A stretch of 64,000 bases of DNA. Source: Aureococcus anophagefferens. Its lineage: Eukaryota > Sar > Pelagophyceae > Pelagomonadales > Pelagomonadaceae. The DNA is taken from positions 591,300 through 655,299 of the forward strand of contig NW_008705578.1 in the NCBI RefSeq assembly GCF_000186865.1, in the 5' to 3' direction. Made by a program: the position numbers and the translations under genes. Of the stretch, positions 1 to 64,000 are shown piece by piece (position 1 is the first letter of the stretch; every line of letters begins with the position of its first letter). The notes beneath the pieces were generated by a model that was not told the origin of the DNA, did not search any database, and was given only the letters and a program-made list of their open reading frames with translations.

Positions 1-747
1 CTCGACGCCGACCTCTACGCCTATCTCAAATTGAAAGACGCGGCGACGAGCCTCGTCGGCGAGCGCGCCGCCGGCGGCGACCGCGAGCTCTATCGCCCGG
101 CGAACGCGTCGAGGATCTGGGGCGCGCTGGCCAAGTACGAGAAGTTCGTCGGCGCGAAATTGGTCGACCGCCTGCCCTGCGACGACGCGTGCCTGCTGCA
201 AGCCGTGGGCTGCCGGGGCAGGTTCGCGGGCCACCTCGCGAACGACTCGCACCTCGAGCGCGCGCTCGGCCAGCACGCGCTGCTCTCGATCCTCGGCGAC
301 GAGCTCCGGCGCCTCGAGGCGCGGCGCGGCCGGCGCTACGCCGTCGTCGCCTGGGCCCGGCCCGACGTCGTCGTCCGCCAGCCCTACCCGACGAGCATGG
401 TCGGCGACGCGCCGCGGTCCTGCGGCGGCGGCAGCGACCTCGCGCGCGTGCTGCCGCGCGACGCCGCGGACAAGCTGCTCTTCTCGGGCATGGCCGCCGC
501 GCGGGAGCCCTGCGGGCCCTTCGGGACGCCCGAGTGCGACTCGCGCGACGCGCGCAAGCTGCGCGTCGAGTGCCGGCCCTACGCGCGCGAGCAGGAGGAC
601 TTCGTCCGCAGGGCGGTCCAGACGACGGGCTGCGCGGACGTGTGGCCGCGGCGCGCGAAGATGTGCATGGCGGACCCCGAGGCGACGACGTACCGCGGCG
701 CGCCCGTCTTCGAGGGCGAGGCGGCGCTCCACGCCGGGGCGCCGTAA
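1..747 (+). CDS. 3' part of an unidentified protein gene, possibly glycosyltransferase-like
   Basis: An open frame enters from the left edge (codon 1 begins at base 1) and ends at TAA 745-747, giving about 248 residues of a C-terminal region. No start can be assigned. Strong G/C third-position bias matches the neighbours. Visible features are a VVAWARPDVVV stretch near residue 118, the kind of RPDV motif seen around the nucleotide-sugar site in several algal glycosyltransferase-like families, and scattered cysteines (for example DACLLQAVGC) that suggest a secreted or lumenal protein. I do not recognise the family with certainty, so the function is open. The next gene is convergent, and its putative SECIS lies just past this stop. 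Confidence 0.5.
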   Translation, partial: LDADLYAYLKLKDAATSLVGERAAGGDRELYRPANASRIWGALAKYEKFVGAKLVDRLPCDDACLLQAVGCRGRFAGHLANDSHLERALGQHALLSILGDELRRLEARRGRRYAVVAWARPDVVVRQPYPTSMVGDAPRSCGGGSDLARVLPRDAADKLLFSGMAAAREPCGPFGTPECDSRDARKLRVECRPYAREQEDFVRRAVQTTGCADVWPRRAKMCMADPEATTYRGAPVFEGEAALHAGAP

Positions 748-759
748 GGGGCTGTTACC

Positions 760-829
760 GGGGGAGCCGTGGGGCGGTCGGGCGCCGCGCGTCTGGACGC
801 GCGGCGCCGTCATGGGCCGGCTTCCCCCC
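760..829 (-). promoter_or_regulatory. Candidate SECIS element in the 3' UTR of the GILT-like gene
   Basis: On the minus strand, downstream of the GILT stop, the RNA can fold as helix I (AGCCG 822-818 with CGGCT 769-765, extended by a G-run/C-run pair), then ATGA (813-810), a perfect 13-bp helix (808-796 with 793-781), and a CGA trinucleotide (780-778) opposite ATGA. This is the SECIS layout with a UGA/GA quartet. The base pair of unpaired A residues usual at the apex is replaced by CC, a variant known from a minority of eukaryotic SECIS elements. Placement after a gene with an in-frame TGA strengthens the call. Folding was done by eye. Confidence 0.7.
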
Positions 830-836
830 GTCGCCT

Positions 837-1598
837 CTACCTCGCGGCCGGCGTCGTCGCGCAGCCCGCGGGCGGCGCGCCGTCGTAGGCGTCGCAGATG
901 GCCGTGAGCCAGGCGTCGCTGTCGGAGACGTAGACGCCGTCGACCGTGATCCAGACCGCGTCCTCGTAGTACTGCGTGACCTTGTCGTGGTCCTTCTGCA
1001 GCAGCGCGCCGCCGTCGCGCTCGTAGCACTCGTGCAACATCTTGCCCTTGGACGGCTCGAAGCCCGCGGTCTCGGCGCAGGACGTGACGACGTGCTGGAA
1101 CGGCGGCAGGGACGCGTCCGACGCCGAGAGCGTCGTCTGGTTGCGGTACATGCAGGCGACGAAGTCCCACCATCGGTAGTCGTACGCCGGCAGATCGATG
1201 CCGTACTCGGCGCAGAGATAGTACTGGGCGATCTCGCAGTCCTGCTCCGGCGAGCCCGAGAGCGTGCTCGTCGCCGTGCAGTTGGGCTCGAGCGATCCCT
1301 CGACGCTGTAGAAGCCCGTGCCGACGAACATGGGGTGCAGGCTCAGGTCGATGATCCCGCGCAGGCCGGCCGCGCTCATCACCTCCTCGTTGAAGATGAT
1401 GGAGTGCGACCGGCAGACGGATCACGTGCTCACGCACACGACCTCGACGGTGACGCGCGACGCGTCGAGGGACCGGAGCGACGCCAGGCCCCGCCGCCGC
1501 AGCGTCGGCGCCGCCGCGAGCAAGAAGAGGGCCGCGCCCGCGAGGAGCGGCGCGGCTTTGCGACTCCGAGGCAGCCCCAAAGCCGTCGGGGCAGCCAT
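837..1598 (-). CDS. GILT-family thiol reductase, selenoprotein with UxxC active site
   Basis: A single frame runs from ATG 1598-1596 to TAG 839-837 (253 residues), interrupted only by TGA at 1424-1422, codon 59. Read as selenocysteine it gives U59-S-V-C62, exactly where gamma-interferon-inducible lysosomal thiol reductases carry their catalytic CxxC. Upstream is a hydrophobic signal/anchor (residues about 14-31, KAAPLLAGAALFLLAAAPTL). Downstream, family landmarks continue in order: a Cys-rich CEIAQYYLC segment, DFVACMYRN, CAETAG, and a C-terminal VWITVDGVYV strand with Cys residues. G/C third-position bias is unchanged after the TGA, so this is not a pseudogene. GILT reduces protein disulfides in acidic compartments. 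A SECIS-like hairpin follows in the 3' UTR. Sec incorporation is inferred; the reading frame and motif are seen. Confidence 0.82.
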
Positions 1599-1689
1599 CG
1601 CGTCGATACCCCCGCGGGGCGTCCGCAAAAAGGAGTCGGGCCGACGGTGCCAAGATACGGGCCGTATTCAGTGAGGGCAGCCAGCCAGC

Positions 1690-3945
1690 ATGGTGCGCGA
1701 CGAGGCCCGCACCGTGCGCACGGTCGTCGGCGGCTTCACGCTGACGCTGGCCGTCTTCGCCCTCGCGGGCGTGCGCCTCGACCCCGGCGCGAACGAGCCC
1801 GCCGCCGCGGCGCTGCGCCTGAACCTCGCGGCGCAGGAGCTGTCGCGGGGCGCGGCCAAGGACGCGGCCAAGGCCGGGGACCGCGGGCCGGGCTTCTCGA
1901 CGAAGGAGCTGGACCTCAACGCGGCGTCGAACGGCGTCGCGTCGGCGGACCACCCGGCGGGGAGCGACCTCGTCGCGCACAGCGGCGGCGACGCGAGCCA
2001 GACGGGCAAGCACACGTGGGCCGCGAGCGACCCCGAGCGCGTCGCCGCCTTCTGGCTCGACCTGCTGCCGACGAGCCCCTGGATGATCGGCAACTATTCC
2101 GTGGACGGCGGCTGCGCGACCTACGGCAAGGTCTTCGTCGGCAACGACTCGACGACAGGCGTCCACGGCGTCAACGCGCCGTTCCAGTTGCACGCGGTCC
2201 GCGCCTGGAAGCGCTCGAGCGGCGCCCTCTCCATGGCCCAGCTCGAATCCAAGTTCTCCAACGCCATCTCGCGCTGGGGCTTCGACGGCCAGGCGACGCA
2301 GGAGCAGGCCGCGCTCCCGGAGTCCGCGGCCGCGCCCCCGGAGACCAAGGACATGTCCGCGGGCAAGAAGCAGCAGGCCGCGCCGCCGTCGGAGCCCCTG
2401 GCGCTGCAGCCCAAGGGCACGACGGAGAATACGGAGGCGAGCGCGCAGCCCCTGTCATCGTCGCTGGAGCAGCCCGAGGGCGCCGAGGCTTTGGCGAAGA
2501 AGCCCGCCGCCGACGCGGCCCCGCCGTCGGAGCCGCTGGCGTTACAGCCCAAGGGCACGACGGAGAATACGGAGGCGAGCGCGCAGCCCCTGTCATCGTC
2601 GCTGGAGCAGCCCAAGGGCGCCGAGTCGCTGGCGAAGAAGCCCTCCGCGGAGAAATCCTCCGCCGCCGAGGCCCCGCCGTCGGAGCCCCTCGCTTTGCAG
2701 CCCAAGGGCACGACGGAGAACACGGAGACCGCCGCCCAACCGCTCGCATCGTCGCTGGAGCAGCCCAAGGGCGAGTCGCTGGCGAAGAAGCCCTCCACGG
2801 AGACATCCGCCGCCGAGGCCCCGCCGTCGGAGCCCCTCGCGCTCCAACCGAAGGGCGCGACGGAGACGAGCGGCGCGGCCGCCCAGCCGCTCGCCGGCAA
2901 GCTCGAGCCGCAGCGGCGGCTCGACGCGCGCGCGCGCGCGGGCGCGGACGCGCTCGCCCGCGCCGACGCGCCGAGCGGGTCGGGCTACGCGACGCACGCG
3001 CTGCCGCCCCTCGCGGAGAACGTCGTCGGCCTCTACACCGAGGACCTGAGCTACTACGCCCGGGCGCTGACGGCGTCAGGCTACGACTTCGCGGTCCTGG
3101 CCTGGGAGGGGTCGTCGCGGGACGCGCCCAAGGGCGCCGAGGGCGCCCCGTTCCACTCGCTCGTCGTCCACGTGCCCGACACGCTGGTCGTCCTCGAGCT
3201 CATGGGCCCCGCGATGGACGCGGCCACGTCCAAGGCCGTCGGCCGCGCGCAGCCGTCGTGGCGCCGCGTCGCCGCGGCCCTGCCGCCGTCGACGCACGTC
3301 GAGACGCTCGACGCGCGCGGCAAGCCGTCGCTCACGGCCGTGAAGATCTCCTACAGCTCGACGGACGCCGCGCGCGACTCCGCGTGGGCCGAGCGCGTGC
3401 TCGAGGCGACGCCGCTGAGCCGCGACGCCACGTCGGCGAACTACCCGGCGGCGAGCTTCGACGACCGCGGCGCGCTCGCGGGGTCGTCGGCCTTCGGCGT
3501 CGACGCGCGCGTGCTGAGCTGGACGTCGGACCTGTCGCCCGTGGAGCTCCACTACGTCGAGCCGTCGAACAGCGCGCAGTCCGTCGAGCACGCCCTGAGC
3601 GCCGACGAGCGCGCGCTCTCCGTCGAGGCCTACGAGACCTACGCGGTCAAGACGCATTTGGACCTCGTCGACAAGTGCGAGGCCTGCGACGACGTCACGG
3701 GCTTCGACCGCCTCATGGACACGCACTTTGGCCGGCGGCTCCTGTCGGCCGGCGGCGCCGAGGCGCGGACCCTCGACGCGGCCTTCCTCGCCGCCGTCGA
3801 CCTCGACGCGCCCCACACGGTCTGGAAGAAGGGCGCGGCCTACTTCCTCTACGTCGCGAGCCCGTCGGGCGCCGCGGCCCAGCTCACGGGCACCTTCGAC
3901 GACGCGCCCGCCGGCGCGCGCCAGTTCAACACGTGCGTCGCCTAG
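1690..3945 (+). CDS. Secreted or membrane-anchored repeat protein with VOC-like segments
   Basis: The protein has 751 residues starting at ATG 1690. Residues about 10-27 (VVGGFTLTLAVFALAGV) form a signal anchor. Residues about 95-200 contain HTWAASDPERVAAFWLDLLP, and residues about 435-650 contain VVGLYTEDLSYYARAL and ELHYVEPS; both resemble vicinal-oxygen-chelate (glyoxalase-fold) repeats, but metal ligands are not clear. Between them lie four imperfect copies (about 45-50 residues) of a PPSEPLALQPKGTTENTE unit with Lys-Pro spacers, probably an extended linker. The C-terminal part has a CEAC pair. No enzymatic function can be assigned. It is convergent with the LITAF gene, with a 66-base gap between the two stops. 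Confidence 0.7.
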   Translation: MVRDEARTVRTVVGGFTLTLAVFALAGVRLDPGANEPAAAALRLNLAAQELSRGAAKDAAKAGDRGPGFSTKELDLNAASNGVASADHPAGSDLVAHSGGDASQTGKHTWAASDPERVAAFWLDLLPTSPWMIGNYSVDGGCATYGKVFVGNDSTTGVHGVNAPFQLHAVRAWKRSSGALSMAQLESKFSNAISRWGFDGQATQEQAALPESAAAPPETKDMSAGKKQQAAPPSEPLALQPKGTTENTEASAQPLSSSLEQPEGAEALAKKPAADAAPPSEPLALQPKGTTENTEASAQPLSSSLEQPKGAESLAKKPSAEKSSAAEAPPSEPLALQPKGTTENTETAAQPLASSLEQPKGESLAKKPSTETSAAEAPPSEPLALQPKGATETSGAAAQPLAGKLEPQRRLDARARAGADALARADAPSGSGYATHALPPLAENVVGLYTEDLSYYARALTASGYDFAVLAWEGSSRDAPKGAEGAPFHSLVVHVPDTLVVLELMGPAMDAATSKAVGRAQPSWRRVAAALPPSTHVETLDARGKPSLTAVKISYSSTDAARDSAWAERVLEATPLSRDATSANYPAASFDDRGALAGSSAFGVDARVLSWTSDLSPVELHYVEPSNSAQSVEHALSADERALSVEAYETYAVKTHLDLVDKCEACDDVTGFDRLMDTHFGRRLLSAGGAEARTLDAAFLAAVDLDAPHTVWKKGAAYFLYVASPSGAAAQLTGTFDDAPAGARQFNTCVA
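2386..2885 (+). repeat. In-frame coding minisatellite, four degenerate units
   Basis: Copies begin near 2386, 2521, 2673 and 2820, each opening with codons for PPSEPLALQPKG. Spacing varies (about 135-150 bases) by in-frame insertions such as the added EKSSAAEA codons. The first two units are nearly identical at the nucleotide level and the later ones have drifted, as expected for unequal exchange within a coding linker. Confidence 0.85.
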
Positions 3946-4011
3946 GTTCGGGCGCGGCGCTCTTTAATCCGGTTTTTATTTTACAAGGCCCCCGATCGTC
4001 CGAGCCGCGGA

Positions 4012-4641
4012 CTAGCGCTGCCCGCGGCGCGCGTCGTAGCTGCCGCTCATCTGGCTGACCCTGCCGACGCGCTGCTGACACTGGGGGCACGTGTGCGTCA
4101 CGTCCCTGAGCTCGCTGACGCAGAAGGGGACGCACGCGCACGGCCAGAGGCCGATGCAGCACAATCCGCAGCACGCGGCCCACTGCGCGAGCGACGGCCC
4201 CGCTTCCTCGTGCATCACGGTCGTGATCTGCGCGCGGCAGAACGGGCACTCCATGCGGACGGGATGCCGGTCCAGGGCGAAGAAGCACTGGTGGACCGGC
4301 TGCTGGACGACCATGGTGGGCTGCACCATCTGCGGCTGGACCATCTGCGGCTGGACCATTTGCGGCTGGGCGACCATCTGGGGCTGCTGCACGTACTGGA
4401 CCTGGGCCTGCGGCGGCACGACGGCGCCCTGGATGACGGCGCCCGGGACCGGAGCGCCCTGGATGGGCGCGCCGCCGTACTGCTGGACGACCGGGGGCTG
4501 TTGCATATAGGCCTGGGGCTGCTGCACGTAGGCCTGTCCCTGGATGACTTGGGCTCCCGGCAAGGGGGCGTTGGCGTGCGCATCGATCGCGTTCATGCCG
4601 GGCGTCTTCGTGTCCATGGGCGGCGCCGTCGGGTTGTACAT
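4012..4641 (-). CDS. LITAF-domain (zf-LITAF-like) membrane protein
   Basis: This is a 209-residue protein. The N-terminal half is Pro/Gln-rich with tandem QPQMVQP units (15-bp tandem repeat, about 4310-4375). The C-terminal half is a LITAF domain: an N-terminal zinc knuckle ECPFCRAQITT, a hydrophobic Trp/Cys-rich membrane-inserting stretch (about residues 150-178, WAACCGLCCIGLWPCACVPFC) and the second knuckle HTCPQCQQ. This two-CxxC arrangement around a hydrophobic insert is diagnostic of the LITAF/SIMPLE family, monotopic proteins on the cytosolic face of endosomal and lysosomal membranes. It is divergent from the FtsH-like gene, sharing a 183-base promoter region. Confidence 0.9.
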   Translation of the reverse strand: MYNPTAPPMDTKTPGMNAIDAHANAPLPGAQVIQGQAYVQQPQAYMQQPPVVQQYGGAPIQGAPVPGAVIQGAVVPPQAQVQYVQQPQMVAQPQMVQPQMVQPQMVQPTMVVQQPVHQCFFALDRHPVRMECPFCRAQITTVMHEEAGPSLAQWAACCGLCCIGLWPCACVPFCVSELRDVTHTCPQCQQRVGRVSQMSGSYDARRGQR

Positions 4642-4824
4642 GCTCTCTTAAGCCAGACGGTGGACTCGATGGCGGCGGGCCTGGACGGCGGATTTACGAA
4701 GTGCAACTTGAAGGAGCAACTTGATGACGTTGCTGTTCGAATTGTTGCTGCGTTGCAAGCGCTGCCACGACACCGAAGGTTTGGAAAACGTAGCCCGTAG
4801 CCGCGCCACTGGATTTCTAATAGC
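4642..4824. promoter_or_regulatory. Shared divergent promoter region (LITAF / FtsH-like)
   Basis: This 183-base non-coding interval separates two divergent starts. It is clearly less GC-rich than the flanking exons and contains GTTG/CAAC-rich stretches but no clear TATA box. Its role as a promoter is inferred from position only. Confidence 0.4.
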
Positions 4825-6531
4825 ATGCGTCGCATCCTGTGTTTCGCAGCGGTAGCGCTCGCGCACGGGCGCTCGCTCTCCCTGAAGAAACCAAGGAAGC
4901 AATCGTCGGGCGCGCCGTCGTGGACGAAGCACGTGAACCGCCAGACCGTCGCCATCGGCCTCGGCATCGTGCAGGCGACCTGGCAGACGCTGCGCGTGCG
5001 CAAGGACGGCGCCGCCCCCGCGTCGACGAAGCCGACGTCGTCGTCGAGCTTCCGCGTCGACCCGACGTCGTCGAGCGACGTGCGCTTCGACGACATCGGC
5101 GGCCAGAAGGAGGCCGTGACCGCGCTGCGCGACGTCGCGGACTTCGTGCGCGACCGCGAGCGCTTCGCCGCCGTCGGCGCGGCGCCGCCCAAGGGCGTGC
5201 TCCTCCACGGGCCGCCGGGCTGCGGCAAGACGCTCCTCGCCAAGGCCCTCGCGCGCGAGTCGAACGCGACGTTCTTCTCCGCCAGTGGCAGCTCCTTCGT
5301 CGAGGTCTACAGCGGCCTCGGCGCGAAGCGCGTCCGCGAGCTCTTCGCCGAGGCGCGGGCCCACGCGCCCTCCGTCGTCTTCATCGACGAGATCGACGCC
5401 CTCGCGAAGCGGAGGAGCTCCGGCGCGCCGGGCGCCGGCGGCAACGAGGAGCGCGAGCAGGCGCTGAACCAGCTCCTCTGCGAGCTCGACGGCTTCGCGA
5501 CGGGCGACGAGTCCGTCGTCGTGCTCGCGGCGACGAACCGCATCGACGCCCTCGACGACGCGGCGATCCGGTCCGGCCGCTTCGACCGCCACGTGCGCGT
5601 CGTCCTGCCCGACGAGGACGCGCGGCTGGCCATCCTCCGGGGCGTCCGGGGCCCGAAGCTCGCGCCGGGCTGCGCGGACGAGGTCCTGCCGCGCATGGCC
5701 GCGGCGACGTCGGGCTGCTCCGGCGCGGACCTGGCCGCGCTCATGAACGACGCGTCGCTCCGGGCCGCGCGCCGGTCCGCGGCCTCCGTCGAGCGCGAGG
5801 ACCTCGAGGCCGCGCTCGACGTCCTCGAGCACGACGGCGAGTCCATGGACATGGACACGTTCCTCGCCATCGCGCCGACGGTGCAGCGCCGCGTCGCCGC
5901 CCACGAGGCGGGCCACGCGGTCGCGGCGCTGATCGACGAGGTCGCCGAGCGGTCCGTGCACCTCTCCGCGACGATCGTGCCGCGGTCCGGCGGCTCCGCG
6001 GGCCACGTGACGCTGAAGCCGTCCAAGGAGGCGCCCAAGGACGAGCCCCACACGCGCGCGTCGCTCCTCGCGCGGCTCCGCGTGCTGCTCGCCGGCCGCG
6101 AGGCCGAGGCCATCTTCCTCGGCGACGACCACGTGTCCATCATGGCCGAGTCCGACGTGACCAAGGCGCTCGGCGTCGCCAAGGCCCTGGCGCGCTTCGG
6201 CTTCGACGCCGACTCGAAGCGGTCGCGGGCCGGGCCGTCCGTCGACGAGGACAACGCCGCGCGGAAATTCCTCGAGAACGAGCGGAGGAACGTGCACCGG
6301 GCCCTCGTCGAGCGCAAGGAGACCGTGCGCCGCCTCGCGGACGCCCTGCTCGAGAAGCACACGCTCGCCAACGACGAGATCCGCACCATCTTCCGGACCG
6401 GCGAGGACGCGCGGAAGATCCCGCCGCTCGTCCGCTGGATCGCCGCGCCCTTCGAGGGGCGGAAAGCGGCGCGCTCCGACCGCGCGCCGGCCCTCGTGCC
6501 CGCCGCGGACCAGCGCGACGCCGCGCCCTGA
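4825..6531 (+). CDS. FtsH-like membrane AAA metalloprotease
   Basis: The protein has 568 residues. The N-terminus looks like a signal or organelle-targeting peptide (MRRILCFAAVALAHG), followed by a hydrophobic segment (VAIGLGIVQATW). The AAA domain starts with VRFDDIGGQKEAV, with Walker A GPPGCGKT at 129-136, Walker B VVFIDEIDA near 186 and an SGRFDRHV second region of homology. The peptidase domain has the zinc-binding HEAGH at 360-364 and a downstream Asp (AESDVTKA) in the place of the third ligand. FtsH proteases unfold and degrade membrane proteins in plastids and mitochondria. Unlike typical FtsH the N-terminal lumenal loop is very short. Plastid or mitochondrial location is inferred from the leader. 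Confidence 0.93.
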   Translation: MRRILCFAAVALAHGRSLSLKKPRKQSSGAPSWTKHVNRQTVAIGLGIVQATWQTLRVRKDGAAPASTKPTSSSSFRVDPTSSSDVRFDDIGGQKEAVTALRDVADFVRDRERFAAVGAAPPKGVLLHGPPGCGKTLLAKALARESNATFFSASGSSFVEVYSGLGAKRVRELFAEARAHAPSVVFIDEIDALAKRRSSGAPGAGGNEEREQALNQLLCELDGFATGDESVVVLAATNRIDALDDAAIRSGRFDRHVRVVLPDEDARLAILRGVRGPKLAPGCADEVLPRMAAATSGCSGADLAALMNDASLRAARRSAASVEREDLEAALDVLEHDGESMDMDTFLAIAPTVQRRVAAHEAGHAVAALIDEVAERSVHLSATIVPRSGGSAGHVTLKPSKEAPKDEPHTRASLLARLRVLLAGREAEAIFLGDDHVSIMAESDVTKALGVAKALARFGFDADSKRSRAGPSVDEDNAARKFLENERRNVHRALVERKETVRRLADALLEKHTLANDEIRTIFRTGEDARKIPPLVRWIAAPFEGRKAARSDRAPALVPAADQRDAAP

Positions 6532-6685
6532 ACACCCCTGAACATTTCCCCCCCTTGCACATACCGAAAATCGCACCCTGTACATAATACATAATTGGCC
6601 AAGATTCTCCGGGGTTACCCAGAGCATCGTGCGCCACGTCTTTTTCGAACCCCCTCTACTTTCCGAGCTGCCGTGCTCAGCTAGC
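6532..6685. other. Convergent intergenic spacer
   Basis: This 154-base spacer lies between two convergent stops and is relatively AT-rich (for example ACATAATACATAATTGG around 6581-6599). It probably carries both 3' ends. No canonical polyadenylation signal was recognised. Confidence 0.35.
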
Positions 6686-7918
6686 TTAGTAGCGACCACA
6701 TGGATCGATGGATCGCGACCGGAGCCGCAGGGGAAACGACACGAGGGACGCAACACCTAGCCGCGGCCACAATTCGACGTTGTCGACGAGCATGGACTTG
6801 CGCCGCCAAGTTCCGCTCTTCTCATTCAACTCATACAAAAACGTCGTTTCTTGGAGGTCAGGGCCTTCCTTTCCACCGAGGACGAGACGTCCGTCATGGA
6901 CACACGCCGCCAAGGACATATGAGCTGCCCCCACGGGGAGAGCGCCCAGCTCCGACCACACCTCTGCTCGAGGATCGTAAACATAACAATGGGTGGGAAC
7001 AGACGTAGCCAAGGGAAGCATGGGTGAGATTTCCTTTTGAGCAATGACATACACGCAGCGATTGTGCGTAACAGCAGTCAAAACCCTCTCGCCTCTCTCC
7101 TTGAGTGCCGTCAAAGGAGGACCGAGGGACCAAGACCGCGTCGTGTTGTCGTAAATTTGGAGCCGAGTAGTGTGAGTACAACTGACCGTTCCGGGCGAGG
7201 GTTTGTAAGTGTCGGAGTTTGTAAAGTCTTCGCAATAGCCTCCCACAACAAAAAGACGCGACCCAATGACGCAATACCCGGAATGAGCAGCTGCAGAAGG
7301 CATCGACGGTAGCCGCTCCCAAATCTGAGACTGCTCGTCCCATGAAAATGTACCGTCGGTAGGGTGAGCTCCAGCGGCGACCACGAGCACATTATCGATG
7401 AACGCGGTGCATTGCCCGTACATGATCTCCGGTAGCTCCGCCGGAAGATGCGGGTCTTGCACGTCCGGCGGGTCTTGCGCCCACCAATGCGTCCGCGTAT
7501 CATAAATCATGATATCCAATGAATCATTATGCGTGTCACCGCAAATGACAATCCGATCGTCGCTGGAATACGCCGTCGTGAACTCCCAAAGGTAGAGACT
7601 CCTTTCCAGCCAACTTTTTTTGAAGCCGAGCTTCCGAAGATCATGCGTCGGACACACCAAGGCAGCGTCGGTACCGATATTTTCATCCTCATCAAAATAC
7701 ATTGAGGAGCCCACTACGATTAGCCCGTACTCCGTCGCGCCGAGTGTCTTTCGCATCCGCGCGAACTCGTCGCCGAAGACGAGCCGCCGCAGCGTCCGAC
7801 ACGTCCCGCCCAGGTTCCTGTGGTCCGCCAGCGGCACGCGCGCCAGCGCGACTTCGAGCAGGGGGGCGAGCCCGAGCAGTTCGCGCCCCAGCGCCGGTCT
7901 CTTTGCTGGAGCGGCCAT
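6686..7918 (-). CDS. Kelch-repeat beta-propeller protein with F-box-like N-terminus
   Basis: The protein has 410 residues. The N-terminus (LLEVALARVPLADHRNLGGTCRTLRRLV) resembles an F-box-type helical module. The rest shows repeated kelch blades: GLIVVGS, MIYDTRTHWW, NVLVVAAG...WERLPSMPSAAAHSGYCVIGSRLFVVGGY, LQIYDNTTRSW, CYVYDPRAEVWSELGALP, GRLVLGGK. F-box/kelch proteins are usually substrate adaptors of SCF ubiquitin ligases; that role is inferred here. Apart from its first 70 codons the gene is markedly less GC-rich and less biased at third positions than its neighbours, so it may be a recent arrival or under different codon selection. Confidence 0.8.
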   Translation of the reverse strand: MAAPAKRPALGRELLGLAPLLEVALARVPLADHRNLGGTCRTLRRLVFGDEFARMRKTLGATEYGLIVVGSSMYFDEDENIGTDAALVCPTHDLRKLGFKKSWLERSLYLWEFTTAYSSDDRIVICGDTHNDSLDIMIYDTRTHWWAQDPPDVQDPHLPAELPEIMYGQCTAFIDNVLVVAAGAHPTDGTFSWDEQSQIWERLPSMPSAAAHSGYCVIGSRLFVVGGYCEDFTNSDTYKPSPGTVSCTHTTRLQIYDNTTRSWSLGPPLTALKERGERVLTAVTHNRCVYVIAQKEISPMLPLATSVPTHCYVYDPRAEVWSELGALPVGAAHMSLAACVHDGRLVLGGKEGPDLQETTFLYELNEKSGTWRRKSMLVDNVELWPRLGVASLVSFPLRLRSRSIDPCGRY

Positions 7919-9076
7919 CGATGCGCGCGGCGTCGCGCGCGAGCTGCAGATTGTGTGGGCGCACAGCAGCGCGGCCGGGGGAGGCGTCGCGACGGTCGAG
8001 GCGCTCGGGGGCGTCGCGCGCGCGGGCCAGGCTCAGGCCAAGTCCGACGGTTGATCGATGATGCCGACCGGAATTAAAACGTGGCTGAGAAGCGCCGAGG
8101 GCGGCATCTTCATCGACGGCCCAGCCTATTAAAACGTGGCTGGCAGCGCTCGAGCTGATTAATCTAAGGCTGTCATCGCTCGAAGGGTTGCCCCCTGCAA
8201 CAAAGGCTGTAGCTCGGTTGCGAAGCGCTCGACCATCACCAGGTCCTACGTCGGCAGCGTCTCGCGCTCGTTGCTTCGATTGCCGCGGTCTCTGCATCCG
8301 AGCTTGCCCATGAACATGTGGCACCGCCGAGCCATCGGCTTCTGCAGCCTGCTGCAGTGAACGCCGGCAGCGCTGCTACGGGCTGCCCAGAGCCCCTGCG
8401 CCGTCGTCGAGGGGCAGCCCTACTCCGCGCGCCGGCGGCAGCGCGGCCGCCGGCGGCAGCGCACGCCAAGATCGAGGACGACAACACCGACAACGAGGCC
8501 CAGACTCGACGGCGAGGCGTCCAGGACGAGGAGCTTCGCGGCGCGCGCGCGCGCACGTGTCCACGGCCGCCTCTCGGATGCGCGGCCTTCGCTAGGCCAC
8601 CGACGGCACGGGAATGAGAAGGGCTGGGTCGCCGCCGCGCCGAAACACATTATCAGCTCGCTCGCTCGCGACGCGGCACGCTCTTCAACACATGCTTTCC
8701 ATGCGAATCGCGCGCAGCGCGAGGGAAAATTTTGGAGCTCGTCCTCTCAAGGGAGCGTCGAAATGACTCTCACTGCCAGCGACGGCCAGACGTAGCGGCG
8801 TAAATTTGACACGAGTTCCCTCTCCCGGCGCCTAAAGATCGCAGAAGAGCGGCGTCGTCCGCGCGCGCGATGCGCGCATCGCGCGGTGGAAATTTTGCAG
8901 AAAAATGCCGTTTGCAGCTACGAAACGACACGCTGTGCCCGGCTCGCGGCCTTCGGCCGCCGCCGTTTTTTTTTGCCGCGCGGGTCGGCATGACCTACCA
9001 ACCAGTCCGACTCCCACCTCGTCGGCACTCAAGCAGCACGATCTCAGCACCGTCGGCCTGATCGGCCGCGGCCGCA
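7919..9076. other. Gene-poor interval of about 1.16 kb with degenerate short repeats
   Basis: No convincing coding region is present. Open frames here are short, Arg/Ala-rich and lack family features. Three degenerate copies of an ATTAAAACGTGGCTG-type unit followed by GCGCTCGAG-like sequence start at about 8073, 8128 and 8158. The stretch after 8640 is AT-richer and contains two GAAATTTTGCAG/GAAAATTTTGGAG-like motifs. The end just before 9077 probably includes the promoter of the glycosyltransferase gene. Confidence 0.5.
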
Positions 9077-11083
9077 ATGGGGCTGCTCATGCTCCGCTGC
9101 GGCCTCGTCGCGGCCGTCGCAGCCGCCGCGGCGGTCCACGACGCCTGGGTGGCGCCGCCGTGCCCCGCCTGCGCGCGCGGCCGCGGCAACGTGCTCCTGC
9201 TCGGCAACCAAAAGGCCGCCGGCATGAGCGACCGCGAGACGATCATCGGGTCCATGGGCCACCTCGCCGCGCAGCTCTGCGGGCGCCTCGTGGCGCCGCA
9301 GCCCTGCGTGAGCCTCAACGGCCGCCACGGCGTGCGCCTGAGCTGCCGCCTGGACTGGGCCGACTTCTTCGCGCTCGAGGACGGCGCGGGCGGCGCGGTC
9401 ATCGCGCGCGGCGGCGGCGACGCGGACGCGCTGGAGGCGGCGGCGAAGGCGGCGCCCGTGCAGCTGGCGAGCCGGAGCGGCGCCGAGGCCGTCGCCGCGC
9501 TCGACGCCGCCCTGGCCTGCGTCGCCAACGGCACGACCTTCGCGTGGCGGTTCTCGGGCGTGTTCTACGGCTGGCGCGACGCGCTCAGCGACGCGGCGAA
9601 GCGGCGGCGCGTGCCCTGGACGGGGCGGCCGGACTGGCGGCGCTATACGCTCCCCCTGGCGCCGCGGCGGGGCCTCTGCGAGATGGCCATGGCGCCGCGC
9701 GTCGCGGCGTTGGTCCGGCGGGCCGCGACGCTCGCGGGCGCCGCGTTCGACGCGCTCCACCTCCGGCGCACGGACGCGGCCCACGAGTGCCCGACGGACC
9801 CGGACCGCGACGTCGCGCCCTACCTGGACTGCGCGGCGACGCTGCGGCGGTCGCCGCTCCTCCTGCTCTTCAGCGACGAGACGTCGGAGCGCTACCTGGC
9901 GCGGATCCGGGGCCTCCCGCAGCTCTCGGCCGGCGGCCGGTCCGTCGCCGACGGCGACGCCCTCGTCGCCCGCGCCGTGGGCAACGACACGCTCGGCGGC
10001 CGGGACAACGGCGGCGCCGTGACCATCTATCTCGTGGGCAAGGAGCTCCAGGGCCTCGCGTCGACGCGGTTCGAGATGTCGCGCGCGACGTGCCGCGTGA
10101 CCGTCTTGGGCGACTGGGCCGACGGCGTCGCCCACCACACGGCCCAGGAGTGCGAGAAGACCTTCCACGGGGGCCACGACGACAACACGACGGCGGCGAC
10201 GCGCGCGCGGCTCGAAGCGGCGGAGGCCGCGGGCCGGACGATCCGCTACGCCGAGGGCCGCGACGTCGCCGTCGTCGCCCCGGCCCTCCCGCCGGCGCAG
10301 CTCCTCGTCGGCATCCTCACGGCGGCGCACAACGCCGGCGCTCGGCGCGCCGTGCGGTCCACGTGGCTCAGGTACGGCGGCGACCACGCGCACGTCTTCG
10401 TGCTCGGCTTGCCCTACGGCGACGCGCTCGAGCGCGAGAACGAAACCCACGGCGACCTCGCCCTCGTCGCGCTGCGGGACCACTACACGCAGGCGTCGTC
10501 GGCGCTGCCGCTGAAGACGGCCGCGATTCTGTGGCTCGCGCGCGACTGCGGCGCGGCCTTCGCGCTCAAAACGGACGACGACTCTTTCGTGCGGCTCCCG
10601 ACGCTCATGGCGCCGCTCGCGACGCGCCCGAGTTTGTACTACGGCGGGCTCAACCTGCTGTCCCTCGACGGCGTCAACGGCGTGCGCCACTTCCGCCACC
10701 CCCACTTCCCGGACTACAACCAGGGCGGCGGCTACGTCGTCTCGAAAGCCGCGCTCGCGTGCATGCTCGCGAAGACGACCGACCACTGGGACATGCCCCG
10801 CGAGGACGTCTTCGCGGGGCTCCTGGCCCGCGACTGCGCCGTGGACCCGACGCCCATAGACGGCATCACGCTCTGCGACCGCAAGTTCGTCCGCGCCGCG
10901 GGCTGCCGCCTAGGACCGGCGACGCCGGACGCGGACCTCGTCGCCGGCCTCGCGGTGCGCCACAAGGTCGGGCCCGACGACCTCTTCGCGCTCTGGGACA
11001 AGTACTACGGCCCGGAGGCGACGCAACCCGCCGGCGGCGCCGCGGACCGCGTCTACCGGGCCGAGGCCGACGTCGTAAGTTGA
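9077..11083 (+). CDS. Two-domain glycosyltransferase: fucosyltransferase-like N-half, GT31-type C-half
   Basis: The protein has 668 residues with an N-terminal signal anchor (GLVAAVAAAAAV). The N-terminal half has an O-fucosyltransferase-like layout, with a GNQKAAG start, HLRRTD near 229 and LLLLFSDETSERY. The C-terminal half (from about 415) matches the GT31 beta-1,3-galactosyltransferase family: RRAVRSTWLRYGG, ALKTDDDSFV with the DDD metal-binding triplet at 500-502, NQGGGYVVSKAAL, and the acidic PREDVFAGL (E576-D577). It should be a Golgi type II enzyme. Two catalytic modules in one chain would let one protein add two sugars, but whether the N-half is active is uncertain. The start was chosen at the ATG preceding the hydrophobic anchor. 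Confidence 0.85.
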   Translation: MGLLMLRCGLVAAVAAAAAVHDAWVAPPCPACARGRGNVLLLGNQKAAGMSDRETIIGSMGHLAAQLCGRLVAPQPCVSLNGRHGVRLSCRLDWADFFALEDGAGGAVIARGGGDADALEAAAKAAPVQLASRSGAEAVAALDAALACVANGTTFAWRFSGVFYGWRDALSDAAKRRRVPWTGRPDWRRYTLPLAPRRGLCEMAMAPRVAALVRRAATLAGAAFDALHLRRTDAAHECPTDPDRDVAPYLDCAATLRRSPLLLLFSDETSERYLARIRGLPQLSAGGRSVADGDALVARAVGNDTLGGRDNGGAVTIYLVGKELQGLASTRFEMSRATCRVTVLGDWADGVAHHTAQECEKTFHGGHDDNTTAATRARLEAAEAAGRTIRYAEGRDVAVVAPALPPAQLLVGILTAAHNAGARRAVRSTWLRYGGDHAHVFVLGLPYGDALERENETHGDLALVALRDHYTQASSALPLKTAAILWLARDCGAAFALKTDDDSFVRLPTLMAPLATRPSLYYGGLNLLSLDGVNGVRHFRHPHFPDYNQGGGYVVSKAALACMLAKTTDHWDMPREDVFAGLLARDCAVDPTPIDGITLCDRKFVRAAGCRLGPATPDADLVAGLAVRHKVGPDDLFALWDKYYGPEATQPAGGAADRVYRAEADVVS

Positions 11084-11123
11084 TTCAATTCGAAGCTTTA
11101 CCTGCACCACTGCGGCACGATGC

Positions 11124-11941
11124 ACTCTCAGACCGTGTTTCACTTGCCGGGCGGCTAAGCTCGACTTGAGCTTTGCCGATCAATCGAAGCTTAGCACTCG
11201 GTCCCAGTGCTAAGCTTGTGGACCCCGAAGCAGCCCGAATGTCGAGGACCGTGGGGCGCCATGGCGGCGGCGTCGTGGTGCCCGCCGTGGGTCCGCGTGT
11301 GCGGGCACCCCTTGGCGCCCCCCACGATGATGAAAAACCGTCTTCCCGTGCCATCGGCGTCGATTCGGACCACGATCTCGGCAGCCCATGACGACGCCCC
11401 CGGTGTCGGCCGCACCGGGGACGCTCCGAGAGAGGATCAAGTCCATCGCTGGGACCATGATGACGCCGACGGTCTCTGGCCCGAAGGGCAGCCTCTGGGA
11501 CGTCAAGGAGCCGGAATCGACGTCGGCGGTCCGCCGCGCGTCGCACGCGCGTCCGCATCGGATGCGGCATGGACGCCGGTTTCGAGCCCTACGGCCGAAT
11601 CCTTGTAACGAGATGGTGCCGGGGTGACGGCAAACGATCCCCGATGCTGCAATGGCTCAAAGTCTAGCCTTATGGGTCCGGGGAGACGAACGCGCCGCAT
11701 TCCAGCCCCCTAAACTACTCGTTTGAGTCGCCACGCAATCGTCCAGATGCTGGGTCTTCGCGTGCGCCTGAACCTCCCGCTTGCGCAGCATAAACTCAGT
11801 GGGGTCGTCGCGCATCTTTGCATTTTGGCGGCGCCGCGCGCCCGAGATGACGCTGAGAGGCCATCGGGCAGCTTCGCGTCTGCTAAGCTTTGCGCGGCCC
11901 GCTAAGCTCTAGCTAGGGCGAGTGAAACACGGTCTCAGAGT
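11124..11941. mobile_element. Inverted-repeat-bounded element, 818 bp, no coding capacity
   Basis: A 25-bp sequence starting ACTCTCAGACCGTGTTTCAC at 11124-11148 recurs inverted at 11917-11941 with about two mismatches. Inside the left end a perfect 12-bp inverted pair AAGCTTAGCACT (11187-11198) and AGTGCTAAGCTT (11206-11217) forms a strong hairpin with a 7-base loop. GCTAAGC motifs recur at both ends. No open frame has recognisable homology and no clear target duplication is visible. It resembles a non-autonomous DNA element. Part of its interior recurs at 59.1 kb. Confidence 0.55.
11600..11850 (+). repeat. Dispersed repeat, copy A
   Basis: Three blocks, AACGATCCCCGATGCT (11632), GCATTCCAGCCCCCT (about 11697) and a 30-base block at 11720-11749, are colinear with identical spacing to blocks at 59109, about 59174 and 59197-59226. 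The 30-base block matches 27 of 30. Similarity continues weakly to about 11845. Confidence 0.65.
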
Positions 11942-12053
11942 TTTCAAGGGCTCGCTGGGGCGTCGCGTGCCTTGCCAGAGATCCAGAGCTGCGCGTCGTG
12001 CACTCTGCGCCGCGCCGCGCCCGACTTTGCGCCTCGCACAGCCTCCCGCAGCC

Positions 12054-13828
12054 ATGTCGTGCGCGTCCGTGCGCCGCAGCCGCCCGAGCTTCCTGCACAT
12101 GCCGGAGCCGCCGACCTGGGGCGCCGAGTGGGAGCGGCAGACCTACCGCGAGCACCTCGACGGCTTCTCGGCCGCCAGCGGCTGCTGCGGCAACGCGCTG
12201 CCCGCGGTCACCTACGTCGCCGTCGGCGCGCGCCCCGCGCCCGCGCGCCGCGCGCGCCGCCCGCGAGCCCCGCGCGCGCCGCAGGCCTCAAGCTCGCCGC
12301 CTACGTCTACGTCTTCGAGCGCTACGCGCGCGACGCGGGCCCGCTCCTCGGCGAGCAGAACTTCGTCCGCTTCCTGCTCTACAACATGCTCGGCGACCTC
12401 CTCGGCGCGAACGCCACCTGGGGCCCGCTCGCCTTCCGCCTCAAGTGGCCCGTCGTCACCTGGTACAACCTGCTCAAGCCCGGCACGTTCTCGCGGCCGC
12501 TGCTGCCCGGCGTCGCCTACCGGCGCCGGCGCTGGCAGTGCGCGGGCTACGCGCTGCTCGTCGTCCTCCTCGCGCGCGCGCTCCGCGCGGACCGCGTCGG
12601 CGTCGCCGAGCTCTGGCCGCCCGCGGCGACCCTGGCGGTGCTGACGCCCTTCGACTTCGTGACGTTCAGCGCGGCCCGCGGCGAGCACTACGGCTACATG
12701 CTCGTCTGCTGCTGCTTCGGCGGCGGCGACGCGGTCGTCGGCTGCCAATTGGTGCAGGCCGCGCTCTGGTTCTTCGCGGGGCTGTCCAAGTGCGGGCCCT
12801 GGTTCGACTATTTGAACCAGTTCATGATGCCCAACGGCCTCGTGATGCGCGCGACGGACGCGCTCGGCGTCCTGCGCTACGGCGACCTCTTCGTCGACGG
12901 GCCGCGGGACCGGTCGCCGTCGGCGCTCGCGCGGCGCATCGCGGCGTTCGGCCGCGCGTCCGAGCTCCTCCTCGCGCCGCTGGCCATGTTCGCGCCGGCC
13001 GTCGGCGTGCCCCTCGCGCTCGGCTTCCACGCCTACATCATCTCCATGCTGCCGTTCGCGTCCGTGAACGAATGGAACGTGGCCTGCGTCTACTTTTGCG
13101 TCTTCCTCTTCCGGGAGCGGGCCTTCGACGCGCGCGCGGTCCTCGACCTCGACGCGCGGCTCGCGGGTTTTCTCTTCGTCGTCCTCGTCCTCGTGCCCGT
13201 CTACGGCCAGCTCTTCCCGAGGCGCGTGCCCTTTTTGACGGCCTACCGCCCCTACGCGGGCAACTGGTGCTTCTCCTGGCACGTCGTCGCCGGCGCCGCC
13301 GCGGCGAAGCTCGCGAAGCTCGACGTCCTCGACGGCACCGTGCTCCTGTCGGAGAACGCGAAGCTGCTGTGGGGGTCCGGCAACCCGCATCTCTGCGAAC
13401 AGATGGAGGACTACGTCACGGGCATCCTCACGTGCTTCCCCGCGTACCGGCCCGTCGTGCCCATGGTCGAGCAGCTCAAGGCCGCCCGCGGCTGGGCCGG
13501 CCACGGCGACTGCCTCGTGCTCAACCAGGAGATGCTCGTCAACCACATTTTCGGCTTCTGCCTCGGCACGGGGTTCCTGGTCAAGGGCGACGGCTACCTC
13601 GACGCGCTCCGGGAGACGTGCGGCTTCGAGTCGGGCGAGTGCTTCCTCGTCGTCTGCGAGCCCGCGGGGCTTCTGGACCACACGGTCGAGTGGCGCGCGG
13701 TCGACGTCGCGACGAAGGAGACGGTCATCCGCGGCGCGGCGCCCTACGCGGCCCTCGAGGCGTTCCAGCCCTGCGCGATGACGCGCGCGCACCTCGACGC
13801 GTTCTCGACGCTCCCGAAGCGCGAGTGA
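12054..13828 (+). CDS. Multi-pass membrane protein, probably DUF3556-like, one short intron
   Basis: Exon 1 runs 12054-12225 (ATG at 12054, MSCASVRRSRPSFLHMPEPP) and exon 2 runs 12285-13828. The only splice that joins the frames is a 59-nt GC-AG intron, 12226-12284, producing VTYVAVGLKLAAYVYVF. The protein (571 residues) has several hydrophobic helices (for example GYALLVVLLARAL, PLAMFAPAVGVPLALGF, GFLFVVLVLVPVYG) with a long hydrophilic C-terminus ending in a GECFLVVCEPAGLLDHTVEWR strand. The layout resembles the DUF3556 membrane family found in actinobacteria and algae; that assignment is tentative and no activity is known. It is convergent with the DOT1-like gene. Confidence 0.72.
12226..12284 (+). 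other. Inferred 59-nt GC-AG intron
   Basis: The reading frame changes between 12225 and 12285. All GT dinucleotides in the exon 1 end are in the wrong phase, whereas a GC donor after 12225 and the acceptor CCGCAG at 12279-12284 restore a continuous hydrophobic segment. The intron is extremely GC-rich. Transcript data would settle it. Confidence 0.6.
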
Positions 13829-13925
13829 GCGTCGCGCGTCCCCCCTCGTCCCGGAGCGCGATTGAGGGTCGCCCGGAGCGCGCGTGCGTGAGTCGCCCTT
13901 ACTTGGTGGCGTCGCTTCCCCCCGC

Positions 13926-16544
13926 CTAGGAGCCGCCGGCGGCGCGCTTGAGGAGCTTCTTGCGCTTCGGCGAGGGCACGTCGAGGTAGGCGAGCATGGG
14001 CCGGTCGAGGAGCTTGAGCTTCTTGGGCACGGCGCCGGCGAGGGTGACGCGGAGGAGCTTGGTGTCCGCGTCGCACGCCGCGCGGGCGAGCGCCTCGTCG
14101 GACCGGAGGCGCAGCGTGACGGGCTTGCGCTTCTTCGCGCGGCCGAGGGCGACCTCGACGGGGAGGCCCGGGCCGTAGCAGCCCCCCGGCTTGCTCAGGA
14201 CGTCGTAGACGTCGTCGCCGTCGCCGTCGAGGTCGCTGTCGTCGTCGTCGTCGGCCTCGGGCAGCGCCTTGGCGCGGAGGATGGCGATGGTCTTGTCCGG
14301 GATGTCGGCGCGGAAGACGTTGAGCGCCGCGCCGACGGCGAGGGCCAGGGGCCGGTGCCCCGCGCCCGCGGCCGACGCGTAGCCGAGCGCGAGCAAGAGG
14401 CACTCGCGGAACGCCGTCGCGCCGCCCGGCGCCTGCACGTCGCTGTACAGAGCCGTGTGGACGAGCTCGATGGCGCGCCGCTTCGAGAGGCGCTTGTGCG
14501 CGCGCGCCGCGCGGCGCCGCGCGACGTCGGACCGCGGCGACGCGGGCTTGGGCGCCGGCGGCGCGGCCGCGCCGGCGCCGTCGTCGTCGACGTCGAGGGG
14601 CGCGGCCATCATGTAGGACACCTCGTCGACGCGCCGCGTCCAGTGGCGGTAGGCGAGCTGGGGCACGTCGGGCCGGTCCCGGAAGCGGCTGATCGCGCCG
14701 ACGCGCCTGAAGCCGCACCGCTCGTAGAAGCCGACGGCTTCTTTGGTTGCGTGGAGGACGGCGTGCGTCACGGGCCGCGGGTCCCCGGACGCCGGCGCGT
14801 CGCCGCCGAGGCCCAGGGCCGCCACGTCCTTGAGGGCCAGATCCAGGAGCCGCCGGCCGCAGCCCAACGCGCCGAGGACCGCGACCTCGCACAGGCCGGG
14901 CCAGACGCCGATCTGGTCGCCGTACTCCTTGTCCGCGGGCGCGCGGAGCTCGCAGCCCGTGGCCTCCAAAGCCATCGCCAGGGACCCGTCGTCGTCGACG
15001 TCGTGGAGGTCCCGCGACGCCGCGGACGCGAGCGCGACCTTCTCCGCGGCCGCGACGACGTCGGCCGCCGACGAGTTCCGCGGCGGCCACGCGGCGCGGC
15101 GCCGCGCGCAGCGCTCCTGGAGCCGCGTCGCGAGGTCCGCGTGCTCGAAGGTGCCCGCGAGGGCCGCCGGGTGGGACGAGTCCCACCGCAGCGACTTGGA
15201 GAAGGTGCAGAACTCGCAGAGTAAAGCGAAGCCCTGGATGCGCTTCGACGTGTGCCGCTCGCGCGCGACGAAGCCCACGGGGTCCGCGGGCGCCAGCACG
15301 ATGCGCTCCGTGATGTAGTCCGCCGAGAGGGGCGGTTCTAAAAGCACCTCGGACTTCTTCAACGCGCGTTTCGCGGCCTCGAAGCAGACGGCGACCATCT
15401 CGGGCACGAGGGCGATCCACGCGTCGCGGCCGCAGACGCGCTCGACCTCCGTGGACGCGGCGAACTGGGCGTCCGTGCGGCCGCACTTGAGCACGGTCGA
15501 CATGTCGTAGCCGCAGCCCTTGTACTCGTTCTCCGCGCCGGGCCGCCACTCCTCGCGCGGCGACCGGTCGCGGTTCGGCCGCGCCGCGAGCGCGGCCTCG
15601 AGCGCCTCCGCGCAGGCGTCGCGCCGCGCCTTGTCGCTGGATTGCGCCTCCTTGACGGCGGCGGCGAAGACGGGGTCGACGGACGGGGTGGAGGAGCCCC
15701 GGGGCGACGACGACCCGGCGGACCGGCGGCACTTCCGCGCGGACCGCGGGAGCTCCGCGTCCGGCGGCGCGGCGGCGCGCCGGTAGACGTAGCACGTGTG
15801 GGACTCGGAGGAGCCGTGCATGGACACGCTGAGCTGGTCCTCGAGCTCGCAGTGGAAGCCGTAGTCGCCGAGGAAGCGCCGCGGGTTCTGGTAGGACACG
15901 TAGTGGCCGCACCGCGACGCGTTGAACTTGCGCCCGAGGCTCAACAGGAGCTCGGGCGGGAAGCCGACGTCGAAGGCGTAGACGTGGCTGAAGGGGTCCA
16001 GCGTCGCGCAGTCGTCGACGTCGCGCCGCGCGAACGCGACTCGCGGAGGAGCGACGACGCCGTGGTGCGCGCCGCCGCGGTCCGCGGCGCGGTGCACGGA
16101 GTTGAGGTTGTGCATGCCGAGCTGCCAGCGCGTCTCGTCGAACTCGACGCCCACGGACACGGCGACGCCCGGGTCCTGGGCCACGTGCAGGTTCGGCTTG
16201 CCGAGGCCGGAGCCGACGTCGAGGAAGTAGCTGTCCTCGTCGAGGCCGCAGCGCTCCTTGAGCAGGTCCACGACCTTCTGGAAGGACGCCGCGCCGATCT
16301 CGCCGTAGATGGCCCCACCGTTGGCGCCGCCGCCCGTCGCGCCCGTCGCGCGGCGCACGACGCCGTACGTCGCCACCGTGCCCGGCAGCTGCTCGGGCCC
16401 CGGCGGCGCGGCCGCGGCCGCGGCGCCGCCCTTCTTCGGCCGGCCCCGCGACCGCTTCGGCGCCTCCGGCGCCGCCTCGGCGGCGCCGGCGCTCGAGCGG
16501 CGGCTCCGGGTCGCCGTGTTTTGGTTCTTCACCGCCGCAGGCAT
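13926..16544 (-). CDS. DOT1-like methyltransferase fused to a GNAT acetyltransferase-like domain
   Basis: The protein has 872 residues. It begins with a basic AT-hook-like KRSRGRPKKGG (30-40), then GGAIYGEIGAASF (about 77-89) and FLDVGSGLGKPNLHVA (about 107-122, SAM motif I) with SVGVEFDETRW after it. This order is that of DOT1/H3K79-type methyltransferases. A linker and a cysteine-containing middle region lead to a GNAT-like segment with CEVAVLGALGCGRRLLDLAL and FYERCGFRRVG (about 605), the acetyl-CoA-binding and C-terminal GNAT signatures. The C-terminus is acidic then basic (PSPKRKKLLKRAAGG). A nuclear chromatin enzyme is likely; dual activity is inferred and not demonstrated. Confidence 0.8.
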   Translation of the reverse strand: MPAAVKNQNTATRSRRSSAGAAEAAPEAPKRSRGRPKKGGAAAAAAPPGPEQLPGTVATYGVVRRATGATGGGANGGAIYGEIGAASFQKVVDLLKERCGLDEDSYFLDVGSGLGKPNLHVAQDPGVAVSVGVEFDETRWQLGMHNLNSVHRAADRGGAHHGVVAPPRVAFARRDVDDCATLDPFSHVYAFDVGFPPELLLSLGRKFNASRCGHYVSYQNPRRFLGDYGFHCELEDQLSVSMHGSSESHTCYVYRRAAAPPDAELPRSARKCRRSAGSSSPRGSSTPSVDPVFAAAVKEAQSSDKARRDACAEALEAALAARPNRDRSPREEWRPGAENEYKGCGYDMSTVLKCGRTDAQFAASTEVERVCGRDAWIALVPEMVAVCFEAAKRALKKSEVLLEPPLSADYITERIVLAPADPVGFVARERHTSKRIQGFALLCEFCTFSKSLRWDSSHPAALAGTFEHADLATRLQERCARRRAAWPPRNSSAADVVAAAEKVALASAASRDLHDVDDDGSLAMALEATGCELRAPADKEYGDQIGVWPGLCEVAVLGALGCGRRLLDLALKDVAALGLGGDAPASGDPRPVTHAVLHATKEAVGFYERCGFRRVGAISRFRDRPDVPQLAYRHWTRRVDEVSYMMAAPLDVDDDGAGAAAPPAPKPASPRSDVARRRAARAHKRLSKRRAIELVHTALYSDVQAPGGATAFRECLLLALGYASAAGAGHRPLALAVGAALNVFRADIPDKTIAILRAKALPEADDDDDSDLDGDGDDVYDVLSKPGGCYGPGLPVEVALGRAKKRKPVTLRLRSDEALARAACDADTKLLRVTLAGAVPKKLKLLDRPMLAYLDVPSPKRKKLLKRAAGGS

Positions 16545-16907
16545 GCGCAGGGCGCTCTCGGCGCGCCTGGCTGGTTTCGGTCGGCGTTTTCGCGTCCGAT
16601 GGCACGAGGGGTGTCACCGGAGGCGATAGCACGCGTCTGGGTGGCCTAAGAGGCCTTCGGGGTGGCTCGCGGGTGACCACGCGGCACACTATATGCGACT
16701 TCCCAAGCCCGGCGACTCGAGTGTCGAGGCACGGTCGGATATCGCGTCGATGCTGCTGTCTGTGAATTCCACAGCCGCGCCGGGGGTAAATGCGAACGTC
16801 TCCCAACCTCCCAAATCGCCCCCCGCGCCCCTCGCGCCCCGAGCCACCGAACCCCACCGCCCCCCAGGGCCCAAACCGCCCCCATAACGCCCGGAGCGAC
16901 GCCCCGC
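16545..16907. other. Intergenic spacer of 363 bases
   Basis: The spacer lies between two minus-strand genes and holds the promoter of the DOT1-like gene and the 3' end of the FAD gene. It contains C-runs (16800-16890) and no recognisable gene or repeat. Confidence 0.4.
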
Positions 16908-18386
16908 CTACGCGCGGCGCTTCGCCGGCGGCCGGTAGTTGCGCGCGTCCTCGGCCTTTTGCTTCTCGCGCGCGTCGTCGCGCTCCTTGGACCACGCGCG
17001 CGACCGGGGCATGGGGGTCGGCAGGCCCGGCTGGAGCTTCAGCCGGAGCGCGTCGGCGTCGACGCCCAGCGTCCGCAGCTCGTCGAGCACGTCGGCCTCG
17101 CCGTGGATCTTGACGCGCTGCTCCGTCTTCAGCGTCGCGTAGTCCTCGAGGCGCAGCTGGCCGATGCGCTTGAGGGCCTTCTTGAGCTTGACGACGCGCT
17201 TCTGCTCCGGCGTCTTCGTCGACGGTTTCGAGGGCGCGGCGGCGGCCGCCGCGGCGCCGCGCCGGGGCGTTGAGAAGTCGGACGTCGCGGCCGCGAACGA
17301 GCCCTGTAGCCCCCGGTCGTCGCCCGGCGCGTCGCGCAGGTGCGCGGCCAGCCCGTCGCCGGACGCGAAGGCCGCCTCGACGCACGACGGCAGGTCGGCG
17401 TAGAGCCAGTCGCCGACGACGCCGATCTTGTGCGCGCCGTCCCACGCGAAGGGCGCGTCCGACGCCCACCGGTTCAGGGGCACGGCCGCGCCCCAGAGCT
17501 GGAGCTTCGCGCGCAGCGGCTCGAGGGGCTCCGCGCCGCAGGCGTCGGCGACGGCGTCGAGGAGCTCGCGCGTGACGCGCGTTTCGACGTCCGTGCCCTT
17601 CAGCTGCTCCTGCGGGTGCTTGTTCTTCTTGCCGTATTCGCCCGTGCTCAGCGCCGTGAAGACCTCCGTCGCGTCGTCCTCCGTCGCCCAGCCGAGCTTC
17701 CGGCCGTTGTTGCCGAGGAAGGCGAGGACGGCGTCGTCGCCGAATTTCTGGGCGACGGGCGCGCCGTCGAGCGCGCCCTTGCGCGTCTCGAAGACCAGCG
17801 AGTAGACGCTGTTCAGCGTCATACGGCCCTTCGCCGGCTTCGTGCCGAAGGCCGCCTTGCACAAGTTCCGCACGGGCACGGACGGGATCTTCGACGTGAT
17901 GCGCTCGGCGCACTTGCCGTTGTGCGCGATAACGACGGCGTCGAACTGTTCCTTGTTCGCGACCCATCGCTTCGACTCGCGGTCGAAGCGGACGCCGCCG
18001 TTCGGCGACACCCAGACGTCCTGGCGCACGTCGACGCCCTCGGCGAGCGCGGCGGGCAGCGCGCCGATGCCCTCGGCGGCGGACCCGACGAAGAGCCGGC
18101 GGCCGTCGCCGCCCTCGTAGCCGCTCCAGGGTGCTAGCACGCCGTCCTCCACGCAGTCGTCGACGAACGCGCCAAAGGCCTCGCAGTTGCCGCTCACCTC
18201 GACGAACTGCGCCGCGTGGTCCACGGCGCCGGGGAAGTTCGTGCCGTCGCCGCCGAGGCGGCTGCTGCAGCGGCCGCCGACGCCGCGCTTCCCGGTGTCG
18301 AAGACGACGCACTCGATGCCGTACTTCAGCAGGCCCCGCGCCGTGGCCAGGCCGCTGATGCCGCCGCCGATGATGCCCACGCGCAT
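16908..18386 (-). CDS. FAD-dependent oxidoreductase (renalase/amine-oxidase-like)
   Basis: The start is set at ATG 18386-18384 because the next residues are MRVGIIGGGISGLATARGLL, a dinucleotide-binding GxGxxG fold placed at the N-terminus as in the family. An in-frame Ser/Thr/Ala-rich extension to about 18590 is open and could be a targeting leader. The body (492 residues) has GVGGRCSSRLGG (the GG-R-x-x-T/S region), AAQFVEV, DAVVIAHNG and a C-terminal IGVVGDWLYADLPSCVEAAFASGDGLAA, the second FAD contact. The order matches renalase-like NAD(P)/FAD amine oxidases. The last about 110 residues form a charged, partly helical extension not typical of the family. Confidence 0.82.
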   Translation of the reverse strand: MRVGIIGGGISGLATARGLLKYGIECVVFDTGKRGVGGRCSSRLGGDGTNFPGAVDHAAQFVEVSGNCEAFGAFVDDCVEDGVLAPWSGYEGGDGRRLFVGSAAEGIGALPAALAEGVDVRQDVWVSPNGGVRFDRESKRWVANKEQFDAVVIAHNGKCAERITSKIPSVPVRNLCKAAFGTKPAKGRMTLNSVYSLVFETRKGALDGAPVAQKFGDDAVLAFLGNNGRKLGWATEDDATEVFTALSTGEYGKKNKHPQEQLKGTDVETRVTRELLDAVADACGAEPLEPLRAKLQLWGAAVPLNRWASDAPFAWDGAHKIGVVGDWLYADLPSCVEAAFASGDGLAAHLRDAPGDDRGLQGSFAAATSDFSTPRRGAAAAAAAPSKPSTKTPEQKRVVKLKKALKRIGQLRLEDYATLKTEQRVKIHGEADVLDELRTLGVDADALRLKLQPGLPTPMPRSRAWSKERDDAREKQKAEDARNYRPPAKRRA

Positions 18387-18645
18387 GTCGGATGCTGCTG
18401 TTGCTGGCGGTAGTGCTGGCGCTGGCGCTGTGGAAGAAGGACTCGCTCGTGCCTTGCTGTCGGTGCTGCTGGTGCTGCTGGTGCACGCGCTGGCGCTCGT
18501 CCTGCAGCTGAAGAAGAGCTCGTCGCCGGCGCCGGAGCCTTCAACCGAGTGCAAGTTGGAGTTCAACATGGCGCCTCGACTATACCACATCACTAATTAG
18601 ACCCCCGGACGGTGGCCGCCCGGGCGGGTGCGGCGCGCGCGCTCG

Positions 18646-19806
18646 CTAGGGCGAGGGCGCGAACGTCTCCGCGTAGAGCTCCTCGACGGGGCACTCCGTC
18701 GCCGTCGCGAACTCCTCGATGAGGAGCGCCTTCTTCCAGTTGTCCTCGCCCGCGATGAGGTCGTCGAGCGGGGGCAGGGGCTCGATGGGCGTGACGAAGC
18801 CCCGCGGCATGGACCCCGCGCGGCCGACGGCGCGCGCCTGGGCGTCGAGCTTCTCCGCGGACGTCTGTTCGATGCAGCGGATCACGTCCGCGAGCGCCGC
18901 GGCGCGCGCGGCCGACGGCCGGCAGGACACGAGCTGGGCCAGCGCCGCGCGGCGCAGCTGCGACAGCCACCACTCGACGCCGTAGGTGTAGCGGAGCTCG
19001 TCGCCGGCCGCGATGGGCCGCGTCGCCACCGCGAAGACGCGCGGCGCGGCGATGCCCGTGCCCAAACCCGTGCGCGCCTGCACGAGGGCGACGTTGTTCC
19101 CCGGGCCGATGTTGGCGATGTAGGCGTCGACGGCCGCGCCGAGCGCGAGCCGCGCCGCGGCGACGGGCACGGCGCCCTCCGTGACGAGCAGCCCGTCGAC
19201 GTCGCCGACGAGGCCCCCGGCGCCCGCGAGGATGGCGCTGTGGTCGTTGATGAGCTGGGCGACGCCCTCGCGCGCGCAGGCGCCCATCTCCCGCGTCTTG
19301 CCCAGGAGCAGGTAGTCCATCTCGCCCGCGCGCGCGACGCACGCGGCCATGCCCTCGTCGACGGAGCAGTACTCGTCCGCGTGGACGACGTGGTCCTCGA
19401 CGCCGCCGACGCTCGAGCCCCCCGCGTCCACGATCACGCTCCCGGACAGGCCGATCTCGTAGCGCTGGCTGAAGTCGCGCCAGCCCTCGCCGTAGAACTC
19501 CTGCTGCAGCTCGAGCTCGCCGAACCGCGTCTCCGGCGTCGGCGCGATGCACCCGACCCACTCCGTCAGCGTCTCGCCCGCGGCGACGCGCCGCGCGGCG
19601 AAGACGCCGTGGCCCGCGCCGGGCGACTCGCCGACGACCACGGCGGGGTCGCCGCGCGACGCGTCGAGGGCGCCGACGTCGACGCGCCACTCGGCGTAGC
19701 GGTCGTCGCTGCCGGCGGAGAACGCCGGCGGCAGCGCGGGTTTGGCGCTGAAGGCGCCGATCCGCGGCATCGCGAGCGCAACGCAGAGCGCGGCGAGGTG
19801 TGCCAT
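18646..19806 (-). CDS. SET-domain methyltransferase with plastid-type leader
   Basis: The start is at ATG 19806 (MAHLAALCVALAMPRIGAFS); an in-frame ATG 33 bases upstream is also possible. The leader looks like a heterokont plastid presequence: signal peptide, then a phenylalanine at GAFSAKP. The SET core shows GAGHGVFAARRVAAGETLTEWVG, QLINDHS, NNVALV and VFAVATRPIAAGDELRYTYG, with the catalytic-type YTYG at its end. This resembles SET proteins acting on non-histone substrates such as plastid enzymes. The family call is firm; substrate and plastid location are inferred. Confidence 0.83.
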   Translation of the reverse strand: MAHLAALCVALAMPRIGAFSAKPALPPAFSAGSDDRYAEWRVDVGALDASRGDPAVVVGESPGAGHGVFAARRVAAGETLTEWVGCIAPTPETRFGELELQQEFYGEGWRDFSQRYEIGLSGSVIVDAGGSSVGGVEDHVVHADEYCSVDEGMAACVARAGEMDYLLLGKTREMGACAREGVAQLINDHSAILAGAGGLVGDVDGLLVTEGAVPVAAARLALGAAVDAYIANIGPGNNVALVQARTGLGTGIAAPRVFAVATRPIAAGDELRYTYGVEWWLSQLRRAALAQLVSCRPSAARAAALADVIRCIEQTSAEKLDAQARAVGRAGSMPRGFVTPIEPLPPLDDLIAGEDNWKKALLIEEFATATECPVEELYAETFAPSP

Positions 19807-19986
19807 TGGCCTGCCAGCGCCGCCACGCGAAGCATCCATAGTGTCCTGCTGCCGAGAAGATTTGGCTGTGGCAAGATGAATCAGTCCTTGAACTGCAACA
19901 TGAACTTGGTGAACGTCGCAATCTGCTTCGTGGCCTCGAACGCAACGAAGCGACTAGCGGGATATGTTAATTGGTCAGCTAATTGG
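19807..19986. other. Intergenic spacer, AT-richer
   Basis: The spacer separates the SET gene start and the end of the beta-helix gene. It includes AATTGGTCAGCTAATTGGTCAG (19971-19991), a short direct repeat of AATTGGTCAG that may mark the 3' end or a regulatory site. Confidence 0.35.
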
Positions 19987-22647
19987 TCAGTCACATCTGC
20001 CGCAGGCGACGGGGCACGCCTCCTTGCTGGAGATATCGGCGTCGTCGGCGACCTTGCTCTTGCAGCGCCTAGTCTTCTTGGCGACCCATGCGCAGTCTTT
20101 CTTCGACTTCTTGTAAAACCACGACGTGGAATCGGCACACGCGCAGCCCGAGCCGCAGGTCACCGGGCAGGCGTCGAGAGAACTGACGCCGTCATCGTCA
20201 GCGACCTTGCTCTTGCAGCGCTTGCCCTTCTCGGCGACCCACGCGCAGTCTTTCTTCGACTTCTTCTTGTAAAACCACGAAGTGGAATCCATGCAGTCGC
20301 CGTCGACCTGCTCTGTCGGCTCGGCGGTCGGTTCGGCTGTCGGCGCACGAGAGGGCTTTGCGGTCGGCTCGGCGGTCGGCTCGGCCGTCGGCGCGCGAGA
20401 GGGCTTCGCAGTCGGCTCGGCCGTCGGCGCGCGAGAGGGCTTCGCAGTCGGCTCGGCGGTCGGAGCGGCCGTGAGCTCCGCGGTCGGAGCGGCGGTCGGC
20501 GCGCGAGAGGGTCCCGGCGAGTACGGGAACGGGGGCAGGGAGGACGCTCCTCCGGGGACGCACGCGTAGCACCCGGGGACCCAGAGGTCGTCGTCGACGG
20601 CGTAGGCGCCAAGGTGATCGTCGTAGGCGGCGTCGCCGCCGCAGGCGTCGCAGGCGAGCGCGAGGCGGCCCGACGGCGACGGGCGGAAGTCGAGGCCCTC
20701 GGCGAGGGGCGTCCCGACGGCGTGGGGCGGCAGGCTCCCGAGGAGTTCCGCGCCGTCCGCGACGCCGGCCTCGTTGAAGTTGCCGCCCTCGCCGACGCCG
20801 GACGTGTCGACGGCGGGCCACGCGCCCTCGACGAGCTCGGCCTGGACGCCGTCGCGCAACGGCCGCAGCTGCCTCGCGAGCTCCGGCGGCGCGCTGTCGT
20901 TGCGAGGGTTGCAGACGCGCAAATCGTCCCCGCAGGCGTTGAGGTACGAGAGGCCCGGGATGGCGCCGTGCGCCGCGGTGGACCCGCGGCTCGCGGTCGC
21001 AGAGTGGGCGTTGTAGCGGATCAGCGACGCGTAGTTGTGGTCGTCGATCTCCGCCCAGGCCTCGACGACGAGCAGCCGCGACCCCGTGTTGTGCTCGACC
21101 GTGTGGTTGTAGCCCTTGAGCGTCAGGCCGAGGCCGAGGTGCACGTTGCGGCGGATCGTCGTGTCGGAGCCGGCGCCGGCGGGAGTCGTCGTCTTCGACG
21201 TGTCGAGGCGCGCGAAGGACACGAGGCTCGGGCCCAAAACCCAGTTCTCCTCGACGACGAGCCCGCGCTGCGCGGTCGTGACCGCGTGGAAGACCGCCGC
21301 GTCGAAGCGCGGGCCGAGGAAGTCCTGGCCGACGACGAGGTTCCGAAACACGAAGTGGCCGCGCGCCCAGGAGAAGTGGCCGCCCTTGTCGCCGTTGTAG
21401 AGGAGCGTGTTGAACGCGACGACGGACCGCTGGGCCATGTTGTCCAGCGTGTACGCACCCCGCGCCTCGAAGGAGTTGAAGGCGAGGTAGTTGCCGACGA
21501 CGCGGCAGCCCGTGCCCTTGTAGAAGAGCGCGGCCTCGGAGAACTCGACCGTGTTGTTTAAAAAGGCCGCGAAGGGCGTGCCGCCGCGCTTGCTCTGGGC
21601 CGTCGTCCGGAGGCGGACGCCCGTCGGCGGCGCGTAGAGGAACCGGCTCCCGGACACGCGTAAATCCTGCGACACGAGGGACTTCGTCGACGGCCCGGCG
21701 CCGCAACAGCCGGTCCCGTAGAAGTGGGCGTCCCTGACGAAGACGCGGTGCGACGCGTCGCCCACGACGAAGACGTCGCCGCGCGTCGCGTTCTTCCGCC
21801 GGAGCGTTTTCGCGTCGGGCGGCCCTCGGGCCTCGTCGACGTAGACCCGCCCGCGGCGCTCGTCGACCCAGAACCAGGGCACGCTCGCGTTGACCGCGGC
21901 GTCGCCGGCCTCGTAGTACGCGACCGCGTCGTCCATGGCGAACGCCGCCCCGCCCGCGACCCAGGCCTCGTCCGGCTCCCACAAAAAGCACGGCGCGCTC
22001 GCCGTCCCGTAGCCCAGCTTCGGCGCGTGCCCGCCGTCGCTCACGGCGCTCTCGTTCGCGCACTGGAGGCCCGAACCGCCGACGAGGAGCTCGCCCCGAC
22101 GCGCCACGGCGACGTCCGCGACGACGACGCCGGGGTGCGACGCGTGCGCGACCCAGGCGACGCCGCCGACCGCGTCCGTGCCGTCGAAGACGACGACGTC
22201 GTCCGCCGACGCGGGCGCCACGAGCACGTGGTCGGCGCCGTCGAGGCGCGCGCCGGCCTCGCGGTCGTAGGTCCCGCCGCGCAGCGAGCACACGAGCTGC
22301 TCCGCCGTCTCCTCCGGCAGCCACTTCGTCGCGCTGTGGTCGACGCCGAATTTGTCGATGCACGCGCCGAGCGTCGCGAGCGGCGACGCCGCGGAGCCGT
22401 CGTTCGCGTCGTCGCCGGCCGCCGCGTCCACGTGCACGATCCGCGCCGAGCACGCCGCGAAGGCGTCGGGGCGGTCCTCGGATTCGCAGAGGCCCTCGTC
22501 GACGACGACATCGTCCTCGACGCACGCCACGTCGAGACGTCGCCAGCCGTCCACGCAATCTCCATCGACTTCGGCCCAGCGCGTGAGCCACGCCGCCCGC
22601 GCGTCGGCCACGAGCACGCCCAGGACCACCGCCGACGCCCTCCTCAT
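19987..22647 (-). CDS. Secreted right-handed beta-helix protein with Pro-Thr linker and two WFYKK cysteine modules
   Basis: The start is at ATG 22647 (MRRASAVVLGVLVADARA, a signal peptide). Residues about 80-620 contain parallel beta-helix features: repeated short strands with N and G at turns (FLNNTVEFSEAALFYKGTG, VVGNYLAFNS, VVAFNTLLYNGD, FVFRNLVVG, TIRRNVHLG), as in pectate-lyase-like and right-handed beta-helix proteins. A linker of APTAEPTAKPSR repeats follows. Two C-terminal modules share DSTSWFYKK, KKDCAWVA, RCKSKVADD and ACPV(T/A)CG, cysteine-rich units common in stramenopile surface proteins. It is probably an extracellular polysaccharide-binding or -cleaving protein; catalytic residues were not identified. 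Confidence 0.85.
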   Translation of the reverse strand: MRRASAVVLGVLVADARAAWLTRWAEVDGDCVDGWRRLDVACVEDDVVVDEGLCESEDRPDAFAACSARIVHVDAAAGDDANDGSAASPLATLGACIDKFGVDHSATKWLPEETAEQLVCSLRGGTYDREAGARLDGADHVLVAPASADDVVVFDGTDAVGGVAWVAHASHPGVVVADVAVARRGELLVGGSGLQCANESAVSDGGHAPKLGYGTASAPCFLWEPDEAWVAGGAAFAMDDAVAYYEAGDAAVNASVPWFWVDERRGRVYVDEARGPPDAKTLRRKNATRGDVFVVGDASHRVFVRDAHFYGTGCCGAGPSTKSLVSQDLRVSGSRFLYAPPTGVRLRTTAQSKRGGTPFAAFLNNTVEFSEAALFYKGTGCRVVGNYLAFNSFEARGAYTLDNMAQRSVVAFNTLLYNGDKGGHFSWARGHFVFRNLVVGQDFLGPRFDAAVFHAVTTAQRGLVVEENWVLGPSLVSFARLDTSKTTTPAGAGSDTTIRRNVHLGLGLTLKGYNHTVEHNTGSRLLVVEAWAEIDDHNYASLIRYNAHSATASRGSTAAHGAIPGLSYLNACGDDLRVCNPRNDSAPPELARQLRPLRDGVQAELVEGAWPAVDTSGVGEGGNFNEAGVADGAELLGSLPPHAVGTPLAEGLDFRPSPSGRLALACDACGGDAAYDDHLGAYAVDDDLWVPGCYACVPGGASSLPPFPYSPGPSRAPTAAPTAELTAAPTAEPTAKPSRAPTAEPTAKPSRAPTAEPTAEPTAKPSRAPTAEPTAEPTEQVDGDCMDSTSWFYKKKSKKDCAWVAEKGKRCKSKVADDDGVSSLDACPVTCGSGCACADSTSWFYKKSKKDCAWVAKKTRRCKSKVADDADISSKEACPVACGRCD
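20315..20515 (-). repeat. Coding Pro-Thr repeat array
   Basis: Degenerate 12-bp and 36-48-bp units encode (S/K)RAPTAEPTAEPTAK-type sequence about 4-5 times. The repeat lies between the beta-helix and the cysteine modules and is probably a glycosylated stalk. Confidence 0.8.
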
Positions 22648-22831
22648 CGACACGCCGGGCTACCGCTGGGCTGCTGACTGACGGGCTGTCGCGCCGCGCC
22701 CAGCGCCGCCGGGCACCATGCTGCTCTTACTAGTAGAAGTGCAAGGTTTGAAGCTGAAGACTAAGTGAAGCGTTCCCTGCCACGGCCGCGCGCGGCCACG
22801 CCGCGGCCACGGCCGCGGCCCAAAAACACGC

Positions 22832-23677
22832 TTACTTCTTCGCGGAGAACGTATGGTGCATGCCCGTCGCGGCCGCGACCTGCTTCCGGAGGCCCCGGAG
22901 GAACGTCGACGACTTCTTCGCCGCGGGCTGCGAGTTCCGCACGTGGCCGCCGTCGGCGTGCTTCGTCGTGTGCTCGTGCGTCGCCGCGCGCGCGCGCTCC
23001 GGCGCGTCGCCGTCGGGCCCGCCGATGTCGTCGTCGTCGATGAAGTCGTTCGACTGGCGGCTGCTGACCTTGCCGCTCGCGCCGCGGCCGACGCCGCGGC
23101 CGCCGCGGCCGCCGCGGCCGCCGCGGCCCCGCCCGCGGCCGGCCGTCGGCGTCGGCGCCGCCGCGTCGCGCGTCGCCGCCTCCTTCGCATGCGCGGCCGC
23201 GGGCGCGGGCGGCGGCGCATCCGCGGGCTCCGCGGGCGGCGCCGCGGGTGGCTCCACGGCGGGCTCCGCGGGCGACGCCGGCGGCTCCGCGGCCGGCGGC
23301 GGCGGCGCGGCGGCGGCGTCGGCGTGGTCCTCGCCCTCCTCCTCGAAGAACGTCGCGTGGTCGTCCTTCTCCGCGACGAAGCCCTCGTCGTAGTTCGCGT
23401 CGTCGTTCGAGCTGCTCGCGCGGCCGCGGGCCGCGCGGCCGCCGCGCCCCCCGCGGCCGCCGCGGCCGCTGCGGAACATGGCGTCCCGCGGCGACCCGCC
23501 GCCGTTGGACGCCGCGAGCCGCGCGAAGTGCTGCGTCTTCCGCTTCTCGTGGATGCGCTTCGCCTCGAGCTCCGCGCGCCGCTTCTCCTCCTCGGCGTCG
23601 CTGCGGCCGCCCGTTTCCAGGGCGTCGAGCATCTTCTTCTCCTTGGCCATCTTCGCGAAAAACTCGGCATCGCTCAT
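22832..23677 (-). CDS. RGG-box protein, likely RNA-binding
   Basis: The start is at ATG 23677 (MSDAEFFAKMAKEKKML). The protein (281 residues) has a charged helical N-terminus, a first RGG cluster (SGRGGRGGRGGRAARGR), an acidic and Pro/Ala-rich middle, a second RGG cluster (GRGRGRGGRGGRGGRGVGRG), an acidic DFIDDDDIGG patch and a basic C-terminus. RGG boxes bind RNA and are usually arginine-methylated. There is no RRM or other folded domain, so the role (mRNP packing or translation control) is only inferred. It is divergent from the selenoprotein gene across 223 bases. Confidence 0.75.
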   Translation of the reverse strand: MSDAEFFAKMAKEKKMLDALETGGRSDAEEEKRRAELEAKRIHEKRKTQHFARLAASNGGGSPRDAMFRSGRGGRGGRGGRAARGRASSSNDDANYDEGFVAEKDDHATFFEEEGEDHADAAAAPPPPAAEPPASPAEPAVEPPAAPPAEPADAPPPAPAAAHAKEAATRDAAAPTPTAGRGRGRGGRGGRGGRGVGRGASGKVSSRQSNDFIDDDDIGGPDGDAPERARAATHEHTTKHADGGHVRNSQPAAKKSSTFLRGLRKQVAAATGMHHTFSAKK

Positions 23678-23900
23678 GGTCTCTCGGTCGGGGCTGCCCG
23701 AGGTCGAGCCCACACCCCTACACACCCTCGACACCACCGATTCGGCCTTCAACAAAGCATCGAGGCCGACTTTTACTCCAGTGCGGGCTATGCGGGCCAG
23801 CCTCGGCTGAGCTGAATCCGCCTCCCGTACCCGACCTCCCGGGAGTCCTACGTTCAGGTCGCATTCAGGCAAGAGCTGTGCGCCGCGCAGCTTTCGAAGC
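23678..23900. promoter_or_regulatory. Shared divergent promoter region (RGG / selenoprotein)
   Basis: The interval lies between two divergent starts and is lower in GC than the exons. It contains CCTACACACCCTCGACACC (23716-23734). No TATA box was recognised. Promoter function is inferred from position. Confidence 0.35.
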
Positions 23901-24374
23901 ATGGCGTCCTTCGGCCGGCAGCACGTGGAGCTCGGCACGCTCCGCTACCGCAGCTTCGGGACCACGATGGAGGAGGCCGTCGCCGAGGCGTCGGCGCAGA
24001 AGAAGCTCGTCTTCGCCAACTTCGTCGAATGGCCCGGGTGACACGGATGCAAGGACGCGGGGCGCATCTTTTCGGAGGAGGCCCGGGAGATCGTCGAGGC
24101 GTGCGGCGAGATGGTCTGCGTCGCGTTCAACACCTGGGACCGCTCCAAGGCCGGGGCCGCCTCGGAGCCGCACCGGGAGTGGGGCGGCGCCCTGGCGAAG
24201 AGCTGATGGGGCTACGCCCGCGTCGTCGACCCGTCCGCCGGCGGGCGCGGCGCAGTCGTCTCCGGGACGCGGCAGCTCACGGGCTTCCAAGGCGGCCGCG
24301 CCGACGTGAAGCAGGCGCTCGTCGCGGGATTCCAGAAGAGCCAACGGCCCGTGCCGGAGTCCCTGCTTCGGTGA
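23901..24374 (+). CDS. Thioredoxin-like selenoprotein with two in-frame TGA codons
   Basis: From ATG 23901 the frame continues to TGA 24372-24374 through two internal TGA codons, 24039-24041 (codon 47) and 24204-24206 (codon 102). Reading both as selenocysteine gives 157 residues. The first falls in WPGU47-HGC50, a UxxC redox motif following a strand KLVFANFVE, as in thioredoxin-fold proteins. The second is in AKSU102-WGYARVV. Third-position G/C bias and amino-acid character persist across both TGAs, and a SECIS-like hairpin follows. The fold suggests a thiol oxidoreductase; substrate unknown. No hydrophobic leader is present, so it is probably cytosolic. If the second TGA were a true stop, the protein would lose its C-terminal strand and helix. 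Confidence 0.8.
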
Positions 24375-24387
24375 CGAGCAAAGGCGC

Positions 24388-24449
24388 GACGCGAATGACT
24401 CGCCGCGGGTCCGCGGGGCGTCCCCCGGACGCGCGGCGACGACGGTGTC
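24388..24449 (+). promoter_or_regulatory. Candidate SECIS element for the thioredoxin-like selenoprotein
   Basis: Fourteen bases after the stop: GACGC (24388-24392) can pair with GTGTC (24445-24449), ATGA (24395-24398) faces CGAC (24440-24443), then TCGCCGCG (24400-24407) pairs with CGCGGCGA (24432-24439) and GTCCG (24409-24413) with CGGAC (24426-24430). CC at 24411-24412 is 12 bases after ATGA, where AA is usual. Folding was done by hand. Confidence 0.65.
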
Positions 24450-24558
24450 CGCCGTTAAACTCTTCCTCTAGGGCCGTAGAAAAGGGGAGCGGCGAGGCGC
24501 GCGCGCGCTCGCTTCAAAGAACCGCTCGAGACCACGCCCCGAAGAAGAAAAACACACG

Positions 24559-25968
24559 TTACCCGGACAGCCCCAGCTCCTCGAGCAGCCCGTCGAGCTT
24601 CGCGAGCTCCGCGGCCTCGGCGGTCCCCGCGGGCTCGTCGCGGTACTCGTCGAAGGGGTTGACGCGGTCGTGGAGCGCGACGCGGATGTCGTCGACGAGG
24701 GGGATGCTGTCCGTCGCCTGGCGCGCCTGGATCGAGCGCGCGCTCTCGAGGACGGCGTCGCGGAAGCCGGGCGACGCGACGGCCTCGGCGACGTGCTTCG
24801 AGAGGACGTCGACGACCGCGTCGTAGAGGCGCCCCCGCTCGCCCGCGAGGGCCGCGTAGGGCAGCGCGGCGAGCGCCGCGGCGACGCGGTCGTCCTCGAC
24901 GGCCTCGAGGCACCCGGCGAGCGCGCCCGCCGCCGCGCGCGACAGCTCCGCGGGCATCATGAGCTCGTGCGCGAGCGCGAGCGTCTCCGCGGCGACCGCC
25001 GCGTCGCCCGCGAGCGCGTCGGCGCACGCGCCGGAGACGCACCAGCGCACGAGCGCCTCGACCGCGCGCGCCGACGCGTCGAGCGCGATGGCCGCTCCGC
25101 CGCTCCGCCACCGGTCCGAGCACGCCGCGTCGAGCGCCGACGAGTGGAGCCGCAGGAACGCGCCGGGCACGCGGAACACCGCGCCGTCGTTCGACCGCAG
25201 CGGCACGTCGCCGTGGTCCCGCGCGAACGCCTCGACCTCCGGGTCGCCGGCGCCGGGGCGCGCCGCCGCCTCGGCGAGCGGCGCGAAGGACGCGCGCAGC
25301 GACGGCAGCTCGTCTTCGTAGACGACGGCCTTGCCCGGCGCGGCGGCGCGCGTCCCCGCGAGGAAACGCGCCAGATCCCCGAAGCCCAGCGCCCGCGCGA
25401 CCGCGAGCGCGTCGCCGACGAGCGCGTCGTCGGCGACGAAGCGGCCGCAGCACGCGTAGTCCACGACGGCCCGTAGCGCGTCCGGGTGCCGGCTCGCCGG
25501 CGCGGGGACCGTCGCCGCGCCGCGCCACTTGGCGAGGAACCGCTTCCGCAGCGCCGGCGACCGCGCGCCGAGAACGACGCGCGGCGCCGAACAGATTCGC
25601 TCGTCGCCGTCGTGGAACGCGACGTCGTGGAAGCGCCGCTCCTGCCGCAGGCGCAGCAAAAACTTGCCGTACGCGTGGCGCTGCTGCTTCGAGAAGTCGA
25701 CGTCGCCGTAGGCTTTGAGCGCGCGGCGGATGTCGTCGTTGAGCGCGGCGTAGTAGCAGCGCTCGCCGACGAAGGTCCCCGCGTCGCAGCGCGCGCCGTT
25801 GGCCAGCAGCAGCTCCGCGACCTCCAGGGACCCGCAGAGGGCGGCGTAGAAGAGCGGCGTCGAGTCGAAGGCGTCGAGCGCGTTCACGTCGACGTCCTTG
25901 GCCTCCAGGAGCCGCAGCACGGTCTCCAGGTCGCCCTGCTTCGCCGCCTGGTGCAGGTCGAGCTGCAT
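24559..25968 (-). CDS. Ankyrin and double-BTB protein, ABTB1-like
   Basis: The protein has 469 residues, close to animal and fungal ABTB1 (about 480). Two N-terminal ankyrin repeats (LHQAAKQGDLETVLRLLEAK and DSTPLFYAALCGSLEVAELLLANGA, the second read across residues about 33-60) are followed by a first BTB/POZ domain (FHDVAFHDGDERICSAPRVVLGARSP) and a second (DVPLRSNDGAVFRVPGAFLRLHS), then a helical BACK-like region. The order ANK-BTB-BTB is the ABTB1 arrangement. Such proteins act as Cullin-3 adaptors or translation-factor binders in other eukaryotes; the role here is inferred. The gene faces the small His-rich gene across an interval containing an inverted repeat. Confidence 0.87.
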   Translation of the reverse strand: MQLDLHQAAKQGDLETVLRLLEAKDVDVNALDAFDSTPLFYAALCGSLEVAELLLANGARCDAGTFVGERCYYAALNDDIRRALKAYGDVDFSKQQRHAYGKFLLRLRQERRFHDVAFHDGDERICSAPRVVLGARSPALRKRFLAKWRGAATVPAPASRHPDALRAVVDYACCGRFVADDALVGDALAVARALGFGDLARFLAGTRAAAPGKAVVYEDELPSLRASFAPLAEAAARPGAGDPEVEAFARDHGDVPLRSNDGAVFRVPGAFLRLHSSALDAACSDRWRSGGAAIALDASARAVEALVRWCVSGACADALAGDAAVAAETLALAHELMMPAELSRAAAGALAGCLEAVEDDRVAAALAALPYAALAGERGRLYDAVVDVLSKHVAEAVASPGFRDAVLESARSIQARQATDSIPLVDDIRVALHDRVNPFDEYRDEPAGTAEAAELAKLDGLLEELGLSG

Positions 25969-25987
25969 TCGCTGCTACGAGCTGTTG

Positions 25988-26105
25988 CTTGCCGTGGTTG
26001 ATACGTCGTGCGGCAAGACTTCGCGTCGCGCAGTCTTCAGAAAGTTTGTCAGCGGCGTTGTGATTTCAAGGCCTGCCAGCCGCACGACGTATCAACAACG
26101 GCAAG
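25988..26105. repeat. Hairpin-forming inverted repeat (27-bp arms)
   Basis: The arm CTTGCCGTGGTTGATACGTC... at 25988-26014 recurs inverted at 26079-26105 with 26 of 27 bases matching. The 64-base spacer begins with its own 6-bp hairpin, AAGACT (26015) with AGTCTT. It lies 20 bases upstream of the ABTB1-like start, inside the divergent promoter. It may be a small MITE relic. Confidence 0.75.
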
Positions 26106-26320
26106 TCGAGCACGGCCACGCCCATCGTCTGGAGAGCAAGGCAACAAAGCGCAATTTCAAGGTGCGGCAAGTATCCACTCGGCCTCCCTGCCCGGCACAC
26201 CAGGAAAAGCAGTGGAGCCCGAATGGCGTCGCACCAAAAAGCAAAACACACCCAGCAAGCTTCGACCAAACTCGAAGCACCCGCAAGCCTCACCTCCGCC
26301 CACCCACACCACCACACACG

Positions 26321-26608
26321 ATGGACCGCACGCACAAGACGAGCCGCACGCTCTTCATCGAGGAGCACCACGAGAAGCTCCAGCGCGAGGCGCGCGGCCA
26401 CGCCATGTGGAACGCCATCATGTCCAAGCCCGTGCCCAAGGCGGCGCACAGCCACAAGATCGCGCGCCACGGCTCGCACCACCACATGCTCTACGACAAG
26501 CGCGACTCGCACCATTGGACGAACGTCCAGTCCGGCGGGTCCTTCGACGAGTACGACCCCTACATCCAGCGGTCCTTCGACCGCAGCTCCTCCACGGAGA
26601 GCAACTGA
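26321..26608 (+). CDS. Small His-rich basic protein, unknown
   Basis: The protein has 95 residues. ATG 26321 lies in a good context (ACACGATGG) after a CA-rich leader; the frame is open upstream, but that part reads as non-coding (mixed third positions). The protein has clustered His and basic residues (KAAHSHKIARHGSHHHMLYDKRDSHHW) and an Asp/Tyr/Ser C-terminus. There is no signal peptide or membrane helix. No family was recognised. Strong G/C third-position bias begins exactly at this ATG, supporting it as real. Confidence 0.6.
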   Translation: MDRTHKTSRTLFIEEHHEKLQREARGHAMWNAIMSKPVPKAAHSHKIARHGSHHHMLYDKRDSHHWTNVQSGGSFDEYDPYIQRSFDRSSSTESN

Positions 26609-26741
26609 CGCCTTCCGCCATCGACGCGGCGCGACGCGCCATCGACGCGGCGCGCAATTGAAAGTAAGTCAACCCGATTCCCCATGCTTACATGCGGACG
26701 CGGGCATATGTAGTCCCGTCTTACTCACGCTGCCATATTAC

Positions 26742-29087
26742 TCACGGCGGCTCCTCGAAGAAGCGCACCCTCCGCGACGCGACGGGCACGCTCTCGTCGT
26801 CGGACGCGAAGTCGGACTCGTCGTCGGAGAACGCCTCGAGGTCCGCGAGGACCTCGGGCGACGCGTCGGACCTCCGCGGCGCGAAGAGGTCGCCGTCCTC
26901 CGGCGCCGCGGACTCGAGCGCCTCCAGGGCCGCCGCGGCGTCCTCGTGGGCCGGGCCCGCGTGCAGCGCGCGCGCGGTCTCCGCGGCGCGGCGCACGAGG
27001 CCGACCCAGCCGTCGCGGTCGCGCGCGCCCGCGGCGACGAAGACGACGTCCGCGCGCTTCCACTCGACGCGGCGCGGCGGCGCGTCGCCGTCGCCGTCGC
27101 CCGCGTCGCCGCCGGCGAACCCCTCGGCGTCGTGGGCGTCCTCGCGCTCGCGGCTCGGCACGGCGACCCGTAACACGAACGCCGCGGCCGCGTCGTCGTC
27201 CGCGAGGCCGTCGTCGTCGGACGGCTCGAAGGCGTCGGCGGCGAGGATGCGGCTCAGGCAGATCTCGTTCGTCGGCGCCGCGCCCGGCCGCAGCGCGTCG
27301 CCCTCGCAGCGGTACCAGACGAGGCTCCGGAGGCCGAGCACAAAGTACGCGGAGCGGTGCGGGCCCACGAGGGCCCCGGGGTGCGCGCGCCGCAGCTTGC
27401 CCTTGTGCAACACGCCGTCGGCGGCGCCGATGGCGGCGACGACGCGCTCCGCGAAGTCGCCGCGCTCCGTCGCGAGGAAGCGCCCGAAGACGTCGTTCTC
27501 GAGGCAGCTGAAGATCTCGACCTGCGCCGCGTCGAAGGGCGTCGCCGTCCGGCTCCGGCTCCGCGTCCGCGGCGTCGAACTCGCGGACCGCGACCGCGGC
27601 CGCGCCTCGCCGACGAGCATGGACCGGCAGAGGCCGACGGACGACCGCCGCGGCGGCGACGCGCCCGACGCCGTCGAACTCGCGGACCGCGCCAGCGGCG
27701 AGCTCACGACACCGGTGTCGTCGTCGCTGAGGGAGCTCGCGCTGCGCGGCATGGCCACGGGCGGGCTCGACGCCGACGTCGCCGACGCGAAGGTCCGCGT
27801 GAACTGGCGTTTGAGGGACCGGTAGCGGTCGCGCGTCGACCGGCGCGGCGCCGGCGCGTTGCTCGACAGGTCGCCGGACTCGACGGCGAGCGCCGTCTCG
27901 CGGCCGCCCAAGAGCTGCTCGAGCTTGTTGAGGCGCCGGCCGTTCGCGCCCGTCGAGAGCGCGACCGCGGCCTCGGACGCGCCTAAAATCCACTCGAGCT
28001 TGCGGTACTGGCGCTCCGTGACGACGCAGTGGTGCGAGCCCTTGGGGGACCGCAGCGTGCGCGGGACGGCCGGGTCGCGCGCCGCCTCGCCGTCGTCGCC
28101 GCCGTCGCCGCGCGCGGCCCGGAGCTTCGACGCCGCCTCGGCGCTCCAGCCCTCGACCTCGCGCCGCGTGAGCTCCCGCAGCGACGCCGAGATGTTCACC
28201 TGCCGCGGCGCGTTCTTCTCGACGTAGCGCCCGTAGACCGACGCCGCCGCGGACTTGCGCGCGCCCGAGCCCGCGGCCGCGAGGCGCCGGACGTTCTCGA
28301 CCGCGTCCCAGAAGTCGAGGAGCTCCAGCGCGAACTCGTCCTCGAGGAAGCGCCGCAGCTGGTAGCGCGCGAAGGGGCTGTGGAGCACGCGGTCCAGCAG
28401 GCCGCGCCGGCTCCGCACGTCGCCGTCGTCGTCGCCGGGCTCGTCCGCGAAGCCCAACCGCGCGAACTCGAGCGCGTCCGTCCACGCGGCGAGCTCGTGG
28501 CGGCTCGGCAGGGCGAGCGCGAGGGGCCCCGTCGCCGACGTCGTCACGACGCAGCGGTAGGACCCCAGGGGCGGGAGGCGCGACGACGCGCGCGTCGTCG
28601 CCCGCGCGTCGTCGAAGAGCGACGCGCGCGGCGTCGCGGCGTCGCGGCTCGAGTCCGTGCCCCGGGGCGGCGGCGCGTCCTCGCGGGAGAAGTTTGCCGG
28701 GATCTGCACGGCGAAGCCGTCGCCCCCGACGCGGCCGACGACGTCCGGCGGCACGCGCCGCGGGAGCTCGTGGCCGCCGCGCCAGCGCCAGCCGCACAAG
28801 TACGCGACGCCCTCGTCGACGACGACCTCGAGCCAGACGCGCCGCCAGCGGCCCGGGTCCCCGTCGACGAGCGACGCGATGCGGTCCGCGCTGCTCCAGG
28901 GCGAGTCGTCCCAGAGGTAGGCGCCGCCCTCCATGACGAGCTTCGGGGGAGCGCCGTCGGCGGCCTCGGAGGCCCGAGGGGAGGCGTTCGGGTCCTCGTC
29001 GCGGGCGTGGAAGCGCGGCGTCCACGCGCCGAAGGGGTTCCGCCAGTGCGCCGGCGACCCCGCCGAGGCGCGGCCGGGGGCGACCAT
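26742..29087 (-). CDS. RGS-domain protein with PH-like modules; RGS core split by a long insertion
   Basis: The protein has 781 residues. The N-terminal part (about 45-220) looks like a PH-type beta module (RVWLEVVVDEGVAYLCGW, GSYRCVVTTS...LALPSRHELAAWTDAL). The RGS fold starts at about 232 (FARYQLRRFLEDEFALELLDFW, SVYGRYVEKNAPRQVNIS) and its last helices appear only at about 517 (FDAAQVEIFSCLENDVFGRFLATE), leaving an insertion of roughly 190 mostly low-complexity, Ser/Arg-rich residues. A second PH-like module follows (VLHKGKLRRAHPGALVGPHRSAYFVL...WVGLVRRAAETAR), then an acidic tail. RGS proteins accelerate GTP hydrolysis by G-alpha or act as GRK-like scaffolds. Whether the split domain is active is unknown. 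Confidence 0.8.
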   Translation of the reverse strand: MVAPGRASAGSPAHWRNPFGAWTPRFHARDEDPNASPRASEAADGAPPKLVMEGGAYLWDDSPWSSADRIASLVDGDPGRWRRVWLEVVVDEGVAYLCGWRWRGGHELPRRVPPDVVGRVGGDGFAVQIPANFSREDAPPPRGTDSSRDAATPRASLFDDARATTRASSRLPPLGSYRCVVTTSATGPLALALPSRHELAAWTDALEFARLGFADEPGDDDGDVRSRRGLLDRVLHSPFARYQLRRFLEDEFALELLDFWDAVENVRRLAAAGSGARKSAAASVYGRYVEKNAPRQVNISASLRELTRREVEGWSAEAASKLRAARGDGGDDGEAARDPAVPRTLRSPKGSHHCVVTERQYRKLEWILGASEAAVALSTGANGRRLNKLEQLLGGRETALAVESGDLSSNAPAPRRSTRDRYRSLKRQFTRTFASATSASSPPVAMPRSASSLSDDDTGVVSSPLARSASSTASGASPPRRSSVGLCRSMLVGEARPRSRSASSTPRTRSRSRTATPFDAAQVEIFSCLENDVFGRFLATERGDFAERVVAAIGAADGVLHKGKLRRAHPGALVGPHRSAYFVLGLRSLVWYRCEGDALRPGAAPTNEICLSRILAADAFEPSDDDGLADDDAAAAFVLRVAVPSREREDAHDAEGFAGGDAGDGDGDAPPRRVEWKRADVVFVAAGARDRDGWVGLVRRAAETARALHAGPAHEDAAAALEALESAAPEDGDLFAPRRSDASPEVLADLEAFSDDESDFASDDESVPVASRRVRFFEEPP

Positions 29088-29294
29088 GGGGTTAAGTGCG
29101 ATCGAGCCCCATCAATGACCTTGAGAACTATTGGGCTGCTGCGCGGGTTTGCGATGCACGCGGCGGTGCCCCTGTGTGCCCGCTAAAGCTATAGCTTGCG
29201 CGCTGGACGTCGGGGCAGCGTGTGTTAGGTGCGGTTCGCTCCGGGGCGGTGTAGCAGGCCGTAGGCCTCGGCCGCAGCGCGACCCTCGTCGACC
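29088..29294. promoter_or_regulatory. Shared divergent promoter region
   Basis: This 207-base interval between divergent starts contains a 12-bp perfect palindrome AAGCTATAGCTT at 29186-29197, about 100 bases before the downstream ATG. Function is not shown. Confidence 0.35.
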
Positions 29295-30653
29295 ATGCCC
29301 AACGTCTGGTACCGGAATCCGGACATGGAGGCGATCATTGGAACAGTCGAAGAGATCGTCCTGCCCATCGTCATGGGGCTGCTCTGCGTGTTCAAGACCT
29401 TCGGTCCCTTCACCATCTCGCAGAACCTCTTCGCCTGCGCGCCCAAGGCCAAAAATAAGGCCCTCTTCCCCCTCGTCAAGGAGGCGGAGATCCGGCGCTG
29501 GTCGCCGGTGCTCCTCATCGGCCCGCTGCCCGTCGCGCTCCTCGGCGCGCTCGTGATCACGCTCGGCCAGCTCATCTTCTTCACGATGCCGACGACGCCG
29601 AGCGGCCCCTGCGTCGGCCTGCGGAGCAGCTTCATTCGCGTCCTCTGCGTGGCCTACCTCTTCGTGTTCGTGTTTTTTTGGAGCTACTGCGGCTACACGT
29701 ACGACCTCGCGTTCGAGTTCCGCGGCCGCCCGCGGAGGATCGCGGTCATGCGGCCCTTCCCGAGCCTGGGCCACCTCATCGCCTGCTACCTCGACCTGTT
29801 CCTCATCGGCGTCGGCATCATGGGCGCCCACACGGCGGAGTTCGCGGCCGCGGTCCAGAGCGACCCGTCGTGCGGCGCGGTCGGCATGGTCGGCTTCTCC
29901 TTCGTCATCGTCGTCCTCTTCTGGATCATGGCGACGCAGGTCATCAGGGGCGTGCTCAAGGCGGCCTTCGGGAAGGAGGAGCAGGGCCTGAGCCTCGCGC
30001 AGTCGCAGGCGTTGAAGGCGAAGAAGGAGGCGGAGCGCAAGGCCAAGGAGGACGCGGAGGACGCGGGCCTGGACGCGCCCAAGGACGACGACGACGAGGA
30101 CGGCGACAAGTCCGGCGAGATGACGGCGGCGGAAAAAAACGCGGCCGAAATCAAGAAGGCGAACGAGGGAAAACTGCCGCTGGCGATGCAGGCCGACGCG
30201 ACGGAGAGCCTGGGCATGCAGGCCGTCCGCGAGCAATTCATGGTCATCGGCAACATGGACGAGATCTCGTCGCCGGATCTCGAGGAGCTCTTGTTGAATC
30301 TGCGGATCCGGTTGCCCGAAACCGAAGTCGACGACATCAAAGAGAAATTGGATTTGGAGGGCATCATCACCTTCGACCTGTTCTACGAGTGGTACAAGGA
30401 CTTTTACGCGGCGAAGCGCGGCGAGGGCCCGACGGGCCCCGTCGACAAGTCGAAGAAGGCCAAGGAGGAGGCGGCGGCCAAGGCCAAGGCCGAGAACAAG
30501 AAGTCCTGGTTCGGCGGCAAGAAGAAGGCCGAGGACAAGTACGACGCGTCCAAGGGCGACGCGCCGCCGTCGCCGGACAAGCCCAAGGACGCGGCGCCGG
30601 ACAAGCCCAAGGCCAAGTCGAAATTCCCGGGCTTCGGCAAGAAGAAATCATGA
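29295..30653 (+). CDS. Four-helix membrane protein with Lys-rich cytosolic tail and EF-hand-like segment
   Basis: The protein has 452 residues. Hydrophobic segments are at about 18-40 (EEIVLPIVMGLLCVFKTFG), 70-98 (VLLIGPLPVALLGALVITLGQLIFF), 115-133 (VLCVAYLFVFVFFWSYCGY) and 158-215 (two helices, DLFLIGVGIMG and VGFSFVIVVLFWIMATQVI). The tail has alternating Lys/Ala/Asp runs, a helix-loop-helix region (SSPDLEELLLNLRIRLPETEVDDIKEKLD...TFDLFYEWYKDFY) that resembles degenerate EF-hands but lacks full calcium ligands, and a Lys/Pro-rich end. No family was recognised. It is probably an endomembrane protein. Confidence 0.7.
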   Translation: MPNVWYRNPDMEAIIGTVEEIVLPIVMGLLCVFKTFGPFTISQNLFACAPKAKNKALFPLVKEAEIRRWSPVLLIGPLPVALLGALVITLGQLIFFTMPTTPSGPCVGLRSSFIRVLCVAYLFVFVFFWSYCGYTYDLAFEFRGRPRRIAVMRPFPSLGHLIACYLDLFLIGVGIMGAHTAEFAAAVQSDPSCGAVGMVGFSFVIVVLFWIMATQVIRGVLKAAFGKEEQGLSLAQSQALKAKKEAERKAKEDAEDAGLDAPKDDDDEDGDKSGEMTAAEKNAAEIKKANEGKLPLAMQADATESLGMQAVREQFMVIGNMDEISSPDLEELLLNLRIRLPETEVDDIKEKLDLEGIITFDLFYEWYKDFYAAKRGEGPTGPVDKSKKAKEEAAAKAKAENKKSWFGGKKKAEDKYDASKGDAPPSPDKPKDAAPDKPKAKSKFPGFGKKKS

Positions 30654-30654
30654 T

Positions 30655-30760
30655 CTTAATTCTTGACGCAGCTTTGGTAGTCCGCGTCGTTGAAGAAGCT
30701 GAGAGGACTTAATTCTTGACGCAGAACGCGTAGTCCGCGTCGTTGAAGAAGTTGCTCTTG
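30655..30760. repeat. 53-bp tandem duplication of a gene's 3' end
   Basis: The segment starting CTTAATTCTTGACGCAG at 30655 is repeated starting at 30708. The second copy is the true end of the phosphodiesterase gene (stop TTA on the minus strand). The first is a near copy with its own stop and six substitutions. Confidence 0.85.
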
Positions 30761-32004
30761 CAGAGGAGGTCCACGGCGCAGGGGTCCGTGAGGGCCTCGC
30801 AGCGGTCGCCGGACGACCGCGACCGCGGGCCGCGGTAGCCGCGGCGCCGCAGCGCGACGTGGTCGTCGAACGCCGATTCGTTCGTCGCGAGCTGGAGGGC
30901 GACGTACTTCTCCCAGGACCGCGGCGACAGGTCGTCGAGGCGCAGCCGGTCCTTCGCCGAGTACTCGAGCACCCAGGTCGCGGCGCCCTTTTCGTTGGCT
31001 TCGAGGATGTCGGCGGTGTAGGTCAGCGCGTCTTCGACGGTGTAGTTTCCGTCGGTAACGTAGACGCGCACGGCCGGGTTCTCGCTCGGCCAGCCCTCCG
31101 TGAGCGACGGGCCGACGAAGACGACGCCCGTCGCGGAGCCCGTGCACGTCGCGTCGTCGCACTCGCGCGTCAGCCGCACGTAGTCCTCGTGGTCGTGGCC
31201 GTAGAACTGGCCCTTGACGGTGGCGGCGTAGCGCTGCATCAAGCGCTGGTACGTGAGGCTGTGGGCCGGCAGCCAGGACTCGCCCGGGATGTGCCCGAGC
31301 ACGTAGACGACGTCGCCGCGCTGCTCCGCGGCGGCGAGTTCGCCTCCGAACCACGCCATCATGTCGAAGCCGGCGCGATGCGCGGCCGAGCTGTTGTCCT
31401 TGACGAGCGGATTTAGCATGCTTAGGTAGTTGGTATTCAGCGAGATGACGACGAGCGCGTCGTCGTGGCGCTGGGAGAAGTAGCCGCCCCGCAGCGTCGC
31501 GTTCTTCGCGTCGCCCTCGACGTCCCACAGGGCCGCAAAGTGCCCGTAGCCCGCCTCGTAGGGGAAGTCGAACACGTCGCCGGGATACGAATCGTGGTTG
31601 CCCACGGCGCCGTAGACTTTCACGCCGGGCAGCGCCGCGCGCAGCTTCTCGTGCGTCGCCGCGATCGTGTCCAACACGGAGTCCGCGCCCGCCTCTCTCT
31701 GAAGGCCCGCCTGCGTGAAATCGCCGGTGAAGAGCACCATGTCCGCGGCCGGCTGGTCCGCCATGAACGCGAGGGCGGAGTCGTACAAAGCCTCGGGCGT
31801 CGCGCAATCGCCCACCGGCGCACCGAAGATGGGCGCCTGAAGCGACGCGTTCTTGATCACGGGCCCGTTGCAGTAGGCAGCCGTAGAGCTGTTGACGACG
31901 TAGATGGGATCGACATGAATGTCCGTCAAGTGATAGACGCGTCCAGCGGAGGCGACGCTGGCGAGCAGCAGGAGCCGCGGGCTGCCCATGATCGCCATAC
32001 CCAT
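30709..32004 (-). CDS. Acid sphingomyelinase-like phosphodiesterase (SMPDL-type)
   Basis: The protein has 431 residues. The signal peptide is MGSPRLLLLASVASA. Metallophosphoesterase motifs appear in order: LTDIHVDPIY, LFTGDFT, GAVGNHDSYPG, VLGHIPGE and QFYGHDHEDY, the five blocks that build the two-metal site. Potential N-glycosylation sites (NSST, NASL, NATL, NNSS) fit a secreted or lysosomal enzyme. Length matches SMPDL3-like proteins (about 450). They hydrolyse phosphodiesters, in animals often nucleotides rather than sphingomyelin. Substrate here is unknown. The last codons are duplicated just downstream. Confidence 0.92.
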   Translation of the reverse strand: MGMAIMGSPRLLLLASVASAGRVYHLTDIHVDPIYVVNSSTAAYCNGPVIKNASLQAPIFGAPVGDCATPEALYDSALAFMADQPAADMVLFTGDFTQAGLQREAGADSVLDTIAATHEKLRAALPGVKVYGAVGNHDSYPGDVFDFPYEAGYGHFAALWDVEGDAKNATLRGGYFSQRHDDALVVISLNTNYLSMLNPLVKDNSSAAHRAGFDMMAWFGGELAAAEQRGDVVYVLGHIPGESWLPAHSLTYQRLMQRYAATVKGQFYGHDHEDYVRLTRECDDATCTGSATGVVFVGPSLTEGWPSENPAVRVYVTDGNYTVEDALTYTADILEANEKGAATWVLEYSAKDRLRLDDLSPRSWEKYVALQLATNESAFDDHVALRRRGYRGPRSRSSGDRCEALTDPCAVDLLCKSNFFNDADYAFCVKN

Positions 32005-32153
32005 GCCTTGATCGGAGCCAGAAGGGATTGAAGCTTCAATTAAAAGTTCAACAACACCTTATCAGCGCCTGTCGCATGGGCAGCCCGCGCGCGGCGTGGT
32101 GTGGCGTTGCCGCTGCTTTCGCCTCGGCGTAGGACGGGCGCCGCTCGAGAACC
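32005..32153. promoter_or_regulatory. Divergent promoter region
   Basis: This 149-base interval between divergent starts includes the AT-rich stretch CTTCAATTAAAAGTTCAACA at 32033-32052. Promoter function is inferred from position. Confidence 0.3.
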
Positions 32154-35100
32154 ATGCGCCGGTCGAAGAAGCTCAATGAGTCCAAGTCCGCCTCGATCCT
32201 GCACCTGCGCTCGCAGACGCCGGCCAAGGACCTGCGCGGGAGCAAGAGCGCCACCATGCTCAACCGCGGCCCCGGCCGCAAGCACCGCACGGGGTCGCAG
32301 ACGGCCGTGGCCCCGCCGTCCCTGCTCATGGCGCGGCGCGGCACGAAGACGGAGGAGCGGCCGCCGAGCTTTTGGAACGTCGCGCCGGATCTGATGATGA
32401 GCGACCTCGAGTTCGACCTGCGGCAGAAGCAGTCCTTCGACTTCGAGGCGAAGCGGCGGCGCCAGGCCGCCGAGGGGCCGACGCGGGCGCAGAAGAACCG
32501 GTCCATGCTCCAGCGGCGCGCGTCCATCCTGGGCTACAACGAGCTCAACCGGACGCTGCGGTTCCCGTCGAAGCACCGCGACCAGATGGAGACGGACACG
32601 GAGTCCGAGAGCGACGACGACCGGCCCCACCTCCACCGGGGCTCCGTCGACAGCCACCACCCGTCGACGGCGGCGGAGTCGACGGCCGCGACGCTCCGGA
32701 GCGCGCGGCTCTCCGTCGCCGGCGACGAACAGGCGGCGCTCTTCCCCAACGGGCTGCGGCGGGGCGACTACGTCGGCAAGCAGGCGAAGCCGCGCTACTT
32801 CGACGTCTACCGGCGGATCCTGCGCAAGGGCAAGACCGTGCCGCTGCACCTGCCGCTCGACGACGTCGTCAGGGACACGCTCGCGGCCGCGCCGAGCCGC
32901 GACGTCTCCGACGACGACGGCGAGCTCCTCGTCGACGACGACGACGTCACGGAGGCGCCGGGCGCCGTCGTGACGGGCAAGGCCGACGCCGAGATCTTCG
33001 AGGCCTGGGACTCGCCGCGCCACGTCTTCGCGCGGTGCTGCGCGGAGCTCGCGCCGCTCGGCTGCCTGCCGGAGCCCCTCTTCATCCGCTCGGGCGCCGA
33101 GGGCGACGCGGAGAAGATCGACCTGAGCCACCGGGCGCTGGGCGACGGCCTGGCCTGCGCCTTCGCGAAGATCATCCCGAACATCCCGCGCCTCATCACG
33201 CTGAACATGCGCGACAACCGCATGACGGACGTGGGCATCGCGGCCGTGCTCCACGCGGTCTGCACGCACAACGGCGGCGGCTGCCCGCGGCTGACGAATT
33301 TAAATTTGTCGCAGAACGACATCGACCTCGAGGCCGTCGAGTCCATCGCGGAGTTCGTGTCGTTCTCGGGCTGCGCGCTCAAGAAACTCACGCTCGAGAC
33401 CGCGGACCTCGACGACACGGAGTGCGGCGTGCTCATGAAGGCCATGACCGTCAACACGCACCTCACCGAAATGTCCGTGCGCGGGAACATCCTCGGCGGC
33501 TACGGGGAGAAGCTCCTGCGGCCCGTCGTCATCGAGGCCGGCGACGCCGCGAAGGCGCCGCCGCTGGCGGAGAAGGCGCCCTGGAACGCGTCGACGAAGC
33601 CCGGCGGCCTGCTGGAGAAGTCGCCGTCGCGCCGGTCGAGCTTCTCGTCGTCCGCGGGGCCCCGCTGGCACTACGCGGGCGGCGTCGCCGTCGCGGTGAT
33701 GCTCGTCGAGAACGGGGCGGGAGAAGCGTGATTCGCTTCAACCCTTGAGTGTTCCGCGCGCGCGCGTTCTAGGAAAAGCATCCAAGCTTCGAGAGCGCTC
33801 CGAGAGATGATCGCTCGTCCAAAAATCAGCCGGAACGAGTGGACAACGGCCGAGAGAGGAGCCTTTGACGTTGGGAATGTCGCACTCTTTTCCCGCCCAG
33901 GTCGAGAACGCGCACCTCACGAAGCTGGACCTGTCCTGGAACGCGCTGGGCACGTCGTCGGGCATCGCCATCGGCGTCGGCCTCGGCGTGAACCGCGCGC
34001 TGCGCTGGCTGAACCTGGCCTACAACTCCATCGGCGACAAGGGCGCGGCGGCGATCGGCCGCGCGCTCGACAGCAACGGGCGGCTGCGGACGCTGAACCT
34101 CGCGCACACGGGCGTCGGGCCCGTGGCGGCCATGGTCATCGCCGAGGGCATGCGCGAGAATTACGCGTTGGACGTGCTCAACGTGAGCGGCAACCCCGTG
34201 GGCTTCCTCGGCGGCCGCGCGCTCATGCGCGTGCTCAACACGTCGCGGCGGCCGCGGACGCTGCTCATGAACGACGTCGCCTTCGACGTGTCGGCCGCCG
34301 GCGGCTTCGACAGCGACAGCCCGGCGGGGAAGTACGTCCTGGACATCGACGACCCGGGCGACTGGATGGTCGCGCGGGCGCTGGTGTGGATCGCGACGAC
34401 GCGGCCCGGCGCGCGGTTTAAGCGCATCGCCGAGGTCGCGGACGTGCCCCCGGAGGGCGAGGTCAGCGACCTCGACAAGTCGCCGGAGCAGATCCGCGCC
34501 GAGACCGTGGACCGGCTCGTCGTGTCCGCGGCCAAGGCCCAGGGCGCGATCGCGCCGCCGAAGGAGGCGAAGCCGAACCGGCGCCAGGTGACCCTCGTGC
34601 GGCGCTTCGACGACAACGCGGGCAAGGGCGCGGGCACCGTGGGCTGGAAGCCGCCGAAGAAGGCGCGGAAGCGGCGGCCGAAGATGGACGAGGCGACGGC
34701 GAACCGCCTGCAGAAGCGGCTCAGGGACGCGATCGGCACGATCTCCATCAAGGCGCTCTTCAAGCGCTACGACCAGGACATGAACGGCATCGACGCCGAC
34801 GAGTTCATCAAGATGACGCGGCGGGACCTGCGCCTGCCGAAGGACGGCGCCCAGGGCGTCACCGACGACGAGATCGACTGGCTCGTCACGGCGCTCGACA
34901 GGGCAGCAAAAGGGTGCGAAATTCCCAACTTCAAAGGCTCCTATCTCGGCCGTTTTCCGCTCGTTTCGGCTGATTTTTGGACGAGCGATCATCTCTCGGA
35001 ACGACCTCGAAGCGTGGGTGCTATTTCCGAAACGCGCGCGCGCGGAACACTCACGTTGAAGCGACGTTGAATCACCCTTTTGCTGCCCAGGCGCTCGACA

Positions 35101-38100
35101 CGGACCAGGGCGGCACGGTGAACCCCGACGAGCTCGACGACTTCCTCGAGCTGGGCACGGCGGCCTTCTTCACGGCGGACCACATGGACTTCGACGACGG
35201 CTCCGGCGGCTGCGGCTCCGGCGACGACGACGAGGCGCCGGCGCCGAAGAAGAAGGTCGTCGCGAACCCGTTCGCGCCCGAGTGGAAGGCCGCGAAGATG
35301 CTCCAGCGGCGGCTCCGCACGATCCGCATGCACCGCGAGGCCCAGCAGCGCGCGGCGATCCTCGCGACGAACTCGGACGTCGCGTCCTTCGCGCGGAACG
35401 TCGACGGATGCGGCGACGGACCGAAGACGCGCGGCCGGCCGCGCTTCGGCATGCGGGCCCACGCGGCCAACGAGACGGGCAGCCAGCAGCGCCTGCGCAT
35501 CCTGAAGCGGTGCCTCCTCGACGGCGACACGGGCGAGCCCTTCGAGCCGCGGCGCGGCGCGAAGCTCGAGCTCGAGTTCGAGCAGCACGCGCTCCCCGCG
35601 TCGGAGCTCGGCATGCTCAACGCGACGGGGCTGCTGGCGGTGGCCCAGGTCCTCGTGCGCACGACCCTCGAGGACCGGCTGACGCTCCTGCGGCTGGCCT
35701 TCGCGGAGGTCTACGTCGTCGCGGCGCAAGCGCAGGACCTGCTGGACCGCGTCGGGAGCTCGCACCGGCCCTTCGACGGCAACGAGCTCGTCGAGGCGCT
35801 CTTCTGTCTCCTGCAGCGCGTCGTCGACACGCAGAGCGTGCACAACCTGATGGAGCGCAATCTGAGCCGGGACCAGGCCGTGCTCCTGCGGTCGAAATTC
35901 GGCGGCGCGTACTGCGTCTTCACGGGCGCGTTGTGCGGCCACCACGACCTCGACCTCACGCGGCCGGTGGAAAGAGCGGCCCTGCACCGCCTCGTGACCT
36001 ACGACGCGATCCAGGCGGCGCAGCAGCGCGGCGCGTTCGGCGACGACGGCGGCGACGCGGGCGGCGAGGCGGTGGGCGTCTACGCGAACGAGGACACGAC
36101 CGCGGCGCTCGCGCGCGGCGGCACGAGCCAGCACGGCGACTACCGGGGCTTCCGGAACGCGACGATGAACCGCGTGCGCATCAAGCACGACGCCATCGAG
36201 CGGCTCGCCGTCGGCTTCGGCTCGATGGGCGCGCACGACCCGAACCCCGTCGCGGGCAAGCGGACGCTGAGCTTCGACTACGTTGCGAATTTAAAGCCGC
36301 CGACGACGGCGGCGCCGGCGGGCGAGGCGCGCGTCGACACGCTGCTCCACAGCTGCGGCCTCAAGTTCGACGCGACGGAGGTCACGAAGAGCGCGAAGCT
36401 CACGCGGCTCATGCCGACGTTCATGTTCCAGCAGGTGCTGCGCAAGAAGACCGTGCGGCCCAAGGAGTTACGGGTCGTCGGCTACAAGAGCGCGAGCCAG
36501 TCGTCGGAGTCCGCGGCGGAGGCCGCGGCCGCGCACAAGCGCGAGAAGTTCAAGCGGCTCAAGCTCAAGGGCGTCTGCGACCGGTCCGCGCACCACGGCA
36601 AGCCCTGGGACGTCGCCGACTGGCTCGAGGCGCGCTACGCGACGCCCCGGGTCACCTGGCACCGCGCGGACCTCGAGAGCCTCGCGGCGTCGCTCGACGT
36701 CGGCGAGGCCGCGATGCGGTGCGACGTCGAGGAGGGGCGGCTGCTGCCCGCGGCGGCGGGCGGCCGGGGCGGCGCGGGCCCGGGCGAGTCCCTGCCGTCC
36801 GTGAAGATCGTGCGCTCCGTCTTCGAGGTCCGCGCGCGCGTCTGCCACCCGGGCGAGCTCTCGGCGCTCACGTGGCGCCACGCGGCGCCGACGCCCGGGG
36901 ACGTCGCGAAGCGCGAGTCCGTCAAGCACAGCGACCTGTTGCCGGCGAAGTTCGACTCGAACCGGTCCCAGCGGAGCCAGCCCCGGAAGCTGAAGCGGCG
37001 CACGTCCATGGACGACCTGAGCTTCATCTCCAAGGTCCAGGCGGCGATCCGCGCGCGCGCGGCGCGCGCGGCGAGCAAGGTCGCCCACGGCGCGCCGCCG
37101 GTCATCGAGACCTTCATCTCGCGGCGCCTGCCCGTGGACCAGGACGGCCGGCTCCAGTCGAACCCCGCGCGCGCGGCGATCCTCGGCGTCGTCGAGGCGT
37201 GCCGCGACCGGCTGGGCGTCCGCGTGGGCCACGAGGACGTGCGCCTCACGCTGCGCTGCAAGAACGGCGAGAACGCGTCGTCGCTGCCGCCCAAGTTCCT
37301 CGACGGCGTCGACACGGCCGCGACGGTCTTCTACTACGACGTCTACGTCCGGGGCCTGCCCGAGCGGCCGTTCCTCCCCTGCCGCGGGGACAGCGGCTTC
37401 GTCCACGGCGCCTGGGTGCCCTACGAGGAGTGCGAGGAGCCGCCGTCGCCCGAGGAGCTCGACTTCTCCAAGGTCGTGCTCCAGTGCCGCCTCGCGACGA
37501 CGTCGGACCTCTTCCTCTGCCGCCAGATCCGGCACATCGTCGAGCGCTTCGAGCACCACAAGGAGAAGCTCGAGATCCAGAAGAAGTGGCGCGAGCGCAA
37601 GGCCGCCATGGAGAAGGAGTCCAAGGCCCTCATGAAACGGCGCGCGTCGCTCGATCGCCTCGCGTCGTTCGGCCGGTCCGGCGGCCGCGACCTGAGCCCC
37701 GCGATGATCCAGCGGTCGCTGGCGCCGCCGCCGGCGCGGACGGAGGTGGGGCCCGCGGCGCCGGCGGACGGCGCCAAGCCCGCGCGGCCCCGGTCGGCGA
37801 CGAAGCGGTCCAACCCGCCCGACGGCGCCGCGGCCGCCGTCGACGCCGTCGCGGCGGGCGACGCCGCGTCCGCGGAGGAGCCCGAGGAGCCGCCGCCGCC
37901 GCCCGTGTTCCGGCCGCTGGCGGACCTCGTCGTCCACCTCTTTTCGAGGTGCCTCGACCCGGAGAACTTCTACTGGGCCGTGCTCGACCCGACGTTCCCG
38001 ATCCCGCAGAACCGGAACGAGGTCATCCACCGCCTCGGCTGGCTCAACGTGCTCGACGTGCGCAACCCGGAGATCGCGGGCTACGACATCGACCTGCGCT

Positions 38101-38444
38101 ACCCGGACCACTGGAAGGTCGCGCACGTGCTCACGCAGCTCGCGGCCGTCGAGCCGGGCCTCAACTTCAAGCACCCGACGTTCCGCCGGCTCCACGGCCT
38201 CGACCCCATCCCGGGCTGGGACCTCCCGGCGAACTGGGACGTCGTACGCTACACGGGCAACCTCGCCAAGGGCATCCCCACGGACGGCGCGCTCACGCTC
38301 GACTACGAGTGCGACGCGGACGACCTCGAGCTCCGCCGCGACCTCGGCGACGCGTTCACGCTCGCGCGCGTCCAGCGGCCCCAGCGGAGCGCCATCGAGG
38401 CCGCGACGCTGCTGGACGAGGACCACTATAAGGTTGAGGAGTAG
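32154..38444 (+). CDS. Giant LRR and EF-hand protein, three exons split by two introners
   Basis: Exons are 32154-33704, 33901-34890 and 35091-38444; all junctions are phase 0 and give 1964 residues. Exon 1 encodes a basic Ser-rich N-terminus and ribonuclease-inhibitor-type LRRs (ITLNMRDNRMTDVGIAAVL, LTNLNLSQNDIDLEAV). Exon 2 continues the LRRs (LTKLDLSWNALG, LRWLNLAYNSIGDKGAAAI, LRTLNLAHTGVG) and begins EF-hands (RYDQDMNGIDADEF). The second EF loop, DTDQGGTVNPDEL, is assembled across the exon 2/exon 3 junction, proving that splice. Exon 3 has an IQ-like basic helix (AAKMLQRRLRTIRMHREAQ) and long helical regions. It is a probable calcium-regulated scaffold; there is no catalytic domain. Function is unknown. 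Confidence 0.87.
33705..33900 (+). mobile_element. Introner element 1 (intron 1 of the LRR/EF-hand gene)
   Basis: This is a 196-bp GT-AG intron. The 9-bp target copy GTCGAGAAC is at 33705-33713 and again at 33901-33909. The ends are GGGCGGGAGAAGCGTG (from 33715) and CACTCTTTTCCCGCCC (to 33898), an inverted repeat, followed by AG 33899-33900. The donor is the GT of the first target copy. The interior matches the other three copies (block TCGCTCGTCCAAAAATCAGC at about 33811). Forward orientation. No coding capacity. Confidence 0.93.
34891..35090 (-). mobile_element. Introner element 2 (intron 2 of the LRR/EF-hand gene), reversed
   Basis: This is a 200-bp GC-AG intron. The target duplication GCGCTCGAC is at 34891-34899 and 35091-35099. 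The ends are perfect 16-bp inverted repeats, GGGCAGCAAAAGGGTG and CACCCTTTTGCTGCCC, closed by AG at 35089-35090. The interior is the reverse complement of copies 1 and 3 (block GCTGATTTTTGGACGAGCGA at about 34967). Removing it restores the EF-hand loop exactly. Confidence 0.95.
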
Positions 38445-38545
38445 GGTTGAACTGCTCGTTACCGGAAACACTCTTGCGCCGCCAGGTTCGAGGCTGACGA
38501 TCCGGTCGAAGTCGCCGACGTGTCGGCGTCGACAGCCGAAGCGCC

Positions 38546-39682
38546 ATGGCCGACGCGCAGCCGCCGCCGAAGAAGTTGAAGGTGGGCGCCTTCGCGGCCA
38601 TGCTCAAGAAAAGGCATGACCGGGAGCAGAAGGAGGAGGCCGAAGCGCGCGAGAAGGCGTCGAAGCCGCTGCCGGCGCCCAAGCCGCGTGGCCCCGCCCC
38701 CAAGGACCTCAAGCAGCGCCCCAAGACCTGGGACCCGCTCGGCGGCGCCGTCGACACCACCAACACGTCGCACCCCATGGGCCAGTACCGCGGCGCGTGG
38801 ATCGGCGTCGAGGAGAGCGACCCGGACGCGGAGCCGCTACCCGCTCAGCGGCGTCCCACCGGGCGTCCGCCGGCGGGCTACCGGTGGGACCCGTGCGCCG
38901 GCCCCGTCGTGCCCTGCCAGGGCCACGCCGCCGGCGTCTACCAGGGCAAGTACGTCAACGACGACGACACGCACTCGTCGTCCGACGAGGAGCAGGACGC
39001 GCAGGAGGTCGAGATGGTCGGCAGCCGATCTCGAGCGACGATGTCGGCCCCGGCCGTGAAGCAGCGGGGTCCTTATGTTTATGCACCCGGGCGTCACCCG
39101 AGCGTGATCATGAAGCAGCTGCACGCGGCTTTCAGGGAGAAGCTCGTGGAGGACGCGCGCGCGGCCGGGTTCGAGTTCGGGAACTGCGAGACGTGCAACG
39201 ACCCAGTGATCGTGGGCTGGAATTCGACCTTGTCGTACAAGATGCTAACGAAAAGGTTCAAAGGGCAAAAACTCGTGTCGCGTCTCGGCGGGCGGCTCTG
39301 CAGGATCTGCTACTCGCGGGCCCGCGCCGCGGGAGACCTGCCGGAAATGAAGAACTCGAAGCGGATGCAGATACTCGCGACGGAAGTTCGGGAGAAGCTG
39401 TTCGCGGCGGAAAGCTCGGACGACGAGGAGCAGCCCGAGGACCAGGACCGGCTCCAGCCCATCACGATGAAGACGCGCAGCATGCCCGTGGGCTCCTCCC
39501 TGCCCAGTGTCGAGCAGAGCATCGCGAAGGAGCGGAAGCGGAAACGCCGCGAGCGGGCCGCGGTGCAGTTGACGCGGGTGCTCAAGTCCACGGGCGCGGT
39601 GGCGGACGCGGCGGAGGAGTTCAAGGCCCAGGTGAAGAAGACGAGGGGGGCGGCGCGGAAGGCGGCCGAGTTAGGTGCGTAA
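38546..39682 (+). CDS. Basic nuclear-type protein with two CxxC pairs, unknown
   Basis: The protein has 378 residues. The N-terminus is PPKKLKVGAFAAMLKKRHDR, with NLS-like character. The middle contains HPMGQYRGAWIGVEE and an acidic SSSDEEQDAQE patch. Residues about 215-265 have CETCNDPVIVGWNSTLSY and LCRICYSRARAAG, which could form one zinc-binding knuckle. The C-terminus has KERKRKRRERAAVQL, a second NLS-like run. No known domain was recognised. GC and codon bias drop slightly in the second half, but it stays open. The start was chosen at the first ATG after the previous gene, 101 bases away. Confidence 0.62.
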   Translation: MADAQPPPKKLKVGAFAAMLKKRHDREQKEEAEAREKASKPLPAPKPRGPAPKDLKQRPKTWDPLGGAVDTTNTSHPMGQYRGAWIGVEESDPDAEPLPAQRRPTGRPPAGYRWDPCAGPVVPCQGHAAGVYQGKYVNDDDTHSSSDEEQDAQEVEMVGSRSRATMSAPAVKQRGPYVYAPGRHPSVIMKQLHAAFREKLVEDARAAGFEFGNCETCNDPVIVGWNSTLSYKMLTKRFKGQKLVSRLGGRLCRICYSRARAAGDLPEMKNSKRMQILATEVREKLFAAESSDDEEQPEDQDRLQPITMKTRSMPVGSSLPSVEQSIAKERKRKRRERAAVQLTRVLKSTGAVADAAEEFKAQVKKTRGAARKAAELGA

Positions 39683-40036
39683 CTCGCTGTGTCCACCCAG
39701 TCCCCTAGCGACGGCGGGAAGCTGTGCAGCGCCTCGCGCACGCCGCGGCGCAGCACGGCCGCCGCGTGGCACGCCGAAACCCGCGTCCTCGACCGTAGCA
39801 GGCCCGCCCGTTCGGGCGTCGCCGACGGGAGGCGCGGCTCGCCCGCCCGGACGGGCGAGGCGTCGGGCGCCGCCGGCCCGAAAATAATTTTTTTTCTATA
39901 CCCCCGGCGGCCAGAAAGCTAATGGCTCGCTTTGTTTGTTTCGCGAGCGACTCAGTCAGCGAGGAGAGCCTCTCGACGCGACGCTCCACGTGTTCACACG
40001 ATTCACGCGACTCCGCCTGCGCCTGGGCAAGGTCCG
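39683..40036. other. Intergenic spacer of 354 bases
   Basis: The spacer contains a GC-rich self-complementary patch (CTCGCCCG and CGGGCGAG at about 39838-39860), then an AT tract (AAAATAATTTTTTTTCTATA, about 39880-39899), then the leader of the next gene. No gene was seen. Confidence 0.4.
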
Positions 40037-40911
40037 ATGGACGTCCTAGACCAAATGGAGGCCGAATGTGAGGATGACGAGCTCGCACAACAAGCCATAC
40101 AGAAGATGAAGGACTGCCTCGAAGGCGACTCGGGTGAGAAGGTCGACGATGACAAGGTCGACGAATACGTCGCGGAGCAGCACGCCGTCCAGGAAATGTT
40201 GAAGGAGAACACCGAAACTCAGCGCCAAGCGGAGCTCCACTACCAGCAGAAGGCGAAAACCAAGTCCGCCGCGAACAAGCGCGACGGCGAGACGCCCGCC
40301 GACGGCGATACGGACGCGCCGACGAACGGCGCCACGGGCGCGCCCGCGGCCGCGAGCCCGCCGAAGAAGAAGCGCGGGCGCGGGCCGCCCGAGACGCCGT
40401 CCGAGGGCGGCGAGAGCGGCGTCGCGGGCCGCGTCGGCGCGCGGAAGAACCGCGGCACCCGCGCGCCCTCCGAGTTCCGCGAGGAGCCATCGACCTTCCT
40501 CGCGCAGTCCTCCGCGCGCTTCGGCGACCAGCGCGGCGTGACCTTCGCCAAACCCAAGGAGAAGCGCCACTACACGTACCGCGACGACAACACTATCGAG
40601 TCGCTCACCGTCACCACCAGGGCAGCAAAAGGGTGATTCAACGTCGCTTCAACATGAGTGTTCCGCGCGCGCGCGTTCCGAAAAAAGCATCCACGCTTCG
40701 AGACCGTTCCGAGAGATGATCGCTCGTCCAAAAATCAGCCAAAACGAGTGGAAAACGGCCGAGATATGAGCCTTTGAAGTTGGGAATTTCGCACCCTTTT
40801 GCTGCCCAGGTCACCACCCAGGACTCGCTCACGACCGGAGTGACCACGGTCGCGCAGGCCGAAAAGATCGAGCAGCTCCAGGCGGAGCTCGCGGCCGCCC
40901 GCGCGAAGTAG
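40037..40911 (+). CDS. Small coiled-coil protein with NLS-like motif, two exons
   Basis: Exons are 40037-40609 and 40810-40911 (224 residues), joined in phase 0 by introner 3. The N-terminus is acidic and helical (MDVLDQMEAECEDDELAQQA), the middle is Ala/Pro-rich with PPKKKRGRGPPETP (NLS or AT-hook-like), and the C-terminus added by exon 2 is TTVAQAEKIEQLQAELAAARAK, a short coiled coil. Reading through without splicing would end three codons into the introner. No family was recognised; it is probably nuclear. Confidence 0.72.
40610..40809 (+). mobile_element. Introner element 3
   Basis: This is a 200-bp GT-AG intron. The target copy GTCACCACC is at 40610-40618 and 40810-40818. The 16-bp inverted ends GGGCAGCAAAAGGGTG and CACCCTTTTGCTGCCC are perfect, closed by AG 40808-40809. 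Same orientation as copy 1. Interior landmarks are GTTCCGCGCGCGCGCGTTCC and TCGCTCGTCCAAAAATCAGC. No open frame. Confidence 0.95.
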
Positions 40912-41042
40912 GATCTCGCCTCCCCCCCCCCCTGCCCCGCGCGCGCGTTCGAGCCACTCGTCCGCGTCGGCGCGGCCTACATCCTGTGCCAGCCAGTGTC
41001 CCCTGTGCATAGATGAGGCAAGCTATTTGAAAGCATGGACCT

Positions 41043-41049
41043 TATATAG
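41043..41049 (+). promoter_or_regulatory. TATA-like motif
   Basis: TATATAG lies 63 bases upstream of the ATG at 41106, in an otherwise GC-rich region. It is one of the few TATA-like motifs in a plausible position in this window. Function is inferred. Confidence 0.4.
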
Positions 41050-41105
41050 CCGAACCGTGCCGAACACAAATGCGCTAGGCGAACGCGTGAACGCGCCGAA
41101 CACAA

Positions 41106-44100
41106 ATGGGCTACGCCGAGCTCTTCGAACAGTCGAAGCTGCGCCCTGCCGCGCTGCGCGACCACAGCGCGTCGAGCAGCGAGTCCGAGGGCGAGGAGGC
41201 CGAGCCGCGCGCGCCGCCGGCGCCGGCTCAGGCGCCGGCTCAGGCGCCGGCACCGGCGCCGGCGCCCGCCGCGGCGCCGCGGCGCGTCTGGAAGGGCAAG
41301 GGCGCCTTCGCGCCGCGGCGGCGGTCGACGCCGGCCGCGGCGCGGCGCTACACCGTCGGCGAGGCCGCGCGGCGCCACGGCGAGGGCTGCGTCAAGGGGT
41401 CGCGGCTCTCGCTCGTCGGCGAGCTCATCAGCGAGATCGCGGACGTGCCGGCCTTCGCCGCGGGCTGCGCGACGGTCTTCCTGAGCAACAACGCGCTCAC
41501 GTCGCTCCGGGGCATCTCGCAGTTCCGAGACGTCGTCGCTTTATCAGCGACGAACAACTGCGTCGCGCACCTGGAGGAGCTCGCGCACCTGGGCGCCTTG
41601 AAGAAGCTCGAGACGCTGGCCCTCGACGGCAACGCCGTCTCCTGGCTGCCGGGCTACCGCTGCCGCGCGATCTGCGCCGCGGGCGACGAGCTCAAGCGGC
41701 TCGACGGCCGCGACGTGTCGCCCGCGGAGCGCGCGGCGGCGCGGCCGGGCGACCGGAAGAACGGCGCCATCTGGGACGACTTGGTGCGCCGCGCGCTCTG
41801 GGCCCGGGCCATCGGCATCTACGCGAAGCTGCGCGTGTGCCACCGGGAGCTGCGGCGCGTCTTCGCGTCCGCGTTCTCGGCGCCGCACGCGGAGCCGCGG
41901 CCGCCCGCGGCGACGCCGCGCGAGCTCCTCAAGCGCTGGCGCCTCGACGGGGCCTGCGCCCACGAGGCGCCCCACGTGCGGCGGCGCGTCGAGGACGCCG
42001 CGCGCGAGGCCGCCTTCGCCATGAAGCGCGGCGGGAAGCAGCGGCCCGCGGGCGACGACGTCTTCGCGCGCGTGCTCGACGGCATCAACCGCCAGTACAT
42101 GAGCGCGCTGGAGGCCTGCGAGCACAACGACGGCGCCGAGCACCGGGACCGGAGCCGGCTGCCCGTGCGGGCTTTGTGCGACGCCGCGCGGACGGAGATG
42201 GCCGCCGCGGGCTTCTCGGCCGACGGCCGGCCGCGGGGCCTCGTCGACGACCGCGCGGCGCCCTTCGACGACGACGACGACGACGACGACGACGGCGGGC
42301 CGCCGCCGGCCCAGGACCACGAGTCCGTCGTGTCCAGCCTGCCGTCGGCGAGCCTGCCGTCGGCGTCGCTGCCGCCGCAGCAGGCGGACCCGGACGAGCA
42401 GTCGGACGTCGACGACGCGTACTTCGTCGAGGCCGACGAGGCGCCGCACGCGGCGCCGCCCGCGCCCGCGCCGGCGCCGGAGCGCCGCCGGTCCGCCGCG
42501 CGGGAGCCGCCGCGGCCGCCGCCGGAGCGGCGCCGGCCGTCGGCCGCCGCGGCGCCGCCGCCGCGGCCGCCGCGGCCGGAGCCCCCGCGGCCCCGGGCGT
42601 CGTCCGCGGCGCTCCACGTCTTCCCCCGGGCCGCGCCGGCGCCGGCGCCGGCCGCGCCCCCCCCGGCGCCCGCGCGCCGCGGGTCCGCGGCGACGGCGGC
42701 GTCCGGGTCCGCGGCGACGGCCCAGGTCGCGCCCGCCGCGGCGCCGCCGGCGCCCGGCTCCGCGGCCGGCGCGTCGACCGCGGGCTCGAGCCGGCGGCGG
42801 TCGACGGTGCTCCTCGCGCGCGCGGCGGAGACGGACCGCCTCGAGCAGGTCGCGAAGCACGTCGACGACTTCGTCGGCGGCGACGCGGGGCTCGATTCGG
42901 CGTCGTACGCGCTCCTGGAGGACGACGCGACGCCGGACGCGCACGACGGCAGTCTGCAGTCGCTCAAGACCTACGCGCGCGCGCAGAAGCGGCGCCTCAA
43001 GGCGCTGGAGACCGCCGTCGCGAGCGAGCGGCGCCGGTCCCTGGCCGCGCGGCAGCTGGAGCTGGGCGTGGCCGAGGCGGCGCGCGCCGAGGCGCCCGAC
43101 GACGCGACCGTCGCGACGTCCGTGGTCGAGGACGCCGAGGAGGAGCTCGAGCGCCTGCGGGCCGTCTTGGCGGCGGCGGTGCAGCGCAGCGGCAAGCTGC
43201 GGGATCTCATGGCGCGGCGCGACGCGGCCGTCGAGGCCGCGGGCAAAGCGGAGGCCGCCGCGGACGCCGCGGCCGCGGACCTGGCGGACGCGAACGCCGG
43301 GCTGGACCGGCGCCGGGACGCGCTCGAGGACGCCGAGGCGTCGCTGGCCGCCGCCGCCGACGACGCCAAGGCCGCGGCGCGCGACCGCGCGGCCGCGCTG
43401 CTCGACGCGGGCGGCTACGACTCGGCGAGCGGCGGCTCGAGCGGCGACTCGAGCGGCGACTCGAGCGACGACGGCCGCGCGGCGCGCCGCGCGGCCGCGG
43501 GCGCCGACGTCGCCGCGTTGATCGCGAAGCACGCCGCGGCGGCCGGCGGCGACGGGCTGCCCCGGTTGGCCGCCGCCAGGGCGCCCCTGCTCCTGCGGCG
43601 GACGCTCCGGCGGCTCCGGGCCGCGCGGCGCGTCGCGGGCGACGACGACGACGTCGCGCTGCCGAGCACGCTCCGGCGCCGGGCGCGGAGCGGCCTCGCC
43701 GCGCTGCGGAGCGCCGTCGCGGCCCGGAAGATCGTGGCGTTGTCCGCGGACTTCGCGGCGCGCGCGGCGGTCGCGCGCTGCGTCGACGCGCTCCGGTCCG
43801 CGTCCGCGCGCGGGCCCGCGGCGCGGCGCCGCGCGGACCCGCCCGCCTCCCGCGCCAAGGCCCGCGCCGCGCTGGCGCGCTGGCGGGCGAGCGCGGTTGA
43901 AACGCGGCGGCTCCGGGAAAACGCGCTGACGATCGCGACGCCGCGGCGGTTGAGGGCCGCGACGGCGCGCTGGCGCGGCTGGGCGTCCGGCGCGCGGCAG
44001 CGCCGCGAGCGCGTCGCCGCGGCCTGGCTGCTGCGGCGCGTGCTCCGGGACTGGCGCCGCGTCCTGGCCTGCGCCGTGGGCCGGCGGCGCGCCGCGGCGC

Positions 44101-45617
44101 GCGGCGTCGCGCCCGTCGCCGACGCGCTGAAACGGCGGTGGCGGTTCTTCGCGTGGCGGCGCGCGGCGGCCGCGGCGCGCGTCGCGCGGCTCGTCCGCGG
44201 GCCCGGGGCCGAGCGGCGGTCGCGGGCCATCGCGCTGGCTCTGTGGCGCGAGCGCGCGGACGACGTCGGCCGCTTTAGGGTCGCCGCGGCCAAGGCTTTG
44301 GAGCGCTACCTCGGGGCGCTCGCGCGGCGGGGCTTCGAGGGCTGGCGCGCGGCGGCGACGCGGCGGAAGGCGCTCCGGGGCCTGCGGCGCATCGCGCGGC
44401 GGGCCGCCGCGGGCCGGTCGCGCATCGAGCGCGACCGGCGCGCGGCGCGGGAGACGGCGGAGCGCGGCCGGCGCGCCGCCGTCGTCGCGTGGGCGGCCGC
44501 GCGCGAGACGCGCGCGCGGCGCGCGTTGCTGGCGCGCGTCGCCGCCGCCTGGCACGGCGAGCGCGCCGCGGCGGCCTGCCGGCGGCGCGCCCTGCTCCGG
44601 TGCGCCACCGCGGCGACGCCGCGCGCGCGGCTGAGCCGGCGCCTGGACGCGGCCGACTCGACGTGCCGCGCCGCGGCGCTCGAGCGCTGGTTCCTCAACG
44701 CGATGCTGCGGCCGGCCAAGGCCGCGCGCGAGGCCGCGGCCGTGCAACGGGCGACGGCGGAGGCCGCGGTCGTCGCCGCGGAGGACCGGCTCTTCAAAAG
44801 GCTCAAGCGCGCGGCCGCCGCGGCCGCCGCCGTCGCCGCGACGACGCGGCGCTGCGAGCGCGCGGCGGCCGAGGTCGCCCGGGAGGCCGACGCGGCGAAG
44901 GTGGCCAAGGCGGCGGCGCAGGACGAGGCCGCGCGGGCCGACGCGGCCGACGCGGCGCTCGCGAAGGCGCGAAGGCGCTGCGATCACGCGGCGACGGACG
45001 TCAAGGCGGAGGCGCGCGCGCTCGCGGTCGCGTCCAAGGCCCTGGACCAGCTCGCCGCGGGCCTGGGCACGGACGGCGGCGTCGGGGCGCTGGCGGTGCG
45101 CGTGGAGAAGCGGGGGCGGAGGCCGCCGCGCGCGAAGAAGCCCGCGAAGGGCGACCCCGCTCGCACGTTCCGCGCGCTCGCGGACTGCGAGAAGCGCCTC
45201 GGCTGGCTGCGCACGGCCAAGGCGGAGCTCGGCCGCGCGCGGGGGGACCGCGACCTCGCGACGGACCACGCGAAGACGGCCAAGGCGACGTTCGCGTCCG
45301 AGGCGGACGCGAAGCTCGCCGCCGCCGTCGCGCTCGCGAGGGACCTCCGGCGGGCCATCGCGGAGAGCGAGGGCCAGGCCGCGGCCCACGAGCGGGGGAA
45401 GCTGCGCGTCCTCGGCGACCTCGAGGCGCTCAAGCGCGACCTCGACGCCGTCGTCGCGGAGACGCGCGAGACGCGCGACGACCGCAAGGCGCGGCTCGAC
45501 AAGGTCGCGCGGCGCAACGCCGCGCTCGAGCGCGAGCGCCAGCAGGAGGCGTCGGCGCTCCAGAACCTGCGGCCGGCCGAGGACGGGTTGGACGGCCTGC
45601 CCTGGGCCGGGCCCTAA
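41106..45617 (+). CDS. LRR and Sfi1-like repeat coiled-coil protein, likely basal body or centrosomal
   Basis: The protein has 1503 residues. Residues about 100-200 form a short SDS22-type LRR block (LSLVGELISEIADV, TVFLSNNALTSLRGI, KLETLALDGNAVSWLPGYR). Pro/Ala-rich low-complexity sequence, an Asp run (about 390) and a coiled coil (about 600-780) follow. From about 900 to 1190 there are Trp-containing helices about 30-40 residues apart (ARAALARWRAS, ATARWRGWAS, LLRRVLRDWRRVLA, RRWRFFAWRRA, ALALWRERA, ARRGFEGWRAA, ALERWF), the pattern of centrin-binding Sfi1 repeats. The C-terminus is a long coiled coil. A structural role at basal bodies is inferred. Confidence 0.75.
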   Translation: MGYAELFEQSKLRPAALRDHSASSSESEGEEAEPRAPPAPAQAPAQAPAPAPAPAAAPRRVWKGKGAFAPRRRSTPAAARRYTVGEAARRHGEGCVKGSRLSLVGELISEIADVPAFAAGCATVFLSNNALTSLRGISQFRDVVALSATNNCVAHLEELAHLGALKKLETLALDGNAVSWLPGYRCRAICAAGDELKRLDGRDVSPAERAAARPGDRKNGAIWDDLVRRALWARAIGIYAKLRVCHRELRRVFASAFSAPHAEPRPPAATPRELLKRWRLDGACAHEAPHVRRRVEDAAREAAFAMKRGGKQRPAGDDVFARVLDGINRQYMSALEACEHNDGAEHRDRSRLPVRALCDAARTEMAAAGFSADGRPRGLVDDRAAPFDDDDDDDDDGGPPPAQDHESVVSSLPSASLPSASLPPQQADPDEQSDVDDAYFVEADEAPHAAPPAPAPAPERRRSAAREPPRPPPERRRPSAAAAPPPRPPRPEPPRPRASSAALHVFPRAAPAPAPAAPPPAPARRGSAATAASGSAATAQVAPAAAPPAPGSAAGASTAGSSRRRSTVLLARAAETDRLEQVAKHVDDFVGGDAGLDSASYALLEDDATPDAHDGSLQSLKTYARAQKRRLKALETAVASERRRSLAARQLELGVAEAARAEAPDDATVATSVVEDAEEELERLRAVLAAAVQRSGKLRDLMARRDAAVEAAGKAEAAADAAAADLADANAGLDRRRDALEDAEASLAAAADDAKAAARDRAAALLDAGGYDSASGGSSGDSSGDSSDDGRAARRAAAGADVAALIAKHAAAAGGDGLPRLAAARAPLLLRRTLRRLRAARRVAGDDDDVALPSTLRRRARSGLAALRSAVAARKIVALSADFAARAAVARCVDALRSASARGPAARRRADPPASRAKARAALARWRASAVETRRLRENALTIATPRRLRAATARWRGWASGARQRRERVAAAWLLRRVLRDWRRVLACAVGRRRAAARGVAPVADALKRRWRFFAWRRAAAAARVARLVRGPGAERRSRAIALALWRERADDVGRFRVAAAKALERYLGALARRGFEGWRAAATRRKALRGLRRIARRAAAGRSRIERDRRAARETAERGRRAAVVAWAAARETRARRALLARVAAAWHGERAAAACRRRALLRCATAATPRARLSRRLDAADSTCRAAALERWFLNAMLRPAKAAREAAAVQRATAEAAVVAAEDRLFKRLKRAAAAAAAVAATTRRCERAAAEVAREADAAKVAKAAAQDEAARADAADAALAKARRRCDHAATDVKAEARALAVASKALDQLAAGLGTDGGVGALAVRVEKRGRRPPRAKKPAKGDPARTFRALADCEKRLGWLRTAKAELGRARGDRDLATDHAKTAKATFASEADAKLAAAVALARDLRRAIAESEGQAAAHERGKLRVLGDLEALKRDLDAVVAETRETRDDRKARLDKVARRNAALERERQQEASALQNLRPAEDGLDGLPWAGP

Positions 45618-45735
45618 AAAAGTTTCATCGGAGGTGGTGTTACGGGGGTTCGCGGGGCGCCGGGGCGCGCGCGCGGAAATCGGACCGGGTGCCGAGGGGT
45701 CGCGCGACCGGGGAAGGCCGCGCTTCAGGCGCAAT

Positions 45736-46373
45736 CTAGTTGGCCTGGGCCTCGAAGTCCTCGACGAGCTCGGGGATGTCGCCGTCGTCGGAGTCGGAGT
45801 CGTCGGAGCCCTCGAGGTTCGACCGGTTCGGGTCGGCCATCTGGCCCATGGACATGCCCGTCGCGCCCATCATCTCCTGGATCTTCTTGATGGCGGGCTC
45901 GTTCTCCGGGCCGAGCTGGGACATGATGCCCGGCATGAGCTGCTCGAGGCGCTTCGTGTCCGTCGCGCCGCTCACGACGAACGTGTTCGCGCCGATGGAC
46001 GCCTGGACGCGCGGCTGGCCGAAGTGGATGACCTCGCCCTCCTTGGTGAACCTAGGACGGGAGATGGCGTGTTTTTTTTTCCGAAGTTTTTCGGCCGCTT
46101 CCGGCGAGCGGGCGGGGAGCGTCGGCGGCCGGGTCGCGCGGAATCGACGCCGGGTCCGCGCATGTTCACCTCCTGGATGTCGGGGATGGCCGTGCAGCCG
46201 AGCTTCTTGAGCGTCGCGCCGATCTTCTTGTCGTCGGACGACGCCGTCTTGTGCATCGTCTTCTTCTTCCGGCGGGCCGTGCCCTTGCCGCCGGTGCGCG
46301 AGTCGGCGGCGACGCCGCCGAAGCGGCGCGCGATCATCTTCTCGCGGGCCTCCTTGATGTCCATGGCGGGCAT
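45736..46373 (-). CDS. BTF3 / nascent-polypeptide-associated complex beta subunit
   Basis: The exons on the minus strand are 46373-46162 and 46051-45736; together they encode 175 residues. The N-terminus [17 protein letters not shown] leads to [17 protein letters not shown], the ribosome-binding signature of NAC-beta, then the NAC fold ([41 protein letters not shown] read across the splice, [20 protein letters not shown]). The conserved EVNMF spans the junction, which fixes the splice as AT|G with a GC donor. NAC shields nascent chains at the ribosome exit. The C-terminal acidic tail is as in other algae. Confidence 0.92.
46052..46161 (-). other. 110-nt GC-AG intron in BTF3
   Basis: The donor is AACAT|GCGCGG and the acceptor CGTCCTAG|G. 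It contains an A-run (minus strand) before the acceptor. The donor is fixed by the invariant EVNMF sequence, leaving no GT alternative in phase. Confidence 0.85.
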
Positions 46374-47242
46374 TGACGCCGGGGGCGCGACCTGTGGGGC
46401 GTCGGGTGGGTTTAGGGGGTCTGTGGGTCCGCGGGGGTTTTTATATTTTGGCTCTCGCCACAAAGGGAGAGCGTCTCGCCGTCGTCGGGGCGTGGTATCG
46501 TCGCCCCGGGGCGGGAAGCGTCGAGGCGTCGGACGAGGTTCGTCGGAGGGCGTGTGGCGCGGGGTGACGCGTGGGTATGCTTTCAGATGGCGGGCACGGG
46601 ACGGCGACGCAGCTCGAGGTCGAGACTTGGCTCGTCGAGCTGATCAGCGACCCGGCTAATTTTTAACTAGGATAGCCTGACCGGATTGATCGTCGCACGC
46701 GCGTCAGGCGTCGGCTTACTGGCAAAGAGCCAAAAGACGCTATGCATGTCACCATTAAGTCGTACAGCGTCGCCCCATACGCGTCGTCGGAGGAAGAGCC
46801 GGTCCCCGAGTCGGAACGATCACGCGATCCAGTAGTCGACATCGAACGCGTGCGCCGAGCTGGATCGTGTACTTCTTGGAGCTGCGACAGCGGCGCCACC
46901 CGTAGTACCCGGTGTTCCCAGCTCCCATCTCGTACGAGGGCATCGTCTTCGGTACTTGAAGAGGCGCATGAGCTCGCCGCCGGTCATATCGAACGTGTAG
47001 TCCCCGCCCAGCGGGACGAAGTCATGCTCGAAAAGCACGCCAGCAGCGACCAGCGGCGCGATGCGCGCGTCGGGCAACTGGACGTTGCTGTCGCAACCTT
47101 AAAGCCACCACCGGAGTACCGGATGACGGACCTTGTGTTTGACGACTCGACGGATGGCACCGACGGCGTCCGCGACATCGCCCGGCGCCTGGCTCCGGAC
47201 TACGACGGTCCCGGCCTCGGCCCACGCACCAATTACCCCTCC
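46374..47242. other. Intergenic region of 869 bases with a possible degraded gene
   Basis: The region lies upstream of BTF3 and holds no intact gene. On the minus strand, 47094-46920 reads as a well-formed peptide (LVAAGVLFEHDFVPLGGDYTF followed by GGELMRLFKY) that then loses frame. GC and third-position bias are lower than nearby exons. Bases 46374-46570 are probably the BTF3 promoter. Confidence 0.4.
46920..47094 (-). pseudogene. Possible gene fragment, unidentified
   Basis: The minus-strand fragment includes PDARIAPLVAAGVLFEHDF and TGGELMRLFKY, residue patterns too ordered for random sequence and faintly like 2-oxoglutarate oxygenase segments. A preceding segment (RYSGGGFKVATAT) and a following one (YYGWRRCRSSKKYTIQ) lie in other frames. 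It could be a broken gene or one with tiny introns. Confidence 0.3.
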
Positions 47243-48102
47243 CTAGAGGCTCGCCGCGTCGTCGGCGACGACGATGGTGTAGCCGTCGGGGTCCGCGAGC
47301 GTCGCGGTGCCGTCCGCCTGGCCGGCGACGGTGCCGCCGCAGATGCCCGCGCGGATGGCGCAGGCCTTGGCGTCGGCGACGACGGCGAGGGACACGTCCG
47401 GGTCGACCTTGTCGTTGTTGTAGTTGTAGCGGAGCTCGACGCGCGGCGCGCCGGACGCGCCGCCCTCGGGGCCGTCCGTCGCGTCCGAGAAGCCCACGAA
47501 GCCCGACATGGCCGCCGCGTGGGGCAGGAGCGCGCGCTTGCGCAGCAACGTCATGCCCAGGGCCGTCGTGTAGAACTCGATGGACGCGTCGAGGTCCTTG
47601 ACGAGGAGCACGACCTTCGGCGCGGGGCTCGACGGCGCGGGCGCGTCGACGGCCGCCGTCGCCCAGACCGTGTAGCCCGCCGGGTCCTCGAGCTCGGCGA
47701 CGTCGACGAGCGTCTCGAGCTCCGGGTCCTCGTCGGGCACCATGGACGCCACGAGGTCCAGCTGCTTGCGCTCGCCGCCGACGCCGTCGAGCGCCGGCGC
47801 GTCCGCGACCTCGACGCCGACGCCGAGGCAGCCGAACTTGGACTTGGTCCCGTCGGCGGAGAAGCGCAGGCGGAAGTCCTCGGCGAAGACGACGTCGCCG
47901 CCGTCCGATTCGACCTTGAACGTGTCCGCGTACCACCTAAATCGCGGCCGCTCAAGCGGTAAAGCGTCGTAAGGACGCCGGGTTGTCGCTTCGCCGTCGT
48001 TTTCGCGTCGCTGGCGACGAGCGTCGCGGCGCGCAGGGACGGCGCCAGTCCCGCCGCGGGCACGAGCAAAAGCAGCCAGGCGATGGGAGATTGCAGTGCC
48101 AT
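47243..48102 (-). CDS. VOC (glyoxalase-fold) protein with signal peptide, two exons
   Basis: The exons are 48102-47990 and 47936-47243, giving 268 residues. Exon 1 encodes a signal peptide (MALQSPIAWLLLLVPAAGLA) and exon 2 two VOC half-modules: WYADTFKVESDGGDVVFAEDF...DPAGYTVWA, and VVLLVKDLDASIEFYTTALGM...VELRYNYNNDKVD...LADPDGYTIVV. The second closely follows glyoxalase I/dioxygenase architecture with a terminal Asp/Glu-type ligand region. The splice restores frame only with a GC donor in phase 2. The leader contains LAPSLRA, compatible with plastid targeting. Activity is unknown. Confidence 0.75.
47937..47989 (-). other. Inferred 53-nt GC-AG intron in the VOC gene
   Basis: The donor is GCGAA|GCGACAACC and the acceptor GATTTAG|GTGG. 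No GT donor gives the required phase 2. The join encodes TTAKWYADTFKV. Confidence 0.55.
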
Positions 48103-49038
48103 CACGCAGGACGGGCGACTGCAAGGCAGCGGCAAGGCCGCGGCAGCGATGGCCTTGTGGTTGGGGCGGACAGTGTAGCTCGGACAGAAGATAATTACCC
48201 CAAAAAATCGCCTGGGGTCTCTGTTCACGCATGAGACGCGTAGGTCGACTTCAGTGCCCCGATCAACGTACATCTAGGTGCACCCGTAGGAAATTAATAA
48301 ATAAAGATCAATCATCGAATTCCGGCCGGCGGAGCCAGAGTCATTAGTCGTCCATAGAGGCTGTACGTCGACCGCGCGCGCGGGCGCGGTGTCGCGGCGG
48401 TCCGCGGGCTGAAATCACGGCCAAAATTGGGTTATGGTCGTATCAAAGCAAGTTTGATGATATTCGCGCGTTAATTGCACGTTTGCGATGGCTTTTTGCG
48501 CGCGGTCGCTGGTTCGGGTCGCGAAATCGCAAGATTTAACTTCAACAAAAGTGCTGAAGTTCAACAAAAATGTTGACTTTTAAATCCAGGCTATCAGAAT
48601 CTGAGTTTTGATCGGTGCACTGGTCGACTTCCCGGGGGGGTACACCCAAGATTTTTGGCTCGATCGACGTTGGGCCGGGCCCCATGGAACATATAAAAGA
48701 AAACGCGGGTGTACCCCCCACGATTTTCAACATTTTCCAGCCTTGAACGAAATGGGATTCGTCCAGCCCCATAGGAAAAAAAACGAGGCTTCGCGAAGCC
48801 ATAACTTTACGAAATCCGGATCGATTTCCACGAACCCAGACTCTTTGATTATCAGTTAGATGCCCTCTATCCATCGCACTGGGCGGCGCCGCCAAATTCG
48901 ACGATCTACAATCGGCCGATTTTCAGTGTCCCCCCCTACTTGTGGCAATCGCGCTCCTCTCGACGCCTCGTCCACGGCCTGGCACGACGTCGTCGCGCAG
49001 CGTCCAGCGCTCCAACCGACGCAGAAACTCCTAAGACA
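48103..49038. other. AT-richer intergenic island of about 936 bases
   Basis: From about 48270 to 48850 the DNA is visibly lower in GC than anywhere else in the window. It holds a direct repeat TTCAACAAAA (48542, 48561), a 13-bp inverted repeat GGGGGGTACACCC (48635-48647) with GGGTGTACCCCCC (48707-48719), a CATATAAAAG motif inside it, and a 14-bp palindrome GGCTTCGCGAAGCC at 48787-48800. No supported gene was found; it may be an old transposon. Confidence 0.5.
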
Positions 49039-50196
49039 ATGTCGTCGGCGCGCACGGGCTGCGTCGTGCTCGCCGGCGGGCGGGGCGCCCTCGCCGGCGC
49101 GCGCCAGGAGCGCGTCGTCGGCTGCGCCCGGAAGCCCTGCGGCGGCCAGGAGTCGCCCGGCTTCGAGGGCGACATGGCGGCCTTCGTCGAGGCGAACCCC
49201 GCGGCGAGGTACCAGTGCGAGAACCGGGTGAAGAAGTGCGTCGAGTGCGGCAAGGTCTGCGCCGTGTCCATCGCCGCGTGCAACGGCTGCGGCGCGCCGC
49301 TGACGAACGTCGCCGAGTCGACGACGCACAACGTCTTCTCCGGGTTCTGCTTCGGCGTCGCCAAGGGGCCCTTCCCCTTCAAGCTGAGCCTGCGCTACGA
49401 GTCGGAGGACTGCCTCGTCTTCGACGACCCCCTCTGCATCACGCCGTGCCACGTCTGCGCGATCCCCACGGATCGCTACGTGCCGACGGCGACGAGCCTC
49501 TTCCGCGCGCCGGCGGCCGGCGCGGCGATCCTGCGGCGCCTCGAGGACCGGGCCTGGGCCGCCGTCGAGACCCAGTTCCTGGCCGACGAGCCGTGGGTCG
49601 CGAAGATCTACGGGCGGCAGAAGCCCGCGCCCGGCGCGCTGCGGACCGCGGCGATCGCGGGCTTCAACGTGCCGCCGTCCCAGTTCCAGCTCCACCTCCA
49701 GTACATGGTGCCGCCGCTGCTGCCCCAGCAGCTCCAGATGTACCGCGCGGGGAACCACTACACGAAGGAGCGCTTCTTCCCTCTGGCGTACGTGCTCGAC
49801 GCGCTCGACGCGCTCGCGGCCAAGGGCGAGGCCTTTGAGGATGCCGACGGCTTCGACGGGCCCACGCTCATCGAGCGCGTCGCGGCGGCGACGGGCGTCG
49901 ACTACGACGCCGCGTGGACCGCCGCGTACGGCGCGGTCCAGGAGAGCCAGGACGCGCTCGCGTCCTGGGACCCGACGGACTTCCGCTACGTCGTCGGCGA
50001 CGCGTCGGGCGCCGTCGACTCGACGATCTCCGAGAGCGGCGTCGTCGCCGACTTCAAGCTGACCGAGGGCGTCGAGCGGCCCCACGCGGGCGACCTGTCG
50101 CTCCGCGACAAGATGGCCCTCGCGAACTACGACCGGGACGGCGTCTACTCGCGCTTCCCGAAGGCCGCGCCCCTGCCGACCATCGTCGACCCCTAG
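49039..50196 (+). CDS. HIT-like protein with N-terminal zinc-ribbon-like region
   Basis: The protein has 385 residues. The N-terminus has CENRVKKCVECGKVC and CNGCGAPL, a zinc-ribbon-like pair. The middle has CLVFDDPLCITPCHVCAIPT, resembling the strand-loop of histidine-triad proteins, and later PPSQFQLHLQYMVPPLLP, where HIT proteins have their His-x-His triad; only one His is kept, so catalysis is doubtful. The tail region (SLRDKMALANYDRDGVYSRFPKAAPLP) is conserved-looking. Similar zinc-plus-HIT-like proteins occur in protists. The nucleotide-hydrolase assignment is tentative. Confidence 0.65.
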   Translation: MSSARTGCVVLAGGRGALAGARQERVVGCARKPCGGQESPGFEGDMAAFVEANPAARYQCENRVKKCVECGKVCAVSIAACNGCGAPLTNVAESTTHNVFSGFCFGVAKGPFPFKLSLRYESEDCLVFDDPLCITPCHVCAIPTDRYVPTATSLFRAPAAGAAILRRLEDRAWAAVETQFLADEPWVAKIYGRQKPAPGALRTAAIAGFNVPPSQFQLHLQYMVPPLLPQQLQMYRAGNHYTKERFFPLAYVLDALDALAAKGEAFEDADGFDGPTLIERVAAATGVDYDAAWTAAYGAVQESQDALASWDPTDFRYVVGDASGAVDSTISESGVVADFKLTEGVERPHAGDLSLRDKMALANYDRDGVYSRFPKAAPLPTIVDP

Positions 50197-50380
50197 GCGG
50201 TAAGGCGCGTGTTATATTCTCGCGTGGCATGAGGCCTGGCATGGTCGACCTCACTATTCATCGAGATCGAAAGGTTGAAGGTGCAAGAGCTCTTGAAACA
50301 ACCGAGACAACGCGGCCTCTCGGCGCGAACGACGACGCCGCGCGGCGGGGCAGCCTCCGCCGGCGGCGCTCCGTGCGACG

Positions 50381-51460
50381 ATGGCCTTCGCCGGGTCGAC
50401 GTACGAGCCCGAGGGCCGCGGGCGCCTCGCCTACGACGGCTTCATGACGGTGCACACGGCCGACGAGGGCCGGTGCCACATCGACCCCAAGCTCCAGCCC
50501 GTCTACACGCCCGGGCCGGCGGCGCACTACGACCTGCAGGCGAAGCGCCACGTCAAGGGCATGGGCTTCGGGTCGTCGACGAGCAGCCGCTTCGAGTTCA
50601 ACGACACGCGGAGCCGGCGGCGGCGCGACGAGTCGCGGCCGAGCACGACGGGCGGCTCCGCGGCGAGCGGCCGCGGCGGCTCCTACCGGGGCCGCACGGG
50701 CGCGACCTGGGGCAGCGGGTCCCTGGGCCTCGACCGGCCGTCGACGTCCGACGCCACGGTGCTCACGAAGCGCGGCAGCTTCGGCGCGTCGCGGCCGAGC
50801 ACGTCGGACGGCGCGCCCAAAAAGTACTGGACCTTCGGGGACGGCAAGAGCGGCCGGCCGCGGCCCGGCGACCACGGCATCCTCTTCGGCTTCTCGAGCG
50901 CGCGGAGCGCCCGGGCGCGGAGCCGGAGCGACTCGACGTTCGGCGACGGGTCCACCGTGCTGACGCCGCCGCCGCCGACGCCCGCGCCGAGCCTCTTCAG
51001 CTCGTCGCAGCGCTACAGTCCCGTGCAGTGGCGGTCCGTGGAGAAGAGCTCCATCGCGCTCAAGGGCCGCGGCGCCGACTCGCCGGGGCCCAAGTACTTC
51101 CCGCCGGTGCAGGACCTGCACCACCTCGTCGACGTCAACTTCACGGACTCCGCGCGGTTCCAGGGCCGGGACTACTACATCCCCGCGTCCCACAGCCCGG
51201 GTCCGCCGGAGACCGTGCCGCCCGACGACCTCACGCGCGACCACCGCCACGACCGCAAGCTCACGGACGGCGGCAGGCACGAGAACGGCTCCATCTTCGG
51301 CTTCGTGAAGCACCACCTCAGCCCGGGGCCCGTCTACGCGCCCTGGGACTCGTTCCCGAAGAACCGGACCTCCATGAAGAGCCACCACGCCTGCGCCCAG
51401 CGGCCCCGGGTCATCGGCGTCCCCGTCAAGAAGGCGCCGGGCGTCGACTGGATCCACTAA
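50381..51460 (+). CDS. SHIPPO (SPGP)-repeat flagellar protein
   Basis: The protein has 359 residues. Repeats typical of STPGR/SHIPPO proteins include YTPGPAAHY, DSPGPKYFPP, HSPGPPETV and LSPGPVYAP, separated by Ser/Arg/Gly-rich linkers with RPSTS(D)A(T) repeats. Such proteins (ODF3/CFAP-type) are microtubule inner proteins or axonemal components. This fits an organism with a flagellated stage. The repeat motifs are clear; the exact orthologue is not identifiable by eye. The ATG follows a leader with no in-frame alternative of better context. Confidence 0.8.
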   Translation: MAFAGSTYEPEGRGRLAYDGFMTVHTADEGRCHIDPKLQPVYTPGPAAHYDLQAKRHVKGMGFGSSTSSRFEFNDTRSRRRRDESRPSTTGGSAASGRGGSYRGRTGATWGSGSLGLDRPSTSDATVLTKRGSFGASRPSTSDGAPKKYWTFGDGKSGRPRPGDHGILFGFSSARSARARSRSDSTFGDGSTVLTPPPPTPAPSLFSSSQRYSPVQWRSVEKSSIALKGRGADSPGPKYFPPVQDLHHLVDVNFTDSARFQGRDYYIPASHSPGPPETVPPDDLTRDHRHDRKLTDGGRHENGSIFGFVKHHLSPGPVYAPWDSFPKNRTSMKSHHACAQRPRVIGVPVKKAPGVDWIH

Positions 51461-51691
51461 CGACTTCGCTTCGCACGGGGGTCCTCGTCGCTGCGTCGTC
51501 GTCTGCGGTCGTCGTGTGGAGGCGTGCGGCGCGCGGAGGGCGCTTGGAGGGCTCAGGGCTGCGGAGATGCTGCGGCGCGACTGCAGAGGCGTACGGCCAA
51601 TCATCGAGCAACAGCCGACGTCCGAGGTCGCGAGGGCCGCCGCCGCCGCGATCGACGAGTGCGCGCCGCCGCTGCCGCGACCTCCGACACG

Positions 51692-53527
51692 ATGGACGTG
51701 CGCAAGAGCCAGCGCCTCGCCGTGGAGCGCATGCTCGCCCTGTCGAGCGACGAGGACGCGAGCGCCGAGGCGGGCCCCGTGGACTGGAAGGTGCTCATCC
51801 TCGACGAGCCCTGCCGCCTCATCCTCGCGCCGCTCATCTCCGTCAACGAGCTGCGGAAGCGGGGCGTGACGCTCCACGCGCCGCTCGAGAGCGACCGCGA
51901 CGCTTTGGACGACGTCGCGGCGGTCTACCTCTGCCGGCCGACGGAGGCGAACGCCGCGCGCGTCGCCAGGGACTGCGCCGCGGGCCTCTACGGCGCGTGC
52001 TACGTGAACTGGTCGACGCGCGTGGACCGGCGCGTGCTCGAGGGCCTCGCGCGCGAGCTCGCGGCGGCGCCGACGGCGGCGCCCGCCGAGGACCGCGTCG
52101 CGGCGGTCTGGGACCGCCACGTCGACTTTGTCGCCTTGGAGCCGCGGCTCTTCGCGCTCGGCGCGAAGCGGGCCTTCGCCGAGTGGCACGGGCCCGGCGG
52201 CGACGCGGCGAAGCGGCGCGACGCCCTGGCGACGAGGCTCGCGGCGGGCCTCTTCTGCGTCTGCGCGACGGCCGGCGCGGCCGCGCCCGTGCTCCGGTGC
52301 GCCGCCGGCGGCGCGGCCGAGGCCGTGGCCCGCAAGCTCCACGCGCTCTTGGCCGACGAGTGGCGGCGCCGCGGCGCCGCGGGCGGCGGCGACGGCGCGC
52401 GGAAGCGGCCGCTCCTCGTGTTGCTGGACCGCCACTGCGACTTGGCGACGCCCTTGCGCCACACGGAGACGTACCAGGCCTTGGTCGACGACGTGCTGGA
52501 CCACGAGGCGAACGTCGCGTCCTTCGCCGATGAATCCGGGGCCAAGAAGGTCGACCTGCGCGTCGACGAGGACGGCTTCTACGGCGAGCACGCGGCGAAG
52601 TCGTTCCCGGACGTCATCGACGCGTCGGGCGAGGCGCTGGCGACGCTCCGCGCGGCGGAGAACGCGCTAAGAGCTCGCGGCGCGGGCCAGGATGCGACGG
52701 AGGCCGACGGCGACGCGGCGAAGCTCGCGGAGACCGTGGGCGAGCTGCCCGCGCTGCTCGCGCGGAAGAAGCTGCTCGAGCACCACACCGCGGTGCTCGG
52801 CGCGGTCATGAAGGCCGTCGTCGCGCGCGAGGTGCCGCGCTACTGCGAGGCCGAGGATTCGCGCGCGGCGGCGGACCAGCTCGCGGAGCTCCTGGGGCCC
52901 GCGGGCAAGGGCTCGGCGAACGACAAGCTGCGATTGTACGCGTACCACGCGCTCGAGGGCGACGCGGACGACGCGCGCGTGGCGGAGCTCCGCGCGGCGC
53001 TGGGCGACGACCCGGCGCTCGCGCGGGGGCTCGCGGGCATCGACTACGCGCGGGGGCTCGGGGGCGCGCACGCGGCCGGGCCCGCGCGCGAGGCGCCGCC
53101 GGCGGTCGAGGACGACGCGTTCAAGGCCTTGCTGCAGAAGGCCCACGCGGGCACGAAGCACCTGGTGACCAAGGCGGCGAAGAACGTCGGGAACCTCTTC
53201 AAATCCTCCGAGACCTACGCGGCCAAGGTGCTCTCGAACCTCTTCGAGGCGCGGCCGAACACGGAGCACGACTCGTGGCTCGAGCTCGACGCGAAGCTCG
53301 CGCCGTCCTACTACGCTTCCGGTAAAGCCGGCGGTCCGGGCGCCGCCGCCGACGCGCCCCTCGACGCCATCGTCTTCGTCGTCGGCCCGGGCTGCTACGC
53401 GGAGCACCACGCGCTCCAGCGGACCTTCGCGGACGGGCCCCGCACCGTCGTCTACGGCGCGGCGGACCTCCTCAACGCCGACGCGCTCCTCGACGAGCTC
53501 GCGGACCTCGCGGCGGCGAGCGCCTAG
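51692..53527 (+). CDS. SLY1 / Sec1-Munc18 family vesicle-fusion protein
   Basis: The protein has 611 residues, the length expected of SLY1/SCFD1. Landmarks are LILDEPCRLILAPLISVNELRKRGVTLH (start of domain 1), VYLCRPTE, YGACYVNWST, FVALEPRLF, PLLVLLDRHCDLATPLRHTETYQALVDDVL (the SM signature of domain 3a), KKLLEHHTAVLGAVMKAV, and the C-terminal IVFVVGPGCYAEHHAL. SM proteins bind syntaxins; SLY1 acts at ER-Golgi steps. The start is at MDVRKSQR after a CA-rich leader; upstream in-frame sequence is poor. It is convergent with the next gene. Confidence 0.92.
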   Translation: MDVRKSQRLAVERMLALSSDEDASAEAGPVDWKVLILDEPCRLILAPLISVNELRKRGVTLHAPLESDRDALDDVAAVYLCRPTEANAARVARDCAAGLYGACYVNWSTRVDRRVLEGLARELAAAPTAAPAEDRVAAVWDRHVDFVALEPRLFALGAKRAFAEWHGPGGDAAKRRDALATRLAAGLFCVCATAGAAAPVLRCAAGGAAEAVARKLHALLADEWRRRGAAGGGDGARKRPLLVLLDRHCDLATPLRHTETYQALVDDVLDHEANVASFADESGAKKVDLRVDEDGFYGEHAAKSFPDVIDASGEALATLRAAENALRARGAGQDATEADGDAAKLAETVGELPALLARKKLLEHHTAVLGAVMKAVVAREVPRYCEAEDSRAAADQLAELLGPAGKGSANDKLRLYAYHALEGDADDARVAELRAALGDDPALARGLAGIDYARGLGGAHAAGPAREAPPAVEDDAFKALLQKAHAGTKHLVTKAAKNVGNLFKSSETYAAKVLSNLFEARPNTEHDSWLELDAKLAPSYYASGKAGGPGAAADAPLDAIVFVVGPGCYAEHHALQRTFADGPRTVVYGAADLLNADALLDELADLAAASA

Positions 53528-53540
53528 GGGGTAGTGCGAA

Positions 53541-55246
53541 TTAAGGCGACGCGGCGCACGAGACGGCCCCGTTCTTCTTGACGAGCGTGTACCGCCCCTT
53601 GGCCTTCAGGGCGCGCATCGTCTCCTTGAGCGCGTCGTTGAAGGCGGGCAGCCCGCCGAAGCCGGCCTCGACGATGGCCAGCAACCGGTCGCGCTGGACC
53701 GCGTCGTAGCACGACGCGCGCGCGACGTCGAAGCGCTCGAACTGCTGCTCGAAGAAGGCCTTGACGCGCCCGGGCTCGTCGAGGGGCGGCTCCTCGGGCG
53801 GCGCCTCGAGCGCGCCCCGCTGCCGCGACGGCGTCCGGAAGAAGCCGAGCGACGGCGTCCGCGCGCTCGGGGGCCGCGCGGGCCTCGCGCCGTCGGGCGC
53901 GATGAAGAAGAGCTCGACGTCGTCGACGCGGCCGCCCATCTGGATGAAGACGAACAGTTCCAGCATGCACCAGAGCCGCTCGAGGTACGTCTCCCCGCAC
54001 AAGATGAAGAGCTGGTTGCAGCCCGCGAGGAAGAGGGGCAGGCACATCAAATTCTCCTCGATGCTCCGCTGGTCGATGCAGAACTTGTCGAGCCAGATGA
54101 CCGGGTCGCGCTTGTGCTCCTCGCGGAAGCGCGCGCGCGCCTCCTGGAGCGCGTCGTACTTGGCGTCCGCGTCCTCGCGCCAGCTGTGGCTCACGAACCA
54201 GTCGACCTGGCCGTACTCGGCCGGTTTCGCGAGCTTGAAGAGCTCCGGGTCCGGCGTCGATTTCTGGATGTGCGCCAGCTCCACCCGCGCGACGTCGACG
54301 CCGAAGAACTTCGACCTCGCGACCAACTTTCACCTCGTCGACGTCGTGGTCGCCGAGCAGCGCCGCGACGCCCGCGGCCGACGAGATCTGGCCGCCGCGC
54401 GCGAGGAGCGCGCTGTGCGCTCGCTGGCGGAACGAGGGCCAGACGGCGCAGGCCCCGAAGAAGAAGTAGCTCCCGAGGATGAGCCACTCGCCGACGTGCT
54501 GGCCCGGCCGCACGCCGCCCGGCCGGACCTGGGCCGCGACGCGCTGCGCGAGCCGCGCGGCGCCGACGCCGAACCAGACGAACGCCGCGCAGTGCCAGAG
54601 GCGGTCCAGCGACGCGCGCGTCGGCAGCCACAGGGCCGACACGAGCCCGGCGACGGTCGCCAGCGTGATGGCGCCCTTGAGCCACTGGCCCGCCGCGACG
54701 ACGCCGCAGAACCACGCGGGCTTCCTCTCGAGGCACGCGCGGCCCTCGGCGCCGACGCCCGGCGTGTCGCGCGCGGCGACGACGAATAACACGAGCGACG
54801 CCAGCGTCAGGGCCACGCTGAAGAAGGCGAGGACCTGCGCGAGGCGGCTTTCGGGCGCGAAACCGGGGGGATGCGTCCGCGCCGGCGCCGCGCGCGGTAG
54901 ATCGCGCGCCGATCCGTCGGGAGCAGCGCGAGCATGAGCGCGAGCGCGCCGGGCGGCCCGCAGAAGACGGCCGCGTGGTAGAAGTCGCTGCCGACGGCGA
55001 AGCCGCCGACGTCGTTCGAGCACAGCGCGATGCCCACGACCATGAACGTGAACCTGCGGCGCGACGTCGGGGGGGGGGACGGCAGCCCCGCGCGCTCGGC
55101 GCCGGCCGCGACATGACGCCTCCGAGGCCGCCCATGGTCCCGCTGATGCGCAGCCGCACGAGGTGGCCGGCGCTCTTCGCATCCCGCAGGCGCCGCGACA
55201 GGGTGGGTTCGTTCTCTGGGATGGCGGGCAGCGGCGCGACCTTCAT
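53541..55246 (-). CDS. Multi-pass membrane protein with TIR-like (SHSW) cytosolic domain, three or four exons
   Basis: Minus-strand exons are inferred as 55246-55110, 55053-54894 and 54834 onward. GC-AG introns are 55054-55109 and 54835-54893. The N-terminal part has hydrophobic helices (FTFMVVGIALCSNDVGG, GPPGALALMLALLP, VLAFFSVALTLASLVLFVVA, WLKGAITLATVAGLVSALWL, WLILGSYFFFGACAVW). The C-terminal domain has VDWFVSHSWREDADAKYDAL, VIWLDKFCIDQRSI, CLPLFLAGCNQLFILCG and ERLWCMLELFVF, a TIR-like fold common in stramenopiles. Near 54330 the frames must shift; either a 43-nt intron (54330-54372, minus strand) or a one-base indel is needed. Signalling function is inferred. Confidence 0.72.
54835..54893 (-). 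other. Inferred 59-nt GC-AG intron
   Basis: The donor is TACCGC|GCGCGG and the acceptor TCGCGCAG|GTC, phase 0. It joins AIYR to VLAFFSVALTL. The intron is GC-rich throughout. Confidence 0.6.
55054..55109 (-). other. Inferred 56-nt GC-AG intron with C10 tract
   Basis: The donor is ATGTC|GCGGCC and the acceptor CGCCGCAG|G, phase 2. A run of ten C (minus strand, about 55069-55078) gives an acceptor-side polypyrimidine tract. It joins GVMS to FTFMVVG. Confidence 0.6.
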
Positions 55247-55506
55247 CGACGCGGTCCGCGCCGGCGGAGCAGCGGCGCGGCGACCCTAGATCATGAGGCT
55301 GCCCCTGCGGTCATGACGCATGCGTACTGCCGGCATGCGTTTCGACGGCCCGTTTCGACGACGACACGCTCGGCGGCGCCGCGCGCTGAACAACACTGTG
55401 ACGGGAAGCCTCGAATCTCGATTCTTGAAGATCCCCTCAGGCTCGCCTCGTTTTTCCACTTGTTTTTACTTGTTTTTCCCGCGCGGCAACGCGAAGCTCA
55501 CAAAGT

Positions 55507-57078
55507 TTACCCCGGCGTGAGGGTCCGGCGCGCGACGACGGCGGAGATGGCGACGTAGGCGACGACGACGAGCGCCGCCTGGGGCGCGCCGAAGGACGGC
55601 GGCCGCCGGAGCGCGAGCGGCCCGAGCACGGAGCCCACGAAGAGCGCGCCGATGAGGAAGACGCCGTAGCGCAGCGCGGGCACGCAGTCGACGCCGGAGA
55701 CGGCGACGGGCTTCGCCGAGAGGCAGCCGTGGACCGTGAAGGGGATGCCGACGCCGAGCAGCACCGTGACGACCTGGACGCCGAGCACCGTCGACACCGC
55801 CGCGCGGCCGTGGCCGGACGACGCGATGTTCGCGGACACGAGCACGTCCGGGATCGCGTAGACCGCGGGCAGGAACACGGCGCCGGCGAAGGCCAGGGGC
55901 AGCCGCGCGGAGAGCGCGAGCAGGTCCGCGAGGCGCGTGAGCAGCAGGAGGAGCGCCGCGAGCCAGAGCCCGCTGCCGGCGAGCGTCGGCGCGGCGTCGC
56001 GGAGCGCCGCGCGCGCGCCCGGCGCCGTCGCCGCGGGCAGCGGCGGCGGCAGGAGCAGCCGCGCGGCGTCCAAAACGCGCTCCCGCGGCGTGCGCACGGC
56101 GTGGCCCTTGTCGTCGGCCGCGCGCCGCGGCGACGCCGGCGGCGTCGTCGAGCTCTTCGGCACCAGCCGCGCCGGCGACCCGAGCTCGAGCTCGGCCTTG
56201 GGCGACGCCGGCGGCGTCGACGCGGGCCGCGGGCCGAGGAAGCACGCCAGGACGTGCGCCGCGTACAGACCCAGCAGCCCCAGCGCCTCGGCCAGGCTCA
56301 CGAACTCGTCCGCGACGACCCAGAGCAGCGCCGCGAAGGCCAGCAGCGCGAAGGCGCCGTCGCGCGCGACGGGCACCGGGTCGAGGTCGATGGGCAGCGC
56401 CTTGGCGCCCCGCGCGACCCGCGCCGCGCACGCAACCACAAAAGGCAGCAGGCCGAAGTTGACGACGCCGCTGCCGAGCACGAAGTTGAGGCCCACGCCG
56501 ACGCGGCCCTCGACGGTCTCGACGGTCGAGAAGAGGACCTCGAAGCCGCCCGTCGCGAGCGCGAGCACCGTCGCGCCGGCGACGTCGTCGGGCACGCGCG
56601 CGGCGACGCAGACGGACCGCAGCGCGGGCAGCGTCCGCTCCTCTAATAGCAAACCCATCCAGAGCGACAGCGCCAAAACGGCGCCGAGGTAGGCCGGTGC
56701 CATGCCGCGGTACGCGAGCCACCCGAAGTGGCGCCGCGCCTCGCGCGCCCGCGCGCGCTCGACGCGCGCCGCCAGCTTCGTTTCCCTGTTGCCTTGCGAC
56801 CGCGCGAGGCCCGCGCCGTGGCGTTTGACGTAGTGGCCGAGCTTGTAGAGCTCGAGGTGCGACGCGAGGTAGCTCGCGGCTTTCTTGGAGGTCGCGCTCA
56901 GCGACGTGCGGTGGCTGCGTTTCGATGGAAAGTGGCCGTCCAACTTCAGGAACTCGCCGCTCTCCAGCGCGACGAGCATGGCGAGGGCGGCGACGAGGCC
57001 GATGCCGCGCCGCCAGGCCGGTCGCGGCTGCGGCGGCTCGCGCTCGCTCGTAGTGTCTATTTTGTGTGGTGTCGACAT
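55507..57078 (-). CDS. NCKX-type cation/calcium exchanger
   Basis: The protein has 523 residues. It has two blocks of hydrophobic helices with a hydrophilic Pro/Ser-rich loop between (about 290-340). The alpha-1 repeat is ATVLALATGGFEVLFSTVET followed by GLNFVLGSGVVNFGLLP (about 160-205), and alpha-2 is AVFLPAVYAIPDVLVSANIA followed by TVLGVQVVTVLLGVGIPF (about 390-440); these hold the ion-coordinating Glu and Asp. This is the layout of K+-dependent Na+/Ca2+ exchangers. A hydrophobic N-terminal segment may act as a signal anchor. It is expected in plasma membrane or vacuole; ion preference is inferred. Confidence 0.87.
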   Translation of the reverse strand: MSTPHKIDTTSEREPPQPRPAWRRGIGLVAALAMLVALESGEFLKLDGHFPSKRSHRTSLSATSKKAASYLASHLELYKLGHYVKRHGAGLARSQGNRETKLAARVERARAREARRHFGWLAYRGMAPAYLGAVLALSLWMGLLLEERTLPALRSVCVAARVPDDVAGATVLALATGGFEVLFSTVETVEGRVGVGLNFVLGSGVVNFGLLPFVVACAARVARGAKALPIDLDPVPVARDGAFALLAFAALLWVVADEFVSLAEALGLLGLYAAHVLACFLGPRPASTPPASPKAELELGSPARLVPKSSTTPPASPRRAADDKGHAVRTPRERVLDAARLLLPPPLPAATAPGARAALRDAAPTLAGSGLWLAALLLLLTRLADLLALSARLPLAFAGAVFLPAVYAIPDVLVSANIASSGHGRAAVSTVLGVQVVTVLLGVGIPFTVHGCLSAKPVAVSGVDCVPALRYGVFLIGALFVGSVLGPLALRRPPSFGAPQAALVVVAYVAISAVVARRTLTPG

Positions 57079-57349
57079 TTTTCGGCGCGACTACTGCCGC
57101 CTTATTGGCGCTGCGGCTGCCGATTATTTTGATGCGGCGCGACTAGTGCCTATTGGCGCTGCGCTGCCGGATTATTTGAGCGTCATCTCGCGCCGCCCTC
57201 CTAGATGCGCCTCGGGAGTTTGAGGTCGTCGCTGAAAAATGCCACAAGCCGGAGTGCGTTCACGACGAAGCTTGCACATCACAGTCGACGAAGCCGAGAG
57301 CGACACACCGACGCCGCGCCGAGCAGTCCGTCTCCTGGTCCGCACCACC
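57079..57349. promoter_or_regulatory. Divergent promoter region with tandem repeat
   Basis: Between the exchanger and guanine deaminase starts, two direct copies of a 43-47-base unit (57083-57129 and 57135-57177), each from CGGCGCGACTA to ATTATTT, lie side by side. A repeated upstream element is plausible as a regulatory module. Confidence 0.5.
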
Positions 57350-58708
57350 ATGGCGTCCTTCGCCGCCAATCGCTTCGCGGTCCGCGGCCGCCTCGTGCAC
57401 GCGACGGAGACGCCCTGCGTGCTCGAGTACGTTGAGGACGGCCTCGTCGTCGTCGACGGCGGCGCCATCGTCGCCGTCGCCAAGGACACGCCGTCCGTCG
57501 AGGCGCTCCTGCGGGACGGCGACCCCGGCGTCGTCGTCGAGCTCGCGGCGACGGACTTCCTCGTGCCGGGCCTCGTCGACTGCCACGTGCACGCGGCGCA
57601 GTACGCGTACACGGGCACGGCGACGGACAAGCCGCTCATGGAGTGGCTCCAGCACTACACCTTCCCCGCCGAGCGGCGCTGCGCCGACGTCGCCTACGCG
57701 CGGCGCGTCTACGAGAAGCTCGTGGACCGGCTCCTCGCCAACGGCACGACGTGCAGCGCCATGTACGCGACGATCCACGTCCCGGCGACGAAGGTCCTCG
57801 TGGACGTGTGCCTCGAGAAGGGCCACCGCTGCGTCGTCGGCAAGGTCTGCATGGACCGCAACGGCGCCGAGGGCTACGAGGAGACGACGGCGGATGCGCT
57901 CGCGGGCACCGAGGCGGTCATCGAGTACGTGAAGGCGCGGCAGCCCGGCGCGGCGCCGAGGACGCGCGTCGTCCAGCCCTGCGTCGTGCCGCGCTTCATC
58001 CCGACGTGCACGCTGCCGCTGCTCGCGGGCCTCGGCGCGCTCGCGAAGAAGCACGACTGCTGGGTCCAGAGCCACGCGTCGGAGACGCCCGACGAGATGG
58101 CGTTCGTCGCGAGCCTGCACCCGGGCCGGTCCGACTCGTCGATCTTCGACGACGCGGGCCTCCTGACGGACAAGTGCGTCATGGCGCACTGCGTCTACCT
58201 CGACGAGAACGAGCTCGGGCTCTTCGCGAAGCGCAAGTGCGGCGTCGCGTGCTGCCCGCTGTCGAACGCGGTCTTCTCGCTGTCCGAGGGCACGAACGCG
58301 TTCCCCCTCAAGCGGGCCCACGCGCGGGGCGTGCCCGTGGGCCTGGGCACGGACATCGCCGGCGGCTACGCGACGTCCATGCTCAGCGCGTGCCGCCACG
58401 CCGTCGTCGCGTCGAAGCACGCGGCGAACGAGCCCGACGTCGACTACCGCGACGCCTTCTGGACGGCGACGCTCGGCGGCGCGCGGGCGCTGGGCCTCGG
58501 CGACACGCTCGGCTCCTTCGCCGTCGGCAAGCAGTTCGACGCGTGCAAGATCCGGTGCGAGGCCGGCGTCTACGACACGTTCCCCGAGTGCATCCCCGAC
58601 GGCACGCCCCGGCTCCACATCGACTTCGAGCAGTTCCTCAACCTCGGCGACGACCGCAACGTCGCCGCCGTCTTCGTCCAGGGCCGTCTCGTCAAGGGCG
58701 CGGTCTAG
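57350..58708 (+). CDS. Guanine deaminase
   Basis: The protein has 452 residues. It has the amidohydrolase metal site: DCHVHAAQYAYTG with H79 and H81, QSHASE with H242, AHCVYLD with H280, and GTDIAGG with D335. The PRF motif (VVPRFIPTCT) and C-terminal GKQFDACKI are typical of guanine deaminases (about 450-470 residues). The enzyme converts guanine to xanthine and ammonia, allowing purines to serve as a nitrogen source. The start was chosen at MASFAANRF in a good context (CACCATGG). Guanine deaminases help marine algae use organic nitrogen. Confidence 0.95.
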   Translation: MASFAANRFAVRGRLVHATETPCVLEYVEDGLVVVDGGAIVAVAKDTPSVEALLRDGDPGVVVELAATDFLVPGLVDCHVHAAQYAYTGTATDKPLMEWLQHYTFPAERRCADVAYARRVYEKLVDRLLANGTTCSAMYATIHVPATKVLVDVCLEKGHRCVVGKVCMDRNGAEGYEETTADALAGTEAVIEYVKARQPGAAPRTRVVQPCVVPRFIPTCTLPLLAGLGALAKKHDCWVQSHASETPDEMAFVASLHPGRSDSSIFDDAGLLTDKCVMAHCVYLDENELGLFAKRKCGVACCPLSNAVFSLSEGTNAFPLKRAHARGVPVGLGTDIAGGYATSMLSACRHAVVASKHAANEPDVDYRDAFWTATLGGARALGLGDTLGSFAVGKQFDACKIRCEAGVYDTFPECIPDGTPRLHIDFEQFLNLGDDRNVAAVFVQGRLVKGAV

Positions 58709-59516
58709 CACTTGGTCTAGCTTGTTTTTAATACGTCCACTGCCGGCTAAGCTAAAGTTAACCGGTTCAAAGAGCAGCGAAGCCGTGAAGTTTTGACGTC
58801 ACGGCTTTGCCTCGCTCCGGGCTCGGACGCGCGATGCAGCGGTTCCAAGACTTGGCGCGGCGCTCGGTCTGTGGACCATGTCGCGCCTTGGGCCCGGCTG
58901 TGAGTCGCTCGGGAAAGACCATCGGTCGAAGGCGAGCAACTTAGTTCGCGTCGGGGCAGCCCGTGGATGACGAGAACGGCCATTAACGGTGGGGGGCGAC
59001 CGACGAGGGGCCCAACTTATNNNNNNNNNNNNNNNNNNNNNNNNNNNNNNNNNNNNNNNNNNNNNNNNNNNNNNNNNNNNNNNNNNNNNTCTGGTCGCCC
59101 CCATGACGAACGATTCCCGACGCTCTGTGACTCGAAGGGGACCGAAAATCGGGTCGGGGGAAGCTGCCGCGCCTCATTCCACCCCCTGGGGCTGCCCGTT
59201 TGCGTCGCCTCGCAATCGTCCGGATGTCACGTCTTTTCATGTGCCTCACCCACATGTTTGCGGACCTCAAAGCCACTGGGATCGTTGCACGTCGCTGCAT
59301 ATTCGAGGAGCGCGGGGCCCTCTAAGGTGGAGATTCCATCATCGGCCGCTGAAATGCTCGCACGAGAGACCGTCTCTTAGCTACGGATTACTGCAGCATT
59401 GCTTCATAGATGTGCTTGTTCAACGACGGCTCATTCGCAGCCGTAGCCGGTGGTGCCCCTGCAACTTGCGGCGTTTCTAATAGCGCTTCAGCGCATGGGA
59501 GCGGCCCCCAACTGAG
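58709..59516. other. Intergenic region with repeat and assembly gap
   Basis: The region contains a hairpin AAGCCGTGA (58780) with TCACGGCTT (58799), a gap of 69 N (59021-59089), an inverted pair GGGGGCGACC (58992) with GGTCGCCCCC (59093) flanking the gap, and repeat copy B. No supported gene was found. Confidence 0.5.
59095..59345 (+). repeat. Dispersed repeat, copy B
   Basis: This is the partner of the repeat at 11600-11850. Blocks at 59109, about 59174 and 59197-59226 keep the same distances. The copy abuts the N gap, so it may extend into it. It may belong to the same element family as the 818-bp inverted-repeat element; TGCCGGCTAAGCT at 58741 resembles that element's left end. Confidence 0.6.
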
Positions 59517-60056
59517 ATGGCGCGGCTCGTCCACGACGGGCTGTCCGAGGGCGTGTTCAAGGCGGAGAACGCGAAGGCCGTCGGCAACGAGAAGTTCCAG
59601 GCGGGCAGCTTCGCCGACGCGCTCGACTGGTACGACCGGTCGCTGAAGCTCATCGACGACGTGCTGTCGACGGGCGCGGACTACGAGCGCCACGCCAAGT
59701 ACGGCGGGCCGGAGCTGCTGCGGTGCCACCGCAAGGCGCTGAAGCAGGCGCGCCAGCTCCAGGTGAAGGTCCACTGCAACCGCTGCAAGACGCTCGCCAA
59801 GGTCGGCCGCTTCGCCGAGGCGCGCGCGGCCGCCGCAGAGGTGCGCGCGCTCGACCCGGAGAACGCGACGGCCATCAAGGCCGGCGCCCACGCGGCCGTC
59901 GCCATGGAGGACGCCGCGGGGGCCGAGTGGGACGTGCTCCGCAACTACGCGATCCGCAACCCCGGCGACGTCGAGGCCGCGGGCCTCGTCGCGATCTGGG
60001 AGGAGGCCCGCGGCTACGCCGACGAGGAGGCCGCCGCCCGCAGCGCGTCGGCGTGA
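59517..60056 (+). CDS. TPR-repeat protein
   Basis: The protein has 179 residues. Three tetratricopeptide-like helix pairs are visible: AKAVGNEKFQAGSFADALDW, VHCNRCKTLAKVGRFAEARA and the next pair ending in DPENATAIKAGAHAAVAMED. The first begins with the EKAxxxKxxGNExF pattern typical of co-chaperone TPRs. No other domain is present, so it is probably an adaptor (Hsp90-type client binding) or a shortened peptidyl-prolyl isomerase relative. It is convergent with the bestrophin-like gene, stop to stop 63 bases. Confidence 0.8.
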   Translation: MARLVHDGLSEGVFKAENAKAVGNEKFQAGSFADALDWYDRSLKLIDDVLSTGADYERHAKYGGPELLRCHRKALKQARQLQVKVHCNRCKTLAKVGRFAEARAAAAEVRALDPENATAIKAGAHAAVAMEDAAGAEWDVLRNYAIRNPGDVEAAGLVAIWEEARGYADEEAAARSASA

Positions 60057-60119
60057 CTCGACGCGTGGCATGTGTCGCAAGTTTCGAATAACGGATACAT
60101 ATGTGTAACATTAGAAACA

Positions 60120-61504
60120 TCACAGGTCGTTCGGGAGCTGGACGCGCTCCCCGTAGAGCGACGCCGCGGTCTCGTCCGACGGCCGGACGCGGCCGAGCGG
60201 CGTCGTCGTCACGTAGGGCCGGATCGTCGCCCGGAGCTGCTTCAGGCTCGCGGCGACCGTGTTCGACTCGAGGCGGTAGAGCCCGCTGAAGGGCGAGTTG
60301 AAGTCGACGGCGAGCGCGTTGAAGACGACCAACGCGCCGACGATGAACGCGAAGAGGACGTGGACGCCGAAGGACGCGTCGAAGACGAGCGCGCCGTCGA
60401 CGGTCACCGCGCCGAGCATGTGCGGCACGCGCACGGGCATGGGCCGGTCGAGCGTCAGGTAGGTGTAGGCGACGACGAGCGCCACGGACAGGGCCCGCAG
60501 CACGCTGAACTGCACGGGCGGGATGCCCGAGTTCTCGAGCGAGAGCCGGACGCCCCGCGCCTCCATGAGCCGCTCCGTCGTCTCGAGCGCGGACGTCAGC
60601 ACGTCGTAGGCGCCGTCGCCGCGCCACTCGAGCTGCGCGCGCCGGAGCGTCGCGTAGAGCGTGCCCAGGTTGTCGACGGACGACGCCATGGCCTCGAGCT
60701 CGAGCTCGCGCGTGCCCGCGATGAGGTCCGTCGAGTGCAGCCAGAGCTGCTCCGCGCACTGCTCAAAGACCTCGACGCGCCGCGCCCGCGGCGGCGCCCC
60801 GGGCGCGTCGTCCTCGAGCAGCACGATCTCGAGCGTCTTCACGAGCGGCAGCATGAGCGTGCACTCCTCGACGGCCGCGCCGCGCAGCGCGCCGAGCCGC
60901 GACGTCGCGTCGGAGATCGTCGACGCCGTCAGCGTGCCGAAGACGATGGAGATCAGGCTAAAAAAGTAACCGCCTGGGCAGCAAAAGGGTGCGAAATTCC
61001 CAACTTCAAAGGCTCCTATCTCGGTCGTTTTCCGCTCGTTTCGGCTGATTTTTGGACGAGCGATCATCTCTCGGAGCGCTCTCGACGCGTGGATGCTGTT
61101 TCCGAAACGCGCGCGCGCGGAACACTCACGTTGAAGCGAAGTTGAATCACCCTTTTGCTGCCCTGGTAGCCGCCCTCGACGGCGTTCGGCGGCGGGATCT
61201 GCGACAGCACCGCGACGACGGCCGGGTACGCGAGGTACGCGGCGACGACGCTCACCGTGCGCGACAGCGACCGGTCGCCCTCCGGCGCGTCGAACGACTT
61301 GCTGTCGAGCGTGCCGCACTCGTAAAATTCTCCCGGCGGCGCGTAGGACCGCCGCGGCTGCGGCGCCTTGAGCGCGTTGGAGAGCTGCTCGAGGCGGCGC
61401 TCCGCATGGAGTCGTGCGCCTACGCGCCGCACGCGCCGCGGCGGCGCGGTGAGCGCCGAGGCTGTTGCAAGCAGAGCTAGCATCGCTGCTTGCGGCGTTC
61501 CCAT
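60120..61504 (-). CDS. DUF4239/bestrophin-like membrane protein, two exons, introner intron
   Basis: The exons on the minus strand are 61504-61174 and 60973-60120 (394 residues), joined in phase 1 at VEG|GYFFSLIS by introner 4. The N-terminal leader MLALLATASALTAPP fits a plastid or secretory presequence. Hydrophobic segments are VVAAYLAYPAVVAVLSQI, FSLISIVFGTLTAST, VLRALSVALVVAYTYLTL and HVLFAFIVGALVVFNALAV. DFNSPFSGLYRLES near the end matches the C-terminal signature of DUF4239/bestrophin-like proteins, thought to be ion channels in plastid or other membranes. Function is inferred. Confidence 0.8.
60974..61173 (-). mobile_element. Introner element 4 (intron of the DUF4239-like gene)
   Basis: This is a 200-bp GC-AG intron on the minus strand. 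Target copies are GCGGCTACC (61173-61165) and GCGGTTACT (60973-60965), differing at two bases. The 16-bp inverted ends are perfect. It has the same internal orientation as copies 1 and 3 relative to its host gene. Splicing gives VEGGYFFSLIS. Confidence 0.94.
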
Positions 61505-61616
61505 CGTGTGCGCTTCTTGAGCCCCCTATTGCACTGCAAATGCCCTTCTCAACCAAATAGCTGCCCAGCGGCCGGACTGCGCCGGGGACGATGGTTTGCC
61601 GCTAGCGCATACACCC

Positions 61617-64000
61617 ATGGGCCTCTTCGGGAAGAAGAAGCCGAAGGACGGCGCCGCGAAGGCGGACGCCAAGGCTGGGAAGAAGGATGCGGGGAAGAAG
61701 GGGGCGCCGGCCGCCGAGGAGTCCAAGGAGGACCCCAAGGGCGGCGGCAAGGATGCCAAGGACGGCAAGAAGGACAAGAAGACGCTCAAGGCCGAGAAGG
61801 CCGCGGAGAAGGCGAAGAAGAAGAAGGCCTACGACGAGCAGATGGCGCTCTTCGAGGCCATGGAGAAGGAGGGCACGTTCGTCGAGTGCTTCCAGTGCTT
61901 CGAGGAGGCCGAGGAGCGCGTCTGCTGCCGCGCGCAGCTCTGCGACCACTGCTACGGCAACACGGGCGCCTGCCCGTCCTGCGGCATCGCCGTCAAGGAC
62001 AACCAGCCCATCGCCGAGGACCCGCGGACGAAGGCGACGTCCCTCGACGACCGCCTCGAGCTGAACAACATGGACGAGGCCGCGATGGCCGCGGAGCGCG
62101 AGCGCCAGCTCGCCGTCGACGTCAAGCAGGAGCTTCTGGAGTGCCGCATCTGTTTGAACCCGGGCGTGCGCCGCAAGTGCTGCGGCGGCTGCATCTGCGA
62201 CAACTGCTACAACAAGAAGACGCACTGCCCGGCCTGCGGCAAGTCGGCCGCGAAGCGGGGCCTCGCGTCCTTCTCCCTGAACGACCCGGGCCTCTGGCCC
62301 GTGCTCTGCGGCTGGTGCCTGACGGCCTGGGTCCTGGGCCTCGTCGTCGGCGCCGGGTTCCTCATCGTCTACGTGGAGCGGAAGGACATGCGGACGCTCC
62401 ACGGCTACACGTGCTACGGCTTCCTGCCGCGCTGCGACCGCCTCGAGTGCATCGAGCTCTACAGCAAGGCCAACGCGCCCGTCGCGAGCAGCGAGTCGCG
62501 GCCCCGGAGCCCGCTCCAGGTCGGCGCGAACGAGACGGGCTACCCGTCGGCCGCGCCGTCGTTCTCGCCGTCGCTCTTTCCCTCCCTCGCGCCGTCGCTC
62601 CGGCCGACGGACACCTTCGCGCCGACGGGCCTCCCGACGCCCAACGCGACGCTGGCCGCGAACGCGACCTGGGCGCCGTCGCCCGCGGCGACGGCCGCGG
62701 CCGCCGCGGCCGCGGACGCGGGCGACGACGGCGACCTGCACCTCGTGAACATGGCGACGTGGAAGCGCTGCGACCTCGACAGCGTCGTCAAGATCGTCGG
62801 GTCGACGTGCATTTTTGATTACGACCTCTGGTCCCAGAGCGGCCACATGCTCGGCTTCGACTTTTGCGTCGGCACGAACGCGCTCCGCCAGGACAAGCAG
62901 GTCGACGGCGACGAGGTGTCGACGGCGCGCTTCGCCGGCGGCGTCTACGTCTTCGACGACAACTTCGCCTGGTGGGGCAACGAGACGAGCCACAAGTCGA
63001 ACATCCGGGGCAGCGCTTTGTGGGAGTCGATCGAGGGCGCGGAGGTCGACGACAAGTGCGGCGCGCACTCGGAGGGGGCGGCGCTCCACTTCTTCGGCAA
63101 GGATTTGCGGGAGGCCGTGACGAAGCCCCTGGACGTGCGCCACGGCGGCCACGTGAATCTGCGACTAAAGCTCGCGCCGACGAAGCCCGGCGACGACGCG
63201 TCGTGCCGGGGCAACTACGGCGCGGCGATCACCATCTACTACAACGTGGCGGACTCGCCCGAGTGGGTGCCCATCTCCACGTTGGAGGCGTCGACCTACG
63301 CCTACGAGGTCTTCAACTTGGTGTCGGCGAAGATCCCCGTGAACGGGTCGACGGCGTCGACGCGGTTCAAGATCTCGCAGCCGTCCTTTTTGCGGGAGCG
63401 GGACCACTGGGCCATCGACGACGTCAACATCTTCCACAAGTTCGAGTCCGGCTGGAAGAGCAGCGAGTGGTGGGGGAAGGCGCTGAGCGACGCGCACGAC
63501 GACGTCGGCGTCGCGCAGTGCTGCTACGACACGGACCAGTGCGAGATCGCGGAGCCGGAGCCCGCGTCGACGCGGCCGGGCACCATGTTCCGCAAGGGCT
63601 GCGACGCCGTCTTCAAATTGGACGTGCCGTCGAACCGGCGCAAGCGCTACGCGGGGCAGCGGACGAACGGCGACCCCTACGTCGACCCCGAGGACGAGTC
63701 GCGGTTCTACACGCGCATCAACGGCGCCCACTTCTTCGTGTCCCTCGCCGGCCTCGCCCAGCTCTACAACTTTGTGTATTTCCTCGTCAAGGTCTACTTC
63801 ACGCAGGGCGCCCAGGCCGTCTGGAAGCTCGTGCTGCCGGACGTCGTCATGAAATGGCTCGGCCGCGAGCGGAAGATCATGGTCGTCGAGGAGGACCCCG
63901 ACGACCCCTACGCGGAGTACGGCGACATGGAGGTCGAGGAGGACCCGGACGACGCCCAGCTCAAGCAGGTCTTCGAGCTCGACGTCGACGGCGACTGGCA
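61617..64000 (+). CDS. RING-like/transmembrane protein, partial at the 3' edge
   Basis: The frame from ATG 61617 (MGLFGKKKPKDG) stays open to the end of the window (794+ residues). The N-terminus is Lys-rich. Two RING-like cysteine clusters follow: CFQCFEEAEERVCCRAQLCDHCYGNTGACPSCG (61888-61983, split here only for description) and CRICLNPGVRRKCC...CDNCYNKKTHCPACG. A transmembrane helix lies at about 224-245 (LCGWCLTAWVLGLVVGAGFL), then a Pro/Ser/Ala linker and a beta-rich lumenal domain with WAIDDVNIF, a MAM/reelin-like signature, and a second hydrophobic region near 63745-63800. The layout suggests a membrane-bound ubiquitin ligase with a lumenal sensor. The stop codon is beyond the window. 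Confidence 0.75.
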   Translation, partial: MGLFGKKKPKDGAAKADAKAGKKDAGKKGAPAAEESKEDPKGGGKDAKDGKKDKKTLKAEKAAEKAKKKKAYDEQMALFEAMEKEGTFVECFQCFEEAEERVCCRAQLCDHCYGNTGACPSCGIAVKDNQPIAEDPRTKATSLDDRLELNNMDEAAMAAERERQLAVDVKQELLECRICLNPGVRRKCCGGCICDNCYNKKTHCPACGKSAAKRGLASFSLNDPGLWPVLCGWCLTAWVLGLVVGAGFLIVYVERKDMRTLHGYTCYGFLPRCDRLECIELYSKANAPVASSESRPRSPLQVGANETGYPSAAPSFSPSLFPSLAPSLRPTDTFAPTGLPTPNATLAANATWAPSPAATAAAAAAADAGDDGDLHLVNMATWKRCDLDSVVKIVGSTCIFDYDLWSQSGHMLGFDFCVGTNALRQDKQVDGDEVSTARFAGGVYVFDDNFAWWGNETSHKSNIRGSALWESIEGAEVDDKCGAHSEGAALHFFGKDLREAVTKPLDVRHGGHVNLRLKLAPTKPGDDASCRGNYGAAITIYYNVADSPEWVPISTLEASTYAYEVFNLVSAKIPVNGSTASTRFKISQPSFLRERDHWAIDDVNIFHKFESGWKSSEWWGKALSDAHDDVGVAQCCYDTDQCEIAEPEPASTRPGTMFRKGCDAVFKLDVPSNRRKRYAGQRTNGDPYVDPEDESRFYTRINGAHFFVSLAGLAQLYNFVYFLVKVYFTQGAQAVWKLVLPDVVMKWLGRERKIMVVEEDPDDPYAEYGDMEVEEDPDDAQLKQVFELDVDGDW

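Follow-up and report, generated by a model that had tools for sequence, protein, structure and literature searches.

Four introns of about 200 bp with related interiors lie in three genes of the 64,000-nucleotide stretch of Aureococcus anophagefferens DNA analysed here (the window), and the question they raise is whether they are introners, and if so, where their splice sites come from and how copies came to lie where splicing can remove them. The numbers of introns and genes agree with the initial annotation; two of the introns are in an LRR gene (copies A and B), one is in an unnamed gene (copy C), and one is in a Bestrophin-like gene on the minus strand (copy D). The copies measure 196 to 200 nt, and copy A, the diverged copy at 33.7 kb, is 88-89% identical to copies B-D across 166-168 bp.

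We consider it very probable that all four belong to the class of introners derived from DNA transposons, with a donor that comes from the target-site duplication, a judgement that covers introner identity and splice-site layout and excludes the hAT assignment discussed below. The source would be a single non-autonomous inverted-repeat DNA transposon of A. anophagefferens, about 192 bp long, which on landing in an exon would become a spliceable intron. Insertion would duplicate 8 bp of the target, a duplication that the flanks show, and the upstream duplicate, beginning with GT or GC, would then act as the 5' splice site. The element would contribute the acceptor AG together with its right repeat, CCCTTTTGCTGCCC, which resembles a polypyrimidine tract; that these serve in splicing is suggested by the frames and the homologous proteins, and excision of the element plus one duplicate would restore the old exon exactly. 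The features, in window coordinates, are as follows.

33705..33900, + strand: copy A, predicted phase-0 GT-AG intron (196 nt) in the LRR gene (placed by frame and by a gap-free homologue alignment over the junction); duplication GTCGAGAA, left end CG, inverted repeats diverged, acceptor AG
33901..33908, + strand: second 8-bp duplicate of copy A, GTCGAGAA, opening the next exon
34891..35090, + strand: copy B, predicted phase-0 GC-AG intron (200 nt), also in the LRR gene; A>B interior, duplication GCGCTCGA
34901..34916, + strand: left arm of the 16-bp terminal inverted repeat of copy B
35091..35098, + strand: second 8-bp duplicate of copy B, GCGCTCGA
40610..40809, + strand: copy C, predicted phase-0 GT-AG intron (200 nt), close to the 3' end of the unnamed gene; B>A interior, duplication GTCACCAC
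40810..40817, + strand: second 8-bp duplicate of copy C, GTCACCAC
60974..61173, - strand: copy D, predicted phase-1 GC-AG intron (200 nt) in the Bestrophin-like gene; interior B>A in gene sense, duplication GCGGCTAC/GCGGTTAC, 7/8 identical
60966..60973, - strand: second 8-bp duplicate of copy D, GCGGTTAC in gene sense
35073-35088, 40620-40635, 40792-40807, 60976-60991, 61148-61163: remaining exact arms of the inverted repeat

Element layout and target-site duplication

The window contains six exact occurrences of the 16-mer GGGCAGCAAAAGGGTG, arranged in inverted pairs at 34901/35088, 40620/40807 and 60976/61163, and a further match with three mismatches lies at 33883, for a total of seven compared with 0.33 expected from shuffles. 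The 16-bp terminal inverted repeat that had been ascribed to all four introns is therefore present as exact pairs in three copies, whereas the arms of copy A, GGGCGGGAGAAGCGTG and GGGCGGGAAAAGAGTG, have diverged. When the window was scanned for 10-base inverted arms accompanied by a perfect 8-bp duplication, 55 rows were returned, 25 of them copies B and C in varied registers and 30 of them G+C-rich stretches; the mirror-image control gave 12 arm pairs, and the scan missed copies A and D.

Thirty full copies, namely copy B and 29 from elsewhere in the genome, and subsequently 78 distinct copies, conform to the layout [GYNNNNNN]-C(A/G)-GGGCAG...CTGCCC-AG-[GYNNNNNN]. In this layout the donor is supplied by the duplication, 10 bases ahead of the left repeat, and the acceptor AG is the end of the element itself. 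Among the 78 copies, left ends are CA in 59 and CG in 10, and right ends are AG in 73 and CG in 3, with the AG masked by a shifted register in two more rows. The identity of the two flanks at duplication positions 1-8 is 72, 68, 71, 68, 68, 68, 64 and 70 of 74 oriented copies, compared with 25 of 74 at the base before the duplication, 24 of 74 at position 9 and 12 of 74 at the next, so that the duplication has sharp edges. A length of 9 bp had been proposed for it, which we reject; its real length is 8 bp, and what had been taken for a ninth base is the C that opens the element, which in the three perfect window duplications happens to match a C of the right flank. The proposed origin of the splice sites did stand up, with a duplication-derived GT or GC donor and an AG acceptor in all four window copies. 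The 78 copies share their sequence from end to end at unrelated sites with distinct flanks, and the likeness stops at or beside the splice sites, both of which are characteristic of introners, and the 16-bp inverted arms and fixed-length 8-bp duplication are characteristic of introners derived from DNA transposons.

The same observations bear on whether the family might instead have spread through RNA, with spliced introns re-inserting by reverse splicing. Such a process would place all copies in genes and in sense, and the distribution is indeed sense and gene-bound. However, a copy made in this way would carry its old 5' end and would lack a duplication, whereas the first eight intron bases equal the local exon at 8/8 positions in 60 of the 78 copies, and the terminal inverted repeats would be left unexplained. 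Given the duplications, we reject reverse splicing, which we regard as very improbable.

Reading frames and homologous proteins

Joining the exons without the element and one duplicate gives an open frame at all four window junctions (phases 0, 0, 0 and 1), in agreement with the frame restoration originally noted. Unspliced read-through in the coding phase reaches a stop after 8, 59, 8 and 36 codons in copies A, B, C and D, respectively. In the 78-copy set, 71 of 73 sense-labelled copies are free of stops within 60 codons of the junction.

Spliced over its two introners, the LRR gene is a 1964-aa frame with junctions at residues 517 and 847, and a homologue from Pelagophyceae sp. CCMP2097 (P0038; 38% identity, measured in the first aligned block) aligns without gaps at both. 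For the Bestrophin-like gene, the predicted junction is exactly present in P0001 (409 aa, 99% identical, from a 2287-nt contig), which could represent a transcript or an empty allele, and neither P0001 nor P0005 has an insert at the copy D junction. The copy C gene has two relatives, one of which lacks a listed source and so is taken as window-encoded, and the other of which stops short of the junction; since neither informs on the junction, the evidence for it is the frame. These frames and alignments suggest that the four window introns are probably removed by splicing.

The close matches that carry a name are proteins of A. anophagefferens, which makes the comparison with Aureococcus introners in the initial annotation an apt one. 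P0002 and P0003 are 100% identical over aligned columns, model insertions and gaps aside, and P0036 is 94% identical over 84% of the region; from these protein matches the genome appears to be that of a strain of A. anophagefferens, the species of the published introners. The same models raise the alternative that the copies are ordinary exon insertions, translated or gene-breaking, rather than introns, since parts of copies A, B and D are translated in GenBank models (P0036, P0002 and P0003). Two models under the name A. anophagefferens, P0036 (SO694_00038050) and P0037 (JL721_2569), begin with MSHSFPAQ, a sequence encoded within copy A, and P0036 also includes 20 residues encoded by copy B. 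Against this alternative, P0002 and P0003 conflict over the same introner, as their copy D-encoded residues differ, P0001, P0005 and P0038 are without such residues, and at all four sites a stop interrupts read-through in the coding phase. We find exon insertion scarcely credible. With the copies read as introners, GenBank models of this harmful-bloom alga contain introner-coded residues from copy A, which has a GT donor, and from copies B and D, which have GC donors, a problem of practical weight for annotation.

Genomic copies, donors and placement

The genome searched comprised 49.05 Mb in 86 contigs. We observed 494 occurrences of the exact 16-mer (control 1) and, allowing up to three mismatches, 1279 matches to a 22-mer from the B end (control 1). 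A count of the interior across the genome, suggested at the outset as a check, gave 2055 matches to a 33-mer at up to three mismatches (backward-pattern control 0). A sample made up of the first 30 exact interior matches, all on one contig (C1), was chosen with the ends ignored and with none dropped. All 30 have the AG end and a GY duplicate, and the duplicate is perfect in 24; in one copy, L057, it was read one base out of register. Twenty of these copies are A>B, counting L057, and 10 are B>A. The 78-copy set was drawn from 95 interior matches in the loci examined, after removal of 15 repeats and of two copies with an unrecognised end (L011, where N covers the end, and the second copy in L076). 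It includes all four window copies, A and B by way of L012, and is non-random, as 30 copies were picked as best matches to copy B and six were picked for their non-GY sites.

The exact right end with its AG occurs 336 times in the genome, and the next base is G in 336/336 (controls for the searches 0, 1 and 1). The dinucleotide that follows is GC in 168 cases, GT in 162, GA in five and GG in one, for 330 GY in all. Four of the six non-GY sites (L048, L049, L052 and L053) have GA on both sides and one (L051) has GG on both sides, while the sixth, L050, has GT on the donor side. The four GA sites have a sense coding score and an open frame over the junction, and are likely GA-AG introns. L050 scored sense in one scoring and low in another in which the junction was placed differently. 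Relative to the coding dinucleotide background, retention is 1 for GT, 0.32 for GC, 0.02 for GA and 0.003 for GG, in ratios that use the exon-side duplicate, which equals the donor side at 8/8 positions in 60 of the 78 copies. Beyond the first two bases, the donors of the 78 copies show no clear GTRAGT-like preference. Since each insertion samples a donor, the family gauges what the spliceosome of this alga accepts, and it shows GC donors to be routine there. Mass intron gain through introners is well documented, and the present family offers a clean natural experiment.

Placement was scored with a coding classifier trained on six window genes. In a trial on six other stretches, the best frame agreed with the listed strand five times; the exception, 50258-52591, is an open reading frame without a Pfam match and had its best frame on the opposite strand. 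The locus-wise listing of coding scores allowed two mismatches and gave most loci in both orientations; the AG-oriented rows alone were used. All 30 interior-chosen copies score coding with the AG at the sense 3' side and with GY and AG in place. Two of them, L060 (0.10) and L074 (0.14), score low though sense. The 74 AG-oriented copies divide into 71 sense, 0 antisense and 3 with a low score, and of the four copies without a clear orientation two score coding and two score low. By comparison, 4000 random window sites gave 1282 sense, 1294 antisense, 1309 low and 115 undecided, and approximately one third of the window scores as non-coding.

One explanation for this distribution is that sites and orientations are random and that the sense, GY-only pattern arises purely from selection against unspliceable copies. 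Antisense or non-GY insertions in exons should do strong harm, and GT is retained about three times as often as GC against the coding background, with GA and GG barely retained, as selection on donors predicts. The difficulty lies with neutral sites. About one third of random window sites are non-coding, where splice sites would be unneeded, yet all 30 interior-chosen copies are coding and sense, and a base other than G follows the right end in 0/336 cases. For a transposase without a G preference, this sets an upper limit of about 1.4% (95%) on unconstrained copies. Random insertion and selection do not easily account for so few copies at neutral sites, and we hold selection by itself to be a possible but somewhat doubtful account.

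A second explanation, to which we would give an even chance, is that the transposase favours gene bodies, for example methylated linker DNA, together with a G at the AG-proximal end, and that selection then purges antisense and non-GY copies. Position 1 is G in 336/336 whereas position 2 has six exceptions, and the five non-GY exceptions with a duplicate have G first on both sides. A preference of introners for genes and linker DNA has also been reported (PMC9860276). On the other hand, a symmetric transposase should give a mirrored C at position 8, and C is found there in 35/71.

It is also conceivable, although we think it unlikely, that insertion itself, and not later selection, is restricted to the sense strand of expressed genes, so that nearly every copy is born spliceable. 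The integration complex would then read transcription polarity or a GY|AG context, for instance in R-loops or in the wake of the polymerase, and the element would be a DNA transposon with a choice of target tied to gene expression. The scarcity of copies at neutral sites may reflect a gene-body and G preference, transcription-coupled insertion, or unusually fast loss from noncoding DNA, and it makes the choice between targeting and selection of introners directly testable in this species.

Interior lineages, transposase source and known introners

The interior is A>B in 31 of the 74 oriented copies and B>A in 43, and the AG is at the right (sense 3') end in both. On a tree in which the four unoriented copies were labelled BA, orientation requires 8 parsimony changes, compared with a mean of 24.3 and a minimum of 18 in 200 label shuffles, and nine columns differ by more than 0.4 in composition between the two sets. 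The two orientations are thus two largely separate lineages, and we reject a fresh draw of orientation at every insertion. This pattern would fit one inversion between the repeats, or a small number of them, after which both forms spread; an AG at the same end in both lineages is expected if exchange between the repeats inverted the interior. If both orientations are spliced, the right repeat with CCCTTTTGCTGCCCAG would be their shared splice signal.

Elements of the hAT type end in CAGGG...CCCTG, their terminal inverted repeats starting with CAG(G)G at both ends. The present element has the left end CAGGGCAG and the right end CTGCCCAG. Its left end is CAGGG and its right end, on its own strand, is CTGGG; a single base at the right end, giving AG in place of TG, separates it from a perfect terminus of that type. 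Miniature inverted-repeat elements of the hAT superfamily, with Ac-type ends, likewise have an 8-bp duplication and a CAGGG-type left end, whereas their right end is CTGCCCTG rather than CTGCCCAG. Because of the 8-bp duplication, the length found for hAT elements, and the CAGGG end, a hAT transposase is our best guess for the source, and one that we hold with moderate confidence. A single change may have given a hAT-like miniature element its acceptor; an ancestral CA...TG element is absent among the 78 copies.

We looked for an autonomous partner with the PF05699 and PF10551 profiles and with repeat and end searches, and none could be linked to the family. PF05699 gave four matches of 22-24 bits, all above the cut-off and two of them in near-identical segments. 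A fuzzy search for the introner repeat at these loci found one match with four mismatches, common to L043 and L044, and a scan of L046 and L047 for repeat-plus-duplication pairs gave nothing convincing. These two hAT loci share a 99.2%-identical segment of 4989 bp, and since it begins at the edge of L047, their comparison yields no element ends. PF10551 gave 0 matches, as did PF18758, for which the control was also silent and the search uninformative. The base following the 494 exact repeats is G or T in three and A or C otherwise. No other interior on the exact repeat stands out by its next base, a comparison that diverged repeats or interiors with the same next base would escape.

Introners of this kind are already known from A. 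anophagefferens, and the founding paper on them is that of Huff, Zilberman and Roy in Nature in 2016. In Micromonas pusilla, introners are non-autonomous DNA transposons that make introns, and in that respect they are like the present family. The introners of the 2016 work, which PMC9481584 and PMC7789003 also describe, reportedly share with the present family the species, a length of about 200-210 bp, terminal inverted repeats, direct repeats of constant length, one carried splice site with the other taken from the duplication, and exact splicing; nothing in these accounts differs in kind, and the two are very probably the same family. Gozashti et al. (2022; PMC9860276), who also name the Micromonas pusilla introners, describe some families with inverted repeats and target-site duplications in which, as here, the element brings the 3' site and the duplication supplies the 5' site. 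Their family 4 of Aureococcus sp. (a TARA metagenome genome), in contrast, has both sites within the element and lengthens the transcript by 12 bp, whereas the present family adds none.

In Amoebophrya introners, as described in PMC7789003, inverted repeats at the intron ends can fold and join the exon ends, a likeness to the family here; splice sites there are often non-canonical and the repeats variable, whereas nearly all sites here are GY-AG and the repeats are nearly constant. Changes present on both sides of the repeat number 22 compared with 12.6 expected in A>B copies and 14 compared with 3.1 in B>A copies. We set these matching changes aside as proof of an RNA hairpin, since a transposase also binds the repeats and the copies are related. 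The predicted RNA fold of copy A is no better than those of shuffled sequences (z -0.67; 44/200 as good), and in copies B and D the two ends are paired in the predicted folds (z -3.0 and -3.3, respectively).

Introner sequence within gene models

We observed that two gene models matching the LRR gene, P0036 (SO694_00038050) and P0037 (JL721_2569), have their start within introner copy A, and that 20 residues from copy B are present in the P0036 model. Likewise, residues coded by copy D occur in two matches to the Bestrophin-like gene, P0002 and P0003, with different portions in each, and the C-terminal end of P0034, a protein listed as encoded by the window, falls within copy C.

Introner-coded residues
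33877-33900, +: copy A, P0036 and P0037 gene models
34900-34959, +: copy B, P0036 gene model
40619-40633, +: copy C, P0034
61140-61165, -: copy D, P0002 and P0003 gene models

Copies elsewhere with atypical ends or flanks

GA duplicates flank the copies at loci L048, L049, L052 and L053, where the surrounding DNA is sense coding and the frames are open across the junction; these copies are candidate GA-AG introns. The L051 copy, with GG duplicates, has the ends CTGGGCAG and CTGCCCAG and lies in DNA of low coding score; it is possibly unspliced. At L050, reverse-complementing the 8 bases of the right flank gives, by eye, agreement with those of the left flank at 7/8 positions, which suggests a local rearrangement. 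In three degenerate copies, CG replaces AG at the right end. These degenerate copies sit close to younger ones.

Atypical copies
L051, about 1329-1518: GG duplicates
L050, about 1329-1518: flanks not direct repeats
L017, about 2945: degenerate, right end CG
L026, about 620: degenerate, right end CG
L052, about 1921: degenerate, right end CG

hAT-like transposase genes

Loci L046 and L047 contain hAT-like transposase genes, which lie in a segment that contigs C1 and C13 share at 99.2% identity.
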